Assembly: GCA_023512375.1 (NCBI GenBank)
Contig: JAILZS010000011.1
Location: 1-60,052, forward strand
Source of the DNA: Bacillota bacterium
GTDB lineage: Bacteria; Bacillota; Sulfobacillia; JAJZYS01; JAILZS01
DNA: 60,052 bases
Direction of reading: 5' to 3'
The notes below the pieces were generated by a model. It ran no database searches and was not told the origin of the DNA. It saw only the letters and a program-made list of their open reading frames with translations. The position numbers were made by a program, and so were the translations under genes. Of the stretch, positions 1 through 60,052 are shown piece after piece (position 1 is the stretch's first letter; every line of letters starts with the position of its first letter).

Positions 1-187
1 CTTCGGTCTCCAAGGGCCAGAAGTTCGGGTAGATGAGGCGGAAGAACTCCTCGTCCTCGTCCAGCAGGATGTAGTAGGCGCCGCCCTCGACCTTGAAGAC
101 GACGTCGCCGTCCGCGTCCAGGCGGGGGCGGTATCCCTCCTCGGCCAGGAACTCCAGGTAGCCCTGCGCCCGTTGCGCCCTCGTCAC
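1..187 (-). CDS. YbjN-like protein, 5' part only (runs off left edge)
   Basis: The minus strand reads an open frame from GTG at 187 to the window edge. The start of the product can be read as VTRAQRAQGYLEFLAEE, followed by a patch rich in Asp, Glu, Phe and Tyr. The pattern of an N-terminal helix followed by strands with 'GAYYILLDEDEEFF' resembles YbjN-domain proteins (a type III secretion chaperone-like fold of unclear role). An in-frame GTG at 199 is an alternative start. The gene is divergent from the acyl-CoA synthetase, so the roughly 240 bp between them should hold both promoters. The family call is tentative because the C-terminus is missing. Confidence 0.55.
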   Translation of the reverse strand, partial: MTRAQRAQGYLEFLAEEGYRPRLDADGDVVFKVEGGAYYILLDEDEEFFRLIYPNFWPLETE

Positions 188-448
188 GTCGGCCGCCACT
201 CCCTCACGTGGTGATCGGCTCCTGCTGGATTCCGTACCGGGCGCGCGGATCCCTTGCGGCCCTTGGGAACGCGGCGGCGCGAGCGGCCGCCGGGACCCTC
301 CGCTCCTTCCATGCGAGCGCACGGCCGGTTCCACGGCGGCCGGCGACCGACCGGCATCTTGGGTGGCGGAACCGGCGGAACCGGTTCGAACCCTTGGGCC
401 GCCGGTCCGATAGCCTGGTGTGAATGCGAGCCGGAGGTGATGTGGCGC

Positions 449-1101
449 ATGGAGGTTCCGCTCACCCCGTTGGCCCTGGTGGAACGCGGGCTCACGCTCT
501 ACCCCGACCGCGCCGCTGTGGTGGAGGACGCCGGCGTCTGCACGTACGCCCAGCTCGCCGACCGGCTTGGGCGACTGGCGGCCGCCGTGCGCCGGCTCGG
601 GGTGGGCCCGGGCGAGCGCGTCGCGCTGTTGGCCCCCAACACCGCCCAAGCTCTCGAGTGCTACAGCGGCGTCCCCTTCGCCGGCGCCGTCCTGGTGCCC
701 CTCAACACCCGCCTGGCGCCGGACGAACTCGGCTACATCCTGCGCCACAGCGAGGCGCGGGCGCTCTTTCTGGACGCCGCCCTCTGGCCCGCGGCGGAGC
801 GGGCGCTGGAAGGCCGGCGCCTCCCTTTGGTCGTCCTTGGCGAGGGGGAGAGGCCGCCGGGGGCCGTCGGGTACGAGGAACTTCTGGCGTCGACGCCGCC
901 TCTGGGGCTCGACCCGGAGGCGGTCGACGAACGCGCGCCGATCACCCTCAACTACACGAGCGGTACCACCGCGCGCCCCAAGGGCGTCGCCGTCACCCAC
1001 CGCGGCGCCTACCTGAACGCCGCCAACATGGTGTTCGCGCTGGGGCTCAGGCGGGAAGACGTACATCTCCACGTCGCACCCATGTTCCACGCGAACGGCT
1101 G
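449..1101 (+). pseudogene. Acyl-CoA synthetase, 5' half (split by integrated element)
   Basis: This is the N-terminal 218 codons of an AMP-forming acyl-CoA synthetase (ANL superfamily), the enzyme that activates fatty or aromatic acids to acyl-AMP and then acyl-CoA. The ATP-binding P-loop YTSGTTARPKGV lies at about residues 169-180, and MFHANGWG is just before the break. ATG 449 is chosen because GGAGG at 433-437 is 11 bp upstream; ATG 440 is too close. The frame runs on into foreign sequence after base 1,101 and ends near 1,423. Joining base 1,101 to 20,929 gives a 1,635-bp frame (544 aa), the normal family length, so the gene was cut by insertion and not by point decay. Confidence 0.9.
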
Positions 1102-1123
1102 GGGATTGGTCCGTGTGGGGCAC
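1087..1123. other. attL of the serine-recombinase element
   Basis: The left junction. Bases up to 1100-1101 (the TG core) are host gene sequence and 1102 onward is element sequence. The element half carries an 18-bp arm, TTGGTCCGTGTGGGGCAC, at 1106-1123. Its reverse complement recurs with 16 of 18 matches at 20905-20922 next to the right junction. The two arms lie symmetrically, each 5 bases from the centre of the TG core. Confidence 0.85.
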
Positions 1124-1429
1124 AGGCAAAAAGCGCGGAACGGCGGGCATTTCCGGCAGTTGGCGGCAGTGGCGCCGAGGGCGACAGTGAGGCGCGCGGG
1201 CGGGCATGAGCGCAAGGGCTCGGGGCGCCGACAGGTCGAACCGCCGGTGTCATGGAGGACGTGCCCAACTCCAGCTCAAGGCGAAGGAAGGGGCGAAGGA
1301 GTCTGTGGCGCTCTGCTTCCGGCTCTGCTCCCGACCGGAGGGGCTACACCGCGTTTGTGGCCGATGGGCCTGCCATGTCATCATGGAGCCAAGAGCCATA
1401 CTGTGGGATGGCTCCGGGAGTGATGTCAG
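1102..1429. other. Left-end element DNA without a recognisable gene
   Basis: About 330 bp between attL and the vapBC pair. Short frames exist, including read-through from the split synthetase to about 1,423, but none has a convincing start with recognisable content. The segment probably holds the vapBC promoter and operator. Confidence 0.5.
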
Positions 1430-1669
1430 GTGGAAGCTCGGGTTCGTCTGGGGAAAGGCGGTCGCGTGGTGTTGCCGGCACTGTATCGCAAGGCCCTGGA
1501 CCTACGGACGGGAGACGAGTTGGTGCTGGAGTTGGAGGGGGAGGTCTTGCACCTGTCGTCGGTCGCGGCCGCCGTCAGGCGCGCACAAGCGATCGTCTCC
1601 CGGCGCGTTCCCGGGAATCGCAGCCTTGCCGGGGAGCTGATCTCCGAACGGCGGACGGAGGGCTCGTGA
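1430..1669 (+). CDS. vapB: VapB-type antitoxin (AbrB/MazE fold)
   Basis: This 79-aa protein starts with MEARVRLGKGGRVVLPALYR, the swapped-hairpin AbrB/SpoVT/MazE DNA-binding motif (K-G-R-V-V-L-P-x-x-x-R) seen in VapB antitoxins. The C-terminal half is helical and charged, as expected for the part that occupies the toxin groove. GTG 1430 is supported by a CCGGGAG ribosome site at 1414-1420. It overlaps the toxin gene by 4 bp (GTGA), so the two are translationally coupled. By family rule the antitoxin, alone and with the toxin, represses its own promoter. The pair lies at the left end of the integrated element, where an addiction module would stabilise it. Confidence 0.82.
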   Translation: MEARVRLGKGGRVVLPALYRKALDLRTGDELVLELEGEVLHLSSVAAAVRRAQAIVSRRVPGNRSLAGELISERRTEGS

Positions 1670-2052
1670 GTACCTGCCTTCTCGATGCGTCGGCCATCCT
1701 TGCGCTTCTGCAGGGGGAGCCGGGAGCCAACACCGTAGCTGAAGCCATGAGATCCGGTGCCGCGGTGGTCTCCGTGAATCTCAGCGAAGTGGTGGCGAAG
1801 CTGTGTGACGGCGGCCTGTCGGACGAAGAGATCGGGCAGGTCCTCGGCGAGCTCAAGCTCGACGTCGTCGCCTTCGATCGCGAGGATGCCCGCTTGGCTG
1901 GACTGCTTCGCCGCGGAACGAGGGGGAGCGGACTGTCCCTCGGCGACCGGGCGTGCCTTGCGGTCGGTGTTCGCCGCGGCTTGACCGTTCTGACGGCCGA
2001 CGCCGCGTGGGTGGGCGTCGTGCCCGGAGCTCACGTCATCGCCATCCGATAG
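1666..2052 (+). CDS. vapC: VapC-type PIN-domain ribonuclease toxin
   Basis: This 128-aa PIN-domain protein keeps the four acidic metal ligands at the expected spacing: D7 (CLLDAS), E41 (NLSEVV), D94 (LGDRA) and D112 (TADAAW). VapC toxins are Mg-dependent endoribonucleases, usually cutting initiator tRNA or rRNA loops, and are held inactive by the cognate VapB. GTG 1666 overlaps the antitoxin stop by 4 bp. The length and intact active site suggest a functional toxin. It is the second gene of a two-gene operon and the second ORF in from attL. The target RNA cannot be told from sequence. Confidence 0.85.
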   Translation: MSTCLLDASAILALLQGEPGANTVAEAMRSGAAVVSVNLSEVVAKLCDGGLSDEEIGQVLGELKLDVVAFDREDARLAGLLRRGTRGSGLSLGDRACLAVGVRRGLTVLTADAAWVGVVPGAHVIAIR

Positions 2053-2265
2053 GGCTGGCCAAGCCTGCTCGCAGGAAGGACCTCCTTTCGACGCCACCCG
2101 TCGCCAGCCCGGGGCAGGCCACCTTGTGGTTGTGGCTGGGAGGAATACAAATGTCGCTCGGGGAGGAAGGAGCTACGCGGGGGCGAACGTGATGCCGCAT
2201 CGGGTGCCGATACGTCGCAGCCTTGTCCCCCTCGATCGTGCACCCTTGGGAGATGACACGCGGAG

Positions 2266-2751
2266 ATGGGGACGACGCGCCGCCCGTTCGAGAGTATGCT
2301 CCCCGACATTGCGGCAGCTATGGGAGCGGTACTGTTCGTGTTCGACCGGACGAAGAACAAGGCCCGACTGCGCCCGCGCGAGATGGTACTCTTTGCTGCC
2401 GATATTGCGTCGGTGGCCCGTCAGATCGGGCTGCCGGCACAGCCAACGAACTTCGATCTGGAAGGCGCGTGCTTGGCTCTGCGAGAGTTGCTGATGGATT
2501 TCCGGCAGACGACGGACGCCCGGGAGTCGAAGCACGAGCACGCGGACCGCTGTCGCTGGAGCAGCTATAGCTTCCATGTACCCGTTCGCGTTCCAAGCCA
2601 CTGGTCGAGAGACAAGGAAGAAGACGAGGCCTGCGACCATCTTGACTGGCTCGGCGACCAGCTATATATGCGGCAGCACAACGTACGGAACATTTGGCCG
2701 GAACGGAACGTGGTACCGTCCGCATTCGAGATGAACCGATCGCGGCATTAG
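2266..2751 (+). CDS. Hypothetical protein, 161 aa
   Basis: I do not recognise a family. The frame from ATG 2266 has codon use that looks coding, though with more A or T at third positions than the neighbours, and the surrounding 2.1-2.8 kb is visibly less GC-rich than the rest. The N-terminal half is amphipathic (MLPDIAAAMGAVLFVFDRT) and the C-terminal half is rich in charged and His residues, without a clear metal-binding pattern. There is no signal peptide or membrane segment. It lies inside the element between vapC and the hydrolase; the different base composition suggests separate acquisition. Confidence 0.45.
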   Translation: MGTTRRPFESMLPDIAAAMGAVLFVFDRTKNKARLRPREMVLFAADIASVARQIGLPAQPTNFDLEGACLALRELLMDFRQTTDARESKHEHADRCRWSSYSFHVPVRVPSHWSRDKEEDEACDHLDWLGDQLYMRQHNVRNIWPERNVVPSAFEMNRSRH

Positions 2752-3190
2752 GCGTTCAAGGCGTTTCACCCAGGGTGCTGGAGGGCAGCGCGGCGGCGAG
2801 CAACTGGGAGACGGTGAACGTCGTGTTCGGCCCGAGCTGTAGTGCCGACCGGCCTGGCCTTCGTGCCAGGCCTCCTTCTGGCATCATGGCGATGCCCGAT
2901 CGCTGCCGGGGGCGCACGCTTGTCGGAGGCTCCCTGCTGCACCATGGCTGGGGGCGGCTGAACCTCACGGTGCACCGGTAAACCGAGGCGTAGACCCGCC
3001 GCGACGCGGCCGGGCTTGTAGCGCCCCTGGCCGCCGGGTCGTCTTCCTGGGTATTGCGTGCGCGCGGAAGAACGACGGCGTACGCCAGTGGCACCGGAGG
3101 CGTTGGCAAAAGATTGCTCGGCTCGCGCCGCGCAACCGAAGACCGTCGGCAATGAAGGGGTGTTCTCGGAACAGGCGGCCGGTGTCGCCC
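2752..3190. other. Gene-poor stretch
   Basis: About 440 bp between the hypothetical gene and the convergent hydrolase gene. Several short frames overlap on both strands, but none has a recognisable product or a good ribosome site. I see no clear repeat or hairpin. It could be decayed coding sequence within the element. Confidence 0.4.
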
Positions 3191-4198
3191 TCAGCCGGTT
3201 GCGCCTGAGATAGGCGGCGAAGCGTGCTGCACCAGCCAGTCCATCAGGATTCGCACGCTTTCGGCGTCGAGAGTAGTATCGGCGACATTGTAACCCCGGG
3301 CCGCGTCGGCTGCCGTCAGCTCCGTGCGGCTGCGGCGTTCATGCTTGAACACGTGGTTGGCGTTGGGAGGGAAGGCCAAGGTCGCGTTGGCACCGTCGCC
3401 GAACGCTTGCGCAAGCCGCTGGCCGTCCTCTTCCCAGTCTACCTGGATGTCCTTCTGCCCGATCATGATGAGGACCGGCAGCCGCACCGACCGCAACAGG
3501 ACGGCGGCATCTGCCGACCAGAGTTCGCGCGCGAACGGCAAGTTGGCCGGCGCCTCGAGTGAGCTGAGGAGCTGCCTCACGCCGTCCGGAAGGGATGGGT
3601 CTGGGTTCGCCGGGTAGCCGGCGAGGAAACGGTCGACGGCCTCGTCGTAGAGCGCAAGAAGATGCTCCCCGTCCGGAAGGGCGGCGGCCTGCCGAGCCAG
3701 CTGGGCGCGGGCGACTGCGCCCACGGGGCGCCCCGGCGGCGCCAGGAGGATGATGCCGCGCAAAGGAACCTGCGGGTCGTTCAGGACGTAGTTCAGGACA
3801 TGCAAGGCACCCTCGCTGTGCCCCAGGCCGAACACCCGATCACGCCGAATGTACGACCGCGATACTGCTGCTGCGACAGCCCCGGCGAACTCCTCGCGGT
3901 GCGAGGCCATGCTGACCCGCCCCAGGAGGTGAGGCAGGTTCTCCCGCGCGTGGGGACCCGCGACACGCTTGTCGTAGCGAAGGGACGCGAAGCCTCGGGT
4001 GGCCAGTGCCTCGGCGATCAGACGGCCGCTGCCATTGGAGCCGGGAAGAAGGGGGGAGTTCCAGTCGCGGTCCGTCGGGCCGCTTCCGGCAACCATGACG
4101 ACGACCGGAAAGGGGCCGGACGCAGCGGGCGTCAGCAAGGTACCGTGCACCCGCGTCTCGCCGAGCTCCCAGTCGATCTCGTCGGTGTGGAATTCCAC
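3191..4198 (-). CDS. Alpha/beta hydrolase (dienelactone hydrolase/S9-like)
   Basis: This 335-aa cytoplasmic protein has the alpha/beta-hydrolase layout. An N-terminal strand region is followed by the oxyanion-loop motif VVMVAGSGPTDRD (about residues 33-45), the nucleophile elbow GLGHSEG (Ser in G-x-S-x-G, about residue 129), a lid region, a late Asp in IGQKDIQVDW, and the catalytic His in PPNANHVFKHE. Members hydrolyse esters or short peptides; the substrate here is unknown. GTG 4198 has AGGGAG about 8-9 bp upstream. It is transcribed leftward in the element, separately from the NO cluster. Confidence 0.75.
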   Translation of the reverse strand: MEFHTDEIDWELGETRVHGTLLTPAASGPFPVVVMVAGSGPTDRDWNSPLLPGSNGSGRLIAEALATRGFASLRYDKRVAGPHARENLPHLLGRVSMASHREEFAGAVAAAVSRSYIRRDRVFGLGHSEGALHVLNYVLNDPQVPLRGIILLAPPGRPVGAVARAQLARQAAALPDGEHLLALYDEAVDRFLAGYPANPDPSLPDGVRQLLSSLEAPANLPFARELWSADAAVLLRSVRLPVLIMIGQKDIQVDWEEDGQRLAQAFGDGANATLAFPPNANHVFKHERRSRTELTAADAARGYNVADTTLDAESVRILMDWLVQHASPPISGATG

Positions 4199-4334
4199 GG
4201 TATCATCTCCCTCGAACCCACGGCGTCTTTCGCACCCGTGCGGCGCCGCCGATTGCGTTCAGCGGTTATCTGGCGGTCGCTTTCGTCGAGACCGGCGCGC
4301 GGAGACGGACGCGCCCTGGTGTGCCAAGGCGCCT

Positions 4335-4781
4335 TCAGGGCGAGTCGATCGCCCTTCTCACGAGAGCGACGATCCGTTCGGCTTCGGCATCTCCAAGGTC
4401 TGTCAGCGCGTACACCACCGGCCACATGGTGCCTTCGTCGAGACGGGCACGGTCGCCGAATCCCAAGGTCGCATACCGCGCCTTGAACCGGGCCCCGCTT
4501 TGAAAGTAGCAGAGAACCTTCCCGTCCTTGGCATAGGCTGGCATGCCGTACCAGGTCCTGGGCGTAAGCTCCGGCGCGTAGGTTTTGAGGAGCGCGTGCA
4601 ACCGCTCGGCCATCGCCCGGTCCTGCGCCGGCATCTCGGCGATCTTGGCCAACACAGCTTCTTCGCCTTCCGTGTCGCGCACCCGGTCACGCATGGCTGC
4701 GCGCTCTTCTTCTGTGAAACGGGAGTGGGCGCCGCCGCGGTCCCGCGATGGCTTGGCGGATGGAGACGTTCTGGCCGGCAT
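4335..4781 (-). CDS. DUF1801/YdhG-like small protein
   Basis: This 148-aa protein has the DUF1801 (YdhG/YjbR-like) features: a helical segment with 'VLAKIAEMPAQDR', then TWYGMPAYAKDGKVLCYFQ, where the W-x-G-M-P-A-Y and following F/Y-Q strand are typical, and a C-terminal ERIVALVRRAI helix. Relatives such as B. subtilis YdhG/Fra bind iron and are proposed frataxin-like iron chaperones, which would suit a cluster with iron-sulfur and diiron proteins; that link is inference. ATG 4781 is preferred because GGAGG at 4791-4795 is 9 bp upstream; ATG 4790 abuts it. Confidence 0.7.
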   Translation of the reverse strand: MPARTSPSAKPSRDRGGAHSRFTEEERAAMRDRVRDTEGEEAVLAKIAEMPAQDRAMAERLHALLKTYAPELTPRTWYGMPAYAKDGKVLCYFQSGARFKARYATLGFGDRARLDEGTMWPVVYALTDLGDAEAERIVALVRRAIDSP

Positions 4782-5095
4782 CGAATACATCCTCCACGAT
4801 GTCTGGTGCGGTCTGGTGCATGAATCAAGCTGCGTCGTGAGCGGCCTCACGATAGCACACGCTGACACCGAATTGAGAGAGGGCGAGACAAGGAGTCCGC
4901 GTGTCCTGCCGCCTAGCGGAACAGGGGCCGTAGCTGCTGGGGGCGCCGGGGGGCCCTGGTGGGCCCCTGCGGGGAGAAATGGCGGCAAGCGGCTGATCCT
5001 TCGCATCGCGGCGTCTGGTAGCGCTGCGCCCACCCCGCACCGCGCGAGTCGCCACGGCGGCGACGTCGCCCGTCGGCCGCCTTTCCCTCCCCTCC
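4782..5095. other. Intergenic stretch, no gene seen
   Basis: About 310 bp between the DUF1801 gene and the membrane protein that ends the NO operon. It includes a GC-rich run with GGGGGCCCTGGTGGGCCCC-like dyads near 4950-4970 that could form a terminator hairpin for the leftward operon. No T-tract follows, so that is only a possibility. No coding signal stands out. Confidence 0.35.
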
Positions 5096-5614
5096 TCACG
5101 CTCCTACGACTAGTCCCGTGCCGAGCAGGCTGACGACGAGGGCCAGGAATAGGTTCATCCGCCCGAGCCATGACGCCCAGCGCCGTGCCCGTTCGATCTC
5201 GGCGAGAAGGGCGGGTGACGGCCCCTCGCGCCGCAGGCGCTCGCCCAGGCGAGCCGAGCGTTCCACCAAGACCACGTCGTGGCCCACAACCCCGACCAGG
5301 AGCACCGCCACGGCCGCGAGCTTGAGGCCGAGCACCGTTCCCAAGGGCGTAAGGTAGAAGGACCAGGCGAACAGCTCGGCCGGCCGGATCCCCATGAGCA
5401 GGAGGTTGGCGACCCCGGTGACGAGGAGCAACCCGATCGCCGTCCAGGCGTACGGACGGCTGCGCCGACCCAGGGAGCGGAACAACTCCGCCCGTTCCTC
5501 CGCCGGCAGGGTGCGACTGTAGGGGCCGGCAACCAGGGCGAGAAACAGCATCTCGCCGATCCAGAACATCGCCGCAAGAACATGAACATACAGAACCGCC
5601 CACCTGAGCCCCAT
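5096..5614 (-). CDS. Four-helix membrane protein (CopD/DUF4149-like)
   Basis: This 172-aa integral membrane protein has about four hydrophobic segments: residues 5-30 with 'YVHVLAAMFWIGEMLFLALV', 55-75, 90-115 and 150-170. The first helix contains the H-x8-G-E/x pattern seen in CopD and DUF4149 proteins, which are linked to copper or haem handling in the membrane. It is the last gene of the leftward operon that starts with the oxidase, 48 bp after the hemerythrin gene, and ATG 5614 has GGGAGG about 11 bp upstream. A role in metal supply or assembly of the oxidase is plausible but unproven. Confidence 0.65.
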   Translation of the reverse strand: MGLRWAVLYVHVLAAMFWIGEMLFLALVAGPYSRTLPAEERAELFRSLGRRSRPYAWTAIGLLLVTGVANLLLMGIRPAELFAWSFYLTPLGTVLGLKLAAVAVLLVGVVGHDVVLVERSARLGERLRREGPSPALLAEIERARRWASWLGRMNLFLALVVSLLGTGLVVGA

Positions 5615-5662
5615 CGAGATCCCGCCCTCCCATCGCCGCCGTGCGGTGCGGCAGCATCCGCC

Positions 5663-6103
5663 CTACCGTCGTTCCCAGGCGGCGAGGACAGGGGCGGGTA
5701 GGTGGCGCGCCTTCGGGAACACGAGGAGGTTCTCGCGCTGCATGTGCATGGCGAGCCGCCCGCGCAGCGTCCGCGCCGGCTCCGTCCAATGCGCGGCCGC
5801 CGCGTCCTGGTCCGCAAGGGTGCGCACGCGTTCGTAGAGGGTGCGCACCTCGGCGTGCTCGGCGATCAGCGTCGCCAACAGCGCGTCCATGCCCGCGCCT
5901 TGGAGGGCCGGGAACACGATGTCCTCCTCGCTTTCGGCATGGCCGTGGACGATGGCGCACACGACCCGTAGCGCATCCTCGCGTTCGTCGCCCCAGACGC
6001 TACGGGCCTTGCCGGCGAGGGCAAGGGCGCACGCCGCCTCGAGGCGTTCGAGCGCCGCCGCGGCCTCGCGGTGTTCCTCCTCCAACCGCTCGATCAACGA
6101 CAT
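5663..6103 (-). CDS. Hemerythrin HHE-domain protein
   Basis: This 146-aa all-helical protein has the hemerythrin cation-binding pattern: EEEHREAAAALERLE near the start, HGHAESEEDIVFPAL at about 53-67 (His and Glu ligands), EHAEVRTLYERV at about 82-93, and HMQRENLLVFPKA at about 120-132. These residues would hold a non-haem diiron site that binds O2 or NO, or takes part in iron-sulfur repair as in YtfE/Ric proteins. It is 14 bp downstream of the DUF59 gene. The operon also carries DUF2249 proteins and the oxidase, a grouping common in NO-metabolising bacteria. Confidence 0.85.
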   Translation of the reverse strand: MSLIERLEEEHREAAAALERLEAACALALAGKARSVWGDEREDALRVVCAIVHGHAESEEDIVFPALQGAGMDALLATLIAEHAEVRTLYERVRTLADQDAAAAHWTEPARTLRGRLAMHMQRENLLVFPKARHLPAPVLAAWERR

Positions 6104-6117
6104 GCCGTCGGCCTCCC

Positions 6118-6432
6118 TCAAGCGAAACCGAAGTGACGCTTGGCGTCGTCGCTCATCATGTCCGGCGTCCACGGCGGCGACCACACCACCTGCACGGCCA
6201 CGTCGTGCACGCCGTCGAGCATCGCCACCCGTTCGCGCGTGCCCTCCTCGATGTAGTCGGCTGCCGGGCAGCCCGGTGTCGTCATCGTCATCGTGATCTC
6301 CACTCGTCCGTCCTCCACGGCGATGCCGTACACGAGACCGAGGTCGACGATGTTGTAGCCGAGTTCGGGATCGTAGACCTCGCGGAGCGCCTCGCGCACT
6401 GTCTCGACGCTGGGTTCGCCCGTGTCGCTCAC
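6118..6432 (-). CDS. DUF59/MIP18-family iron-sulfur assembly protein
   Basis: This 104-aa protein matches the MIP18/DUF59 family (SufT, PaaD N-domain). It has VREALREVYDPELGYNIVDL, where the D-P-E-L-x-x-N-I-V-D-L motif is diagnostic, and ITMTMTTPGCPAADYIEE with the conserved reactive Cys in T-P-G-C-P. Family members help mature iron-sulfur proteins. The GTG start at 6432 overlaps the stop of the preceding DUF2249 gene by 4 bp, so it is coupled to it. Here it would fit repair or assembly of iron centres damaged by NO. Confidence 0.88.
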   Translation of the reverse strand: MSDTGEPSVETVREALREVYDPELGYNIVDLGLVYGIAVEDGRVEITMTMTTPGCPAADYIEEGTRERVAMLDGVHDVAVQVVWSPPWTPDMMSDDAKRHFGFA

Positions 6433-6971
6433 GCCCTGTCGCCTCCCCGGCGGATGGTGAGGTGGACGCCGTCGTTTCGGCGGTCGATGCGGATCTGGTG
6501 GCCTCGGGCCTCAAGCTCCGGCAGGAGGAACATGGGCTCGCGGTCGTTGATCGCGGCGAGCACCTCGCCCGGGGCGAGGTCCTCCAGCGCCTGCAGGATC
6601 CGCATCATGGGTTCGGGCGGCATAAGGCCGCGGTTGTCGAGGTGGGTCGCGGGCGGTGGCCAGTCGTCGCTTGCCGTTTCGGCCGGAGAGCGCCCGTCCC
6701 CCCGGACGGCGCCGGCCGCTCCCCGCGCGGTCTGTGCCGGCCGAAACAGGATCTCCCAGTCGCCCTCGCCCAGCCGCCGGGCCTCGTGCGCGAAGCCCCG
6801 CCCGGCGAGGACCCGGTAGAGGGGAATCGGCTCGAACGTCGCGTACAGGCGCAGGCCGCGACCCGGTGGCAAGGCGTCGACCGCCGCCAGGATGCGGGCG
6901 AGGGGCTCGCGCCCCGCGCGCAGGTCGTCGCGTACGTCGAGGACGCTCAGATCATCGTCGCTCGTTCCCAT
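6429..6971 (-). CDS. Protein with two DUF2249 domains
   Basis: This 180-aa protein holds two DUF2249 units. The first is at about 8-78, with LDVRDDLRAGREPLARILAA and LRLYATFEPIPLYRVL. The second is at about 110-175, with LDNRGLMPPEPMMRILQALE and VLAAINDREPMFLLPELEAR. A low-complexity linker joins them. DUF2249 is a TusA-like fold often found beside hemerythrins, NnrS-type proteins and NO regulators; its biochemical role is not settled. ATG 6971 has AGGGGGAG upstream and overlaps the end of the membrane-protein gene by 20 bp. The duplication in one chain may provide two interaction surfaces. Confidence 0.85.
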   Translation of the reverse strand: MGTSDDDLSVLDVRDDLRAGREPLARILAAVDALPPGRGLRLYATFEPIPLYRVLAGRGFAHEARRLGEGDWEILFRPAQTARGAAGAVRGDGRSPAETASDDWPPPATHLDNRGLMPPEPMMRILQALEDLAPGEVLAAINDREPMFLLPELEARGHQIRIDRRNDGVHLTIRRGGDRA

Positions 6972-8457
6972 GGTTGGCTCCCCCTTTCGTGGTCGGCGTG
7001 AGGGGTGCCGGCGCCGGTCGGGGCAAGGCTGCGCTGCGACCGAGGGGCACCGCTGCCGCAGCGGCCGCGTTCGAACCGACGCTCGCACCGGAGCCCGCAC
7101 CCGCGCTGTCGCCGGTGCCTGCACCGTTGCCGGCTGCGAGGATCTCGGGCCGTACGCGTCGACTGTGCGCGAGCTCCCAGGCGATGCCCGCGAGGGCGAT
7201 CAGGAGGGCGAGCGCGCTCGCCCGAGCCAGGTCGGGCGCCGGCGCGGCGACGGCGAGGGACAGGACGAGAGCGCCGACAAACCACAGGACGAACCAAGGC
7301 TTCGCCTGCCCTTCGCGTACGAGGTCTTGCACCCGCGGCACCCGCTCTCTCCCCATCCGCGCGCCATAGCGCTCGATCCAGGTGAGAAACGGCACGATCT
7401 TGTACAGCTGGCTCAGCCCGAGTCCGCTCAGCCAGCCCATCAGGGCAAGGGCGACGACCGGAGCGAACGCCGCCATGCCGCCGCCGGCCAGGCGGGCGAC
7501 CAGCCCCCACCCTAGCGCCAGGGCGAGGAGGGCGAGCGCCCAGGCGCCAAACCGCGCGTTCAGCTCGAGTGCGCGCCGCCGGCGCTGGCGATACATGATC
7601 GCCATGTCGGCCACGAACACCGCCACGCCGAGCGTCGCAGCGCCCAGACCCATGTCGGCAAGCATCCCTAACGCCCGCGCCGCGGGTGCAAACGTCGCCG
7701 CAAGGCCGGCGACGAATGCCAGGCCGAGGCCGACGGCGGTGAGGAGGAAGGCCGCGTCGCCCGAACGACCGCGTTCTTCCGGGGCGAGCGTGAACATCGC
7801 CAGGAGCTTGAGGCCCACACCCATCGCGGTGAGGGTGAACCAGCCTCCGACGCCGGCGAGGACGTGAAACGGCAGGCCCTCCCCGGCGAGGGTGGCGGCC
7901 AGGACGGGCGGCAGGAGCGTCGGGACGGTGAGCGTCGCCGCGAGGGTCAGGCCGAGGAGCACCGTCGCCGCCAGGAACGCGAGCGCCGCCGCCGCATACC
8001 GGCCGCTGAGGGGGAGTGGGCGGGCGCGCCAGAGGGTGACGGCGAGATTCACCGCGTTCACGCCGACGCCGCTGACGACGAGCGCGCCGCCGATCGGCAA
8101 CGCGAGGTCCGCCGCCGTGCCGAAAGGTGCCGCCAGCGGGCCGCCGCCCAGGGCGAGGAAGCCGACGAGCATTGCGCCAAGGCCGACGACGAGGAGGGCA
8201 AGCGCCGGCCCAGGGGCGCCGTCGCTCGCGAGCTGGCGGCGGGTGATCACCGGCACCAACTGGCTCAGCGCGCCGAGCATGAGCGGCGTGAGCCAGCCGA
8301 GGGTGAGGAGGTGGACCGTCACCAAAGTCGCCGGCGCCAGGATCGGCGCCGCCGGGTAGCTCACCCCAGCCGCGACAAGGGCGAGGGCAAGGGCCAGTGC
8401 GGCAAGGGCCACGGCGAAGTAGCGAAGCGTCCAGCGTTGCACCCGCACCCCGAGCAT
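6952..8457 (-). CDS. About 12-helix membrane protein, haem-copper oxidase subunit I-like or NnrS-like
   Basis: This 501-aa integral membrane protein has about twelve helices. Helix 2 has VHLLTLGWLTPLMLGALSQL, where the His followed by L-x-L-G-W resembles the haem-ligand helix of the haem-copper oxidase superfamily. GLPFHVLAGVGGWFTLTAMG and SQLYKIVPFLTWIERYG are characteristic of a family of oxidase-like proteins found in NO and denitrification clusters. The CuB His pair of true oxidases is not seen, so it probably binds haem or copper without being an oxidase. The C-terminal 60 residues are low complexity (Gly, Ala, Ser, Pro). It sits directly below the subunit I gene and an accessory membrane gene in the same operon. 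Confidence 0.6.
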   Translation of the reverse strand: MLGVRVQRWTLRYFAVALAALALALALVAAGVSYPAAPILAPATLVTVHLLTLGWLTPLMLGALSQLVPVITRRQLASDGAPGPALALLVVGLGAMLVGFLALGGGPLAAPFGTAADLALPIGGALVVSGVGVNAVNLAVTLWRARPLPLSGRYAAAALAFLAATVLLGLTLAATLTVPTLLPPVLAATLAGEGLPFHVLAGVGGWFTLTAMGVGLKLLAMFTLAPEERGRSGDAAFLLTAVGLGLAFVAGLAATFAPAARALGMLADMGLGAATLGVAVFVADMAIMYRQRRRRALELNARFGAWALALLALALGWGLVARLAGGGMAAFAPVVALALMGWLSGLGLSQLYKIVPFLTWIERYGARMGRERVPRVQDLVREGQAKPWFVLWFVGALVLSLAVAAPAPDLARASALALLIALAGIAWELAHSRRVRPEILAAGNGAGTGDSAGAGSGASVGSNAAAAAAVPLGRSAALPRPAPAPLTPTTKGGANHGNERR

Positions 8458-8509
8458 GGCCGTTCCCTCCTCAGGAGCTCGTCGAGCGCGACACCTGGCG
8501 CGAGCGCCT

Positions 8510-9013
8510 CTAGCCGGCGCCGAAGCCGGTGGCGGCGATGGCCGCCATCGCCGCCATCATCGCGGTCACCAACGTGCCCGCACCGCGCCGGTAGCGCTCG
8601 CCCCAGACGGCGGCGGCGAACGTCAGCGCCATGAGGGTGAGATGCATGGCCAGGTGCAGCGCGGGGTGACGGTCGAGCCAGCTGCCGGCGTCGAAGGCCA
8701 TGAGGGCGATCGCCGCCGCTTCGGCCAGCACCGCGAGAACGAGGGGGCGCGATCCGCCCGGGTGCGCGTCCTGACCGTCGCCAGCGGTCGGCGGGACGCG
8801 GCGTGCGATGCGGATGCCGACGGCGCCCGCGACGACCATGATCGCGCCGTGGGCGAGGTGATGCAGGGCGACCGACGGCGCTTCGCCGGCGAAGGGCGAG
8901 AGGACGGCGTAGGCGAGGGCGGCGGCGAAGGCGATGCCGAGCGCCGCGTCGGCGACCCAGCTCGGACCGACCGTTGCCTCGGCGTCGACGCCGCTAGGCC
9001 GCTCCTTGATCAT
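8510..9013 (-). CDS. Four-helix His-rich membrane protein
   Basis: This 167-aa protein has four predicted membrane helices at about 20-40, 52-70, 90-110 and 118-138, plus a short hydrophobic tail. Three sites carry paired His: ALHHLAHG, DRHPALHLAMH and the turn between helices. It starts 2 bp after the stop of the oxidase subunit I gene and so is surely in the same transcript. The position and the His clusters suggest a small accessory or haem/copper-handling subunit of that complex. I cannot assign a known family. Confidence 0.6.
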   Translation of the reverse strand: MIKERPSGVDAEATVGPSWVADAALGIAFAAALAYAVLSPFAGEAPSVALHHLAHGAIMVVAGAVGIRIARRVPPTAGDGQDAHPGGSRPLVLAVLAEAAAIALMAFDAGSWLDRHPALHLAMHLTLMALTFAAAVWGERYRRGAGTLVTAMMAAMAAIAATGFGAG

Positions 9014-9015
9014 CG

Positions 9016-10500
9016 TCAGGCGGCCTCCTCGGGAAACGCGCGCGACCGCCGGGCGCGGTGCCACACGTCGAGGAGGACGAGCGTCAGGCCGGCGAGGAGC
9101 ACGGCCACGGCGGCGGTGGCGTACAGGCTGAGCACAGGACCGGGGGCGGGCTGGATCGCCTCCCGCCGGGGCACGCCCTCCAACCCCGAGACGTAGAAGG
9201 AGGCGAGAAACAGGGTGATGCCGCCGAGGAGCAGCCAAAGTCCGGCGCGCGCCCAGCCGGACATCGCCTCGCGTTCGCCGGCGAAGTGCGAGGCGAAGGC
9301 GATGGCGAACAGGAAGGCGCCACCGAGCAGGTAGGTGTGGAAGTGGGCGACCACCCAAAGCGTGTTGTGGAGGACGAAGTTGAACGGGATGCTGGCATCG
9401 AGCTCGGCGGCGGTGCCGCCCACCGCCCAGCCGACAAGGCCTGCGTAGAGCAGGACCGAGCCCACATGCCAGCGGATGCCGCTACGGTAGACGAGGAGCA
9501 CGGCGCCGAAGATCGTCACCACCGCCGGCGGCACAGAAGCCAGGTACGAGGTGCTCTCGCCCAAGAATTGCAGGGCGGGCGGCTGGACGAAGTCCATGTA
9601 CAGGTGGTGGCCGTAAGCGGTGAGGACGAACACCAGCGAGCCGACCCAGGACAGGGCGAGGACGCCGTTGGTCTTCCACTCGCGCCCCGCGTAGGTCGGC
9701 AGGTAGGCGTAGATCGTGCCGGCGGCGAGGTAGATGTCGAGGTTGGCGATGATGTGGCCGAAGAAGTAGGTGACGTTCTTCGCCCACAGGGCGTCGATGG
9801 GGAACGCCGGGTTCACGTAGTGGGCGAGCAGCGCGATGAGGATCACCGCTCCGGCCAGCGTGCCGATCGCCCCGTCGATGCCGACCATCGTCGCGGCGAT
9901 CACCGGCGGCGGTGCAACCTCTTGGCCGGGACGGCCGAGGGCCGGGATCAGGGCGTCGAGGCCCAGGCCGCGCAGAAGGCCGCCGTAGCGGCCGACGACG
10001 GCGGTCAGGATGTCCATGCAGTAGATCGAGAAGCCCAGGCCCACGGCGAGCACCCCGAGGAGAAAGGCGAGCGTCGCCCAGGCCGGCCAAGTGGTGTTGA
10101 CGAACGGCAACGGGTAGAGAAACGTCCAACCGGCCGCGAAGCCGCCGACCAGAGTGGCGACGAGGACGAGGACGATGCCCAGGCAGAAGAGGGCGAACCC
10201 GACCATCAGCACGCGGGGCCGGAGGTCGAGGATGTCGTGGACCGCGTACCACAGACCGGCGGCCATCGCCAAGGTGACGAGGGCGATCATCCCCGTGCCG
10301 TGGAGCGTGAGCAGGCTGTAGAACGTGTCGAGCGGCAGGTGCACGACCGCCGCCTGATTGGCGCGCATGATGCCGCCGACCATGCCCAGGACGTAGATCA
10401 GGACGAACGACGTGCTAAGGCAGATGGACACGACACTTCGTGGCGTGAGCGCCCACGAGCGGCGTACGGGCGCCGGCACGGTGACGGGCTGCGTGGCCAT
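9016..10500 (-). CDS. Haem-copper oxidase superfamily subunit I, probably NO reductase type
   Basis: This 494-aa, about 12-helix catalytic subunit keeps all six metal-ligand His: H67 (TLHGTGM, low-spin haem), H249 (YFFGH, CuB), H298 and H299 (YGHHL, CuB), H386 and H388 (VAHFH, both haems). In A- and B-type O2 reductases a Tyr four residues after the first CuB His (GHPEVY) is cross-linked to it; here that position is Asn253 (GHIIAN). Loss of this Tyr is typical of the NO-reducing branches of the superfamily, so this is more likely an NO reductase than a cytochrome c oxidase. Neighbouring hemerythrin and DUF2249 genes agree. Subunit II with a CuA site lies 55 bp upstream in the same operon. Confidence 0.88.
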   Translation of the reverse strand: MATQPVTVPAPVRRSWALTPRSVVSICLSTSFVLIYVLGMVGGIMRANQAAVVHLPLDTFYSLLTLHGTGMIALVTLAMAAGLWYAVHDILDLRPRVLMVGFALFCLGIVLVLVATLVGGFAAGWTFLYPLPFVNTTWPAWATLAFLLGVLAVGLGFSIYCMDILTAVVGRYGGLLRGLGLDALIPALGRPGQEVAPPPVIAATMVGIDGAIGTLAGAVILIALLAHYVNPAFPIDALWAKNVTYFFGHIIANLDIYLAAGTIYAYLPTYAGREWKTNGVLALSWVGSLVFVLTAYGHHLYMDFVQPPALQFLGESTSYLASVPPAVVTIFGAVLLVYRSGIRWHVGSVLLYAGLVGWAVGGTAAELDASIPFNFVLHNTLWVVAHFHTYLLGGAFLFAIAFASHFAGEREAMSGWARAGLWLLLGGITLFLASFYVSGLEGVPRREAIQPAPGPVLSLYATAAVAVLLAGLTLVLLDVWHRARRSRAFPEEAA

Positions 10501-10555
10501 TTCGTTTCCCTCCGTTGCCTAGCGTTACGCGCGCGTCGCGTGCGCGCGGCGGCGG

Positions 10556-11101
10556 CTACGACGCCTGGTACACCGTCAAGGGCATGAGCATGTAGGGATG
10601 CTCGGCGCCGCAGTACTCCATGCAGCGGATGAGATAGACACCCGGGTGCGGGAAACGGAAGAAGAGGTGGTTCACGTACCCCGGCATCGCCTGCACCTGG
10701 CCGAGGAGCACGCCATGGGGGCTGTAGATGCCAAAGCCATGGTTCACGTCGGTGGCGGTCACCTCGAACTCGATGAGGCGCCCCGCCGGCACGCGGTCGG
10801 TCGACAAGAGCCACGCCCATTGCACGCCCTTCACCCGCACCTGAAGCGCCGGGGCGCGGGTGGGGTTGGCCTCGGCCGGGTACGGGAGCGACGCGAGGGA
10901 GACGACGAAGCCGAAGGCGCACAAGGCGAGAAGCACCCCGAACCACCACGAGCGCAGGAAGTAGCCGTGGGGGCGCACGGCTTGGTACTCCAGGCGCCCC
11001 CGAGCCGTGAGGGCGACCCACACGAACACCGCCCCGATCGCCGTCACCATCGTCGCGAACAGCACGAGGACCAGATCCTGGCGCGCACCGAGCGGTACCA
11101 C
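10556..11101 (-). CDS. Oxidase/NO reductase subunit II with CuA site
   Basis: This 181-aa protein has two N-terminal membrane helices (about 10-32 and 50-72) and then a periplasmic cupredoxin domain. The CuA ligands are complete: H121 (VNHGF), C160, C164, H168 and M171 in CMEYCGAEHPYM. It therefore accepts electrons from a soluble or tethered carrier and passes them to subunit I. GTG 11101 is chosen because GGGGAGG lies 7-8 bp upstream; a longer frame to 11173 would begin inside the operator. A GTGA-N6-TCAC operator at 11160-11173 precedes it, so it starts an operon that continues to about 5096. Confidence 0.9.
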   Translation of the reverse strand: MVPLGARQDLVLVLFATMVTAIGAVFVWVALTARGRLEYQAVRPHGYFLRSWWFGVLLALCAFGFVVSLASLPYPAEANPTRAPALQVRVKGVQWAWLLSTDRVPAGRLIEFEVTATDVNHGFGIYSPHGVLLGQVQAMPGYVNHLFFRFPHPGVYLIRCMEYCGAEHPYMLMPLTVYQAS

Positions 11102-11159
11102 GCTCTCGCCTCCCCATCGCCTTCGCGATCGATCCTGGCAGGGTGCGCCACGGCTGGCG

Positions 11160-11173
11160 GTGACCACGATCAC
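11160..11173. promoter_or_regulatory. Crp/Fnr-type operator upstream of the oxidase operon
   Basis: GTGACCACGATCAC fits GTGA-N6-TCAC exactly. It is in the 105-bp gap between the HHE-DUF2249 gene and subunit II, 59 bp before the subunit II start. It matches the operators at the Mrp/ferredoxin divergent promoter, so the Crp/Fnr regulator encoded at 13667 is the likely ligand. Confidence 0.7.
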
Positions 11174-11206
11174 ATCGGACGGCCACTGGCGGTCGTGGCA
11201 TCGCCC

Positions 11207-11977
11207 TCAGCGGCCGTCGACGCCGACGCGCACCCGCCAGACGTCGGGCCCGTCGGCGTCGTACTGCCAGACGAGGGCCTGGCCGTGCTCGGCCTCGAGC
11301 TGGCGGCGCAGCGGCAGGGGGTCGTGGTCGACGGTCAGGATCAGCGCCTGCCCGGGGCGCAGGTGGCGCACGACGCCGGCGATCAGCGTGTGACGCCTTG
11401 GGTGGGGGATCTCCCGCACGTCGAGCTCCACGTCCGCCTCCGCCCGGGCTGCGCCCGCGTCGACGTCCACGGGTGGCGTGAGCGCGGCGTGCATGCGCTC
11501 GAGGATCGCCCCGAGGTCCACAGCGCCGTCGGCCGCAAGCGGCGGCAGGATGACGTCGTTCTCGCTCTGCGCGTGGGCCGCGAACAGGGCTTCGAGGCCA
11601 GCGGCGGCCCGTGCCGCTTCGGCCGGCGCGGCGGCGGCGGCCAAGCGGTCGACGAGGCCGGCAAGCGCGCGGTGCTCGCCCTCCATCGCCCGAACCAGGG
11701 CGGCGAACTCGGGCCTGGCGCCGGCGGCGGCGTAGATCGTTCCCTCCTCGGCGCGGGCGTGCGGCAAGAGTTCGCCGCGGGCGTAGTCGACCAGACGTGA
11801 GCGCGCCTCCCGCCAGGCGTCTGCGTCCGCCGCGGTGTGCGTGGCCGCTGCTTGTCCGTCTGGCGCCGCCGCCCGCGCCGCAAGGATGTCCACGCGCGCG
11901 CGCACCTGGGCGACCATCTGGGCGTGGTGGGCGCGCATCCGCGCCATCGCCGTCTCGTTGGCGCTCCTCAAGCTCAT
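11207..11977 (-). CDS. Hemerythrin-DUF2249 fusion protein
   Basis: This 256-aa protein has an N-terminal hemerythrin-like helical domain (about 1-170) with RAHHAQMVAQVRARV, LLPHARAEEGTIY, EGEHRALAGLVDRL, HAQSENDVILPPL and ERMHAAL, and a C-terminal DUF2249 domain (about 183-256) with LDVREIPHPRRHTLI and TVDHDPLPLRRQLEAEHG. The fusion puts a diiron site on the same chain as the DUF2249 fold, evidence that these domains work together. ATG 11977 has GGAGG 7 bp upstream; ATG 11983 overlaps the Mrp stop by ATGA and is an alternative start. It is cotranscribed with mrp. Confidence 0.85.
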   Translation of the reverse strand: MSLRSANETAMARMRAHHAQMVAQVRARVDILAARAAAPDGQAAATHTAADADAWREARSRLVDYARGELLPHARAEEGTIYAAAGARPEFAALVRAMEGEHRALAGLVDRLAAAAAPAEAARAAAGLEALFAAHAQSENDVILPPLAADGAVDLGAILERMHAALTPPVDVDAGAARAEADVELDVREIPHPRRHTLIAGVVRHLRPGQALILTVDHDPLPLRRQLEAEHGQALVWQYDADGPDVWRVRVGVDGR

Positions 11978-11979
11978 GG

Positions 11980-13182
11980 TCATCCCTCCGCTCCTTCGCT
12001 TCGTCGTTCGTCTTGCGCCTCGAGCGGGTGGGCGCCGCCGCGTGCGCCGTCGCCCCCGTCGCGCGTGCCCACGTGCGCATGCGGGTGCGTGTGCGCGTCC
12101 GAACGGTCGTCCGCGTCCGGACCGTGACGTGCATCGGTGTCCGCGCCCGGCTCGTCTCCCGATGGCAGACGGGATGCCAGTTCGGCGGCGAGGGCGTCGT
12201 ACACGGCGCGCGCCATGCCCGCAGGGGCGAGCCCGGGCGGATGCCAGGGGACGCGCGCGACGACGCGCGTGTCGAGCGCGCTCGCCACGAGATCGCCGCC
12301 GCCGCGCCCCCACAGCTCGAGCCGGCCGCCGCAGCCGGGGCAGACGGCGTGGGTCAGGTTCTCGACCACGCCGACGAGCTCGTGGCCGACGCTGCGGGCC
12401 ATCTCGCCGGCGCGCACGGCGACGCGAGCGCTCGCGGGGTCGGGCGTCGTCACGACGAGGACGCGCGCCCGAGGAAAGAAGGCGTGGACGTCCAGGGCGA
12501 CGTCGCCGGTCCCGGGCGGGAGGTCGAGGACCATCACCTGAGGCGCCGACCACGCCGTCTCCTCGGTCATCTGGCGGAGGGCCTTGCCGAGCATCGGGCC
12601 GCGCCACACGACCGGTCGGCCGTCGGGGACGAAGAACGCCATGGACATGACCTCGACGCCGTGCGCGCGCGGCGGCACGAGGCGGCCGTCGACGACGTGC
12701 GGCCGCGCCCCCACCTCGAGGAGTGCGGGAACGCTGAAGCCATACACGTCGCAGTCGAGGATCGCTGTTCTCACTGCGCGCCGGGCCAGGGCCGCGGCCA
12801 GGTTGACGGCGAGGGTGGACTTGCCGACGCCGCCCTTGCCACTCTGGACGGCGAAAAACGTCGCCCCCTGGGGCAGCTTCGGCGCGGCGGCGCGGTCGCG
12901 CCGCCGGCGGGCGATCTCTTGCGCCTGACGCGCGCGCTCCGCGCTGCGGGGGATGATGCGCGCCGCCCCGACCTGGGGCAGAGCGAGGACGCGTTCACGC
13001 ATCGCCGTGAGCACCGCCTCGGAAGGCGGCGCCCCCTGCCACAGGTCGTCGACGTGCACGCCGACGTAGGCGACGTCGCCGTGCCATTCGATGGCCACAT
13101 CCTGGACGTAGCCGGCGGCCAACGGCTCGACGCCGTCGACCCTGAGACCGGCCAGGGCCTGAAGCACGTCGTTCTCGCGCAT
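11980..13182 (-). CDS. mrp: Mrp/NBP35-family P-loop ATPase (iron-sulfur carrier)
   Basis: This 400-aa protein has an N-terminal DUF59-like domain (about 1-95), a deviant Walker A SGKGGVGKST at about 114-123, Walker B-like ILDCDVYG, LDLPPGTGD, and a CPGCGG pair near the C-terminus that binds a bridging 4Fe-4S cluster in this family. Mrp/ApbC proteins deliver iron-sulfur clusters to apo-proteins. The last 60 residues are unusual: low complexity with a His-rich stretch (DAHTHPHAH) that might bind metal. ATG 13182 has GGGAGG 7 bp upstream. It is divergent from the ferredoxin and shares a promoter region with two GTGA-N6-TCAC sites. Confidence 0.9.
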   Translation of the reverse strand: MRENDVLQALAGLRVDGVEPLAAGYVQDVAIEWHGDVAYVGVHVDDLWQGAPPSEAVLTAMRERVLALPQVGAARIIPRSAERARQAQEIARRRRDRAAAPKLPQGATFFAVQSGKGGVGKSTLAVNLAAALARRAVRTAILDCDVYGFSVPALLEVGARPHVVDGRLVPPRAHGVEVMSMAFFVPDGRPVVWRGPMLGKALRQMTEETAWSAPQVMVLDLPPGTGDVALDVHAFFPRARVLVVTTPDPASARVAVRAGEMARSVGHELVGVVENLTHAVCPGCGGRLELWGRGGGDLVASALDTRVVARVPWHPPGLAPAGMARAVYDALAAELASRLPSGDEPGADTDARHGPDADDRSDAHTHPHAHVGTRDGGDGARGGAHPLEAQDERRSEGAEG

Positions 13183-13273
13183 CGCTCGCCTCCCGGGGTG
13201 GCGGGAACGCCAACCGGTCGCTTGCGCTGCCGCCTGCCCGACCCGATGATGGGAACCGGGACGACGCGCCACA

Positions 13274-13287
13274 GTGACAGCTGTCAC
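13274..13287. promoter_or_regulatory. Crp/Fnr-type operator 1, mrp/ferredoxin divergent promoter
   Basis: GTGACAGCTGTCAC is a perfect 14-bp palindrome fitting GTGA-N6-TCAC. It lies 92 bp before mrp and 100 bp before the ferredoxin-regulator operon and is paired with a second site 24 bp away, so the regulator probably controls both directions and its own gene. Confidence 0.72.
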
Positions 13288-13297
13288 ACTCGGCTGT

Positions 13298-13311
13298 GTG
13301 ATCGCGGTCAC
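13298..13311. promoter_or_regulatory. Crp/Fnr-type operator 2, mrp/ferredoxin divergent promoter
   Basis: GTGATCGCGGTCAC, preceded by TGT, gives TGTGA-N6-TCAC, close to the E. coli CRP consensus. Its centre is 24 bp from the centre of operator 1 (two to two and a half helical turns), compatible with two dimers on nearly the same face. Confidence 0.7.
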
Positions 13312-13386
13312 TGTCCGGTCCGGTTGCGCCTGCGACACTGGGGCCGAAGCGCCGGGGCCCTCGGGCCCGGGGGGAGGTCCACCCGC

Positions 13387-13647
13387 ATGGCGTACGTGAT
13401 CACCGAGGCCTGCATCGGCGTGAAGGATGCGGCCTGCGTCGCCGTCTGCCCCGTCGACTGCATCCATCCCGCGCCCGACGAGGCGGCGTTCACGAGCGAG
13501 GAGCAGCTGTACATCGATCCGGGCGTGTGCATCGACTGCGGCGCCTGCCAGCCCGAATGCCCTGTCGACGCCATCTATCCGCTCGACGAGGTACCCGAGC
13601 ACCTCGCCGCGTACGTGGCGAAGAACGCCGCGTACTACGGGCGATGA
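13387..13647 (+). CDS. 7Fe-type ferredoxin (3Fe-4S and 4Fe-4S)
   Basis: This 86-aa ferredoxin has the 7Fe pattern C9-x7-C17-x3-C21-P-V-D-C25 followed by C48-I-D-C51-G-A-C54-x3-C58-P. The acidic C-terminal helix is typical of bacterial FdxA proteins. It is a soluble low-potential electron carrier and could feed reductive steps of the cargo pathways. ATG 13387 follows a GGGGGGAGG ribosome site. The Crp/Fnr regulator gene starts 19 bp after its stop, so the two form an operon behind the paired operators. Divergent from mrp. Confidence 0.92.
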   Translation: MAYVITEACIGVKDAACVAVCPVDCIHPAPDEAAFTSEEQLYIDPGVCIDCGACQPECPVDAIYPLDEVPEHLAAYVAKNAAYYGR

Positions 13648-13666
13648 CCGGCGGGGGCGGGCGGCG

Positions 13667-14338
13667 GTGACGGCCGCCGAGGTCCGCGCCTTCGACCTCT
13701 TCGCCGGCATGGGCGAGGACGACGCCGCCGATCTGGGGTCGCGCATCCAGGTGCATCGGGCGGTGCGCGGCGACTTTCTCTTCCGTCAGGGCGAGGCGGC
13801 GCTGTGGCTCGTCCTGCTCATGGGCGGGCAGGTGAAGATGGAGCGCACCGCCGCCGACGGCGCGGTCACGATCGTCGAGATCCTCGGTCCGGGGAGCGCA
13901 CTTGCGGCGGCGAACTTCCTGGAGCGCGAGCCTTACCCGGTGACGGCCGTGGCGCTGTCCGACGTCGTCTACGGCGCGCTGTCGTACGCCGACTTCGAGC
14001 GCTGCGTGCGCACCCATCCGGACGTGGCGCTAGCGCTGCTCCGGTACATGGTGCGGCGGGTGCACCGGGCCTACGCGGCCATGCGCCTTCCCGCCCGCGC
14101 CGGCGTGCGGCTCGCCGCGGCGCTGGTGCGCATCGCGGCCGACGCGCCGCGCCGCGCCGACGGCCTGCCGGAGGTGGCGCTGGCCCACGCCGACCTGGCC
14201 GAGGTGGCGGGCATGGCGCGCGAGACGGTCACACGCCACCTCCGGCGCTGGCAGGCGCAGGGCCTGGTCGACTGCGGCCTTCGCTCGATCGCGGTGCGCG
14301 ACCTCGAGGCGCTGCGCCGTCTGGCCGAGGAGGCGTAG
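13667..14338 (+). CDS. Crp/Fnr-family transcription regulator of the island
   Basis: This 223-aa regulator has an N-terminal cyclic-nucleotide-binding-like beta roll (about 10-115), a long dimer helix (about 118-145) and a C-terminal winged helix-turn-helix with ADLAEVAGMARETVTRHLRR. In CRP the residues R180, E181 and R185 read GTGA; here R185-E186-T-V-T-R190 sit in the same places, so a GTGA-N6-TCAC target is predicted, and four perfect copies occur nearby. There is no N-terminal Cys set as in O2-sensing FNR, and the cAMP-pocket Arg is not evident, so the signal may be NO or haem as in DNR-type proteins. That is inference. Confidence 0.9.
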   Translation: MTAAEVRAFDLFAGMGEDDAADLGSRIQVHRAVRGDFLFRQGEAALWLVLLMGGQVKMERTAADGAVTIVEILGPGSALAAANFLEREPYPVTAVALSDVVYGALSYADFERCVRTHPDVALALLRYMVRRVHRAYAAMRLPARAGVRLAAALVRIAADAPRRADGLPEVALAHADLAEVAGMARETVTRHLRRWQAQGLVDCGLRSIAVRDLEALRRLAEEA

Positions 14339-14375
14339 CGGCCGAGGACCGGTCTTGGGCCGATGACGCCCACCG

Positions 14376-15203
14376 TCACGCGCCGGCATTGCCGCGTCGC
14401 GCCCGGGGTCGCCCGCCGGCCTGGAGGCGTTCGGCCACGGCCATGCGCGCGCCGACCACCGCGCCCGCGCCGCTCCAGGCGACGAGCGACGCCCACTGCC
14501 ACGCTGCGGGCCAGCTGCCGCTCAGGGCGCGACCGAGAGCGCCGACGGCGCTGCCCACCGGCAGGACGTCGCGGACGGCGACGGCGATCGTCGGCAGGTG
14601 GCCGCTGGGCACGATGCCCAGGAACAGGACGGCCATCATCATCAGGTTGCCGACCAGCCCGGCGACGGCCTCGCTCGAGGCGGCGAGGCCGACGGCGGCG
14701 CCGATGCCGCCGAGGGCGAAACCGCTGAGCAACAAGACCGGGAGCAAGGCGGCATCGGGTCGCAGGACGACGCCGTAGAGCGCGTGGCCGAGAAGGGCGA
14801 CGACGGCCAGTCCGGGCAGCGCGAACGCCGTCGCCGACACGAACAGCGCCAGGAGGATCAGGACGGGCGCCACCGGCAACGTGCGCAGAAGGTCGAAGCT
14901 GCCGTTGTGCACGGCCTCCGATACTTGTTGGGCCATGAGCGTCACGGCGGTGATGCCTAGGACGAGGTCCATGGCCCCGACCGTGGCGGTCGAGCCGGCG
15001 GCGCGGTCGAGGCGGCCGACGAGGTCGAGGAGGAGTACGATGCCCGCCGGCATCGCCGTGCTCACGACCAGGTAGGGGCGCCAGTGACGGCGCGCGCGCG
15101 CGAGGGTGAGGGCTACGAGCGCAGCCAGGGCGGCCGGCGCCGACGGCACCGGTGGCGCTAGCGCGACGCGGGGCGATCCGGTCGGTGCGGGGCGTCGAGC
15201 CAT
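14376..15203 (-). CDS. ABC-2 type transporter permease
   Basis: This 275-aa integral membrane protein has about six helices: about 28-60 after a short basic N-terminus, then 80-95, 112-145, 155-180, 185-215 and 232-255. FDLLRTLPVAPVLILLALF, between helices two and three, resembles the coupling-helix region of ABC-2 permeases. Its gene overlaps the ATPase gene by 46 bp, which makes a two-gene exporter similar in design to NosFY or CcmBA. In this setting it might supply a factor for maturation of the metalloenzyme; the substrate is unknown. Confidence 0.8.
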   Translation of the reverse strand: MARRPAPTGSPRVALAPPVPSAPAALAALVALTLARARRHWRPYLVVSTAMPAGIVLLLDLVGRLDRAAGSTATVGAMDLVLGITAVTLMAQQVSEAVHNGSFDLLRTLPVAPVLILLALFVSATAFALPGLAVVALLGHALYGVVLRPDAALLPVLLLSGFALGGIGAAVGLAASSEAVAGLVGNLMMMAVLFLGIVPSGHLPTIAVAVRDVLPVGSAVGALGRALSGSWPAAWQWASLVAWSGAGAVVGARMAVAERLQAGGRPRARRGNAGA

Positions 15204-16144
15204 GCGGCCATCGCCTCCTCGAGCGAGGGAGAGCGGATTTCGAGGGCCTCGAACCCGCCGAGCGCCGACCGCTCTGCCAGCCACCCAAGGCTGGCGGGAT
15301 GGTCTTCGGGCGCGACGAGGAGATCGCACCCCCGCCGGGTGGCGCCGCCGCCTACGCGCGACCAGGGCGCGGACGGCGGCGACACGCCGGGCGGTAGGCG
15401 TACCCGCAGGCGGCGGTCGATGGCGCGCACCACGTCGGCGACGGGGCCGAAGGCGCGCAGACGCCCGCCGACCAAGACCGCGACGTCGTCCACCACCGCC
15501 TGTGCCTCGGCCAGAAGGTGGGTGACGAGCAGAACGGCCGAGCCACGCTCCGAAAGCTCGCGGATGAGCGTCCAGGCGGCCGCGCGGAAATCCGCGTCGA
15601 GGGCGGCCGTGGGCTCGTCTAGGACGACGAGCGGGGTGGGAACGAGCGCCGCCGCACCGAGGGCTACGCGCTGGCGTTCGCCCCCGCTCAGGGCGGCGAT
15701 CGGCCTCTGGCCGAGGGGGCCCAGGCCCAGGCGTTCCACCAACTCCGCCGCCCGGCGCCGCGCCGCCGCGGCGCCCAGGCCGCGCAGGCGGCCGAGCAGG
15801 GCCAACGCTTCGCCCGGCGTCAGGTCGGCGAACAACTGCGGCTCCTGGCGCATGTAGGCGATCGCCCGCTGCACCTCGCGCCGGCCGAGGCGGACCTCCC
15901 GGCCGAGGACGTGCACCTTCCCGGCGGTCGGCGCGAGCAGTCCGACGGCGATCCGGGCGAAGGTCGTCTTGCCCGCGCCGTTGGGTCCGATCAGGCCCAG
16001 GATGCGTCCGGGCGTGAGCGTCAGGTCGACGCCCGCCAGGGCGACGACCGGCCCTGGGTAGGTCCGGCTCACTCCCTCCGCCACGAGCACCGCATCCGCT
16101 GCCGTCGTCGCCGCCACCACCCGAATCGCCTCCCCTGCCGACAC
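15158..16144 (-). CDS. ABC transporter ATP-binding protein
   Basis: This 328-aa ATPase has Walker A GPNGAGKTT (53-61), Q-loop near residue 100 (MRQEPQLF), signature LSGGERQRV (152-160), Walker B LVVLDEP (172-178) and the switch His in VTHLLAEAQ (209). The C-terminal 100 residues form an extra regulatory domain, as in NosF- and Bcr-type exporters. It pairs with the overlapping permease gene. A near-match operator at 16225-16238 lies 80 bp upstream, between it and the divergent cupin gene, so it is probably in the island regulon. Confidence 0.9.
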   Translation of the reverse strand: MSAGEAIRVVAATTAADAVLVAEGVSRTYPGPVVALAGVDLTLTPGRILGLIGPNGAGKTTFARIAVGLLAPTAGKVHVLGREVRLGRREVQRAIAYMRQEPQLFADLTPGEALALLGRLRGLGAAAARRRAAELVERLGLGPLGQRPIAALSGGERQRVALGAAALVPTPLVVLDEPTAALDADFRAAAWTLIRELSERGSAVLLVTHLLAEAQAVVDDVAVLVGGRLRAFGPVADVVRAIDRRLRVRLPPGVSPPSAPWSRVGGGATRRGCDLLVAPEDHPASLGWLAERSALGGFEALEIRSPSLEEAMAAWLDAPHRPDRPASR

Positions 16145-16224
16145 ATCGAGCGGGCGGCACCCGCCATGGCACCCGGCGGGCTCGCCCAGCGGCTAGGATC
16201 GCACCACCCCAGCCGGCGGACGGT

Positions 16225-16238
16225 GTGACCGCGCGCAC
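16225..16238. promoter_or_regulatory. Imperfect Crp/Fnr-type operator, exporter/cupin divergent promoter
   Basis: GTGACCGCGCGCAC has one mismatch to GTGA-N6-TCAC. It is flanked by GT and AC, which extend the dyad. It lies between the divergent exporter and cupin genes. An apparent GTG start for the cupin lies inside it and is therefore unlikely to be real. Confidence 0.5.
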
Positions 16239-16344
16239 ACGGAAACGTCCCGGGCGCGCTATGCTGGGCGGCAGGCGAACGCGTCGGTCCCTGAGCCTTC
16301 CCGCCGGCGCAGAGCCGAACCTGGCTCGTGAGGAGGACCTGGGC

Positions 16345-16689
16345 GTGCACCACATCGCCGCCGCCGCGCGCGGCCCCTGGCAGACGACCAACATCGAGGG
16401 CGTCTTGGGACACGACCTCCTGGCGTTGCCGGAGGGGACGGCCAAGCTCATCCGCCTCCTGCCGGGCGCCCGCTATCCCCGCCACCAGCATCCGGCGCGC
16501 ACGGAGTACGCCTACGTCCTCGCCGGCACGCCACGCCTGATCGTCGCCGACCAGGCGTACGACGCGGCGGTCGGGGACTTCGTCACCTTCCCGACGGACA
16601 CTCCACACGCGCTCGAGAACCACGCTCAGGTCGAGGCGCTGCTCCTCGTCGGGGCCGTGTATCATCGACCGACGCCGGACGGGGACTGA
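16345..16689 (+). CDS. Small cupin-domain protein
   Basis: This 114-aa single-domain cupin has motif 1 YPRHQHPARTEYAYVLAG (two metal-binding His, one Glu) and motif 2 FVTFPTDTPHALENH (His). GTG 16345 is chosen because GAGGAGG at 16330-16336 is 8 bp upstream; longer frames to 16225 begin inside the operator. Small cupins bind Fe, Mn, Ni or Zn and act as sensors or small enzymes such as dioxygenases. The 3' end overlaps the convergent NADH dehydrogenase gene by 28 bp. The substrate cannot be inferred. Confidence 0.75.
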   Translation: MHHIAAAARGPWQTTNIEGVLGHDLLALPEGTAKLIRLLPGARYPRHQHPARTEYAYVLAGTPRLIVADQAYDAAVGDFVTFPTDTPHALENHAQVEALLLVGAVYHRPTPDGD

Positions 16690-18074
16690 GCGCGCCCGCG
16701 CGGCGCGCGCCTTGGCGTCGCCCTGGAGTCGCCCGCCGGCGCGGCGGGAACGACCGGGCCTGCGCCCGCGCCGCCCGCCGCCGCGGGCGGCGTGCCGTCG
16801 AAGTCGAACAGGATGCGTGCGCTGGGCCGGTCGAACCAATACGCGGCCGCCCAGTGGACGAGCACCAACAGTCGGTTCTCGAACCCGATCAGGGTGGCGA
16901 TGTGCACCACGAGCCAGAACAACCAGCCGATCAGGCCGACGACGTGCAGCGGGCCGATTTGGACGACGGCCGCACTCCTTCCCAGCGTCGCCATCTGGCC
17001 GTGGTCGCGGTAGCGGAACGGTAGCGTCGGGCGCCCGGCCAAGCGGCGCCGGATCATCGCCGCCGCGTGCCGGCCCTGCTGCTGGGCGACCGGCGCCAGC
17101 GCCGGCAGGAGGTGGCCCCTCTCGTCCGTCGCGCCGGCGAGGTCGCCGACGACGAACACCTCGGGGTGGCCGGGAAGGGAGAGGTCAGGGAGGACGGAGA
17201 CGCGGCCGCCGGCGGCGGTGGCGACGCCGAGGGCGCTTCCGACGGGCGAAGCGCGGTTGCCCGCAGCCCAGAACGCGATCGCGCCCGGCAGGCGTTCGGT
17301 GCCGACGGTGACCCCGGCGTCGTCGAGCGCCGTCACGGCGCAGTTCAGGCGCACCTCCACCCCCAGCGCCTCCAGGCGCCGGCGCGTGTACTCGGAAAGG
17401 GACGGGGCCAGAGCGGGCAACAGTCGCGGTCCGGCTTCGGCCAGGACGACGCGGGTGCGCTCGGGGCGCACCGCGCGCACCTCCCGCACGAGCACGCGGC
17501 GGGCGATGCCCGCGAGCGCGCCGGCCAACTCCACCCCGGTCGGGCCGCCGCCCACGACCACGAACACGGGCTCGGACGCGGACCCCAGGTCCACCCCGTC
17601 GGCGCGTACCCGCTCGGCCGCTTCGTAGGCGCCCAGCAGGCGGTGGCGGATGCCGAGCGCATCGGCGAGGGTCTTGAGGCCTGGCGCCCGCGCCTCCCAC
17701 CCCTCATGGCCGAAGTACGCGTGGCGCGCCCCTAGCGCGAGCACCAGGTAGTCGTAAGGGATCTCGCTTGCGTCCGGGGTCAAGCGCACGACGCGGCGCT
17801 CGAGGTCGATGCCGGCGATCTCGGCCATGAGCACGCGCACGTCGCGCCGCCGGCGCAGGATGGACCGGATGGGCACCGCGATGTCCTCGGGCGACAGGAC
17901 GCCGACGGCGACCTGATAGAGAAGCGGCTGGAAGAGATGGTGGTTGGTGCGGTCGACGATGGTCAGGTCCACGGGTGCGCCCGCGAGCGCCCGGGCGGCG
18001 AACAGGCCGCCGAAGCCCGCGCCGGTGACGACGACGCGCGCCCGGCGCGCGGCGCCCTGGGCGGTGGCCGCCAC
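16662..18074 (-). CDS. Type II NADH:quinone oxidoreductase (NDH-2)
   Basis: This 470-aa flavoprotein has an FAD-binding GAGFGG at 18-23, TNHHLFQPLLYQVA (typical of NDH-2), a second dinucleotide fold with VVVGGGPTGVELAG, and VFVVGDLAG near the C-terminal FAD site. A C-terminal hydrophobic segment, VVHIATLIGF, attaches it to the membrane. NDH-2 passes electrons from NADH to quinone without pumping protons, a low-cost way to feed an NO or O2 reductase. GTG 18074 follows AAAGGGGGG with 6 bp spacing. The C-terminal 40 residues are low complexity. Confidence 0.88.
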   Translation of the reverse strand: MAATAQGAARRARVVVTGAGFGGLFAARALAGAPVDLTIVDRTNHHLFQPLLYQVAVGVLSPEDIAVPIRSILRRRRDVRVLMAEIAGIDLERRVVRLTPDASEIPYDYLVLALGARHAYFGHEGWEARAPGLKTLADALGIRHRLLGAYEAAERVRADGVDLGSASEPVFVVVGGGPTGVELAGALAGIARRVLVREVRAVRPERTRVVLAEAGPRLLPALAPSLSEYTRRRLEALGVEVRLNCAVTALDDAGVTVGTERLPGAIAFWAAGNRASPVGSALGVATAAGGRVSVLPDLSLPGHPEVFVVGDLAGATDERGHLLPALAPVAQQQGRHAAAMIRRRLAGRPTLPFRYRDHGQMATLGRSAAVVQIGPLHVVGLIGWLFWLVVHIATLIGFENRLLVLVHWAAAYWFDRPSARILFDFDGTPPAAAGGAGAGPVVPAAPAGDSRATPRRAPRGRAQSPSGVGR

Positions 18075-18112
18075 AGTCGACCCCCCTTTCGCCAGCCGCT
18101 CGGCGCCTGAGG

Positions 18113-18586
18113 TCAGCGTCCGCCCCCGTCGGCTGTGCCGTACGGGGAGACGTAGCCGCCGACCGGCGGGCGGAAGGCGACCGACATCCGGTTCCAGCCG
18201 TTGATCGCCACGATCGCCAGTGTCAGGGCGACGAGTTCGCGTTCGTCGAACGCCCGGCGGGCTTCCTCGAACGCTGCGTCGGGGACATGGCTTTGGGCCA
18301 CCAACGTGACGGCCTCGCACCACGCGAGGGCCGCTCGCTCGCGTGCGCTAAAGCACTCGGCTTCCCGCCACACCGCCACCAGGTGCAGACGCCCCTCGCT
18401 CTCGCCGCGGGCGCGCGCGTCCTTGGCGTGCATGTCGACGCAGTACGCGCAGCCGTTCAGCTGCGAGGCGCGCAGGCGCACGAGCTCGAGTAGGGTCGGT
18501 TCGAGTCCGCTCTCGCGCACGGCCGCCTCGACGCCGCTGAGCGCGTCGCGGGCCGGCGGGAAGGCCTTGGACCAGTCGAGGCGCAT
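18113..18586 (-). CDS. AhpD-like carboxymuconolactone decarboxylase family protein
   Basis: This 157-aa helical protein carries the AhpD core motif LNGCAYCVDMH, with the redox pair Cys46-x2-Cys49 and the proton-relay His, at residues 43-53. Relatives include alkylhydroperoxidases that detoxify peroxides or peroxynitrite. ATG 18586 begins the frame, and the NDH-2 start at 18074 is 38 bp downstream, so the two are probably cotranscribed with the DUF2249 gene above. It fits an oxidative/nitrosative defence role in the island. Confidence 0.85.
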   Translation of the reverse strand: MRLDWSKAFPPARDALSGVEAAVRESGLEPTLLELVRLRASQLNGCAYCVDMHAKDARARGESEGRLHLVAVWREAECFSARERAALAWCEAVTLVAQSHVPDAAFEEARRAFDERELVALTLAIVAINGWNRMSVAFRPPVGGYVSPYGTADGGGR

Positions 18587-18636
18587 GTGGCGTGATCCTC
18601 CTCGTCGTGTTCGCCTCGCAGCGCCGGGGCGCCGGT

Positions 18637-18870
18637 TCAGGCCGCGGTGCGGGCGATGTGGACGCGCCACACCTCGGGGCCGCGCTCGAGATACGTCCAG
18701 GTGAACTTGTCGGCGTGCTCGGCCTGAAACTGATAGTACAGCGGCAGCGGGTCGTGGTCGTTCACCAGCTCCAGCACCTCGCCCACGCCGAGGCTGTTCC
18801 AGGTCGAGAAGATCGTCTCGTGCCGGCGAGCCGGCGGCAGGGAGCGAACATCCAACGTCGTCGTGGCCAT
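18637..18870 (-). CDS. Single-domain DUF2249 protein
   Basis: This 77-aa protein is a complete single DUF2249 unit: LDVRSLPPARRHETIFSTW, LVNDHDPLPLYYQFQAEH and a C-terminal WRVHI strand. It is the fourth DUF2249 domain in the element, most similar in motif layout to the C-terminal domain of the hemerythrin fusion (both have N/V-D-H-D-P-L-P-L). A GAGGTGGG ribosome site precedes ATG 18870. A perfect operator at 18932-18945 lies 62 bp upstream, so it is the first gene of the DUF2249-AhpD-NDH-2 operon. Confidence 0.88.
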   Translation of the reverse strand: MATTTLDVRSLPPARRHETIFSTWNSLGVGEVLELVNDHDPLPLYYQFQAEHADKFTWTYLERGPEVWRVHIARTAA

Positions 18871-18931
18871 GTTTCCCACCTCGCAATGCCAGACTCCGCT
18901 CCCACGGTAGGGGGCCGACGAGCGATGGACC

Positions 18932-18945
18932 GTGACCGCCGTCAC
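18932..18945. promoter_or_regulatory. Crp/Fnr-type operator upstream of the DUF2249-AhpD-NDH-2 operon
   Basis: GTGACCGCCGTCAC matches GTGA-N6-TCAC exactly and lies 62 bp before the DUF2249 start, much like the 59 bp spacing at the oxidase operon. The similar distance suggests activation from the same position. Confidence 0.7.
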
Positions 18946-19273
18946 GCGCCGTCCGCCGCCGGTGGGCCGAGAAGGACGGGAGCGACGATGTCGTACATGC
19001 GTTGGGCTGACCCCGTAGATCGACGGTCGCGACCGAAGTGCACGCGGTCGAGCGGATGAAGCCAACGGGTCGTCGTGTGATGCGCTGAACGTTGGCCACG
19101 CCTGTCGGCCCGACAGCCAGGGTTTGCCCTTGTGACCTGGCCGCAGATCTGCGCGCAGCGAGACCTGCCCTGCCCGTTGGGACGCAATGGCCTCCAGGGA
19201 TCCTCCTGGGGGCCTTGGGCGTCCACGCACACCAGGGTTCAAACGCCCGTAGGCTCTTCGGAGGTGAGCTTTG
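18946..19273. other. Gene-free stretch before the recombinase operon
   Basis: About 330 bp between the island's last leftward promoter and the recombinase operon. I see no recognisable coding frame. Upstream signals for the 60-aa gene and recombinase should lie in the last 100 bp, which ends in a strong GGAGGTGAG ribosome site at 19260-19268. Confidence 0.45.
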
Positions 19274-19456
19274 GTGAGCCAAGCCCAGCAGCTTCGACTG
19301 AAGGAGCCCCTTCCCGACCAGCCGGTTGTCCGGGCTTGGGACGAAGCTCCACCCAACGTGCGTCGGGCGTACGCGGTGATGGCGTCAGCCTATCTCCGGC
19401 GTCGCGTGACACACCGTGCACCTGGCCGCCCGGACTCCTGTTCGCAGACGGGGTGA
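19274..19456 (+). CDS. Small protein just upstream of the recombinase (60 aa)
   Basis: GTG 19274 is preceded by GGAGGTGAG (19260-19268) at ideal spacing, one of the best ribosome sites in the element. The product is charged and probably helical (QPVVRAWDEAPPNVRRAYAV, then a basic YLRRRVTHR). Its stop is 4 bp before the recombinase start, so the two are translationally linked. I do not recognise a family. Small basic proteins next to large serine recombinases can be recombination directionality factors or accessory proteins. That role is a hypothesis from position and size only. Confidence 0.5.
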   Translation: MSQAQQLRLKEPLPDQPVVRAWDEAPPNVRRAYAVMASAYLRRRVTHRAPGRPDSCSQTG

Positions 19457-19460
19457 GCGG

Positions 19461-20897
19461 GTGCCGACGCCGCTTCTCTACTGCCGCGTCTCCACGCAGG
19501 AGCAGGCGAACGAAGGGTACAGCCTGGACGCCCAGCTCGCCCAGCTGGAAGCGTACTGCGGAAGCCAGGGGTGGGAACCCGGCGGGCGGTACGTGGAGGA
19601 AGGGTACTCCGCCAAGAACCTGGAGCGGCCGCAGCTGCAAGCCCTGCTGGCGGACGTCCGTTCCCATCGGTTCAAGGAGCCGCTCGTCCTCGTGTGGCGC
19701 CTGGACCGGCTCACGCGGTCGGTCGCCGACCTGTATGTGCTGCTCTCGATGTTGGAGGAAGACGGGGGTGCCTTCCGCTCCATCACCGAACCGTTCGAAA
19801 CCCAGACGGCCGTGGGCAAGCTGTTCGTGACCCTGATCGCGGCCATGGCGCAATGGGAGCGGGAGAACCTCATCGAGCGCGTCCGCCTGGGGCAGATGCA
19901 CCAGGTCATCCATACGGACGACTGGACCGGCGGGCGGCCGCCATACGGCTACCGCCTCGTCAAGAAGAAGCTTCGGGTGGACCCGGAGGCGGCCGCGGTG
20001 GTGCGAGAGGTGTACGGCAGGTTCCTGGTAGAGGGGAACCTCTACGCCATCGCGCGCGACCTCAACGCCCGCGGCATCCCGGCTCCGGGCGGCAAGGGGT
20101 GGAACGCGCACAGGCTGCGCTACATCCTGTCGAATCCCGTATACGCCGGCATCCGGACATGGCAGCGACACGTGCGCGGTGCCGATGGCAAACGAGCCTA
20201 CCGGCGGCGGTCACGGGATTCCTGGAAGGTCGTGGAGGATCAACGCTTCCCCGCCATCGTGGACCGCGGCACCTGGGAACGGGCGATGGGGGTCGTCGAG
20301 GGGCGTGGGCGTGTCTCCCACAGGCACGGCTGGGGGGAGCACCCGCTTACGGGCGTGCTGGTGTGCGGGGCATGCGGGTCGACGATGAACGGCAAGCTCG
20401 TGCGGCGGGGAGACAGGTCGTATCGCTACTACCGGTGTCCCAGACGCTACCAGGGCCGGGCGTGCCAGCGCGGGCAGGTGCGGGCGGAGGACTTGGAGGG
20501 CCTGGTGCTGACTGCGATCCAGGCGCGGTTTGCAGAACAGGCGCTCTTGGAGCAGGCGGTGGTGGAGATGCAAGGCGCGGACGACACCGACGGAAGTCGT
20601 CTCGCAGCGGAGCTCGAGGACGTGCGCCGACGCATGCGCCGATGGGAAGACGCCTACGAGGAGGCGCAGATCGACGCCAGCACGCTGGGCCAGCGCCTGC
20701 GGGACCTCCGGGCACGGGAGGGGGAGATTCTGGTGCGCATGCGGAATCTGTCAACAGCGCACGAGGGGCCGGCGCAGGTGTTCGCGAGCGAAGGCTGGGC
20801 CTCCATGACGGCAGCCGAGCGCCAGGCATTCGTACACGATCTCGTAGCACGTGTGACGATCGATCTGGATGGGTCCGTGGACATCGACTGGCGGTAG
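19461..20897 (+). CDS. Large serine recombinase (site-specific integrase)
   Basis: This 478-aa recombinase has the N-terminal resolvase catalytic domain with nucleophile Ser11 (YCRVSTQEQ), R-L-D-R-L-T-R at about 89-95 and the long E helix. A 'Recombinase' DNA-binding domain follows (about 165-290; PPYGYRL, ARDLNARGIPAPGG, ILSNPVYAG), then a zinc ribbon (about 305-345; LVCGACG, YRCPRR, CQRG) and a C-terminal coiled coil (EDVRRRMRRWEDAYEEA). This is the architecture of phiC31/Bxb1-type integrases. GTG 19461 is chosen because upstream starts are weaker. The gene ends 7 bp from the attP left arm, the usual integrase-attP arrangement. All key catalytic residues seem present, so it is probably active. 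Confidence 0.95.
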   Translation: MPTPLLYCRVSTQEQANEGYSLDAQLAQLEAYCGSQGWEPGGRYVEEGYSAKNLERPQLQALLADVRSHRFKEPLVLVWRLDRLTRSVADLYVLLSMLEEDGGAFRSITEPFETQTAVGKLFVTLIAAMAQWERENLIERVRLGQMHQVIHTDDWTGGRPPYGYRLVKKKLRVDPEAAAVVREVYGRFLVEGNLYAIARDLNARGIPAPGGKGWNAHRLRYILSNPVYAGIRTWQRHVRGADGKRAYRRRSRDSWKVVEDQRFPAIVDRGTWERAMGVVEGRGRVSHRHGWGEHPLTGVLVCGACGSTMNGKLVRRGDRSYRYYRCPRRYQGRACQRGQVRAEDLEGLVLTAIQARFAEQALLEQAVVEMQGADDTDGSRLAAELEDVRRRMRRWEDAYEEAQIDASTLGQRLRDLRAREGEILVRMRNLSTAHEGPAQVFASEGWASMTAAERQAFVHDLVARVTIDLDGSVDIDWR

Positions 20898-20904
20898 GCA
20901 GGGC

Positions 20905-20941
20905 GTGCCCCATTCGGACCAAAGGATGGGGGATGGTGTGG
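20905..20941. other. attR of the serine-recombinase element
   Basis: The right junction. The arm GTGCCCCATTCGGACCAA at 20905-20922 is element sequence, the TG core is 20927-20928, and host sequence resumes at 20929. The host half contains GTGG at 20938-20941, which mirrors CCAC at 1087-1090 about the core, a weak dyad in the original attB. The frame of the split gene is preserved across the core. Confidence 0.85.
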
Positions 20942-21910
20942 GCCACACTCGCCGTCGGCGCGGCCAACGTTCCCCTCCTGCGCGTGACGGGCGAGACCGT
21001 CCTTGAGCGCGTGCGCCGCATGGGCGTCACCGTGCTGTGCGCCGCCCCCACCGTCCTGGGGATGATCGTCCGGGCTGCCCGCGCTGCACCTGGCGGCGCC
21101 CCCCGAGGCGTGCGGGTGGCGACGGCAGGAGGGGCGCCGACGGCGGCCGTGATCCAGGCGGTGGAGGAAGAGGTGGGGTGGCCGGTCACCCACCTGTACG
21201 GCCTCACCGAGACCACCGCCTTCGCCACCTATTGCGAACCTCCGGCCGACCTGGAGCACATGCCGGCGGCAGAGCGCGCCCGCTTCAAGGCCCGCCAGGG
21301 GGTCCCCCTCTTGCTCGCGGGGCGGGTGCGGGTGGTGCGCTCGGACGGTCGTCCGGTGGCGGCCGACGGGCGGGAGATGGGAGAGGTGGTGGTGCGGGGC
21401 AACGTCGTCATGGCCGGCTACCACGGCGACCCTGTCGCCACCGCCGAAGCGATGGGGGGCGGCTGGCTGCGCACGGGCGACCTGGCGGTGCGCCATCCGG
21501 ACGGATACATCGAGGTGCGCGACCGGCTCAAGGACGTCATCAAGTCGGGCGGGGAGCAGATCCCGTCCATCGAGGTCGAGGGGGTCCTCGCCGCCCACCC
21601 GGAGGTGGCGGAGGTGGCGGTCGTCGCCGCCCCCCACCCCCACTGGGGGGAGACGCCGGTGGCGTTCGTGGTCCCTCACGCGGGCCGCCGTCCCACGGCC
21701 GAGGCGTTGACCGAGCACTGCCGCGCCCGCCTCACGCACTTCAAGGTGCCCACCAGGTTCGTCTTCGTGCCCGAGCTGCCGCGCACGGCGAGCGGCAAGG
21801 TGCGCAAGGCCGAACTGCGCCGCCTCGTGGAAGGGGACCCGGCGTCCGGTGGGCAGGGCGGCATGGCCGTGGCGCCGCCCGCGACAGGCCAGGGTGCGGG
21901 CGAGCCGTAG
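20929..21910 (+). pseudogene. Acyl-CoA synthetase, 3' half (split by integrated element)
   Basis: This is the C-terminal 326 codons of the synthetase begun at 449. It contains motif A5 HLYGLTETTA, A7 WLRTGDLAV, the A8 hinge with KDVIKSGGEQIPSIEVE and the A10 lysine in PRTASGKVRKAELR. All are intact, with no stop codons or frameshifts, so the gene seems recently interrupted or kept functional by excision. An ATG at 20933 could allow translation of this half alone, but it lacks the P-loop and could not activate acids. It is 50 bp before the convergent acetyltransferase gene. Confidence 0.9.
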
Positions 21911-21959
21911 GCGGTGTCGCCAGCCGTTGCGCGCTGCGGGTGCCGACCCGCCCGGCGCC

Positions 21960-22439
21960 CTACGGCAGAAGGCGCCACACGGCGTACGCGTCCTCGCCGT
22001 TGCCGAAGAAGTGGGGCACCAGCCCGACCGCGCGCCAGCCCAACCGGGCCAACAGGCGCAACTGGGCCACATTGGAGCGCCGCACCTCGCCCAGGAACCA
22101 GCGGGCGCCGCGCGCTCGCGCGAACTCCTCGCCGGCGCGCAGCACCAGGCCTCCCAGGCCCCGGCGGCGGGCGTCGGGGTGGGTGGCGTTGCTGATGACA
22201 TGTGCCGTGGGACCCTGCACCTCGAAGCCGAAGTAGGCCAAAAGGCGATCGCCGTCCCGCACGCCGAGGTACACGGTGGCGTCGCGCGCCCACAGGCGTA
22301 CGACCTCGGCGTAGGAAAGCGGCTCCGGGAAGACCGCCTCCTCGATCGCCGCCACCTGCGCCAGGTCGGTGGCGGCGAGGGGGACGACGGCGGCGGCGGG
22401 CGGTGGGAAGGGCGAGGGAGTGGGGGGGACGGGGGACAT
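21960..22439 (-). CDS. GNAT-family N-acetyltransferase (RimI-like)
   Basis: This 159-aa protein has the GNAT fold: AAIEEAVFPEPLSYAEV, strand region LLAYFGFEV, the acetyl-CoA-binding motif ISNATHPDARRRGLGGLVLR (about 82-101) and a late RRSNVAQLRLLARLGW helix. These features resemble RimI, which acetylates the N-terminus of ribosomal protein S18. The start has GGAGGTGG 8 bp upstream. A clear paralogue lies at 33639-34136. The target cannot be told from sequence. Confidence 0.85.
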   Translation of the reverse strand: MSPVPPTPSPFPPPAAAVVPLAATDLAQVAAIEEAVFPEPLSYAEVVRLWARDATVYLGVRDGDRLLAYFGFEVQGPTAHVISNATHPDARRRGLGGLVLRAGEEFARARGARWFLGEVRRSNVAQLRLLARLGWRAVGLVPHFFGNGEDAYAVWRLLP

Positions 22440-22552
22440 ACGGCCACCTCCCCGCCACCCTATGCTCCGGTCATCGGGGCCGACAGCCGGGCCGGGCGGG
22501 GCGGGCACACTACGAGGGCGGCCGTATAGGCCGCGGGGGAGGCGTTCGTGCG

Positions 22553-24043
22553 GTGGTGCCGGTCGCTCTCCTGGCCATGGTGCTCGCCGCCGGCTTCGTG
22601 GGCGCGGCGGCGACGGCTGTGGCGGCGGTGTACGCGCTGCGCCGCCTCGCCCACCGGTGGGAGGACCGCCTGGCCGACGTCTCGGGCCTGGGGCCGGTGG
22701 AACTCGTCCTGGCCGGGGAGGCTGTGCCGGTACGGGACGCCGTCCTCACGCTGCAGCGAGCGGCCCACGCCGTCCCGGCCGCCGTCCCCATGGAGTCGCC
22801 CGCCCGCGACTGGCTGTCGCAGGTGCGCTTCGACCCCGCCACCCTGTGCCCCCCTGCCCGCCCGCCCCGGCCCGCCGTCCGTCTGGAGGTGCAGCTGGGG
22901 CCTGGTGCCGTCGTCCCTCTGCGCCTCGCCTTTCCCCTCCTCCTGTCCGGCATGGGATGGGGGGTGGGCGTGTCCGACGACGTGCGCCAGGTCCTGGCCG
23001 AGGCGGGCGCCCTCACCGGCGTGGCGGTGGTGAGCGGCGAGGGTCCCCCCTTGCCGGTGGAACTGGAGACGCTCCCCCGCTGGGTGTGGCAATGGGGGCG
23101 GAGCTCGTGGCAGCGCACCCACGCCTCGTTGCCGTCCGCCATGATCGAACTGCAGGTGGGGCAGGCGTCGGAGGGCGGGACGGAGGTGCGAAAGCCGGCT
23201 CGGCACCTTCCGCGCGTCGTCCGGCGGGCCGACGCCCGGGGCGAACTGCGCATCGCCGCCGGCCTCCCCCTCCCCCTGGACGTCTGGGTGCGGCGGGCGC
23301 GGGAGGCGGGCGGGGGCGTGCCCGTGGCGGTGAAGTTGCCGGCCAGCCAGCACCTGGAGGAGGACCTGGCGCTGGCGACCGCGGCGGGCGTCGACGTCGT
23401 CGTCCTGGACGGTGCGGGCGCGGGGACGGCCTCGAGCCCGGCCGTCCTCGCCGACCACCTGGCCATCCCCACGCCGGTGGCAGCGGCGCGCGCCCATCGC
23501 TGGCTTACCCGCCGCGGCCTTCGGCAGGGCGTCAGCCTGGTCGTGTCGGGGCGGGTGCACGGGGCGGCGGACATGGCCAAACTGCTCGCGCTCGGGGCGG
23601 ACGCGGTGGCGGTGGGGACGGTGGCCCTCATGGCGCTGGCGCATGGGCAGGTGGCCGACGTGCTGCCCGGTCGCGCCCCTACCTCGCTCGTCCTGGCCAA
23701 GGGGGCCGACGGCCCCCGCCGCCTCGACCGGGATCTGGCGGCGGAGCGGCTGGCCAACTGGCTTGTCGCCACGCGCGACGAGCTTGCCCTCCTCTGCCAG
23801 AGCCTGGGGGTGGGCGACGTGCGCGACCTGGGGGTGCGCCACCTGGTGGCCGAAACGCCACAGGCCGCGCGCGTCCTGGGCATCGCCTGGTATGGGGGCG
23901 GAGCGCCGTCGCCGCCGCCAGCCGTTCCCCAGATCGAGGCGCTGGCGCGCGATGTCCTCGCGGCCGGCCGTCAGGCCCGGCGGGCCTGGGCGCGGCTTGC
24001 GGCGGCGGGCGCCTCTCCCCCGTCGTCGGGGGCCGGAACTTGA
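22553..24043 (+). CDS. Membrane-anchored FMN-binding glutamate synthase-like protein
   Basis: This 496-aa protein has one N-terminal membrane helix (about 3-25) followed by a TIM-barrel resembling the FMN domain of glutamate synthase (GltB; the YerD-type family). Visible barrel features are LRLAFPLLLSGMGWG, a central VPVAVKLPASQH strand with the K, GVDVVVLDGAGAGTASSPAV (the GltB G-A-x-G-T motif) and SLVVSGRVHGAADMAKLLAL with LGADAVAVGTVALMALA. The Cys pattern for the GltB 3Fe-4S cluster is incomplete. It is followed 9 bp later by a flavoprotein gene, which could pass electrons to it. GTG 22553 has GGGGGAGG 10 bp upstream. Confidence 0.7.
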   Translation: MVPVALLAMVLAAGFVGAAATAVAAVYALRRLAHRWEDRLADVSGLGPVELVLAGEAVPVRDAVLTLQRAAHAVPAAVPMESPARDWLSQVRFDPATLCPPARPPRPAVRLEVQLGPGAVVPLRLAFPLLLSGMGWGVGVSDDVRQVLAEAGALTGVAVVSGEGPPLPVELETLPRWVWQWGRSSWQRTHASLPSAMIELQVGQASEGGTEVRKPARHLPRVVRRADARGELRIAAGLPLPLDVWVRRAREAGGGVPVAVKLPASQHLEEDLALATAAGVDVVVLDGAGAGTASSPAVLADHLAIPTPVAAARAHRWLTRRGLRQGVSLVVSGRVHGAADMAKLLALGADAVAVGTVALMALAHGQVADVLPGRAPTSLVLAKGADGPRRLDRDLAAERLANWLVATRDELALLCQSLGVGDVRDLGVRHLVAETPQAARVLGIAWYGGGAPSPPPAVPQIEALARDVLAAGRQARRAWARLAAAGASPPSSGAGT

Positions 24044-24052
24044 ACGGTGCCC

Positions 24053-25243
24053 ATGCCTAGCGGCACCGGGCGTGTGCGGGTGGTCGTGCTGGGTGCGCAC
24101 TTCGGCGGCCTGGCGGTCCTGCACTGGCTCCACCGCCTCGTGGCAAAGGCGGTGGACGTCGTCGTCGTGGCCGCCAAGCCCTACGCCGTCTTCAAGCCCG
24201 ACCTGGTGTTCAGCGCCTACGCCCGCCCGCGGTTCGTAGGCGCGGCGCGCATCGACCTCTCCGACGTGTGCCGCCGCCTGGGGGTGCGCCTGGTCGTCGA
24301 CTACGCCCTGGCGGTCGAACCCGACCTTCGCCGCGTCCGCCTGGCCAACCGCCCCCCCTTGCCGTATGACGTGCTCTTCCTGGCCACGGGTATGGACTGG
24401 GCGTGGGAGCTCATCCCCGGCCTGGGCCCGGAGACGGGGTTCCTGTGCGAGGACTACGCCTCCCGCCACGTGGCGGCCCGCATGGCGGGCTGGCGCGGCG
24501 GCCGCATCGCCCTGTGGGCCGGGCCGCTCGTGCAGGGACCCGCCTCGCCCCCCGCCCCGACGGCGTGCGAGTGTCCCCTGGTGGAGTGGGTGCTCATGGC
24601 CCACGGCCACCTTCGCTCCCAGGGCCGACGGACCGCGACGCGCTTCGCCCTCGTCACGCCCGCCCGCGCCCTGGGGGAGGAACTCGGGCCGCGGGCGCAG
24701 GCGCGGGTCGCCGCCCACCTCGCCGGGGCGGGCGTGCAGGTGGTGACCGGCGCCCGGGTGCGGGAGGTGACGGCGGACGGTGTGGTGTTCGAGTCGGCGG
24801 ACGGCCGCGTGCGGCGCATGCGGCCCGACCTGTCGGTCTGGATGCCGCCCGCGGCGGGCTCGGCGCTTGCCCGGCGCAGCGGCCTGGACGACGGCTGGGG
24901 ATGGGTGCCCACCGACGGACACATGCGACATGTCGCGCTTCCCGACCTGTACGCCGTGGGCGACATCAACGCTGTCACCGTGCCCAAGCGCGGCCATACC
25001 GCTATGGTGCAGGCGCGCGTCGCCGTCCACCACCTCGCCCGCCGCTTGGGCCGGCGGGTGCAGGCGCCGCCCTACCGGCCGTCCTCGCTCAGCCTGTTGC
25101 ACCTTGGGGGCGGTCGCGCTCTCCTGGATTGGACCCAGGGGCGGCAGGAGGTGATGTGGGAGGGGCGCGGCCCGCATCTCCTGAAACGGGCCTTCTCCTG
25201 GGCCTACCGACGCGGCGGCGGCGGCCTCCCCCTCATGCCCTGA
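24053..25243 (+). CDS. FAD-dependent oxidoreductase (sulfide:quinone reductase-like)
   Basis: This 396-aa flavoprotein resembles sulfide:quinone oxidoreductase and NDH-2 enzymes. It has VVVLGAHFGGLAVL near the N-terminus (an unusual FAD motif, since the second Gly of GxGxxG is H-F), VFKPDLVFSAY, FLATGMDW, and LYAVGDINAVTVPKRGH (second FAD-contacting motif with the ATG/GD). A catalytic disulfide typical of SQR is not evident. The C-terminus has an aromatic basic patch that may bind membrane or quinone. It starts 9 bp after the glutamate synthase-like gene, so the pair forms one operon. GTG 24047 is an alternative start. Confidence 0.72.
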   Translation: MPSGTGRVRVVVLGAHFGGLAVLHWLHRLVAKAVDVVVVAAKPYAVFKPDLVFSAYARPRFVGAARIDLSDVCRRLGVRLVVDYALAVEPDLRRVRLANRPPLPYDVLFLATGMDWAWELIPGLGPETGFLCEDYASRHVAARMAGWRGGRIALWAGPLVQGPASPPAPTACECPLVEWVLMAHGHLRSQGRRTATRFALVTPARALGEELGPRAQARVAAHLAGAGVQVVTGARVREVTADGVVFESADGRVRRMRPDLSVWMPPAAGSALARRSGLDDGWGWVPTDGHMRHVALPDLYAVGDINAVTVPKRGHTAMVQARVAVHHLARRLGRRVQAPPYRPSSLSLLHLGGGRALLDWTQGRQEVMWEGRGPHLLKRAFSWAYRRGGGGLPLMP

Positions 25244-25246
25244 GGG

Positions 25247-26374
25247 TCAGGGGCGCGGGGTGACGGGTGTGGGCGCACCTCGCCTGACCGCCGCCAGCCC
25301 CCAGGTGGCGCCCGTGCGCACGATCGACCACGCCAGGAGGAAGGGGCTCAGGTCTCGCGTGAGGAGGGTGAGCAGGGTGGAGGAATCCGGCAGGGCGAAC
25401 GTCGCGCCCACGATGGCCAGGGTGAAGGCGCACACGGGGGCGATGCGGCCCGCGGGTGCGAGGCGCAGGGCGGACTGGATGTCGAGGCTGCGGTGGAACA
25501 GGCGCACCGCCAGGTAGAGGACGAAGGCGGTGGTCCAGAAGGGGATGACGAGCATGTTCGGGCGCACGAGCGACAGGCTGGTGGGTCCCAGACCCTCGAA
25601 CTCGTAGATCATGGGCCACTCGAGCACGCGCGCCGCCCAGGGGCCGAGGGTGGCGACCACCAGGAAGGCGGCGACGGCGAGAACCGACGCTTGCGCCAGG
25701 TGGGCGGCGAGGGCCCAGCGGGCGGTGCTGCGCCACGTCGCCCCCCGCACCCAGGGGGCGAGGGTGGCGCTCACCTCTCCCTCCGACCAGAGGAACCAGA
25801 TCTGCCCCGTGCCGGCGGCCACCGCCGCCGGCGCCGGCGGCCAAGGAGGGAGGAGGGCGCTTGGAAAGTGGATCTGGGTGGCGGTGACAGCGGTGAGGAC
25901 GAGGAACGAGGCGAGGACGACGGGCATCCAGAACTGCGCGTTGCGCGCCAGCGTGGGGAGCGACTGGGCGGCGAACCATCCCGCCAGACACCCGACGAGA
26001 AGGCGGAAGGGGAGGGCAGAGAGGCTGGGGTAGAAGAACGTCTCCAACATCTGGGCGTACAGGGCGAGGAGCATGGCGTCCAGGACGAGCGAGGCGGCGG
26101 TGTCGACGGTGTACCACGGCCAGGCGAGCGCCCCCCAGACGGCGTGCAGGCGGTCGAAATAGGTGGCGCCTGCGGCCCGCCGCGCCCAGGCGAGCTGCGC
26201 CCGGGAGGAGAGGGCCGACAGGAGGAAGGCGGCGACGGCCGCCCACTCCCAGTCCGCCCCCCCGCCCGACAGGGCCACCTGGGGCCAGACGTAGATGCCG
26301 CCCGCCACCATGCTCACCATGACGACCCAGAGGAACTCCCCATGGCTGATGCGCTCGATCGGGCCGACGGTCAT
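25247..26374 (-). CDS. gerAB: Spore germinant receptor subunit B (GerAB-like permease)
   Basis: This 375-aa membrane protein with about ten helices belongs to the GerB family of APC-type transporters. It opens with ERISHGEFLWVVMVSMVAG, the usual GerAB entry helix, and has a long series of helices with TATQIHFPSALLPPWPP in the middle. In germinant receptors the B subunit binds the germinant in the inner spore membrane. The start overlaps the C-subunit stop by ATGA, so the order is A-C-B in one operon. It is convergent with the flavoprotein gene, only 3 bp apart, with a CCCTGA-N3-TCAGGG hairpin at the shared end. Confidence 0.85.
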   Translation of the reverse strand: MTVGPIERISHGEFLWVVMVSMVAGGIYVWPQVALSGGGADWEWAAVAAFLLSALSSRAQLAWARRAAGATYFDRLHAVWGALAWPWYTVDTAASLVLDAMLLALYAQMLETFFYPSLSALPFRLLVGCLAGWFAAQSLPTLARNAQFWMPVVLASFLVLTAVTATQIHFPSALLPPWPPAPAAVAAGTGQIWFLWSEGEVSATLAPWVRGATWRSTARWALAAHLAQASVLAVAAFLVVATLGPWAARVLEWPMIYEFEGLGPTSLSLVRPNMLVIPFWTTAFVLYLAVRLFHRSLDIQSALRLAPAGRIAPVCAFTLAIVGATFALPDSSTLLTLLTRDLSPFLLAWSIVRTGATWGLAAVRRGAPTPVTPRP

Positions 26375-27480
26375 CGGCTGATGCCGGCCGTCTCGACCAC
26401 GGTCGCCACCCGCACCCGGGCGGCGATGGGCCGAAAGTACTCGCTCCCCGGCGCCAGGGCGTAGGTCAGGCGGGGGGCACGCAGGATGGCCTTCTCCGTG
26501 AGGTCTGCCGGGTCGACTCGGTGGGCGTTGGCCCACGCCAGGGCGGCGAGCACCCGCTCCAGGACGTAGCGCGAGACGAGCATACGGGCGCGGACGGCGG
26601 CGGCCGTGCTGTTTTCCGACACCATGGCGGCGAGCTGGCCGTGCACGCGCACGGCGACGTCCGCCACCAGGCCGTCTCCGGTGAGGCGGCAGGAGCAGCG
26701 CGTGCGCGCCGTCACGCGCGTGACGGTGTAGGTGGTTCCTTCGGAGGAGAACGAGAAGCTGTCGCGGGTGACGCGCGAGGTGAGGTAGGCCAGGCCGGCC
26801 CCCGCGTCGGGAGGCATCACGAGCACCGGTCCCGCGGAGGGGTAGACCGCCACCCCCGTGTTCACCACGTCGCCATCCTCGGCCACGAGGACGGGGGCCA
26901 CGGGGGCGGCGCCGGGGCTCTCGCTGCGCGACCACCACTCCCACGCCGGCATGCGCCAGTCGAAGGCGCGGCACCAGTGGCAGGCGAGGAAGGTGGTGAG
27001 GAAGTAGCGGGGCACGATCTCCTGGGCTGTGGGCAGGGTGAGTAGGTGGCCCGTCGGGGAGGGCGAGGCCGCCACCAGGAAGTTGCTCGGAACGAGGGCC
27101 TGCTGCTGCAGGTCGGCGACGACGGCCCGTGCTCGCTGGGCGGGGAGGGAGAGGCCCAGGACGAGGACCTGGAGGTCGCCAAGATACGGTTGGCGGCTGA
27201 GGCGGTCCTGGACCGCCTCCACCGCGCTGGCGAAGTCGGCGGCGCGCACGTGGGTGGAGTACACCTGCGTGGCGGGCGTGAGGTTGGTGATGCTCGAGGC
27301 GCTGGCCGTGACGTTGGGGAAGATGAACGTCCAGACCAGCTCGCCGCCCCGTCCGGCGTCCGCGCCCACGGCCAGGACGATGGCGCGGCTTTCGATCGGG
27401 TGGGCGTCGCCGCAGCCGGCGGCGGCGAGCGCCACGGCGAGGAGCGTCCCCATCCCCGCTGCGGCGCGGGCCGGGATCAC
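26371..27480 (-). CDS. gerAC: Spore germinant receptor subunit C (lipoprotein)
   Basis: This 369-aa lipoprotein has a signal peptide ending in a lipobox (LAAAGCGDAHPIESRAIVLA), then the Ger(x)C fold: AVGADAGRGGELVWTFIFPN, SAVEAVQDRLSRQPYLGDL, VLVLGLSL and a C-terminal AYGFDPADLTEK-like helix region. It is anchored to the outer face of the inner spore membrane and works with A and B subunits. GTG 27480 overlaps the A-subunit stop by GTGA. Unusually, one stretch has C-x2-C plus RTRCSCRL, extra Cys not expected in the family; their role is unknown. Confidence 0.87.
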   Translation of the reverse strand: MIPARAAAGMGTLLAVALAAAGCGDAHPIESRAIVLAVGADAGRGGELVWTFIFPNVTASASSITNLTPATQVYSTHVRAADFASAVEAVQDRLSRQPYLGDLQVLVLGLSLPAQRARAVVADLQQQALVPSNFLVAASPSPTGHLLTLPTAQEIVPRYFLTTFLACHWCRAFDWRMPAWEWWSRSESPGAAPVAPVLVAEDGDVVNTGVAVYPSAGPVLVMPPDAGAGLAYLTSRVTRDSFSFSSEGTTYTVTRVTARTRCSCRLTGDGLVADVAVRVHGQLAAMVSENSTAAAVRARMLVSRYVLERVLAALAWANAHRVDPADLTEKAILRAPRLTYALAPGSEYFRPIAARVRVATVVETAGISR

Positions 27481-29078
27481 GTCGGGCCGCGGCCGCTTCG
27501 CCCCGTGCGCAGGTGGACGGAGGTGCGCAAGGCGGGCGGCGAGAGCCAGCGCGTGTCGAGGGGGCGGGCGCCCGTGGGGCGGCGGCGCAGGTGCGCGTAC
27601 GGGAGGCGGATGATGGTGTTGCCCCAGTCGCGCAGGCGGAAGGGCGCCCACGGCTCGAAGTAGGGGACGCCGAAGGAACTCATGCGGCACAGCTGGCCGA
27701 TGAGAAGCATGGAGACGAAGACGATGCCCTCCAGCCCGAGGACGGTGGCGGCGCTCAGCATGGCGAAGTTCACCAGGCGCCAGGTGCCGGTGAGCTCGTA
27801 CACGGGTGCGGTGTAGAACGAGAGGGCGGTGAGGGTGATGAGGACGATCACCTGGGGGCTGACGATGCCGGCCCGCACCACCGCCGTCCCGACCACGATG
27901 GCGCCGACGGTGCCGATCGTCGTCCCCAGCACCTGGGGCAGGCGGATGGCGGCCTCCCGCAGCATCTCGATCACGAGCACCATGAGGAGGACCTCGGTGA
28001 CGGGGGAGGCCGGCATGCCCGAGCGGCTGCCGGCGATGCTGATGAGGAACGTGGCCGGGATGACGTTGAGGTTGACCTCCGTCGCCGCCAGGTAGAGGGC
28101 CGGCAGGTAGACGCCGATGCCCCAGCCCACGAAGCGGATGAGACGGACGAAGGAGGCGTCGTACCACGCCCCGGAGTAGTCCATCTCCGTACGGTAGAAG
28201 TCGGCGAGGGGCGCCGGCGCCACGAGGACGAAGGGGTCGCCGTCCACGAGCACCAGCACCTTGCCCTCGGCGAGGCGCCACATGGCGAGGCCGACGCGCT
28301 CCGTGGCCCGGATGGTGGGGAAGATGGACGAGGGGTGGTCCCGGATCAGGCCGGCGATGGCGGTGGCGTTGGGGCGCGTGTCCACTTCCACGCGCCGTAA
28401 CCGGTCGACGACGACGTCCACCAGGGCGGGGTTGGTCACCCCCTCGATGTAGGCCACCGCCACGGCCTGTTGCTGCTTTCCTACCGCCAGGGGGATGAAC
28501 TTGAGGTCGGGGCGGGGGAGGAAGCGCCGGATCTGGGCCATCTGGGTGGTGATGGACTCGGTGAAGGCCTCGTCCGGGCCGCGCACGCTCATCTCCGTCT
28601 TGGGGCGGGAGATGGTGCGCTCCTTGTAGCGGGCGGTGGCGACCGACCACGCCACCGGGCAGCCGGGGGCGAAGACCAGGGTGTCGCCCCGGGTGAGGCG
28701 GGCCAGGATGTCCGGCCAGTTGTCCACCGCCTCCACCCCGCCGGCGCCGAAGGTGCGTTCGCCCCACTCGGAGGGAGGCACGGTGGTGGAGAGGAGGGGC
28801 GTCACCACGCCGCTCTCCACCAGGGTGGAGTCGACGAGGCCGCCGACGTAGGCCACGAGGGCGACATGCGGGGCGCAGGCCGGGGGCGCAAGGCGGCGCA
28901 GGACCACGTCGGGGCTCTGGGCCATGATGCGCTGGAGGCGGCGCTGGACGAGGGCGATGCGGGGGCGGTAGGGGTCGCCTGGCCCCCCGCGCTTGGACGC
29001 GAGCGCGGCCAGCCAGCCGTCGAGGCGGTTGAGCTGGCGCGCGCACTGTGCGAGGAGGGAGGTAAGGTCGCGTTCCAT
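27477..29078 (-). CDS. gerAA: Spore germinant receptor subunit A (GerAA-like)
   Basis: This 533-aa protein has an N-terminal soluble domain (about 1-280; two similar subdomains with ALVAYVGGLVDSTLVESG and AVAYIEGVTNPALVDVV, both typical of GerA) and about five C-terminal membrane helices, with MDYSGAWYDASFVRLIRFVG at their start and ATFLISIAGSRSGMPASPVTE in a conserved loop. With B and C it forms the nutrient receptor, probably an ion channel, that triggers germination. ATG 29078 has GGAGGGAGG about 8 bp upstream. It is the first gene of the operon and marks the organism as a spore former. Confidence 0.93.
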   Translation of the reverse strand: MERDLTSLLAQCARQLNRLDGWLAALASKRGGPGDPYRPRIALVQRRLQRIMAQSPDVVLRRLAPPACAPHVALVAYVGGLVDSTLVESGVVTPLLSTTVPPSEWGERTFGAGGVEAVDNWPDILARLTRGDTLVFAPGCPVAWSVATARYKERTISRPKTEMSVRGPDEAFTESITTQMAQIRRFLPRPDLKFIPLAVGKQQQAVAVAYIEGVTNPALVDVVVDRLRRVEVDTRPNATAIAGLIRDHPSSIFPTIRATERVGLAMWRLAEGKVLVLVDGDPFVLVAPAPLADFYRTEMDYSGAWYDASFVRLIRFVGWGIGVYLPALYLAATEVNLNVIPATFLISIAGSRSGMPASPVTEVLLMVLVIEMLREAAIRLPQVLGTTIGTVGAIVVGTAVVRAGIVSPQVIVLITLTALSFYTAPVYELTGTWRLVNFAMLSAATVLGLEGIVFVSMLLIGQLCRMSSFGVPYFEPWAPFRLRDWGNTIIRLPYAHLRRRPTGARPLDTRWLSPPALRTSVHLRTGRSGRGPT

Positions 29079-29339
29079 CGCCCGCTAGTATGCGGGAAGG
29101 AGGCGGGGGGCATGTGCCGGCCCACCACCTCGGGACGCCGGGTGCGCGAGGCTGCCGGGGTCCGGACGGCCGCGACGGCTCCCCCGCCAGCCCGCGGGAG
29201 GCGCGGGGGGATGCCCGCCCCGACGGCGCGGAACGGTAGGATCGGGGTGGGACGGGCGGCGGTGCCTCGCGGCGGCGGCCGGCGGGGCGGGATCCCGGAC
29301 ACCGCCCGGCATCGCGGCCGCCGGCCGGAGGGGTAGGGC

Positions 29340-29651
29340 GTGGACCTGTGGGACCTCATCGCCATCGTGCCCTCGCTCGGGGTGGCGGACTTCCTCATCT
29401 TCGGGGGGGAGTGGGTGGCGCACGCGCCAGCGGAGGCGGCGCGACGCCGCCGTCTGGAGCGCGCCCGCTCCCGCACGGCGGTGGGGTGGGGCGCGCTCAC
29501 CCTGGGCGTGTGGGCGCTGTCCGAAGGGGTGTTGGGGGGCGTTTCGCCCCCCCACCCCCTGTCCTTGGTCCTCGCGGGCGCGGCTTCCGCCGCCGCCGGG
29601 GTAGGGGCGGCGTGGGTGCGGCCCCTGCGCCGGCCGTCGGAGTCTCCCTAA
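29340..29651 (+). CDS. Small membrane protein of unknown function
   Basis: This 103-aa protein has three hydrophobic segments: LIAIVPSLGVADFLIF near the start (broken by a Pro), AVGWGALTLGVWALS in the middle and LAGAASAAAGVGAAW near the end. They are separated by a charged arginine-rich loop. No family is recognised. GTG 29340 follows GGAGGGGTAGG. It is divergent from the germination operon and its end overlaps the convergent PNPOx-family gene by 4 bp. Expression with sporulation genes is possible but unproven. Confidence 0.45.
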   Translation: MDLWDLIAIVPSLGVADFLIFGGEWVAHAPAEAARRRRLERARSRTAVGWGALTLGVWALSEGVLGGVSPPHPLSLVLAGAASAAAGVGAAWVRPLRRPSESP

Positions 29652-30304
29652 GCGCGCCGTCCTTCCAGCAGGCGGGCCAGGTAGGGCGGAAGAGGGCGCG
29701 GCGCCATGTCCGGTGCCGGCTCCGGCAGGCCGAACGCCTGCCGCACCGGCACGACGCCGGCCCACACCTCGAGATCCGGGTCCTCGGGCACGTCGCCGGG
29801 CGGGCCGGCGCGCACCTTGGCCGACACCTCCTCCAGGTCGAGGCGCAGGACGCGCGTGGAGCGCACCTCCGCCTCGGTGGGCGGGCGGAGGTCGCGCCAG
29901 CGGCCGGGGAGCACGTGGTCGGTGAGCGCCTCTAGGGCGGCGAGCTTCTCCGCCCGTTCCGCCACATCGCGCGCATGGCCGAAGACGACGGCGGAGCGGT
30001 AGTTGAGGGAATGGTGGTAGGCGGAGCGGGCCAGGACGAGACCGTCCACGAGGGTGGCGGCGACGCACGCCTCCGCCCCGCCCGCCAGGGTGCCGAGCAT
30101 GGCCGAGGCCGGGGCGCCGTGCAGGTAGAGGCGATCCCCTACGCGCGCGTGCAACGTGGGCAGGACGAACGGATGGCCGCGCCGCGCGAAAGCGACGTGG
30201 CAGTAGAGCGCCTCGTCCAGGATGGCGTACACGGCGGCCCGGTCGTACACCCCCCGCTCCGGGTGGCGGCGCACGCGCGTGCGCGGCGACGGTGCCTCGG
30301 GCAA
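29648..30304 (-). CDS. Pyridoxamine 5'-phosphate oxidase-family flavoprotein
   Basis: This 218-aa protein fits the PNPOx-like split-barrel FMN-binding family. It has RRHPERGVYDRAAVYAILD (typical of the PNPOx-related 'R-x-P-x-R-x-x-Y/D' entry), HPFVLPTLHARVGDRLYLHG and YRSAVVFGHARDVAERAEKL. Such proteins bind FMN and many are flavin-nucleotide-binding or general-stress enzymes without assigned substrate. TTG 30304 is preceded by AAGGGGGAAGG. It is a single gene; its 3' end overlaps the convergent small membrane gene. Confidence 0.82.
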   Translation of the reverse strand: MPEAPSPRTRVRRHPERGVYDRAAVYAILDEALYCHVAFARRGHPFVLPTLHARVGDRLYLHGAPASAMLGTLAGGAEACVAATLVDGLVLARSAYHHSLNYRSAVVFGHARDVAERAEKLAALEALTDHVLPGRWRDLRPPTEAEVRSTRVLRLDLEEVSAKVRAGPPGDVPEDPDLEVWAGVVPVRQAFGLPEPAPDMAPRPLPPYLARLLEGRRA

Positions 30305-30524
30305 CGGCCTTCCCCCTTCCGCGCTGGGTCAACCCAGGGTGGCCGTTTCGCCCCGCGCCCGTCAAGGCGCGCCGTGGGCTAGAAGGGGCGGCGGTTGCGA
30401 AGGGCGGCGGACGCGGCGCGCCCCGGGGGAGGGGGCGGACGGCGGCGCGTCGAAGGGCTGGAGGCGACCCGCCGCTGGCGGCGGGCGCAGGCGGACGTTC
30501 CATCCTACCGGGAGGCGCAACATC

Positions 30525-31739
30525 TTGCCGACGAAGAACAAGCGCTATGGCGGGTACCGGTCGTACGCCTACCTCGAGGCGGGGCGGGACTACCGTCCCT
30601 TCGCCCTGGCGCCCGAGCTGGGCCGGGTGCCGGAGCACACGGTGGAGGTCGACCCCGAGCAGGAGGCGCGGGTACGCCGCCTCCTAGAGGAGAACATCGT
30701 CGTCTCTCTCCACGACCACCCCACGCTGGTGCCGGCGGACCTGGCGGAGATCGTCGACTACCGGCGCCAGGGGAGGGAGTTCACCGCCTACGAGGCGCTC
30801 AGCCGGTCGTACCTGGACGCCGTGTTCGACAACATGATGGACGGTACGGCCGTGGTCACGTCGAAGAGCGGTTGGAAGTGGGACGACGTCGTCTACGACC
30901 TCGGCATGCGCTTGTCCGACCTGGCGCACCAGGACTTCATCGTCCCATGCCGCACGGTGGCGGACATCCGCCGCGCCAAGGAGGAGGGGCGCCTCGCCTG
31001 GGTGGCGGCGCTGGAGGCGGCGACCCCGATCGAGAACGAGCTCGACCGCATCGACATCCTGTACGGCCTGGGAGTGCGCCTCATGGGCGTCGCGTACAGC
31101 GAGTCGAACGCCCTCGGCAGCGGCCTGCGCGAAGCGGTCGACGGCGGCCTGACCATGTTCGGGCGCGAGGCGGTGCGGCGCATGAACCGTCTGGGCATGG
31201 CGATCGACGTCTCCCACGCCGGCGACCGCACCGCCCTGGACACGATCGAGGTGAGCGAGAGGCCGGTGTTCATCACCCACGCCGGCGCCCGCGCCCTTTG
31301 GCCCACGGCGCGCATGAAGCCCGACGAGGTCATCCGGGCCTGCGCCGAGAAGGGAGGGGTGGTGGGGATCGAGGCCGCGCCGCACACCACCCTCACGCGC
31401 GCCCACCCGCGCCACTCCATCGAATCGGTGATGGAGCACTTCGAGTACTGCGTCGACCTGGTCGGGATCGACCACGTCGCCTTCGGCCCCGACACCCTGT
31501 ACGGCGACCACGTGGGCCTGCACCGCGCCTTCGCCGCCCACCTCTCCATCGCCTCCGCCCACCAGGGGCCGGCGTTCGAAGAGGTGCCCTACGTGGCCGG
31601 GATCGAGAACCCCACCGAGGCCTTTCCCAACATCGTGCGCTGGCTCGTGCGGCACGGCTACGGCGACGAGGACATCGCCAAGGTGATCGGCAAGAACGTT
31701 TTGCGCGTCCTCGAGGACGTCTGGTACGAACCGCACTAG
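30525..31739 (+). CDS. Membrane dipeptidase-family peptidase (M19)
   Basis: This 404-aa amidohydrolase-fold protein belongs to the M19 dipeptidase family. It has the metal-ligand motif SLHDHPTLV (about residue 63), the bridging-Glu region near ENEL, MAIDVSHAGDRT (His ligand) and VFITHAGARAL (His ligand), and VGIDHVAFGPDTL (Asp/Gly loop). Family members cut dipeptides and can accept D-amino-acid dipeptides. TTG 30525 has GGGAGG about 10 bp upstream. It lies next to a convergent Mur-ligase-like gene, which hints at peptidoglycan or D-amino-acid turnover, though that is inference. Confidence 0.85.
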   Translation: MPTKNKRYGGYRSYAYLEAGRDYRPFALAPELGRVPEHTVEVDPEQEARVRRLLEENIVVSLHDHPTLVPADLAEIVDYRRQGREFTAYEALSRSYLDAVFDNMMDGTAVVTSKSGWKWDDVVYDLGMRLSDLAHQDFIVPCRTVADIRRAKEEGRLAWVAALEAATPIENELDRIDILYGLGVRLMGVAYSESNALGSGLREAVDGGLTMFGREAVRRMNRLGMAIDVSHAGDRTALDTIEVSERPVFITHAGARALWPTARMKPDEVIRACAEKGGVVGIEAAPHTTLTRAHPRHSIESVMEHFEYCVDLVGIDHVAFGPDTLYGDHVGLHRAFAAHLSIASAHQGPAFEEVPYVAGIENPTEAFPNIVRWLVRHGYGDEDIAKVIGKNVLRVLEDVWYEPH

Positions 31740-31748
31740 GCCGCGCCG

Positions 31749-33350
31749 CTACGCCTCGCCCGCCGGGCCTGGCGACGGCGCCCGCTCGCCGTCGAACACC
31801 CCGTAGCTCTGGACCAGGTAGGGGGGCGGCGGCGCGGGCATGATGCCGAGGCGCCGGCACAGCGCCTGCTCGGCCAGGCGCGGGCCGGCGTCCATGCCGA
31901 ACGTGCCCAAGAGCAGGAGGAGTCCACCCGGGCGCAGCCGGTCCACCGCGGCCTCCACCGCTCCCGCCAGATCGGTGTGGACCTCGGCCGCCACACCGGC
32001 CGCGCCGAGCACGGCGAGGAAGGCACCGACCTCCTCGTCGCGCACGGCGTGGTCGACGCTCATGCCGGCCACCTCCCCCCGGCTGAGGGACACGATGAGG
32101 GGCGACAGCCCCAGCCGTCCGGCGTGGCGCGCGAACACGCGGGCGATGGCGGCGTTCACCTCGGCGCCTCGGTGGCCGCGCAGGGCGCACACGGCCACCA
32201 CCTGCTCGTGCCCGGAGGAGGCGGCCCAGCGCAGGACGGTGTCGTAGCTGGCCTCGTTCATGGCCACGTCGTTCGTCACGGTGTAGGGGCCGACGCGCCG
32301 GCTCTCCAGGCGGCGGAGGGGGGGCGGGAAGGCCTGAAGCGCGGCTAGCGCCCGCCGGGCGTCGAGGCCGCGCCCCAAGGCGGCGGCCAAGGCGGCGACG
32401 GCGTTCATCGCGTTGTGCTCGCCCGGCAGGGCGAGGTCGAGGGAGAGATCGCGCTCGCCGCCCGGCCTTAGGTCGGCCGGGGCGATGCGAACGCGCGCGC
32501 GCACGCGCTCCCCCCGGGCCTCGACGGCGGTGAGGCGGAGGTCGGCGCGGGCCTCCGCGCCGAAGCCGAGGACGCGGGCGCGGGCCCCGCGCGCGAAGGC
32601 CCACACCTCCGGGTCGTCGGCGTTGAGCACCGCCAGCGCGCCGGCGTCCAGGGCGTGGATGAAGGCGCGCTTGGCGGCGGCGTACGAGGCGAAGTCGCCG
32701 TGGAAGTCGAGGTGGTCGGGGGAGAGGTTGGTGGCGACGCCGACGTCGAACCTGAGGCCGTCGATCCGCCCGAGGACGACGGCGTGCGACGAAACCTCCA
32801 GCACAGCCGCCTGTGCCCCGGCGTCCACGCACGCTGCGAGGAAGCGCTCGAGGTCGGGCGGAGGGGGCGTGGTCCAGAAGGGGCGGAAGAGGGCAGCGCC
32901 CACCCGCACCTCGGTCGTCGTCCAGTGGCCGGCGGGAAGGCCGGCGGCGGACAGGACGGCCGAGGTCATGAGGGCGGTGGTGGTCTTGCCGTTCGTACCC
33001 GTGACGCCGAACAGGCGCAGCCTGTCCGCCGGATGGCCGTACAGGCGGGCGGCGAGCGGCGCGAGCAGGGCGCGCGGGTCGGGCACGAGGAGGGTGGGGA
33101 CGCCCGCGGGGACGGGTGCGCCTGAGGGCAAGACGACGGCGGCGGCGCCCCGTCCGACGGCGTCTTCCAAGTACCGGAGGCCGTGACCGGTGGCGCCGTC
33201 CAGGGCGAAGAAGACCGCTCCGGGCTCGACCCGTCGGGAGTCCGTCACCAGCGCCGTGACGGGCCGGTCGTCGAATGCTCCCACCCGTTCGCCCTGGACC
33301 CCCTCGACCAGAGCGGTGAGCGGCATCGTGCGCAGTGCTGCCAACGGCAC
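31749..33350 (-). CDS. Mur ligase-family protein (MurE-like, atypical)
   Basis: This 533-aa ATP-dependent ligase has the three-domain Mur layout: an N-terminal UDP-binding-like domain (VTDSRRVEPGAVFFAL), a central ATPase domain with P-loop GVTGTNGKTTTALMTS (about residue 114), VLEVSSHAVVLGRIDG and NLSPDHLDFHGDF, and a C-terminal domain with HRGAEVNAAIARVF. It is MurE-like, but I see no D-N-P-R motif, the meso-diaminopimelate-binding loop of MurE, so its amino acid substrate probably differs. No other cell-wall genes are adjacent, so it may be an accessory ligase. GTG 33350 or ATG 33326 could be the start; neither has a good ribosome site. Confidence 0.75.
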   Translation of the reverse strand: MPLAALRTMPLTALVEGVQGERVGAFDDRPVTALVTDSRRVEPGAVFFALDGATGHGLRYLEDAVGRGAAAVVLPSGAPVPAGVPTLLVPDPRALLAPLAARLYGHPADRLRLFGVTGTNGKTTTALMTSAVLSAAGLPAGHWTTTEVRVGAALFRPFWTTPPPPDLERFLAACVDAGAQAAVLEVSSHAVVLGRIDGLRFDVGVATNLSPDHLDFHGDFASYAAAKRAFIHALDAGALAVLNADDPEVWAFARGARARVLGFGAEARADLRLTAVEARGERVRARVRIAPADLRPGGERDLSLDLALPGEHNAMNAVAALAAALGRGLDARRALAALQAFPPPLRRLESRRVGPYTVTNDVAMNEASYDTVLRWAASSGHEQVVAVCALRGHRGAEVNAAIARVFARHAGRLGLSPLIVSLSRGEVAGMSVDHAVRDEEVGAFLAVLGAAGVAAEVHTDLAGAVEAAVDRLRPGGLLLLLGTFGMDAGPRLAEQALCRRLGIMPAPPPPYLVQSYGVFDGERAPSPGPAGEA

Positions 33351-33638
33351 CCCCCCCTGCCTGGGACGGGCGAAGCGGCGTGCGTTACGGGAGCGACCGG
33401 GGGAGGCGGCCTCCGGTCTCTACCGGCCCGTGCGGCGTCCGGGGCGGGGGAGGACGACGGCGCCGGCGGTACGGGCGCGGACGCGTACGGTGGGCGGCGC
33501 CGGCCGGCCGGGATCCGCCCCGCCGGCCCGTGCGCCGGGGCCGCCTGCCGCCTCGCCTGCGGCAGGGTATGCCGGTGCTTCGCGGCCTGCGCCGGCGGCG
33601 GGCGGCCGCCGGCGTCCGCCGTCGCTTCCGCCCAACCC

Positions 33639-34136
33639 CTAGTCCAACCGGCGGTAGACCATCCAGGCGTCCTCCCCGTCGGCGAAGAAGCGGGGGATCC
33701 GGCCCGCCGTCTCCCAGCCCATCACCTCGAGAAAGCGGATCTGGGCCGTGTTGGAGACCCGCACCTCGCCCACGATCCAGCGCACGCCTCGCTCCCGCGC
33801 CAGCTCGAGCCCCCAACCGACCAGGGCGCGTGCAAGCCCCCGGCGGCGATGGTCGGGGTGGGTGGCGTTGGCCAGGACGTGGGCGCCGTGCCCGTCGGGC
33901 AGGTACTCGAAGCCGTAGTAGGCGGCGAGCGGGCCGCCGCCGGCCGGGCGAGCGGCCAGGTAGGTGACCAGGGGGTGCAGGCGAAGGCGGACCAAGGCGG
34001 GGAGGGGGAGCGGCTCCGGAAAGACGGCCCGCTCGAGCGCCGCCACCTCGGGAAGGTCGCGCCACGCCAGACGGCCGAGCCGGTACTCGCCATGGCGGCG
34101 AGAGCCTTCGCGCCCCTCGTGACTCGGCCTGGGCAC
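33639..34136 (-). CDS. GNAT-family N-acetyltransferase (paralogue of 21960-22439)
   Basis: This 165-aa GNAT protein shares with the protein at 21960 an identical motif order: VAALERAVFPEPLPL, AYYGFEYL, LANATHPDHRRRGLARALV, GEVRVSNTAQIRFLEVMGW and GRIPRFFADGEDAW. The two are paralogues. The acetyl-CoA-binding segment is intact. GTG 34136 is preceded by GGGGGGA. It stands alone between two divergent or convergent genes, about 290 bp from the Mur-like gene. The target is unknown, though the RimI-like form suggests a protein N-terminus. Confidence 0.82.
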   Translation of the reverse strand: MPRPSHEGREGSRRHGEYRLGRLAWRDLPEVAALERAVFPEPLPLPALVRLRLHPLVTYLAARPAGGGPLAAYYGFEYLPDGHGAHVLANATHPDHRRRGLARALVGWGLELARERGVRWIVGEVRVSNTAQIRFLEVMGWETAGRIPRFFADGEDAWMVYRRLD

Positions 34137-34320
34137 CTGCCATCCCCCCGCCGCCTTGGAATCGCGTTCAGCCTATGCGGCGAACGGACGGCGGGGCGGC
34201 GGACGGCGCCGTCACCGGCGGCACGGCCATGCCATAGCGTGGCACCGAAGCCGGCGCCGGGGCGGGGGCGGCCGGTCCGGGCCGAGGGCGGGGCACAAGG
34301 CGCGGGGATGTGATCCGGAG

Positions 34321-35178
34321 ATGGAGCGGTGGACGGAGCGGCTCGCGTCCCGGTCGGCGGTCAAGGTCATCGTCGGGCTCACCCGCTTCGACCGGGTCGA
34401 GGTCGCCTTCCTCACCCGGCTGTACGCCCTGGCCGGCGCCGACGTGCTCGACGTCGCCGCCGAGCCGGGCGTCGTGGCCAGCGCACGGCGCGCGGCCGCC
34501 GAGGCCGTCGCCGGCTCACCGGGCGCCGCGCGCCCGGCGATCATGGCCTCGCTTGCCCTGGCGTGCGACCCGCACGTCGAGGGGGTAACCATGGACGCGG
34601 CGGAGCGGGCGGCCGTGGTTCCGGCCACGGCAGCCGAGCTGAGGGCGGGCGTGGCCGCGTGCCTCGAGGCGGGAGCCGACATGTTCGAGCTGCACGCCGC
34701 CGCCGGCGACGACGCCTCCCTGCGGGAGGCGGTGGAGGTCATGAGCCCCCTCCTGGGGGAGCGGTACCTGTCGATCTGCCTTGGGACGCAGGGCCGGACC
34801 TCGCCCCAGGATGCCGTCCGGCAGGCTCGGCTGGCGCAGGCGGTGCACGGGCCGCACACCATGATCCAGGCCGAGGGGCTCATCCTGGGCGGACGCGCCG
34901 ACCCCACGAGCAGCCTCCAGGGCCTCGCCCTCGCGCAGGTCCTTCTCGCCCACACCTCTGCCTACGTCCTGGTGGCCGGCGCCGCCAACCACTGGACCCG
35001 CCATCTGGCGCAACTGCTCGCCGTCCCGGTCCACGGCGTGGCGTGCGGGGCGTACGCCCGCGCCCTGGTCAGCGGGCTGGAGCCGGTCGGGCCGCAGGGG
35101 CCGGGGTGGGAGCATGCGGTCCAGGTGGCCCGCGCCTTCGTCGACCAGCTCCGGGGGGGTGCCTGCGCGGATGGTTAG
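34321..35178 (+). CDS. Ycf23/DUF561-like TIM-barrel protein
   Basis: This 285-aa protein starts with VKVIVGLTRFDRVEVAFLTR and GADVLDVAAEPGVVASAR, a pattern like Ycf23 (DUF561), a TIM-barrel family of unknown function in plastids and bacteria. DPHVEGVTMDAAERAAVVPA and GADMFELHAAAGDD continue it. ATG 34321 has GGAG close upstream. The next gene, an aminotransferase, begins inside its last codons, so the two are coupled. It may be metabolic, perhaps in amino acid or cofactor synthesis given its partner, but I cannot say more. Confidence 0.6.
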   Translation: MERWTERLASRSAVKVIVGLTRFDRVEVAFLTRLYALAGADVLDVAAEPGVVASARRAAAEAVAGSPGAARPAIMASLALACDPHVEGVTMDAAERAAVVPATAAELRAGVAACLEAGADMFELHAAAGDDASLREAVEVMSPLLGERYLSICLGTQGRTSPQDAVRQARLAQAVHGPHTMIQAEGLILGGRADPTSSLQGLALAQVLLAHTSAYVLVAGAANHWTRHLAQLLAVPVHGVACGAYARALVSGLEPVGPQGPGWEHAVQVARAFVDQLRGGACADG

Positions 35179-36250
35179 CGACGGCGTGCGCGCCGTGCCC
35201 GGCCCAGGGCACGGCTATCTACCTCCCGGCGAGGGGTGGGTGAAGCTCAACCAGAACGAAAGCCCCTATGCCCTTACGCCCGACGAGTGGGAGGCGCTGT
35301 GGGAGCAGCTTCGGTCGGTGCCGCTCCACCGCTACCCCGACCCGAACCACGCGGCGGTGGAGGAGGCGATCGCGGGCCTGACCGGCCTTTCCCCGTCGAT
35401 GGTCCTCGCGGGCAACGGCGCCAACGAGATCCTCGAACTCGTCGTCCGCTCCACCTGCGAGCCGGGCGACGAGGTCCTCACCGTCGCCCCCACCTATCCG
35501 ACGTACGGCCGCTTCTGCGCCATGAACCGCGTCAGGTTGGTGGAGGTGCCGTGGGGCCCCGACTTCGCCTTTCCCCTCCGCGAGCTCTTGGCCGCCGTTT
35601 CGCCGCGCACCCGTCTCGTCCTCCTCTGCCGTCCCAACAACCCGACCGGTCACCTCTACCCCGGGCGCGAGGTGTTGGCCCTTGCTGACGCGGTGCCATG
35701 CCTGGTGGCGGTCGACGAGGCGTATGGCGACTTCGCCGGCGACACGATGGCCGACTGCGTGCGCTCCGTCCCCAACATGGCCGTGGTGCGAACCCTTTCC
35801 AAGGCGTACGGGGCGGCGGGGCTTCGCTTCGGCTACCTCCTGGCCTCGGCGGAGACGGTGCGCGCCGCCCGAGCCCTCCAGACGCCGTACGGCCTGAGCG
35901 GCTTCACGCAGGCGGCGGCCCTGTTCCTCCTCTCCCGTCCCGACGCCATGCGCCGCCGCCGGGACGCGATCCTTGCCGGCCGGGAGGACCTCGTCCGCCG
36001 CCTGGGCCGGGTACCGGGGTTGACCGTCTTCCCCTCGAGCACGAACTTCGTCCTCGTGCGCACGGCCGGCTCCGCCGACGCCCTCGACCGGCACCTGCGG
36101 GCACGGGGGATCGCCGTGCGCAACCTGAAGTGGGAGGACCGCCATCTGCGCATCTCGGTCGGGACGCCGGAGGACCACGTCCGGTTGACCGAAGCCCTCG
36201 AGGCGTTCGACGCCGCCCACGCCTGGCCCGCCTACGGCAGGGATGGGTGA
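35171..36250 (+). CDS. hisC: Histidinol-phosphate aminotransferase-like protein (PLP fold type I)
   Basis: This 359-aa protein has the HisC-type PLP signature. It has VKLNQNESPYALTPDEW near the start (N-E-N/Q-P motif), GNGANEILELVVRS, RPNNPTGHLYP, a conserved VDEAYGDFAG and the Schiff-base lysine K211 in TLSKAYGAAGLRFGY. HisC transfers the amino group in histidine synthesis, but related enzymes act on other amino acids and phosphonates. No other his genes are adjacent. Its start overlaps the stop of the Ycf23-like gene (ATGGTTAG), so they share a transcript. Confidence 0.82.
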   Translation: MVSDGVRAVPGPGHGYLPPGEGWVKLNQNESPYALTPDEWEALWEQLRSVPLHRYPDPNHAAVEEAIAGLTGLSPSMVLAGNGANEILELVVRSTCEPGDEVLTVAPTYPTYGRFCAMNRVRLVEVPWGPDFAFPLRELLAAVSPRTRLVLLCRPNNPTGHLYPGREVLALADAVPCLVAVDEAYGDFAGDTMADCVRSVPNMAVVRTLSKAYGAAGLRFGYLLASAETVRAARALQTPYGLSGFTQAAALFLLSRPDAMRRRRDAILAGREDLVRRLGRVPGLTVFPSSTNFVLVRTAGSADALDRHLRARGIAVRNLKWEDRHLRISVGTPEDHVRLTEALEAFDAAHAWPAYGRDG

Positions 36251-36288
36251 GGCCGCGCACCCAGGGGTCCGCCACCCTCACGCGTTCC

Positions 36289-37866
36289 TCATCCCCCCGT
36301 GGACCAGCGCCTAGCGAGGCCGATGGGCCCCTCCAGGAACAGGTCCTCGGGCCAGCGCCCGCACGCGGGGTCGACGTGGGGGCGAAAGCCCATGCGGGCT
36401 ACCACGTCGCGCTCCGGGTCGACGCCCGGCGCCACCTCCACCAGGGTCAGGCCCCGGGGCGTGAGGCGGAAGGTGGCCCGGTCGGTCACGTACCACACCT
36501 CGGCGCCGCGCCGGACCGCCTCCCCGGCGGAGAACGTGCGCTCGGCCAGACGGGGCACGAATTTGGGGATGCGGCCCTCCTGTTCCACGGCCAGGCCTGC
36601 GGCCGGGGGGATGCGCAGGGCGAGGCGCGTGCCGTCCGTCGTCAGGGGCGCGGCGAAGACCAGGCGTCGGGCCGAGGCCGCGATGTCGACGAAACCGCCG
36701 GGGCCGGGCATGCCGCGGGCGAAGCGGTGCACGGCGGCGTTCCCCTCCGCGTCCACCTCTGCCGCACCCAGGATCGCCCAGTCGAGCTGGCAGGCGTGGT
36801 ACAGGGTGAACGTGTCGGGGGACGAGAGCAGGTAGCGCGGCCCTACGGCGGCGCCGAAGCCGTCGCCCGCCGTCGGCTGACCGCCGACGGGGCCGTGCTC
36901 GACGGACAGGAGAATCGAGTCGGTGAGACCCTCCTCTGCCAGGACGTCGGCCACGAGGGTGGGGATGCCGAAGCCGAGGTTGACGAGCTGCCCCGGCCGC
37001 AGCAGGAGGGCGATGCGGCGGGCCATGACCTTCCGGGGGGTGAGGGGAGAGGGGTCGGCGGGCGTCTCGACCGACCATTCGCCCGTCAGGGCGGGGTCGC
37101 AGCGGGCGCCGGCTCCCTCGCGAGGCGAAGGAAGGACGGCGTCGACTAGGAACCCCGGCACGTGGACGCGCTCGGCTGGGATCGAGCCCCGCCGCACCAG
37201 GTAACGCACTTCGGCCAGCACCCGTCCGCCCCGGGACCGTGCCGCCAGGGCCATGTCCAACGCCGCCTGGCGGATGGGTTCGCCGGCCAGGCTCAGGTTG
37301 CCGTCCGGGTCCGCGGCCGTGGCCCTCAGGATCGCCACGTCCACCTCCGGGCTGCGGTAGAAGAGATAGGGCCTGCCGTCGACGGTGACGCGGCGGATCC
37401 ACGTGCGCGTGGGCCGGACCCGGTTGAAGGCGCTGCCGCCGCCCGCTCCCGGATCGAGGAAGGTGTCGAGGCCGATGCCGGTGAGAAGGCCGGGCTGGCC
37501 CGCAGCGGCTGCGCGCAGGAGCTGGAACCCCACGCCCATCGGCAGGCAATGGGCCTCGACGCGGTCCTGCTCCACGAGTTCCGCCATGCGGCGCTGGTTC
37601 CATACGCGGAAGGCGCTGGTGACCACGGCTCGGACGAGCCCGGCGTGAGCGAGGCGGTCGACGCCGGTCCCCGCCTCCGCGCCGGGGAGCGCCGGATAGT
37701 AGAGGCACAGGTCGCGCGGACGGCCCGTGCTCAGGAATGCGCTCTCCAACGCCGCTAGAAGGGCGTCCGGCACGAGCTGACCGCCGTTGCCCGAGAGCAC
37801 CACCGTGGCCCCGTCCGGCACGAGCTCGGCCACTTCCTGCGGCCTCCCAGGGTCAAGCACCCGCAT
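36289..37866 (-). CDS. CoA-transferase family I protein (propionate/acetate CoA-transferase-like)
   Basis: This 525-aa protein joins both CoA-transferase halves in one chain (about 1-270 and 280-525), as in Pct and YdiF. The N-terminal part has VVLSGNGGQLVPDALLAAL; the C-terminal part has LRPGQLVNLGFGIPTLVADV and the catalytic Glu E323 in LSVEHGPVGG. It exchanges CoA between acyl groups. ATG 37866 has GAGGGG 8 bp upstream and the gene overlaps the acyl-CoA dehydrogenase gene by 14 bp, so both are one leftward operon. Together they could open a fatty or branched-chain acid breakdown route. Confidence 0.85.
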   Translation of the reverse strand: MRVLDPGRPQEVAELVPDGATVVLSGNGGQLVPDALLAALESAFLSTGRPRDLCLYYPALPGAEAGTGVDRLAHAGLVRAVVTSAFRVWNQRRMAELVEQDRVEAHCLPMGVGFQLLRAAAAGQPGLLTGIGLDTFLDPGAGGGSAFNRVRPTRTWIRRVTVDGRPYLFYRSPEVDVAILRATAADPDGNLSLAGEPIRQAALDMALAARSRGGRVLAEVRYLVRRGSIPAERVHVPGFLVDAVLPSPREGAGARCDPALTGEWSVETPADPSPLTPRKVMARRIALLLRPGQLVNLGFGIPTLVADVLAEEGLTDSILLSVEHGPVGGQPTAGDGFGAAVGPRYLLSSPDTFTLYHACQLDWAILGAAEVDAEGNAAVHRFARGMPGPGGFVDIAASARRLVFAAPLTTDGTRLALRIPPAAGLAVEQEGRIPKFVPRLAERTFSAGEAVRRGAEVWYVTDRATFRLTPRGLTLVEVAPGVDPERDVVARMGFRPHVDPACGRWPEDLFLEGPIGLARRWSTGG

Positions 37867-39013
37867 GCGCGGCACCCCTCGGCTCCTCTTCCGGCGCGGC
37901 GGCAAGTCCCTCCCGCCGCAGCCGACGGCGGAGGACGAGCGTCAGGGCCTCGGTGGTGCCCTCCACGATCTCCAGCACCTTGGCGTCCCCCCACCGGGCG
38001 GCCGCGCCAGTACCCCGCAGAAGGCCGCGACCACCCATGACCTGCACCCCGAGGCGCGCCGCCTCGACGGCGGCGTCCGTGGCCTCCCACTTGGCCAGAG
38101 CCGCCCAGACGGCGAGGGGAAGGCCGGCGTCTGCCGCCTCCGCCGCCTGCCGGGTGACCAGGCGGGCGCGGTTGTACAACCGCCACAGGCGGAGTACGTG
38201 GTCGGCCACCGCCTCGTGGGCGACGAGGGGGTCGCCGAAGCTGTGGCGCCGGCGTGCGTAGGCATCGGCTTCCTCCCAGGCGGCGCGGCACAGGCCGCAG
38301 GCGAGGGAGGCCACGGCCACGCGCCCGCGGTCGAAGGTCGCCAGGGCCAAGCCCATGCCCTTTCCGGGCTCACCCAGGCGGCGCTCGTCCCCCACCACCA
38401 CGCCGTCCAGGACCAAGTCGTGGACGCCGACCCGCGACCAGCCGATCGTGTCGCGAACCGGGCCGAGCGAGAACCCAGGGGCGTCGGCGGGCACCAGGAA
38501 GGCGGTGTGGCGGTCGGGGTCGGGTCCCCTGGCAAGCACGACGGCGCCTCGCCACAGCTCGTGGCCCGTATTGCTGATGAAGGCTTTGCGGCCGTCGAGG
38601 CGCCAGGTGCCGTCGGGGAGCCGACGACAGCGGGTCCGGATGGCCGCGACGTCGGTACCCGCCTCGGGTTCCGTGACGGCGACGGCGTACATCCCCTCTC
38701 CCGCCAGGAGGGGGGCGAGGAGTGCGCGCCGTTGTTCCGGGGTGGCGGCGGACGCCAAGAACGCACCGGCGCTATACGCCCCCATGACGACGGCGGCGAG
38801 CGACCCATCCACCGCGGCGATGTCCTCCAGCACGGCCGTGAAGCCCCTGAGCCCCAATCCCTCCCCTCCCACTGTGGGGTCGAAGGGGATGCGTTGGACA
38901 CCCAGGGCCAGAAGGCGGCGGACGGCCTCCAGCGGGTAGCCGCCGTCGCCGGCTGCCGCGCCCACCGCCTCACGGATCCGACGCCGCCATTCCTCGAGTG
39001 CCGCCCTCGCCAT
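37853..39013 (-). CDS. Acyl-CoA dehydrogenase
   Basis: This 386-aa flavoenzyme has the acyl-CoA dehydrogenase pattern: YAVAVTEPEAGTDVAAIRTR (family signature near residue 110), WRLDGRKAFISN, SRVGVHDLVLDGVVVGD, and RLGVQVMGGRGLLRGTG near the C-terminus. The C-terminal IVEGTTEALTL is the typical end motif, and the catalytic Glu usually sits in that region; I do not claim its exact position. It would oxidise acyl-CoA and pass electrons to an electron-transferring flavoprotein not seen here. It is followed by the CoA-transferase gene and is the first gene of that operon. Confidence 0.87.
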   Translation of the reverse strand: MARAALEEWRRRIREAVGAAAGDGGYPLEAVRRLLALGVQRIPFDPTVGGEGLGLRGFTAVLEDIAAVDGSLAAVVMGAYSAGAFLASAATPEQRRALLAPLLAGEGMYAVAVTEPEAGTDVAAIRTRCRRLPDGTWRLDGRKAFISNTGHELWRGAVVLARGPDPDRHTAFLVPADAPGFSLGPVRDTIGWSRVGVHDLVLDGVVVGDERRLGEPGKGMGLALATFDRGRVAVASLACGLCRAAWEEADAYARRRHSFGDPLVAHEAVADHVLRLWRLYNRARLVTRQAAEAADAGLPLAVWAALAKWEATDAAVEAARLGVQVMGGRGLLRGTGAAARWGDAKVLEIVEGTTEALTLVLRRRLRREGLAAAPEEEPRGAAHAGA

Positions 39014-39226
39014 CCCACCGCTCCTTTGCCCTTAGGGTACGGGTGGGGACGGTTCCGCCCAGGCCCCCTCCTCGTCCGTCAGCGTATGGCCAGGGCTCGG
39101 GGGAGGTTCGGGCATCGATGGGAATGCGGCTCAAAGGAGCACGGCCTGGCTCTGGCTGCCCTTGGCGCGAGTCCAGGCGGGCGGCCCACCTTGGGCAGGC
39201 CGCTTCGCTGACGGAGGGCACCCGTT

Positions 39227-39610
39227 TCAGCTTGCCCGGCAGTATCGGCGCACCCACGCCGTGAATTCCATGTCGCTCGATGTTCCGTCAGCACATGCAG
39301 GCATCATCTCCACAGCTTCGTCTTGCGGGGCTGTGAGCGTGAACCGAGACATGAGCAAGGCATACCGCAACATGGCCCAGGCTGTTCGTTTGTTGCCGTC
39401 GACGGACAGGTGATTGTGGACGATTTCTGCAGTCGAACACGCTGGTCGTGTGCAGAGTGCCGGCGGGCAGGCGGCCAGTGGGACCTCCGCGTGGGTCGGG
39501 GCGTTGGCAGCGCGCGTGATGCGACTCGATCCGCCGGCGCTCAACAAGTGTGACGAAGCGGGGAGCAGCAGTGAGTCTCATGGAGGGGTCAACAGGGAAT
39601 CGACGGTAGA
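39227..39610 (-). pseudogene. Doc/Fic-family toxin, frameshifted remnant
   Basis: The frame from about 39,547 to 39,227 encodes EIVHNHLSVDGNKRTAWAML, close to the Doc/Fic active-site motif H-P-F-x-D-G-N-K-R-T, followed by a helical C-terminus ending in FTAWVRRYCRAS. A second frame between about 39,500 and 39,610 carries the likely N-terminus, RFVTLVERRRIESHH, which matches the usual Doc opening (R-F-V-T-L-E-E-V-L). The two pieces are in different frames, so at least one frameshift has broken the gene. In the conserved motif P-F is replaced by L-S. No matching Phd antitoxin gene is recognisable. Confidence 0.65.
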
Positions 39611-39640
39611 GGCCCCCGGAGCGCGGTAGAGGCCCACGCA

Positions 39641-39947
39641 CCCGCGGCGATGCCCGGTCCCGGAGGCCGTAGGGCGAAGGGATCAGGCAGACCGGATCCG
39701 TTGACGCTGATCAACAATCCAAGATTCACCTGACGAGTATGCCCTGGCGGCAGGGCCGGGCTGCTGCCGTTCTCGAGTGCCTGGGCCGGAAGACCGCTTG
39801 CCGGGGGACACCTTCCCCGATCGAAACGCCGTGTTGCCACCCCTCGATGTCTGTGGAAGGGGTTGGGCTGGCCGGCGTGGGCCTCGCATCGATCCCGGGC
39901 GTCGGGCATAGGCATGGCCGGACCCGCTGCCGGCTGGGGGGGACGCG
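39641..39947. other. Gene-free stretch next to the broken toxin
   Basis: About 300 bp with no convincing frame. The antitoxin of the Doc remnant would be expected here, upstream of it on the minus strand, but I could not recognise one. The right end must hold the promoter of the GDT1-like gene. I looked for a yybP-ykoY (Mn) riboswitch fold and did not see one. Confidence 0.35.
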
Positions 39948-40223
39948 GTGTTGGAGTGGAAGGCTCTTCTGACTGCCTTCGGTCTGGTGTTCTTAGCGGA
40001 GCTCGGAGACAAGACGCAGCTCACGACTATGATGCTGGCGGCGCAACACCGGTCGGCCGTGGCGGTGTTCGTCGGGGCCTCGGCGGCGCTCGTCCTCACG
40101 TCTCTTCTGGGGGTGGCGGTAGGGGAGGCCGTCACGCGTCTGGTGCCGGCGAGCGCGGTGCGCACCGCCGCTGCCGTCGGGTTCCTCGCCATCGGCGGCT
40201 TCATGCTCGTGGGTAGAGGCTAG
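39948..40223 (+). CDS. GDT1/UPF0016-family single-domain transporter
   Basis: This 91-aa protein has three membrane helices and the family motif E-L-G-D-K-T (FLAELGDKTQLTTMML) near residue 18, the cation-binding signature of the GDT1/TMEM165/MneA family. Full-length members have two such repeats; bacteria often carry single-repeat proteins that pair up. They export Mn or exchange Ca/Mn for protons. Here I find only one repeat, so it may act as a homodimer. GTG 39948 follows a G-rich GGGGGG stretch. It precedes an R2-like diiron protein, which could need Mn or Fe. Confidence 0.82.
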   Translation: MLEWKALLTAFGLVFLAELGDKTQLTTMMLAAQHRSAVAVFVGASAALVLTSLLGVAVGEAVTRLVPASAVRTAAAVGFLAIGGFMLVGRG

Positions 40224-40256
40224 ACCGGAGGCGAGCGCGGAGCCTGGGCCATGGGG

Positions 40257-40262
40257 TATAAT
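40257..40262 (+). promoter_or_regulatory. Consensus -10 hexamer upstream of the R2-like gene
   Basis: TATAAT preceded by GG lies 124 bp before the R2-like start. A good -35 element at the expected distance was not seen, so it may depend on an activator or on an extended -10. It is the clearest -10 box in this part of the window. Confidence 0.4.
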
Positions 40263-40386
40263 GGCACCTATGGCGGCGACGGGCAGGGTTTGGCTCGGCG
40301 TCCGGTGAATTTGTCCGCGGTCGTTCCCTCTCTACCCTGCGGACCCGCATGAGGCCTTCCAGCACGAGAAAGGGGACCGTGACCCC

Positions 40387-41223
40387 ATGCGAATCCTACG
40401 GGTCTTCCCGGATCTCAAGGACGAGCGGCTGATGGCCCTCTTCTACAAGGGGGTCAAGGCGCAGTGGGCGTCCGATAGCGTCGACTGGACGGCGCCCATC
40501 GGCTTGAGCGAGGAGCAGAAGACTGCCCTTGCCCACGTCCTGACGCCGGTGTACCTGGGGGAGCAGACGGCGATGGCGGGGGCGGGGACCATCCTGCCTC
40601 AGATGATGTTCGCCCAGGAGACGGAAGCGCAGCTCTACCTGGGGACCATGCTGCTGGACGAGGCGCGGCATTTCGAGACCTTGACGCGCCTGTACCTGAC
40701 CATGGACCGTCGACCGTACGAGTTGCGCGACCTACGCACCATGTATCGTTACCACCACCGGCTCCTGCAGGCGCGGGAACGGCACGAGTGGGTGTGGGGC
40801 ATCCTCATAAGCGACCTGTTTGCCAAGCATTTCTACAGCACGTTCGCCGACCAGTTCCCCGATACCCTGTTCGGGATCCTGTCCAAGCGCATCCTGGTGG
40901 ACGAGGCACGCCACCAGGCATTCTCCCAGCGATACCTCTCCCAGGCGATGGGGAGCCTGGACGAGGAGCGGCGGCGGTCCCTCCTGGCGTTGGCACGGGA
41001 TCTCCTCGACATCTGCTACGAGCTGTACCGGCACCTTGCGCCTGACACCGTCGTGCTGGGCATCGACGGCGACCGCATCCTCTCCAACCTGCAGCGGGAC
41101 ATCGGGCGCAAGGCGGACAAGATCGGCCTGGGGGAGAACGTGTTCGACGACGAGGAGGAGGAGGAGGGAATCCTCCAGGCCTGGCGGGAGGAGATCGAAC
41201 GCCGCCAGGCTTCGGGCGACTGA
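40387..41223 (+). CDS. R2-like ferritin-fold diiron/manganese protein
   Basis: This 278-aa helical protein has the diiron carboxylate pattern: GEQTAMAGAG (first Glu), LLDEARHFETL (E-x-x-H) and VDEARHQAF (second E-x-x-H). The two E-x-x-H pairs flank a four-helix core, as in ribonucleotide reductase R2, R2-like ligand-binding oxidases and related oxygenases. No radical-generating Tyr position can be verified from sequence alone. The C-terminus is acidic with D-E-E-E-E-E. It could be an oxygenase or a redox scavenger. It is cotranscribed with HMG-CoA reductase (109 bp gap). Confidence 0.78.
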   Translation: MRILRVFPDLKDERLMALFYKGVKAQWASDSVDWTAPIGLSEEQKTALAHVLTPVYLGEQTAMAGAGTILPQMMFAQETEAQLYLGTMLLDEARHFETLTRLYLTMDRRPYELRDLRTMYRYHHRLLQARERHEWVWGILISDLFAKHFYSTFADQFPDTLFGILSKRILVDEARHQAFSQRYLSQAMGSLDEERRRSLLALARDLLDICYELYRHLAPDTVVLGIDGDRILSNLQRDIGRKADKIGLGENVFDDEEEEEGILQAWREEIERRQASGD

Positions 41224-41332
41224 CGGCCGCGCGGTCGGCACGTCGGGTTGCGCTTCCCCGGACGCGAAGCCGGGCAGGCGGGGCGGCCCGCGTGCGATCG
41301 GAGGACGGGATCGGACGGGAGGGACCGATCGC

Positions 41333-42727
41333 TTGTTCGAGGTCAAGGGCGATGGCCGCGAGCGGCCGTGGCCGCACCGCAATACGCCCGCCGCCATCCG
41401 GGCCAGGCGTCGGGCGCTCGAGGCCCTCCCGGGTTGGCGTCCGGAGGACCGGCGGATCGTGCCCGACGAGGCCGCCAATCCTGGCGCCCTCGCCGCCACG
41501 CAGGAGGCGTTCACGGCCCAGATGGTCCTGCCGGTGGCCGTGGTGGGGCCCCTGCATCTGGAGGTCGGCGTCTATCGGGCGGACGAGGAGGGCGAGCTGG
41601 AGGAGCTGGATCGGCGGCGGGAACGGCTCCTCTTGCCCCTGGGACACACAGAGGGCGGCCTCTCCGCCTCGGTGCAGCGGGGCATCCTAGCCGCTAACCG
41701 GGACGGCGGCATCCGCACGTACATGGTCGCTGACGGTATGACGCGCGACAGCATGTACGAGTTCGAGACCGTGGGCGAGGCCCTACGGGCCGCGCGGTGG
41801 ACGGTGGAGCACGCGCGCGACATGGCGGCCTGGCTGGGCGCCGCCGACCACCTCGGCGGGCGGCTGCCGGAGGGCCGCGCCGGCCGGCCGGTGATCAGCC
41901 GCCACGCTCGCCTCGTCGGGGTGCGGCCGCACGTCATCGGAAGCATGCTCCACGTCCTGTTCACCTTCGTCACGGGCGAGGCGGCCGGACCCAACATGAT
42001 CACCCGCAACACGTTCGCCCTCAACGAGGGGTACGTGCTCCCCCGATGGCGCGAGGAACTCGGCCTCGTGCCGCGCCGTACGATCCTGGAGGCGAACATG
42101 GGCGGGGACAAGAAGCCCTCGCACCTCTACCACCTGGAGGGGGGGCACGGCAAGACCGTTCTCGCCGAGGCCGCCCTATCCCACGCCACCCTGCGCCACA
42201 TCCTGCGGGTGGAAGCCGGCGACATCCTGGCCCTGGCAGACGCGGGATTGCACGGCGCGCACGAGAGCGGCATGCAGTCGTTCGCCTTCACCCCCGCGAG
42301 CGTGGTCGCCGCCTTGTTCGTGGTCACGGGCCAGGACCTCGGCATGGTGGGGACAAGCTCCATGGCGCACATCACCGCCCGCCGCATCGAACCTGGCACC
42401 CTTCCGTCCGACGTGGATCCCGAGGACGCCGCCGCCTCGCGTCCGTACCGCACCGGCGGTGTGCACCTCAGCCTCAAGCTCTCGGGTGTGGAGGTCGGCA
42501 CGGTGGGCGGGGGCACGGTGTTGCCCTGCGCCCAGACCTATCTGCGCCTGTTGGGCTGTGTGGGCGAGGGCAGCGCCTACCGCCTCGCCCAGATCGTGGC
42601 TGCCGCCGCCATGGCGCTGGAGATCTCGGCCGGTGCGAGCATGGCGAGCCCGGGCAGCCGCGAGTTCTTCCGCGCCCACTGGAGCCGCGGGGGTGTGCGG
42701 GGGCACGCCGGCGGCGGCGAGCGCTAG
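41333..42727 (+). CDS. 3-hydroxy-3-methylglutaryl-CoA reductase
   Basis: This 464-aa enzyme has the HMG-CoA reductase core: VLPVAVVGPLHLEVG, HTEGGLSASVQRGI (substrate Glu), GEAAGPNMITRNT, ANMGGDKKPSHLYH (Lys-containing loop), HESGMQSFAF, TGQDLGMVGTSSMAHITA (Asp and dinucleotide-binding stretch) and GTVGGGTVLPCAQTYL. These catalyse reduction of HMG-CoA to mevalonate for isoprenoid synthesis. The motif wording departs from both class I and class II consensus, so it is a divergent family member. TTG 41333 is chosen for GGGAGGGA 8 bp upstream. No other mevalonate-pathway gene is adjacent. Confidence 0.85.
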   Translation: MFEVKGDGRERPWPHRNTPAAIRARRRALEALPGWRPEDRRIVPDEAANPGALAATQEAFTAQMVLPVAVVGPLHLEVGVYRADEEGELEELDRRRERLLLPLGHTEGGLSASVQRGILAANRDGGIRTYMVADGMTRDSMYEFETVGEALRAARWTVEHARDMAAWLGAADHLGGRLPEGRAGRPVISRHARLVGVRPHVIGSMLHVLFTFVTGEAAGPNMITRNTFALNEGYVLPRWREELGLVPRRTILEANMGGDKKPSHLYHLEGGHGKTVLAEAALSHATLRHILRVEAGDILALADAGLHGAHESGMQSFAFTPASVVAALFVVTGQDLGMVGTSSMAHITARRIEPGTLPSDVDPEDAAASRPYRTGGVHLSLKLSGVEVGTVGGGTVLPCAQTYLRLLGCVGEGSAYRLAQIVAAAAMALEISAGASMASPGSREFFRAHWSRGGVRGHAGGGER

Positions 42728-42783
42728 ACTGGGTGCCGGGTGCGGTGGCGGCATGCCGGGCGCCGGGGCCGAGCAAAGGAGCG

Positions 42784-43671
42784 ATGGACGTGGAGAGCGA
42801 GGGCATCGTCTACCTGAACGGGCGCTTCGTCGCCCGCGGCGAGGCGCGCATCGACCCGGAGGACCGGGGCTTTCTGTTCGGGGACGGCGTCTACGAGGTT
42901 CTCCGGGTGCGGGCCTCCCAGCCGTTGTTCGTCGATCGTCACCACGCTCGCCTCACGCGTAGCGCCGGCCAGTGCGAGATCGCCCAGCCGTTCGACCGCG
43001 CCGGGCTGGAGGCGTTGGCGCGCGAGCTGGTGGCCCGCAACGGCATCTCGGACGGCATCGTCTACCTCCAGATCACGCGCGGGGTGGCGTCGCGCGCCCA
43101 TGTCTTCCCACCCCCCGGCACCGCCCCCACCGTTTACGCCTTCGCGCGCGCCACGGTGGAGGATCCGGAACTCTGGGCCAGGGGGGTGTCCGCCATCCTC
43201 CTGCCGGACGAGCGGTGGGGCCGGGTGGACATGAAGACGGTCAATCTCTTGCCCAACGTGTTGGCGGCGGAGAAGGCGCGACGTGCCGGCGCCTACGAGG
43301 CCATCCTCGTACGGGAGGGCGTCGTGACCGAAGGATCGCACTGCAACGCCTGGATCGTGCGCCAGGGGGTGGCGCTCACGCATCCGACGGGTCCGCACAT
43401 CCTCGCGGGGGTGACGCGCGACACGGTGCTGCGGGCTGCGGCCCGGGTGGGGGTGACGGTGGAGGAGCGCCCGTTCACGGCCGAGGAGCTCCTCGGTGCG
43501 GACGAGGTGTTCCTCACCGGCACCACGACGGGCGTGCTGGGGGTGGTCCAGGTCGACGGGACGACGGTGGGCGACGGCCGCCCCGGACCGGTCACCCGCG
43601 CCCTCGACGGGGGCTACCGCGCCCTGGTGGAGGAGGAGGTCGCCCGGGCGCGCGCCGCCGTCGCCTCGTAG
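42784..43671 (+). CDS. Class IV aminotransferase (D-amino acid or branched-chain type)
   Basis: This 295-aa PLP enzyme of fold type IV has the usual opening YLNGRFVARGEARIDPEDRG, FLFGDGVYEVLRV, the PLP lysine K151 in VDMKTVNLLPN, VVTEGSHCNAWIV (E of the E-G-S motif) and FLTGTTTGVLGV. The short length and E-G-S-x-x-N pattern suit D-amino acid transaminase or 4-amino-4-deoxychorismate lyase relatives better than branched-chain enzymes. Such D-amino acid enzymes supply D-Ala or D-Glu for the cell wall. It follows the HMG-CoA reductase gene by 56 bp. Confidence 0.85.
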   Translation: MDVESEGIVYLNGRFVARGEARIDPEDRGFLFGDGVYEVLRVRASQPLFVDRHHARLTRSAGQCEIAQPFDRAGLEALARELVARNGISDGIVYLQITRGVASRAHVFPPPGTAPTVYAFARATVEDPELWARGVSAILLPDERWGRVDMKTVNLLPNVLAAEKARRAGAYEAILVREGVVTEGSHCNAWIVRQGVALTHPTGPHILAGVTRDTVLRAAARVGVTVEERPFTAEELLGADEVFLTGTTTGVLGVVQVDGTTVGDGRPGPVTRALDGGYRALVEEEVARARAAVAS

Positions 43672-43681
43672 TCGGGAGGCG

Positions 43682-43987
43682 TCATCCCTCCCGCGGGCGC
43701 GCGATGAGGCCGTCCGCCCGCAGGCGGGCCAGAACCGCCTCCGGATCGGCGGTGACCACGTACACCTCCTGCGCCGCCCCGCCGCTTCGGCCGATGAGGC
43801 GCAGACCGCTGGGCGTCCGGTATTGCACGGTGAGGCCGACGCTGCTCCCGCGCTTGGGGGCGATGGCGCCGGGGGTCACCGCGTCTACCTCGGGGTAGGC
43901 GGCGATGCGGTCGAGCATGGCCTTGAGAGGCGTCAGGACGTGATGGCGCACCTTCACCTTGTTGGGCCGGTAGCGCGAGCGGCTCAT
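43682..43987 (-). CDS. Small conserved protein (DUF2103-like)
   Basis: This 101-aa basic protein begins SRYRPNKVKVRHHVLTPLKA and continues MLDRIAAYPEVDAVTPGAI, a pattern resembling the DUF2103 family of predicted metal-binding proteins. Its middle part forms strands with GLTVQYRTPSGLRLI. The ATG at 43987 overlaps the isoaspartyl dipeptidase stop by ATGA, so it is the second gene of that operon. There is no further functional evidence. Confidence 0.65.
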   Translation of the reverse strand: MSRSRYRPNKVKVRHHVLTPLKAMLDRIAAYPEVDAVTPGAIAPKRGSSVGLTVQYRTPSGLRLIGRSGGAAQEVYVVTADPEAVLARLRADGLIARPREG

Positions 43988-45210
43988 GCGAAGGCGCCCT
44001 CGAACGGGCCGCGCAGGAGCGCGCGGCCGCGGCGCGCCACCAGGGCACCGCGCGCCCACACGCGGTCGACTTGCAGTTCCGCGTCCAGGCTCACGAGGTC
44101 GGCGTCCGCCCCGGCCGATACGCGCCCCTTGGCGTCGAGGCGCAGGCGGCGCGCAGGGTTGGCGGTGACGGTGGCGAGCGCCGTGGCCAGGTCCAACCCT
44201 TCGTCCAGCACGGCTGCCCGCGCCGCCTGCCACAGGGTGCGCGGGCGGCCCACGTCGATGCCCGCGAGCTCGCCTCCGGGACCGAAGACGGGCAGGCTCC
44301 CGCCCGCGTCCGAGGAGAGGGTGATGCGCTCGAGGGCCACCCCCGCCTCCAGAAGGCGGCGCAACGCGCGGGGGGCGGGGATCTCTGCGGTGTCGCCCGC
44401 CGGCCGGTCGAGCCCCGCCGTGAGGTCGACGCCGCCGCCGAGCTTGGCCAGGGCCACCGCCTGCTCCAAGAGGCGCTCGTTGCGGTTGAGGTGCGTGGGC
44501 ACGAACATGGCGGGCGGGAGGTCCCGCCGCGCCAACAGGTCGAGCACAGGCTCGAGGCCGCGCCGCCCCGCCCCCATGTGCAGGTGGAGCACGCCCGCCT
44601 TGCCGCTGAGCAACCCGCCGACCCGCGTCTCGGCTGCGAGGTGCGCCAGGTCGTCCTCGCTCGGGTGGCTGGATCGGTCGTCGGAGACGGCGATCTCACC
44701 CGTGCCCAAAACGCGGTCGATGAGCACGATGTCGGCGCGCACGCTGCCCGTGATCGTGCGTGTGGGGATCTCGTACGCGCCCGTGTACATGTAGGCCGTG
44801 AGGCCGGCGTCGTTGACAGCCCGGACGGTGGCCAGAAGCTCCTGCACGCTGCGCGTCACGCCGTCCGTTCCGAGCAGCCCAACCGCCGTCGTCGTCCCCG
44901 CCGCGGCGAGGGCGCTCGGCGGAACCGCGGGCGTGCGGTGGAGGAACCCCCCCTCGCCTCCGCCGCCGGCCAGGTGGACGTGCATGTCCACGAACCCCGG
45001 CACCAGGCGCGCCCCCCGCAGGTCGACCACCGCCACGTCGGCGTCGGGCCCGAGGCGCGGCGGGGGCAGGTGCGGCGCCACGGCCACCACCCGCTCGCCC
45101 ACCACCAGCACGTCGTGCAGGCCTCGCGGTTCGGGGTCGTACAGGTCGGCATGGCGGATGAGCCAGGCCGTTGGGCGCAGGACGCCCTCCGTTCCGTTCA
45201 ACGCGTTCAC
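43984..45210 (-). CDS. iadA: Isoaspartyl dipeptidase
   Basis: This 408-aa amidohydrolase cleaves beta-aspartyl (isoaspartyl) dipeptides that arise from protein ageing. It has the binuclear metal site motif VDMHVHLAGG (H77, H79), a Lys likely to be carboxylated in LLSGKAGVLHLHMG with the following His residues, PTHLNRN (His) and SSDAGGSLPVF (metal/catalytic Asp). GTG 45210 has GGGGGACG close upstream, giving a family-typical length; longer frames to 45,279 look spurious. It is divergent from the pspA operon. Confidence 0.88.
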   Translation of the reverse strand: MNALNGTEGVLRPTAWLIRHADLYDPEPRGLHDVLVVGERVVAVAPHLPPPRLGPDADVAVVDLRGARLVPGFVDMHVHLAGGGGEGGFLHRTPAVPPSALAAAGTTTAVGLLGTDGVTRSVQELLATVRAVNDAGLTAYMYTGAYEIPTRTITGSVRADIVLIDRVLGTGEIAVSDDRSSHPSEDDLAHLAAETRVGGLLSGKAGVLHLHMGAGRRGLEPVLDLLARRDLPPAMFVPTHLNRNERLLEQAVALAKLGGGVDLTAGLDRPAGDTAEIPAPRALRRLLEAGVALERITLSSDAGGSLPVFGPGGELAGIDVGRPRTLWQAARAAVLDEGLDLATALATVTANPARRLRLDAKGRVSAGADADLVSLDAELQVDRVWARGALVARRGRALLRGPFEGAFA

Positions 45211-45239
45211 CTCGTCCCCCAGTGTACAACCCCTGCGCG

Positions 45240-45267
45240 TTGCGCGGCGGGAGGGCGGTGCTAAGAT
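45240..45267 (+). promoter_or_regulatory. Possible promoter of the pspA operon
   Basis: TTGCGC at 45240-45245 and TAAGAT at 45262-45267 with 16 bp between them lie 55 bp before the pspA start. They resemble a sigma-A promoter with a short spacer. No sigma-54 type site (GG-N10-GC) was noticed, unlike the psp operon of E. coli. Confidence 0.35.
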
Positions 45268-45321
45268 GGGGGCGGTCATCGATCCGCGTGGGCACCAGAC
45301 GCGGGAGGGGGAGGATCGGCG

Positions 45322-46047
45322 ATGGGGCTACTGTCGCGTGCGTCGACCATCTTCAAGGCCAAGGTATCGAAGGTCTTGGATGCAGCCGAGGATCCGCGCG
45401 AAACGCTCGATTACTCCTATGAGAAGCAGCTCGAGCTCCTGCAGAAGGTGAAGCGGGGGCTGGCCGACATCGTCACCGCGCGCAAGGGTCTCGAGATGCA
45501 GGCGGCGCGCCTGGAGGCCGACATCGAACGGCTGGAGGCCGACGCGGCGGCGGCCGTCCGCCAGGGGCGAGACGACCTTGCCACGCAGGCGCTGGAGCGG
45601 AAGGCCGAGGAGGGCGAGCAGCTCGCCGATCTGCGCAAGCAGATCGAGGGGCTCAAGCAGGAAGAGGACAAGATGGCGGACAACGAGCGCCGTCTCTCCC
45701 TGAAGATCCAGACCTTCCGCACTCAGAAGGAGGTCATCAAGGCTCAGTACTCGTCGGCCGAGGCACAGGTGAAGATCGGAGAGGCCACAACGGGTATCTC
45801 CGAAGAGATGGCCGACGTGGGGTTGGCGCTCGAGCGGGCGCGCGACCGTACCGAGCGCATGCGCGCCCGGGCCGGCGCCATCGAGGACCTCACGGCCAAG
45901 GGCGCCCTGACGGATGCCCTGGACGGCAACCCCGGGGAGGGCGACCTGGAGCGGCAGCTGCGCGCCACGCGCCAGAAGGACCAGGTGGCGGCCGATCTGG
46001 CCCGGCTCAAGGCGCAGATGGGAAGCCAAGGGGGTGGGGGCGTATGA
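45322..46047 (+). CDS. pspA: PspA/IM30-family membrane stress protein
   Basis: This 241-aa protein is almost wholly alpha-helical and coiled coil. It opens with SRASTIFKAKVSKVLDAAED, the amphipathic membrane-binding helix and first coil helix of PspA, and continues with YSYEKQLELLQKVKRGLADI and QTFRTQKEVIKAQYSSAEAQ. PspA forms ESCRT-III-like oligomers on the inner face of the membrane and keeps it sealed under stress. It overlaps pspAA by ATGA. The convergent operon next to it has pspAB and htpX, the partners found in Actinobacteria, Bacillota and other Gram-positives. Confidence 0.93.
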   Translation: MGLLSRASTIFKAKVSKVLDAAEDPRETLDYSYEKQLELLQKVKRGLADIVTARKGLEMQAARLEADIERLEADAAAAVRQGRDDLATQALERKAEEGEQLADLRKQIEGLKQEEDKMADNERRLSLKIQTFRTQKEVIKAQYSSAEAQVKIGEATTGISEEMADVGLALERARDRTERMRARAGAIEDLTAKGALTDALDGNPGEGDLERQLRATRQKDQVAADLARLKAQMGSQGGGGV

Positions 46048-46328
46048 TCGTCCGCATCCTCCACGAGGGGCAGTACCGCCTGTCGGGGGCGACGGCGGAA
46101 AGGTTGCGCGACGCCGACGCCCGTCTGGTGGCGGAGCTGGGGGCGATGGACGAGGAGGGCTTCCGTACCGCCTACGGCGAGATGCTGACCCTCGTGCGCC
46201 GGGAAGGCACGCCTCTGCCGGAGGCGGAGATCCACGAGTCGGACCTCATCCTGCCCGCGGCCGATACCACCCTGGAGGAGGCACGCGCCCTCTTCCACCC
46301 CAGCGTCGGAGATTCGGCGCCGGCCTAG
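46044..46328 (+). CDS. pspAA: PspA-associated protein PspAA
   Basis: This 94-aa protein opens with MIVRILHEGQYRLSGATAER and matches the PspAA domain. The H-E-G-Q-Y-R-L region is typical and a helical LNELDN-like middle part is present as LRDADARLVAELGAMDEEGF. PspAA works with PspA in Gram-positive membrane-stress systems. It starts in the last codon of pspA (ATGA). Its stop overlaps the convergent zinc-ribbon gene by 4 bp. Confidence 0.85.
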   Translation: MIVRILHEGQYRLSGATAERLRDADARLVAELGAMDEEGFRTAYGEMLTLVRREGTPLPEAEIHESDLILPAADTTLEEARALFHPSVGDSAPA

Positions 46329-47065
46329 CCGAGGGACTGGGTCTGACTCACCACCTGCAGGGCGTTGAGGTTGAGGGCCCATATGGTACCGTCGTCGGCC
46401 GACAGGCGGAACGAGAACACGGCCACGTGCGTGTGCGGGTCCATGACGATCCCGTACGCGTTGTCGTCGGCCGCGTTTACGTACAAGCGGCCGGCCGACA
46501 GGTCGGACAGGTTGGGGCCGAAGCGCGTGCGCACCGCGTGCACGCGCCGCAGGAAGGCGACGTCGACGGGCAGACGCGCGGTGACGACCATGCTGCCGCC
46601 GGGGCCCGGCCGGACGGCGAAGGTTGTACCCGAACCGGCCAGGTTCGGACGGTCGCGCGTGGCGTACGCCAGGGCTGTACCCACGCTCTCCACGTCCCCT
46701 GTGGGTTGGAAGGCCAGGAGGGCGCGTACGGCGGTGGCCCGCGTCACCGGCAAGCGTGGTCCTACGTTGCCGGTGGCGGCGCCGTACTCCGCCGCCGGCG
46801 GAAGGAGCGCCCTCACCACCTTGAGGGTGGCGGCGGTCAACGCCGCCACCACTACCACGGCGGCGGCGATCCACGGTCCCATGCGGGCGCGGCCGCGCTC
46901 GCCGCGGGCCTGGGGGACGATGCGGGAGGTCGGCGCAGGTACCGGACCGCGGCCGCGGGCGGACCGGAGGTCGGCTTGGCAGGAGGGGCATCGCCGGGCC
47001 GTGGGCCGCACGCTCGACCAGCAGACGGGGCAGCGGGACCCTTCCGCCGCAGAGGACGTCCTCAT
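46325..47065 (-). CDS. Zinc-ribbon plus transmembrane protein in the psp locus
   Basis: This 246-aa protein has an N-terminal zinc ribbon with two CxxC pairs (C12-P-V-C15 and C26-P-S-C29), a basic linker, one membrane helix at about 65-85 and an extracellular C-terminal domain with RPGPGGSMVVTARLPVDVAF and HTHVAVFSFRL. It starts in the last codon of pspAB (ATGA). I do not recognise a known partner name. The order zinc ribbon, helix, outer domain suggests signal transfer across the membrane, possibly sensing the cell envelope and contacting PspA inside. Confidence 0.6.
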   Translation of the reverse strand: MRTSSAAEGSRCPVCWSSVRPTARRCPSCQADLRSARGRGPVPAPTSRIVPQARGERGRARMGPWIAAAVVVVAALTAATLKVVRALLPPAAEYGAATGNVGPRLPVTRATAVRALLAFQPTGDVESVGTALAYATRDRPNLAGSGTTFAVRPGPGGSMVVTARLPVDVAFLRRVHAVRTRFGPNLSDLSAGRLYVNAADDNAYGIVMDPHTHVAVFSFRLSADDGTIWALNLNALQVVSQTQSLG

Positions 47066-47676
47066 CGCCCTGCCTCCTCGTCGGGCAGGGCGCGCGCGCG
47101 GCCCAGCGGCGCGTCCCACAACGCGTACCAACGATCGAGCTCCGACTCCCGGGGCAGGGAGGGGGGCAAGAGGTCGGCCAGTCGGATCTCGCGCGCGTTG
47201 TCGCGCTCGTGCCGCCCGGCCAGGGGGACGAAGGGATAGTACAGGCCGCGGCGGTAGTTGTAGATGAGGGTGAAGGGTCCCGCGCCCACCTCCTCGAGGG
47301 GGAAGGCTGCGGCCACCAGGGCGTCGCCGTACCCCCTTTGCCGGTACTCGTCCCCCACCATGTGCAGGCCGGTGGCCACATCGTCGATCGCCCGCCCCGG
47401 CGCCTCCAGAACCCACCACGTGTACCCGAGGTCGTCCCCCGGGGTGCGGAGGTCGAGGGAGCGCTCGGCACGGTAGAGGTCGAGGATGCGGCGGATCTCC
47501 TCCCCCGCCTGGGCGAACGCCGCCCCCTCAGGCGCGCGTACGCATACCCCCCCTACGCCCAGCGAGCGGATGCCGCGGAGTTCCATGTCGACCAACGCCG
47601 CCGGCAGGGCAAAGACCGCGTCCATCTTCGGCCGCGCCCGGCGCGTGTTGCCGAACAGGGCGTCGAACAGGCTCAT
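47062..47676 (-). CDS. pspAB: PspA-associated protein PspAB
   Basis: This 204-aa protein starts SLFDALFGNTRRARPKMDAV and AVFALPAALVDMELRG and matches PspAB. The N-terminal L-F-x-x-L-F-G amphipathic helix and 'D-A-V-F-A-L-P' are diagnostic, and YTWWVLEAPGRAIDDVATGL is a conserved strand pair. PspAB occurs with PspA and HtpX in actinobacterial and related psp loci. It overlaps htpX at its start (47673-47676) and the zinc-ribbon gene at its end. The presence of all four components supports a full Psp response here. Confidence 0.83.
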   Translation of the reverse strand: MSLFDALFGNTRRARPKMDAVFALPAALVDMELRGIRSLGVGGVCVRAPEGAAFAQAGEEIRRILDLYRAERSLDLRTPGDDLGYTWWVLEAPGRAIDDVATGLHMVGDEYRQRGYGDALVAAAFPLEEVGAGPFTLIYNYRRGLYYPFVPLAGRHERDNAREIRLADLLPPSLPRESELDRWYALWDAPLGRARALPDEEAGR

Positions 47677-48593
47677 CGCAGCTGGCTTTCCAGGGCCCGG
47701 AGGCGGGCCAGGCGGTGCTCCAGACTCGGGTGGGTGGAGAAGAGCTCCTGGATGGAGGCGCGGGAGATCGCCGGCACGATGAAGAAGGCGGAGAGGGCCT
47801 CCACCTGCCTCAGGTCGCGGTCCGGGATGCGGCGCGCGACGTCGGAGATCTTCACCAGGGCCGACATGAGGTCCGACGGCCTCCCGGTGAGGATGCCCGA
47901 GCCCCGGTCGGCGGCGTACTCCCGGTAGCGGGAGATGGCCCGGATGAGAAAGAAGCTCACCACCCACACCAGCAACGACACGAGCCATACGAGGGCGAAG
48001 TTGTCGTTGCCCCGGCGCCGGTCGCCGCCAAAACCACCGCCGAAACCGCCACCCATGAACCAAAAACCGTTCTGGAAGATCATGGACGCCGCCGTGGCGA
48101 AGAACGAGACGAAGGTGATGACCATCACGTCCCGGTTCTTCACGTGCGTGATCTCGTGCGCCAACACCGCCTCCAGCTCAGCGTCGGTGAGGCGATCCAG
48201 GATGCCGCGCGTCACGCACACGACGGCGTGGCGGGGACTGCGCCCGGTGGCGAAGGCGTTGGGCAGGCCGATCGGGGAGACGGCCACGCGGGGCTTGGGC
48301 ACGTCCGCGAGCGCCGCCACCCTGGCCACCATGGCGTGGAGCTCCGGCGCCTGGCGTTCGTCGACGACGCGGGCCCCCATCGACATGAGGACCAGGCTGT
48401 CGGAGGCGTAGTACTGCAACAGCAGAAGCCCGCCCGCGATCACGACCAGGCCGAGGAACGAGACCCCCACGTTCCATAAGACCCAGAGGAAGAGCGCGTA
48501 GACCACGCCCAAGAGGGCGAGGGAGAGCACCATGCGGGCGATCAGCCCGGTGTCGGCGCGAAGTCGCCCGGCGCGAACGCTCGTACTCGCCAC
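47673..48593 (-). CDS. htpX: Membrane protease HtpX
   Basis: This 306-aa M48-family zinc metalloprotease has N-terminal membrane helices (about 20-60), the catalytic motif HEITH (H146, E147, H150) and the third zinc ligand E225 in SRYREYAADR. Two further helices lie at about 155-178 and 200-220, and a glycine-rich loop (GGGFGGGFGGD) separates them. HtpX degrades misfolded membrane proteins. GTG 48593 overlaps a GAGGAG ribosome site closely; a later start at ATG 48533 is possible. It is the first gene of the leftward htpX-pspAB-zinc ribbon operon. Confidence 0.9.
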   Translation of the reverse strand: MASTSVRAGRLRADTGLIARMVLSLALLGVVYALFLWVLWNVGVSFLGLVVIAGGLLLLQYYASDSLVLMSMGARVVDERQAPELHAMVARVAALADVPKPRVAVSPIGLPNAFATGRSPRHAVVCVTRGILDRLTDAELEAVLAHEITHVKNRDVMVITFVSFFATAASMIFQNGFWFMGGGFGGGFGGDRRRGNDNFALVWLVSLLVWVVSFFLIRAISRYREYAADRGSGILTGRPSDLMSALVKISDVARRIPDRDLRQVEALSAFFIVPAISRASIQELFSTHPSLEHRLARLRALESQLR

Positions 48594-48643
48594 CTCCTCG
48601 ATGCGCCCACATTGTATGCAGCGTTCACGGCGACCACAAGCCG

Positions 48644-49228
48644 CTAGCGGCCTACGCGGCGCCCCCGCAGGCCGCGCCCGGCGGTGCGCGCCACCAATTC
48701 CCTGAGCGACCGCGCCAGCTCGAGCGAGCGCGCCACCTCGAGATCCGTCGCGCCGGCGATGTCGACGAACACCGTCACCGTGTCGCCCACCTGCAAGGAT
48801 ACGGCGCGCAGACCGTTGCGCCGGAGCGAAGCCAGGTAGGGAGCCAGGTCGCGCGCGCCGGCCTCGAACCGATACACGGCGTGCCCCGCCCGCGCCCCGG
48901 CGCCCTCCTGGGCCGTGTCGGCCAACTCCGCCTCCGGCGGTCGCAGGGGATCGCTCCCGTCCACATCCTGCCCTTCGTCGCGCAGGAGGCGTTCGCACTT
49001 GATGAGGAGCTCGACGTCCTCGTCGTCCCCGGCGAGGAGGACGTGCTCCATCACCGCCCCCTCGCCCCCGCCGTCGAGGGGGAGGTGGCGCATGCCCCCC
49101 ACGAGACGCCGCACGGCCGCGTACTCGGCCGCCGTGAGCAGGCGCCTCAGGCGCACCAACGCGGTCAGTCGACGCCCGCCCGAGGGGACCAGGCGCGCTC
49201 CGGGCGCGCACAGGAAGACGCGCCTCAC
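48644..49228 (-). CDS. Hypothetical protein, 194 aa
   Basis: I do not recognise a family. The product has an N-terminal basic strand region, a helical middle (EYAAVRRLVGGMRHLP), an acidic stretch with GAVMEHVLLAGDDEDVELLI and a C-terminal pattern of strands (AVYRFEAGARDLAPYLASL, TVTVFVDIAGATD) followed by a long helix ELARSLRELVARTAG. GTG 49228 overlaps the upstream SWIM gene stop by GTGA, so the two are coupled. A partner role with the SWIM protein seems likely from that overlap. Confidence 0.55.
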   Translation of the reverse strand: MRRVFLCAPGARLVPSGGRRLTALVRLRRLLTAAEYAAVRRLVGGMRHLPLDGGGEGAVMEHVLLAGDDEDVELLIKCERLLRDEGQDVDGSDPLRPPEAELADTAQEGAGARAGHAVYRFEAGARDLAPYLASLRRNGLRAVSLQVGDTVTVFVDIAGATDLEVARSLELARSLRELVARTAGRGLRGRRVGR

Positions 49229-50754
49229 GGCGCCGCCGCCGTGCGGTGGACGCGAGCCGCCGCTTCGGGGAACCACCGTCGGTGGAGGGTGGGCCAGTGC
49301 GATGCGATCTCCGGGTGGCGGCGGGAGATCGAACGCGCGCGAGAGAGAGCGTGCCGCCGATCCTCGCGGGCGGTGGCGCGCCGGTAGGCGGCACCCAACA
49401 GCTCCACCGCCGCCAGCGGCCGCCCCCGTGCCACCGCCTCCGCCAACCGCCGGCAGGCGGGGGCGTCGGCCGTCCGGCCGTCCTCGCGCAGGGCCCAGCG
49501 CACCGCCGCCTCGACGTCGCCCTCGCTCTCCGCCAGGGTGCACAGGAGGTCGAACCGCCGCTGGCGCGCCAGGATCTCCTCCGCCCGGGCGCGCATGCGA
49601 GCCCGCTGGGAAGCGTCCCCCATGGCGAGGAGGTCGCGCAGGGCCGGCCACGTGGGCTGGGCCTCCCAGGCGGCGCGCAGGAAGTCGGCCACTCCGGCGA
49701 CGCCTGCCTGCCCCAGCTCCCGCAGCAGGGCGTAGAGGCGCTCGGCCTCCTCCCCCTCGGCGTGCAGATAGGCGGCTTGGGCCGCCCGCGCCGCCTCCTC
49801 CTTCCGGCCCAGGCGAGCGAGCGCCTCCGCCTCGCACGCCTGCGGTGCGCACACCTGACGGTGGGCGCGAGCCACGGCGAGGACCGCCTCGTCGCCCTGC
49901 TCTTGGGCGAGCCGGCAGAGGAGGGCGACGGCGCGTTCCGCCTCCCGCCTCCCGCCGCCCTCGCCCTCGGCCGCGGCCCAGGCGGCGTGCTCCAGGGCCG
50001 TCCACGCCGCCTCCCTCGCCTCGCCGTCCAGCGCTCCCAACCAGGCGGCTACGGCATCGGCCAGGTGGCCTGGGGCGAGACGGGGATACAGGTGTGCCAG
50101 GCGGCGGGCGGAGGCCGGAGGCAGGAGCGCCCCCTGGGCCGCGCGCTCGGCCAGCCAGCGCGCCGCCCGCTCCTGCGCCCCTCCCTCGGCACCGCCCGCT
50201 GCCAACCACGCCACCACTCGTTCGGCGCCGCTCCCCGTCGGCAGGTCGGCCAGCTCCGCCCAGTCGGGCTCCGGCCGATCCCCCGGCCCACGTTCCCGCG
50301 CCAGAAGGGAGAGTGGGTCGGGGCGGCCGGCCACGAGGGCGAAGACCGTCTCCGCCAACCCCTCCCCGCCGGCGGCGAGGGGGAGGAACGGGGCAGACCC
50401 GCGCAGGTAGGCGAGGGCCACCGCCACTGCGTGGCGGCAAGGCTGAGACCGACCGCACGTGCAGCGGGTGCGGCCGAACGGCCGCACCCGCGCCTCCGCC
50501 CGGTAGTCGTCCCGGTGGCCGACGATGCGCGCCGCCGCCTGTTCACCCAGGAGGACGCCTTCCACCACGCGCTCGTCCAACACGTAGTCGAGAGCGGCGA
50601 GGAGAACGTCCTCGTCCACCCCGAGGGAGCGGTCGAGGTCGCCGACCGCGAGGCGGATGTCCACGCCCTTTCCCCCCAACCGGCCGGCGTCGAGCCGCAC
50701 GGCCTTCAACCACGTGTCCGGCCCGCCCCCGCGCGGGAGGCGGGCCGCGGTCAC
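49225..50754 (-). CDS. SWIM zinc finger-containing protein
   Basis: This 509-aa protein has a SWIM zinc finger at about 115-130: TRCTCGRSQPCRHAVAVAL, with the C-x-C-x5-C-x-H pattern. Before it lies a basic strand region (YVLDERVVEGVLLGEQAAAR), after it about 350 residues of helical repeats rich in Ala, Arg and Glu. SWIM fingers bind DNA or proteins and occur in bacterial SNF2 ATPases and in stand-alone proteins like this one. The start is uncertain: GTG 50754 has no clear ribosome site. It is divergent from the nitrilase-fold genes. Confidence 0.72.
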   Translation of the reverse strand: MTAARLPRGGGPDTWLKAVRLDAGRLGGKGVDIRLAVGDLDRSLGVDEDVLLAALDYVLDERVVEGVLLGEQAAARIVGHRDDYRAEARVRPFGRTRCTCGRSQPCRHAVAVALAYLRGSAPFLPLAAGGEGLAETVFALVAGRPDPLSLLARERGPGDRPEPDWAELADLPTGSGAERVVAWLAAGGAEGGAQERAARWLAERAAQGALLPPASARRLAHLYPRLAPGHLADAVAAWLGALDGEAREAAWTALEHAAWAAAEGEGGGRREAERAVALLCRLAQEQGDEAVLAVARAHRQVCAPQACEAEALARLGRKEEAARAAQAAYLHAEGEEAERLYALLRELGQAGVAGVADFLRAAWEAQPTWPALRDLLAMGDASQRARMRARAEEILARQRRFDLLCTLAESEGDVEAAVRWALREDGRTADAPACRRLAEAVARGRPLAAVELLGAAYRRATAREDRRHALSRARSISRRHPEIASHWPTLHRRWFPEAAARVHRTAAAP

Positions 50755-50935
50755 CGCGCATTGTAGCAACCGCAGGCGGGGGCCGCAAACGGCGGCATGC
50801 GGCCCGGTGCCGACGGGCGCCGAGGGGGGGTGGCCGGCGCGGGGATTGTCCGTCCCGCCCAAATGCGCCAATATCGAGCCAACGCAGGCCACGCGGGAGC
50901 GCCTGCCCCCGACGTGCGCCACCGGGGAGGCGAGG

Positions 50936-51844
50936 ATGGCGGCGAGCGTAGTGCGCGTCTCCGCCCTGCGCCTCGGGCTTGAGACCTTCGCCGACGAGAC
51001 GGCCATGGTGCGGGCCATGACGGCACGCCTCCAGGCGCTGGCCCTGGAGGGGGCGCAGCTGTGCGTCTACCCCGGCCTGTACGGGCTTTGCCTGGCCGGC
51101 CCCTGGCCTCCCGCCATCCCCTGGACGCAGACGCTGCGCGCGGCGGGGGATCTGCGCGAGGCGTTCGTCGCTGTGGCGGCGCGGGCGGCGCGCAACGCAC
51201 ACGTCTACCTCGTACCGGGGTCCGTGCTTATGCCCCAGGGGGGCGGCTACACGGAGTGGGCCGGCCTGTTCGGGCCGGACGGCAGCCTGCTGGGGGAGCA
51301 GGGGGCTACCCAGCCCTCCGAGACGCTGCCCGACCTGGTGCCGGCCGCGCGCCTGGCGCCGATCCCGACCCCCCTGGGGCCGATCGGCCTCCTCGTCGGC
51401 GACGACGCCGACGTGCCCGACGTCGCCCGCATCCTCACCCTCCAGGGGGCGCGCCTCCTCGTCGCCCCCCGCGCCCCGCGGGCGCCGTACACCGCCATGC
51501 GGGCCATGGCGGGGCTTTGGCAGGCGGTGCAACAGAACCAGGTGTACGGGGTCGAGAGCGGCCTGCGCGGGCCGGCGGCAGGGGCCGAACGCGGCGGAAA
51601 GGCGGGCGCGTTCGCGCCCGGCGAGCTTACGCCCGACGGTTCCGGCTTTCTGGGCCGGCCGGGCTACTACGTGGGGGAGGGAAGCCTGGCCGCCGACCTC
51701 GACTTCGAGCGGCTCGACGACCTGCGCCGGCGTCGCCCGCTTGCCCGGCACCTGAACGCCGCCCTCTACCGCCGCGGTGCCGCCGCCTTCGGGGGCGAGC
51801 CCGGTGCTGCCCGCGCCGCGGCGGCAGGCGAAGACCATGCTTGA
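50936..51844 (+). CDS. Nitrilase-fold protein lacking the catalytic triad (first of two)
   Basis: This 302-aa protein has the carbon-nitrogen hydrolase fold (HVYLVPGSVLMPQGGGYTEWA, GSLLGEQGATQPSE, GPIGLLVGDDADVPDVARIL, GARLLVAPRAPRA). The family triad Glu-Lys-Cys is gone: P-E is PGLYG (about residue 46-50), the Lys region reads GEQGATQ, and the usual C-Y-D-x-R-F-P reads GDDADVP. It is probably a pseudoenzyme used for binding, or an enzyme of different chemistry. ATG 50936 follows GGGGAGGCGAG. It overlaps the second nitrilase-fold gene, so the products may form a heteromer. Confidence 0.8.
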   Translation: MAASVVRVSALRLGLETFADETAMVRAMTARLQALALEGAQLCVYPGLYGLCLAGPWPPAIPWTQTLRAAGDLREAFVAVAARAARNAHVYLVPGSVLMPQGGGYTEWAGLFGPDGSLLGEQGATQPSETLPDLVPAARLAPIPTPLGPIGLLVGDDADVPDVARILTLQGARLLVAPRAPRAPYTAMRAMAGLWQAVQQNQVYGVESGLRGPAAGAERGGKAGAFAPGELTPDGSGFLGRPGYYVGEGSLAADLDFERLDDLRRRRPLARHLNAALYRRGAAAFGGEPGAARAAAAGEDHA

Positions 51845-52955
51845 GGAGTTCTCGCTCCGCTTCGCCCTGTGGTGGCGTTCGCGCGGTTCCGGGGTGACCG
51901 CCCACCTGGCCCGCCGCTCCTACGAGCGGCCTCCCTACTCCCCTGCCATCGGCAGCATCCGGGTGGGTGCCGTGCAGATGCGGCCGCGCCCCATCCGCCG
52001 CGCTTGGGAGTTCGCCGACCACGCCTACGAGATGGCGCGGGCCGCCGTGCGGGAGGGGGCCGAGGTGGTGGTCTTCCCCGACCATGTCAGCCTCCCCCTC
52101 CTCACCCTCGTTCCCGGACTGGGGGACGCTGTCACCGCCAACGCCTCGCTCGAGGAGGCTCTGGCGGCTCTGGGGGAGGCGGAAGAGCCCGAGGAGGGGG
52201 GGGAGGGCATCAGCGTCGCCGACGTGGTGGCCGTCGCCACCCCCGCCCTCGCTCGCGTCTACCGCACCACCTTCGCCACGCTGGCACGCCGGTTTCGCGT
52301 CCACATCGCCGCCGGAAGCACCATGCTGGCGGAACGGGACGGCCGCGTACTGGCCCGATGCCACCTGTTCGGACCGTCCGGCCGGTTGCTCGAGGCCCAG
52401 GCCAAGACCCACCTCACGCCCCTGGAGCGGCGGTGGGGTCTGGGCAGCGGGGACGAACTGCGGGTGGTGGACACGGCCGTCGGCCGCGTCGCCCTCACTG
52501 GCACCATGGACAGCGCCTTCTTCGAGCCCTTCCGTCTGCTGGACGAGGCAGGGGCCGAGGTCGTCCTTCAGGCCAGCGCGGAGGTGGGCGAGCCGGAGCC
52601 GTGGCGGGCCATGGGCGGCCTGTGGGCCCGCGTGCAGGAGGCGTGCCTATACGGGGTGCAGGGGGCGCTGGTGGGGGAGGCGCTAGGCCTGAGGTTCGGC
52701 GGCATGGCGGCCGTCTACGCCCCCCTCGCCCTGACCCCGGAGGGGGACGGCGTCCTGGCTGCGGCGCGCAGCGCCGACGCAGACGAGGTGGTGGTGGCCG
52801 ACCTGGACATCGGCGCCCTCCGCCAGCTGAGGCGTTCGCGGGGGGTGCGCCGCAACCGCCGCCTCATCGGCCGCTACCTGCCCGAACTGTACACCCGCCC
52901 CTGGCCGTGGCCGGAGGAGCAGGGTAGGGGGACGCCCGGAGCGGGGGCGGGATGA
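51837..52955 (+). CDS. Nitrilase-fold protein with altered triad (second of two)
   Basis: This 372-aa protein has a 35-residue N-terminal extension, then the nitrilase fold with IRVGAVQMRPRPIRRAWEFA, VVVFPDHVSL (Glu replaced by Asp), LEAQAKTHLTPLERRWGLG (the Lys kept) and VALTGTMDSAFFEPFRLL (Cys replaced, reading T-G-T-M-D). With only Lys of the triad left in place it cannot do normal nitrilase chemistry. About 40 residues, GEAEEPEEGGEGISVAD, are inserted between the first two motifs. ATG 51837 overlaps the previous stop by 8 bp. The two genes form one unit. Confidence 0.82.
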   Translation: MLEEFSLRFALWWRSRGSGVTAHLARRSYERPPYSPAIGSIRVGAVQMRPRPIRRAWEFADHAYEMARAAVREGAEVVVFPDHVSLPLLTLVPGLGDAVTANASLEEALAALGEAEEPEEGGEGISVADVVAVATPALARVYRTTFATLARRFRVHIAAGSTMLAERDGRVLARCHLFGPSGRLLEAQAKTHLTPLERRWGLGSGDELRVVDTAVGRVALTGTMDSAFFEPFRLLDEAGAEVVLQASAEVGEPEPWRAMGGLWARVQEACLYGVQGALVGEALGLRFGGMAAVYAPLALTPEGDGVLAAARSADADEVVVADLDIGALRQLRRSRGVRRNRRLIGRYLPELYTRPWPWPEEQGRGTPGAGAG

Positions 52956-53055
52956 GGGGTCCGACCGGAACGGCCTGAGAAGAAGATGGAGAAGGGAGTC
53001 CCCGCTTCCCGGACGGGTGCCGGGTGGGGCGGGGTACGGGAAGGGGGAGGGGAGC

Positions 53056-53508
53056 GTGGCAGGGGAGAGCGACCGCCTGGTAGAGGCCCTGGTGACGGCC
53101 GGCGATCCATTCGCCGCTGCCAGCCGCCGCTGCTTCGGGTGCGGAGCCGACAACGTGCGCGGCCTACGCCTGCGGGTGGAGTCCGACGACGGGCGCGGGG
53201 AGGCGTCGTGCGCGGTGACGCTGGACGCCGACCTCCAGGGGTGGGATGGGGTGGCGCACGGCGGCGTGGTGTCCACCCTCCTCGACGAGGTGCTCACCTA
53301 CAGCTTGGGAGAGCGCCGGCCCGTGTTCACGGTGGAGCTGAGGGTGCGCTACAAGAAGGCCGTCCCCCTCGGCGTGCCCCTGACCGTACGGGCACGCCGC
53401 ACGGCGTCGCACGGCCGGCTCATGCAGGCGGAGGGGGAGGTCGTGGGCCCCGGGGGCGAGGTGCTGGCCACGGCGGAGGGCAAGTTCCTCCGTCCGCGCG
53501 GACACTGA
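53056..53508 (+). CDS. PaaI-type hotdog thioesterase
   Basis: This 150-aa hotdog-fold protein has CFGCGADNVRGLRL near the start and the catalytic helix VAHGGVVSTLLDEV with the H-G-G motif and Asp/Glu. It is the size of PaaI-like acyl-CoA thioesterases that release CoA from fatty or phenylacetyl-CoA. The four-Cys-like F-G-C-G opening is common in this subgroup. GTG 53056 has GGGAGGGGAG upstream. It lies before the SOS promoter and is transcribed separately. Confidence 0.83.
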   Translation: MAGESDRLVEALVTAGDPFAAASRRCFGCGADNVRGLRLRVESDDGRGEASCAVTLDADLQGWDGVAHGGVVSTLLDEVLTYSLGERRPVFTVELRVRYKKAVPLGVPLTVRARRTASHGRLMQAEGEVVGPGGEVLATAEGKFLRPRGH

Positions 53509-53529
53509 CGAGGCAGCGGGCCGCCCGGT

Positions 53530-53559
53530 TTGACAGGGAGGGAAGGGCGGCCCTATACT
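53530..53559 (+). promoter_or_regulatory. Sigma-A-type promoter of the mutasome operon
   Basis: TTGACA at 53530-53535 and TATACT at 53554-53559 with an 18-bp spacer. Both hexamers are at or near consensus, unusual in this GC-rich window. The expected start of transcription is about 53,566, just before the LexA box, so LexA would block RNA polymerase. Confidence 0.8.
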
Positions 53560-53572
53560 TCTCATCACCTTA

Positions 53573-53586
53573 CGAACATATGTTTG
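53573..53586. promoter_or_regulatory. LexA (DinR) SOS box
   Basis: CGAACATATGTTTG matches the Bacillus-type SOS box CGAAC-RNRY-GTTYG perfectly. It lies about 7-20 bases after the predicted transcription start of the mutasome operon and ends 10 bp before the ImuB-like start, so repression by LexA and induction by DNA damage are expected. Confidence 0.88.
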
Positions 53587-53596
53587 GGTTCGGGTG

Positions 53597-54751
53597 ATGG
53601 GCGTGCAGGCGTGGACGGTGGTGGTCGAGCTGAGGGGGGTGCTCGTACACGCCGCCGGAGGGCGGCCGGCCGCGGCGAGCGCGGCCGGCCGCGTGGTCGA
53701 CGTGAACGCGGCGGCGGCGGCGAGAGGGGTGGTGGAGGGTATGGCGGAGCGCACGGCCGCGCTGCGCATGCCGGCGCTCCACCGCCTCCCCCTCACCCCC
53801 TCCCTGCAAGACCGCGCCCGTCGGGTGTTGGACCGGGGGCTGGGCGTCTTGGCCGATCGGGTGCAGCCGGAGGGAGAGCGGGGGGCGATCGTGCGCTCCC
53901 TGCCCTGGCGGGCGGAGGCGTGGGCGGAGCCATGGGCCGACGCCTGCCGCCGCCTGGTGCCGGCATGGGGGTGGCGGCTGGAGGGAGCCGCCGGGCGCAC
54001 CGCGTGGGAGGCGCGCCTCGTGTTGCGTGCCGGTCGGCAGGGCGTGGGCGGGCTGAAGCGGTGGGAGACGGCGGGGGGCTGCCTGTGGCTGGGGGGCTGG
54101 CGCGACCTCCCGCCGGCGGTGCTGGCGGATGTGCCGTCGGCGGCGCAAGAGCGGATGCGCCGGCGCGGGATCGACACCCTTGGGGCCCTGGCCGCCCTGC
54201 CCGAGGAGGACCGGCGGGAGCTGGTGGGGACGTCGTGGGCGCGGCGCCTGGGAGGAGACGGCGGTGACGAGGGGGACACCGGGGACGGGGGCCGGACCTT
54301 CGCCGGCGCACGCCGCTTCGATCCCGCCCTAGGGGGACGGGAGGCGCTGGAGGGGGCGCTGGCGGCGCTTGCGGCGGAGGCGGAGGCCGCTCTGGAACGG
54401 CGGGGCGAGGGCGTGCGCCGCCTGGCGCTAGCGGTAGAGGGCGAGGGGGGGCGGCGGTGGTACCGGGAGCGCGACCTCCTCGTACCCCTGCCCCCCCGGC
54501 GCCTGGGCGGGGCGGCGCGCGCCCTGTTGTGGTCGGGCGGGGTGGACGGACCGGTGACCGACCTGCGGCTGGAGGTGCAAGGCGAGGCGCTGCGCTGGTC
54601 GCAAGTGCAGCTCCTCGGCGGCCGGCGTTCCCCCGCTCCCATCGAGCCGGTGCGCCGGGGATGGGCCGCCGACCGCCGCGTCCGTCGCGAGATCCGCCTC
54701 GCCCTGTGGGACCCCCTGCGAGGAGGCGAGGAAGGTGCCCCGACTCGTTGA
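53597..54751 (+). CDS. ImuB-like Y-family polymerase homologue (catalytically inactive type)
   Basis: This 384-aa protein has the Y-family fold, with AGRVVDVNAAAAARGVVEGM (fingers region), LADVPSAAQERMRRRGIDTL and LGALAALPEEDRRELVGTSW (helix-hairpin-helix and little-finger parts). The catalytic acidic residues are missing: the usual D-x-D start reads VVVELRGVLVHAAGG. ImuB proteins of this kind are non-polymerising scaffolds that bring DnaE2 and the beta clamp to damage. It lies directly behind a LexA box and sigma-A promoter and overlaps the next gene by 17 bp. ATG 53597 or GTG 53594 can start it. Confidence 0.78.
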   Translation: MGVQAWTVVVELRGVLVHAAGGRPAAASAAGRVVDVNAAAAARGVVEGMAERTAALRMPALHRLPLTPSLQDRARRVLDRGLGVLADRVQPEGERGAIVRSLPWRAEAWAEPWADACRRLVPAWGWRLEGAAGRTAWEARLVLRAGRQGVGGLKRWETAGGCLWLGGWRDLPPAVLADVPSAAQERMRRRGIDTLGALAALPEEDRRELVGTSWARRLGGDGGDEGDTGDGGRTFAGARRFDPALGGREALEGALAALAAEAEAALERRGEGVRRLALAVEGEGGRRWYRERDLLVPLPPRRLGGAARALLWSGGVDGPVTDLRLEVQGEALRWSQVQLLGGRRSPAPIEPVRRGWAADRRVRREIRLALWDPLRGGEEGAPTR

Positions 54752-55004
54752 CCTGCCGGTCCGCCGTCTCCCTCCCTCGGGCGGACGCCCGGGCGCGCTC
54801 CTCGTGGGGCGACGACGCATGATGGTCCGGCGCCTGCTGGAGCGGTGGCGGGAAAGCGGGGAGTGGTGGGAGGGCGAGGGGGAGCGCGAGGTGGAGCGGC
54901 TGCTTCTCGCCGACGGGGCGGTGGTGGAGATCAGCGCCGCCGTCGACGCCTCCGGCGGCGTCGTCCTGGAGGGCGGATGGCGGCTGGTGGCGCGGTTCGA
55001 CTGA
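54735..55004 (+). CDS. DUF6504-like small protein of the mutasome operon
   Basis: This 89-aa protein contains MMVRRLLERWRESGEWWEGE followed by ERLLLADGAVVEIS, a pattern like DUF6504, a small domain found next to Y-family polymerases. The R-W-R-E-S-G-x-W-W core is the key feature. Its start overlaps the ImuB-like gene end by 17 bp, with AGGAGG 8 bp upstream of GTG 54735, and DnaE follows 20 bp later. It is probably the third component of the cassette, taking the position of ImuA-type proteins; its exact role is not known. Confidence 0.65.
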   Translation: MPRLVDLPVRRLPPSGGRPGALLVGRRRMMVRRLLERWRESGEWWEGEGEREVERLLLADGAVVEISAAVDASGGVVLEGGWRLVARFD

Positions 55005-55024
55005 GGTGGGAGGAGGTGGCCGCC

Positions 55025-58000
55025 ATGGGGACGGGGGGAGGGACATGCCAACCTTCCTGCGCCCTCCCCCTCCTGCACGTGCATTCCCACTACTCCTTGC
55101 GCGAGGGCGTAGACTCCCCCCAGGAGATCGTCCGCGTCGCCGCCGCGGCGGGATACGGCACCGTCGCCCTCACCGACCGCTCCTCGCTCTCCGGGGGCGT
55201 CCGCTTCGTGCGCGCCGCCCAAGCCGCGGGCCTATCCCCCGTCCTGGGGACGGAGGTGCACACGGCGGGCGAGGAACCGGATCGCCTGATCCTCCTCGCC
55301 GACGGCGAGGAGGGATACCGCAACCTCTCCCGCCTTCTCACCGCCGCCTATGCCCTGGGGGGGCGGCACGACCCGAGGGTGACGCCCGACCTAGTGGCGG
55401 CGCACCGGCGGGGAGTGTTCGCCCTCCTCGGCACGCGCCGCTCCCTCGCCGCACGCGCCCTCCTGGGCGGGCAGCTGGAGCGGGCGCGGGCGCACGTCGC
55501 CCCCTACGCCGAGATCTTCGGCCCCGAAGGCGCCGCCCTGGTGCTGGAACGCGCCTACCTGCCGGGAGAACCCCGCCTGGAGGCGGGGATCGACGCCCTG
55601 GCACGGACGTTCGGCCTGCCGGTCGTGGCGGCACCGCCGGTGCGCCACGCGCGGCGCGAGGACATGTGGCTATGCGACCTTCTGGCCTGCGTGCGCAGCG
55701 GCCGAAGCCTAGACGCGCCTTCCCCGCTTCGCCCCCTCAACCGCGAGGGGTACATCCTGCCCCGGGAGGAGTTCGCACGGCGCTATGCCGACCGCCCTGA
55801 CGCCCTGCAGGGGGCGGCTTTCCTGGGGGAACGCCTGCGGCCGCCCTACCGCGTCCCCTCGCCGCGGTTGCGCGCCCCCAGCATACGCCTGCCGGCGGGC
55901 GAGAGCGCGCCGGAGGCCCTGCGGGCGGCGGTGCGGGAGGGGGTGGCGCGACGGTACGGCCCGCATCCGCCGGCGGGGCTGTGGGATCGGTTGGAGCACG
56001 AGCTGGGGGTGATCCTCGACCTCGGGTACGCCGATTATTTCCTTCTTGTGATGGACGTGGTGGCATTCGCGCGCCGGAGCGGAATCCGGGTGGCCGGGCG
56101 GGGATCGGCCGCCGACTCGGCCGTGGCCTACGCCCTGGGGATCACCGAGGTGGACGCGTTCGCTCGCGGCCTTCTGTTCGAGCGGTTTCTCAGCCGGGAG
56201 CGGGGCGAGCGCCCGGACATCGACCTTGACTTCGACGCCCGTCAGCGCGACCGCGTGGCGGCGTATGTGCGCGAGCGCTATGGGGACGAGCACGTGGCTG
56301 CGGTCGGCACCTTCGCCACCTACCGCATCCGCTCGGCCGTGCGGGAGCTGGGGGAGGCGTTGGGATTCGGGGAAGGGGAGCTGGACCGCCTGGCCAAAAG
56401 CATCCCCGACGTGGCGGCGGACGCCATCCTGCCCGAGTGGGACCGATATCCCGAGCTCAGGGGACGGGAAGAGGAGCGACGGCGCTACGCCCTCCTGTGG
56501 CGGGCGGCGGCGGCGCTGGCGGGCGCGCCCAGGCTTCCTTCCACCCACCTAGGCGGGTTGGTGATCGCGGACGAGCCGGTGGCCGGCATCGCCCCCCTCT
56601 TCCCTGCCGCCAACGGCGGCATCACCATGGCTCTGGACAAGGACGACGTGGAGGACATGGGGTTGATCAAGCTCGACCTGCTGTCCCTGCGCGCCCTGTC
56701 CGCCCTGGACCGGACGGTGCGCGCGCTGGCGCCGGGGGCGGAAGGACGGGTGGTGCCCGACGACCCGGCCACGTACGCGCGCATCCGCCGGGGCGAGACG
56801 ATCGGCGTCTTCCAGCTGGAGAGCCCGGCCCAGCGCGCTCTGCAGGCGCGCCTGGGGGCCGAGCGGTTGGAGGACCTCGTGCATTCGGTGGCCCTCATCC
56901 GCCCGGGCCCGATCCAGGGCAACATGGTCGATCCCTACGTGCGGCGCCGACGGGGGGAGGAGGCGGTCGCCTACCTCCACCCCCAGCTCGAGCCCATCCT
57001 GGCCAAGACATACGGTGTGGTCCTGTTCCAGGAGCAGGTGATCGAGATCGCCGTGCGGGTGGCGGGTTTTGCCCCGGGGGAGGCGGATCGCCTGCGCCGG
57101 GTGATGACGCACGGCCGGTCGCGTGCGGAGATGGCCGCGATCGGGGAAGAATTCGTGGCCCGGGCACGGGGGCGGGGCATGGAGGAAGCGACGGCGCGGG
57201 CGATCTTCGACATGCTCGCCGGCTACGCCAGCTACGGCTTCTCGGAGGCGCACGCTGCGGCCTTCGGCCAGACCGCCTACGTCACGGCCTTCCTGCTGGA
57301 GCACGAGCCCGCGGCCTCCTTCGCCGCCCTGCTGTCGGAACAGCCCATGGGCTACTACCCGCCGTGGGTGCTGGCCAACGAGGCCAAGCGGCGGGGTCTG
57401 GCCTTCCTTCCCCCGGACGTGAACCGGAGCGAAGTCGCGTGCACGGTGGAGGAGGGGAGGATCCGCCTCGGTCTGGCGTTGGTGGCGGGGGTGGGGGAGG
57501 ATCGGGCGCGTCGGATCGTGGAACGCCGGCCGCCTGGCGGCTACGCGTCCCTGGCGGATGTTCGGGTTGTGGGCGGCGTCGATCGCGCCTCGCTGGAGCA
57601 GCTGGTGCGGGCCGGGGCGCTGGATGCCCTGGGAGGATCGCGGCGCCGCATGCTGGCGGAGTGCGCCCTGCCCCTACACCAAATGCGCCTAGGGGGAGGC
57701 GCCTGGGAGAGGGAGCAGGAGGAGGACTTCAGCGAGGCGGAGCGACGCCAGATGGAGGTCGAGGTGCTGGGGATGGAGTGGCGGCCGTCGGCCTGGGGGC
57801 CGCTGCGCCCCGCCTTGCGGCGGGCGGGCTACACCTCCAGCGCAGAGCTGGCCGCCGTTCCCACCGGCGCCCGTGTGCGCTGCGTCGGCTGGCCCTTCCG
57901 CCCGCACCGCCCCCCCACTCGGAGCGGTCGCCCCGCTGCCTTCTTCTCTCTCGTCGACGAGGGCGGCCTCGTGGACTGCGTGTGCTTCGCCCCCGCCTAC

Positions 58001-58183
58001 CGCGCATACGGCGCCCTCCTGTTTCGCCGTCCCCTGCCACCGCTCGAGGTGGAGGGGAGGGTGGAGGTGCGGGGGGAGGGGCGAGAGGTGATCGTCGACC
58101 GCGTGCGGCCGTGGCCGGGCGCCCTCGCCTCACCGGCCGGCGGCTCCCATTTCTCCGCCTCCCCCCGGGGGAGGTCGAGGTAG
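55025..58183 (+). CDS. dnaE2: Error-prone DNA polymerase III alpha subunit (DnaE2-like)
   Basis: This 1,052-aa C-family polymerase has an N-terminal PHP domain with the metal pair HVHSHYSL (H18, H20). The catalytic aspartates are intact: PDIDLDFD (D398, D400, D402) and D551 in LIKLDLLSLRAL. A fingers region with ARGRGMEEATARAIFDMLAG, a helix-hairpin-helix-like part and a C-terminal OB fold (AFFSLVDEGGLVDCVCFAPA) follow. ATG 55025 has GGAGGAGG 9 bp upstream. It is the third gene of the SOS operon with an ImuB-like partner, which fits translesion synthesis. The length (about 1,050) suits DnaE2 rather than replicative DnaE1. Confidence 0.92.
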   Translation: MGTGGGTCQPSCALPLLHVHSHYSLREGVDSPQEIVRVAAAAGYGTVALTDRSSLSGGVRFVRAAQAAGLSPVLGTEVHTAGEEPDRLILLADGEEGYRNLSRLLTAAYALGGRHDPRVTPDLVAAHRRGVFALLGTRRSLAARALLGGQLERARAHVAPYAEIFGPEGAALVLERAYLPGEPRLEAGIDALARTFGLPVVAAPPVRHARREDMWLCDLLACVRSGRSLDAPSPLRPLNREGYILPREEFARRYADRPDALQGAAFLGERLRPPYRVPSPRLRAPSIRLPAGESAPEALRAAVREGVARRYGPHPPAGLWDRLEHELGVILDLGYADYFLLVMDVVAFARRSGIRVAGRGSAADSAVAYALGITEVDAFARGLLFERFLSRERGERPDIDLDFDARQRDRVAAYVRERYGDEHVAAVGTFATYRIRSAVRELGEALGFGEGELDRLAKSIPDVAADAILPEWDRYPELRGREEERRRYALLWRAAAALAGAPRLPSTHLGGLVIADEPVAGIAPLFPAANGGITMALDKDDVEDMGLIKLDLLSLRALSALDRTVRALAPGAEGRVVPDDPATYARIRRGETIGVFQLESPAQRALQARLGAERLEDLVHSVALIRPGPIQGNMVDPYVRRRRGEEAVAYLHPQLEPILAKTYGVVLFQEQVIEIAVRVAGFAPGEADRLRRVMTHGRSRAEMAAIGEEFVARARGRGMEEATARAIFDMLAGYASYGFSEAHAAAFGQTAYVTAFLLEHEPAASFAALLSEQPMGYYPPWVLANEAKRRGLAFLPPDVNRSEVACTVEEGRIRLGLALVAGVGEDRARRIVERRPPGGYASLADVRVVGGVDRASLEQLVRAGALDALGGSRRRMLAECALPLHQMRLGGGAWEREQEEDFSEAERRQMEVEVLGMEWRPSAWGPLRPALRRAGYTSSAELAAVPTGARVRCVGWPFRPHRPPTRSGRPAAFFSLVDEGGLVDCVCFAPAYRAYGALLFRRPLPPLEVEGRVEVRGEGREVIVDRVRPWPGALASPAGGSHFSASPRGRSR

Positions 58184-58277
58184 GCCAGGCGTCACCCCGC
58201 CTCCCGCATGCGTTGTTGCCGCCCGCTCCATGCGCCAAGATGGAAACGGGCTCCACCACCATCGCGGAGGTGCACTG

Positions 58278-59090
58278 ATGGAACTCGAACGGCAGTGGGT
58301 GACGTACAGCGCCGACGGTGCCCCCGTGCAAGCCTATCTCGTGCGCCCCGCACGGGCGCAGGCGCCGCTGCCGGGGGTCGTGGTGATCCAGGAGGTCTGG
58401 GGCGTGGACGCCCATATCCAGGACGTGACGGATCGGTTCGCCACCGCCGGGTACGCCGCCATGGCCCCCGATCTGTATTCGCACGGGGGACGTCCGCCGG
58501 AGCTCGAGGAGGGGGCGATCCTGGCCGTGCGGACGTTTCTCGACACCCTGCCTCCGGCCGCATGGGGGGACGTGGCCCAACGGGAGGCGGCCATCGACCG
58601 CCTTCCCCCCGACGAAGGCAGCCGCATTCGGCAGACGCTCCACCGCATCTTCGACCCCGCGCGTCCCATGGCGCAGTACGTCGGCGACCTGCGGGCGGCG
58701 GCGGCCTACCTGCGGGACGGCCCGTCGCGCGGTAGGGCCGTGGGCTCGGTTGGCTACTGTATGGGCGGGGCGCTCTCGGTCCGCCTCGCGGCCGCCGACG
58801 AGCGCTTGGGGGCGGCGGTGATCTACTACGGCGACGCTCCCTCCGAGGAGGAGCAGGCGCGCATCGCCTGCCCCGTGCTGGGGCTGTACGGCGGGGAAGA
58901 CCACCGCATCACCGACCGCGTGCCCGAGTTCGCCGCCCGCATGCAGTCCCTGGGCAAGGCGTTCGCCCACCGCGTCTACCCCGGCGCGCCGCACGCCTTC
59001 TTCAACGACCTGAGGCGCTCGTACCATGTGGACGCGGCGCGTGACGCGTGGGCACGCACCCTCGCCTTCCTGGCCGACCACCTGGCCTAG
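58278..59090 (+). CDS. Dienelactone hydrolase family protein
   Basis: This 270-aa alpha/beta hydrolase has the dienelactone hydrolase signature: LPGVVVIQEVWGVDAHIQDV near residues 35-54, ATAGYAAMAPDLYSHGG, the nucleophile elbow VGYCMGG with C161 in place of Ser, VLGLYGGEDHRI (Asp) and PGAPHAFFNDL (His). Cys nucleophile, Asp and His form the active site. It opens lactones or esters such as dienelactone in aromatic breakdown. ATG 58278 has GGAGG upstream. It is a single gene with a 9-bp-stem hairpin downstream. Confidence 0.9.
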   Translation: MELERQWVTYSADGAPVQAYLVRPARAQAPLPGVVVIQEVWGVDAHIQDVTDRFATAGYAAMAPDLYSHGGRPPELEEGAILAVRTFLDTLPPAAWGDVAQREAAIDRLPPDEGSRIRQTLHRIFDPARPMAQYVGDLRAAAAYLRDGPSRGRAVGSVGYCMGGALSVRLAAADERLGAAVIYYGDAPSEEEQARIACPVLGLYGGEDHRITDRVPEFAARMQSLGKAFAHRVYPGAPHAFFNDLRRSYHVDAARDAWARTLAFLADHLA

Positions 59091-59122
59091 GAGGCGTGGG
59101 TCCCGCAGTCCGGTTCTTGGCG

Positions 59123-59145
59123 GGGCGCCGCGTCGGGCGGCGCCC
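59123..59145 (+). terminator. GC-rich hairpin after the dienelactone hydrolase gene
   Basis: GGGCGCCGC and GCGGCGCCC form a perfect 9-bp stem with a 5-base loop (GTCGG), 33 bp after the stop codon. No T-run follows, common in very GC-rich genomes, so termination efficiency is unclear. It would separate this gene from the rRNA operon. Confidence 0.55.
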
Positions 59146-59505
59146 TGGCGCGTAGCGACGGTGATGCGGTCGGGGCACGGGATGATCGTTGCCGGATCGA
59201 GCGCGACCGCGAAGGTCGAAGCATGACGGCGAAGCCATCGTCTAACGCTGCGGCATGGCGGCGGAGCGTGGACGACTCGCGTTGGTGGGCGATCGCCCGA
59301 CGTGCTATGATGCCGGAGCACGGTCGCCGAGGCGACCGACGACGGGACGGCGCCGGGATGCCTGGCGCGATGTCGCCTTGACCTTTGAAAACCGAGCAGC
59401 GACCTATGCGGCCCCGGCCGTCTTCGCGAGGGGGCGGTTGGGAGAGAGCGCGGGGTTGGACGCCCCGTTGGCCTGGCTTGTGTGCGGGAGTGCGCGAGTC
59501 GGGCG
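59146..59505. other. rRNA operon leader region
   Basis: About 360 bp without a gene. It holds a possible -35/-10 pair (see the separate entry) and at 59382-59400 CCTTTGAAAACCGAGCAG, close to the CTTTGAAAACTGAACA leader found before 16S genes in many Bacillota. The ORFs seen here are not convincing coding sequence. Confidence 0.6.
59282..59311 (+). promoter_or_regulatory. Possible rRNA promoter
   Basis: TTGGTG at 59282-59287 and TATGAT at 59306-59311 with an 18-bp spacer lie about 195 bp before the 16S 5' end. The -10 box is close to consensus; the -35 is weaker. I did not find an obvious UP element. Confidence 0.45.

Positions 59506-60052
<547 letters not shown>

Follow-up and report, generated by a model that had tools for sequence, protein, structure and literature searches.

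The 60,052-nucleotide stretch of DNA analysed here (the window) contains the two halves of an AMP-forming acyl-CoA synthetase gene separated by 19.8 kb, which raises the question of how the gene came to be split and whether the split serves as a reversible switch. The 5' part of the gene lies at 449–1101 on the forward strand (218 codons, the last one cut; matched by PF00501), and its frame continues into the intervening element up to a stop at 1423. The 3' part, recognised from the joined frame and from orthologs, lies at 20929–21910 on the same strand. Joined together, the flanks give 1,635 bp coding for 544 residues followed by a stop codon, with neither an internal stop nor a frameshift. 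The motifs YTSGTTARPKGV, YGLTETT, GWLRTGDL...RDR and TASGK are all found in the joined product and align with those of orthologs, and the join itself rebuilds the conserved segment VAPMFHANGWG-M-VWATLAVGAAN, from which 10 of the 12 orthologs compared deviate at 1–4 of the 23 positions. The first-pass annotation had described a synthetase gene whose frame is restored exactly upon removal of the element, and this description is borne out. Its view of a host gene free of decay also holds, as the distances of the synthetase to outgroups do not exceed those of uninterrupted orthologs, and neither half shows signs of decay in frame or in these distances. With the island in place the synthetase would be inactive, since the insertion interrupts its large domain and separates the P-loop from the YGLTE motif.

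Both attachment sites of a serine integrase can be read directly from the junction sequences: attL at 1080–1124 and attR at 20904–20948 (extents approximate), with a TG core at 1100–1101 and 20927–20928, respectively. The five bases TGGGG are common to both junctions, so that the crossover could have taken place anywhere within them. When the ends of the element are joined, a pseudo-palindromic attP centred on TG is obtained, in which 16 of 24 positions are paired, as against 2 to 9 when the centre is moved by 1 to 6 bases. Over 20 positions 14 are paired, a value equalled in a fraction of 0.00005 of 20,000 shuffles with the same centre, in 0.0007 of shuffles when any of 21 centres is allowed, and in 0.000445 of 200,000 random joins inside the window. 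Ordinary palindromes with 16–17 of 24 positions paired do occur in the window, where the top eight among some 60,000 positions reach these values, and the weight of the attP therefore rests on its symmetry falling exactly at the shared junction core.

The right end of the element is formed by a gene for a large serine recombinase (478 residues, 19461–20897, forward strand; PF00239, PF07508, PF13408 and phrog_95), in which the resolvase, recombinase and zinc-ribbon domains are all found, including the zinc-ribbon cysteines, and in which the reading frame and the catalytic segment (YCRVS) are intact. We conclude that the 19,827-bp element (1102–20928) is a mobile island inserted by its own integrase within the synthetase gene, and that this insertion is real and clean. 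An assembly artefact, or a chance rearrangement that placed 19.8 kb of unrelated DNA within the gene, is hardly credible: the genome is a draft in 104 contigs and the local gene order is unlike that of relatives, but neither process would yield both an end palindrome on a shared core and flanks forming a conserved protein segment, and the integrase at the element end is intact. The differing gene order around the synthetase indicates that this locus has undergone a further rearrangement of a different kind.

The reading that we regard as very probable is an integrative genomic island with a cargo for nitric oxide reduction, placed in the synthetase gene by the integrase. Four features behind this reading are shown by the sequence: an integrase complete in domains and catalytic segment, the palindromic attP, the exact restoration of the gene and the presence of the empty site in relatives. 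In the proposed event, the integrase would have recombined attP on a circular form of the island with attB, a conserved motif of the synthetase gene that has TG as its core; the products would be attL at 1100 and attR at 20927. Excision would be possible in principle and would need a directionality factor; none was recognised. The G+C content is 0.669 and 0.680 at the island ends, 0.730 in the cargo core and 0.719–0.741 in the flanks. Spore germination genes (GerA, spore permease) are located at 25–29 kb of the window.

The comparison with relatives that lack the element, which the first-pass annotation had proposed, agrees with an insertion. Among 154 genomes of the class, 28 others carry the synthetase gene at E <= 1e-120 and it is split in none of them, one match ending at a contig end; the interrupted gene is thus seen in this genome only. 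The closest relatives in the searched set belong to the same order, none being closer, and the insertion is therefore undatable. The same 154 genomes hold neither a second copy of the island nor a near copy of its integrase, and a search of the assembly for an empty site or a circle junction elsewhere gave no match with up to 3 mismatches allowed; the absence of the attP pattern from the assembly carries little weight, since assemblies rarely hold a circle. As neither a second copy nor a circle was found, the mobility of the island is something that we infer. Integrase relatives above about 40% identity over most of the length are likewise missing from the 154 genomes, so that the preference for this site has no second insertion against which it could be checked. 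No synthetase fragment was present at any of 32 related integrase loci, for which flanks of 1.5 kb or less (11 loci) or up to 10 kb (21 loci) were available, and 60 loci with integrase relatives were found on viral contigs, the top identity of 54% covering residues 6–148 only. The attB used by Streptomyces phage R4 would likewise fall within an acyl-CoA synthetase/ligase gene; our literature search gave no confirmation of this, and it plays no part in the argument.

A smaller yet appreciable share of our confidence, counted within that given to the integrase-inserted island and concerning its present state and not a different origin, goes to an element that can no longer leave; the synthetase would then be permanently lost, with decay of its halves yet to set in. 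The absence of a recognised directionality factor and of any other copy is consistent with such a state, and so is the expected pace of neutral decay: 95% of copies would have acquired a stop or an indel after about 1.5–2.6% divergence, assuming 0.05–0.1 indels per substitution, and only after 8.4–9.3% divergence if indels are left aside. For a young insertion, selection is therefore not required to explain an undecayed synthetase. On the other hand, the frame and the catalytic segment of the integrase are intact, which argues against an island unable to leave.

The first-pass annotation had gone further and likened the element to skin. Of this proposal, the site-specific insertion and the precise removal that restores an undecayed gene remain, and spore germination genes do lie nearby, whereas the regulated reversal finds no support so far. 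On the model of skin in sigK, SP-beta in spsM and gin in gerE, a programmed excision would reactivate the synthetase under some condition, such as sporulation or a change in nitrogen oxides. We consider this very improbable, and equally so the related idea of a reversible metabolic switch in which the cell has the module and no synthetase as long as the island stays in place, and regulated excision rebuilds the synthetase and turns the module into a circle; if true, a single recombination event would couple acid activation and nitric oxide reduction in a spore former. Undecayed halves, an exactly restored frame, neighbouring spore germination genes and the non-phage precedent of gin (PMC5595907) speak for programmed excision. 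However, an exactly restored frame does not by itself argue for a developmental switch, as every clean insertion by a serine integrase into a gene has this property. Moreover, the interrupted gene is a metabolic one, the split is seen in one genome only, the assembly is without an excised form and no directionality factor was recognised. The promoter scans gave no sign of sporulation control of the integrase: over the 300 bases upstream of its gene, sigma-E-like and sigma-K-like sites stayed at the level of chance, 0.295 and 0.405 of shuffles, respectively, doing as well.

Several known systems resemble the island in part. The elements surveyed in PMC10083194 share with it a serine recombinase at one end, a dinucleotide core and a conserved site inside a coding gene; the integrase described here differs in having no relative in its class above about 40% identity over most of its length. 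The gin element, which splits gerE of the spore former Bacillus cereus ATCC10987, is likewise non-phage, tens of kb long, served by serine recombination and exactly removable (PMC5595907). According to the same account, gin interrupts a sporulation gene, encodes three recombinase genes and the extra factor GirX, and has been shown to excise, whereas the present island has one recombinase gene and a metabolic target. Skin in sigK (PMC5025042) and SP-beta in spsM (PMC4191935) also combine serine recombinase insertion with removal that restores the gene, but they are described as prophages or prophage-like, located in sporulation genes and under known excision control; here, the interrupted gene is that of an AMP-forming acyl-CoA synthetase instead of a sporulation gene. 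The XisF recombinase of the fdxN element (NCBIfam NF041201) is a related protein, the island integrase scoring 135.9 bits, far under the family cut-off of 375 bits, and lacking the heterocyst context.

The element comprises about 23 genes, 19 of whose proteins were scanned with Pfam and 8 with PHROGs; the four outside the Pfam scan (13387–13647, 16261–16689, 18113–18586 and 18637–18870) include two scanned with NCBIfam and one with PHROGs. No phage structural or packaging gene was detected in these Pfam and PHROGs scans, and no relaxase or transfer family among the 19 Pfam-scanned proteins, so that a prophage and a conjugative or mobilisable element were rejected.

The core of the cargo is a respiratory cluster encoded on the reverse strand. 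Its heme-copper subunit I (9016–10500, PF00115) carries GHIIAN at the position where GHPEVY stands in all 4 of the other COX1 proteins that the genome encodes, and the replacement of the active-site Tyr by Asn extends to all 7 reductase homologs. An Asn at this position of the COX1-type subunit is tabulated for sNOR and bNOR nitric oxide reductases in PMC8756737, and the cargo enzyme is thus probably a nitric oxide reductase of the sNOR/bNOR type. Like sNOR and bNOR (CuA-NOR), as presented in PMC8756737 and PMC11388526, it pairs a COX1-type subunit bearing the active-site Asn with a COX2-type partner; unlike those enzymes it resides on an integrase island. The designation sNOR/bNOR covers both types, which are separated by the number of proton channels. 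Subunit II (10556–11173, PF00116) contains CMEYCGAEHPYM, which we take to be a CuA-type ligand pattern. A third gene (8510–9013), without family match, lies next to that of subunit I in all 7 related loci. A different identity for the cargo oxidase, such as that of an oxygen reductase, appears unlikely: its nearest solved structures and its NCBIfam matches are cytochrome oxidases, the latter all scoring far under cut-off, but the Asn shared with all its homologs, at a position held by Tyr in the other COX1 proteins, and the companion genes for hemerythrin and iron-sulfur repair argue against it.

These companions and the DUF2249-type proteins, also on the reverse strand, are a hemerythrin-domain protein (5663–6130, PF01814), an iron-sulfur cluster assembly protein (6118–6432, PF01883), a DUF2249/TusA-like protein (6429–6977; PF10006, PF01206), a hemerythrin-DUF2249 fusion (11207–11983; PF01814, PF10006), an Mrp/NUBPL-type ATPase for iron-sulfur transfer (11980–13182, PF10609) and a DUF2249-like protein (18637–18870) with 46% identity to the DUF2249 part of the fusion. 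A long hydrophobic membrane protein (6952–8457, reverse strand) has no match in Pfam or NCBIfam, and its NnrS-like nature is our guess, which no library match supports. A Crp/Fnr-type regulator (13667–14338, forward strand; PF13545, PF00027) and an NADH dehydrogenase-type, NDH-2-like flavoprotein (16662–18074, reverse strand; PF07992, NDH2_C slightly under cut-off) may belong to the same nitric oxide reduction module, and the cargo genes as a whole look suited to nitric oxide removal. Reductase homologs at 1e-60 occur in 7 of 15 genomes of the order, counting the present one, and are absent at this threshold from the 139 other genomes of the class; none of the 7 loci has a match to the island integrase above 30% identity. 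The module may thus be native to the order and have been captured by the integrase element. A close plasmid-borne reductase was rejected as well, the best of 3 plasmid records reaching only 42.7%. On a serine-integrase island, such a module would have a route by which the trait could move among spore formers.

Near the left end, a MazE-like antitoxin-type protein (1430–1669, PF04014, 28.2 bits against a cut-off of 24.7) and a PIN-domain protein (1678–2052, PF01850, 43.9 bits), both on the forward strand, probably form a toxin-antitoxin-like pair that may help to keep the island. The remaining genes encode, on the reverse strand, an alpha/beta hydrolase-type protein (3191–4198, PF12146), a DUF1801-like protein (4335–4694, PF08818, 22.8 bits, under the cut-off of 27.2), a CopD-like membrane protein (5096–5614, PF05425, 28.4 bits, under the cut-off of 32.1), an ABC-2 type membrane protein (14376–15149, PF01061), an ABC transporter ATPase (15158–16144, PF00005) and an AhpD-family protein (18113–18586, TIGR00778), and, on the forward strand, a weakly cupin-like protein (16261–16689, NCBIfam TIGR03404, 18.3 bits, far under cut-off) and a ferredoxin-like protein recognised by its cysteine pattern only (13387–13647).

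Removal of the 19,827 bp between positions 1102 and 20928 rejoins the two parts of the acyl-CoA synthetase gene (449–1101 and 20929–21910) into a reading frame of 1,635 bp coding for 544 residues with zero internal stops, and the exact restoration of the frame proposed in the first-pass annotation is thus borne out. The P-loop lies in the 5' part and the later motifs in the 3' part; the four motif blocks compared in the joined protein align with the orthologs, in agreement with the claim that no motif is missing. Both junctions contain TGGGG, and the arms of attP (the joined element ends) pair at 16 of 24 positions around the TG core (1100–1101 and 20927–20928), against 2 to 9 when the centre is moved by 1 to 6 bases. 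Over 20 positions 14 are paired. Among 20,000 shuffles, a fraction of 0.00005 does as well when the centre is kept fixed and 0.0007 when any of 21 centres is allowed; among 200,000 joins of randomly chosen window sequence the fraction is 0.000445. Equally good palindromes do occur elsewhere in the window, the eight best of approximately 60,000 positions reaching 16 or 17 of 24; what counts, therefore, is that the symmetry coincides with the core common to both junctions, whose positions are set by the split gene independently of the palindrome. The symmetry of attB (the joined flanks) is lower, with 10 of 20 positions paired. Half-sites of 25 bp in a pseudo-palindromic attP have been described for integrases of the A118 family (PMC3783163). 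Joined frame, shared core and attP symmetry together confirm that a well-delimited serine-integrase island splits the synthetase gene. Such islands are already a known kind, of which this one is a further example; no title on this element was present among the best-ranked results of the literature search.

The integrase gene (19461–20897) codes for 478 residues with Resolvase, Recombinase and zinc-ribbon domains, and its product matches a PHROG integrase family at 4.2e-129. The sequence contains the four zinc-ribbon cysteines and a YCRVS segment with the catalytic serine. NCBIfam scores for CcrB (161.7 bits, cut-off 900) and XisF (135.9, cut-off 375) are far below the thresholds. Among the matches listed, the best phage relatives are those of Geobacillus virus E2 (36.6% identity) and Anoxybacillus phage A403 (32.3%). 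At 1e-55, relatives are found in 4 of 154 genomes of the class, namely its own and G033, G010 and G137 (36–40% identity), and a synthetase fragment is present in none of 32 related integrase loci (L034–L065), 11 of which have flanks of at most 1.5 kb. Two further serine recombinase genes are found in the same genome, on contigs C50 and C66 (37% and 31% identity to the integrase, respectively). Insertion of the island by its serine integrase, at a conserved motif of a coding gene, explains the junctions, the palindrome and the restored gene. A survey predicts relative site specificity, with targets in one to three gene clusters, for 82.8–88.3% of such integrase clusters (PMC10083194).

The insertion point falls within a conserved segment, which reads VAPMFHANGWGMVWATLAVGAAN in the joined window; 1 to 4 of its 23 positions differ in 10 of the 12 orthologs compared and 10 in the locus L014, and L016 was missed by the motif search. 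Searching the class with the joined protein (at most nine candidates scored per genome) yielded matches at 1e-120 or better in 29 of 154 genomes, its own included. In 27 of the 28 others the match is single and continuous, starting no later than residue 4 and reaching at least residue 515, and in G046 it ends at residue 435, where the contig ends. No split synthetase was recovered among these 28 genomes, to which the count applies, a distant split copy being able to miss the 1e-120 cut-off. Stop codons are read through inside the match in five of them (G003, G014, G049, G078, G082); G014 and G049 are stop-free up to residue 525, which places their stops in the tail, and G003 has two stops somewhere before residue 537.

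As to the state of the split gene, half-by-half trees (22 sequences, seven of them outgroup, proteins cut at the first stop) give the window gene outgroup distances of 1.89 for the N part and 1.46 for the C part, within the spread of 12 uninterrupted orthologs (1.88–2.19 and 1.33–1.52, respectively); these distances cover the entire branch, and a short recent relaxation would stay invisible. With 2.2% of random substitutions creating a stop and an assumed rate of 0.05–0.1 indels for each substitution, a divergence of 1.5–2.6% (8.4–9.3% without indels) would suffice to break 95% of copies under neutrality. The undecayed halves thus mean that the insertion is young, or that the gene is still useful, or both; of the earlier reading of an undecayed gene and a recent or reversible insertion, the first part stands, and a recent insertion is one of these possibilities. 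Unjoined, the 5' part codes for a 324-residue product ending inside the element, whose element-derived tail has codon-position G+C contents of 0.642, 0.660 and 0.717, unlike both synthetase halves (0.788, 0.507, 0.903 and 0.791, 0.549, 0.911 for 5' and 3', respectively). In the interval 20920–20936, a purine-rich stretch from attR, the right junction, directly precedes an in-frame ATG at 20933, from which the 3' part could be translated separately as a 325-residue protein.

The first-pass annotation also considered that the insertion may be reversible, as a skin-like switch in which excision of the island would turn the synthetase back on. Elements under sporulation control do provide a precedent, among them gin, described as carrying no phage genes (PMC5595907), and spore germination genes are close by, but the interrupted target is a metabolic gene, the promoter scan is at chance, and the excised form is absent from the assembly, which is weak evidence for a draft (2,683,301 bases, 104 contigs, 93.2% complete; the window is one entire contig, 60,052 bases). 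Moreover, excision by this integrase class is reported to require a directionality factor (PMC3783163, PMC5025042), and none was recognised on the island. The switch is thus a possible but unsupported reading.

Gene order around the synthetase was compared using matches above 35% identity. In 10 of 12 fetched loci of relatives, a GNAT acetyltransferase gene diverges from the synthetase 5' end, and a Mur-ligase-like gene comes next. The window differs: its better-matching acetyltransferase (21960–22439) is convergent at the 3' end, and a second one still adjoins the Mur-ligase-like gene at 31.7–34.0 kb (31749–33350, 33639–34046). This displacement indicates that the locus has also undergone a local rearrangement or duplication, which does not explain the attP palindrome. 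Germination genes of GerA and spore-permease type are located at 25247–29078, a few kb from the split synthetase.

The interior of the island encodes a MazE-like/PIN pair and a hydrolase, followed between about 5.1 and 18.9 kb by a respiratory group comprising hemerythrin-domain, iron-sulfur assembly, Mrp-type and DUF2249 proteins, a COX1/COX2 pair (9016–10500, 10556–11173) with a third gene (8510–9013), a Crp/Fnr regulator, an ABC transporter, and NADH dehydrogenase-type and AhpD-family proteins. CopD-like and DUF1801-like matches are under their cut-offs, and two membrane proteins match no family. Island COX1 retains histidines in the kinds of position where they are expected but reads GHIIAN, versus GHPEVY in the genome's other four COX1 proteins; according to a published table, this active-site place holds Asn in sNOR and CuA-NOR and Tyr in oxygen reductases (PMC8756737). 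The solved structures nearest to it are oxidases, and a PF00115 search found no second NOR-like COX1 protein in the genome. In Bacillota, qNOR, bNOR and sNOR have been reported, sNOR without another NOR being rare (2 of 433; PMC11388526). The cargo is probably a NO-reduction module. No novelty is claimed for mobile NO reductases, as titles on denitrification genes in genomic islands exist.

Homologs of subunit I (56–59% identity) occur in six further genomes, every one from the same order (with its own, 7 of the order's 15), and at 1e-60 in none of the 139 class genomes outside it. In the seven fetched reductase loci (9 to 20 kb each), the genes for subunit II and the third protein are neighbours of subunit I, the active-site sequence is GHTIAN, and nothing matches this integrase above 30% identity; in some, genes for iron-sulfur assembly, DUF2249, Crp or NADH dehydrogenase proteins are found again. 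The module therefore seems to belong originally to this order and to have been picked up here by the integrase element. The G+C content agrees with this, with 0.730 in the cargo core, 0.719–0.741 in the flanks, and 0.669 (1102–5095) and 0.680 (18871–20928) at the island ends, a difference that would fit separate histories for backbone and cargo. Three DUF2249-type proteins are encoded in the cluster (6429–6977, 11207–11983, 18637–18870), of which one matches TusA and another is fused to hemerythrin, and genes of this type are again found near the reductase in three loci (L093–L095).
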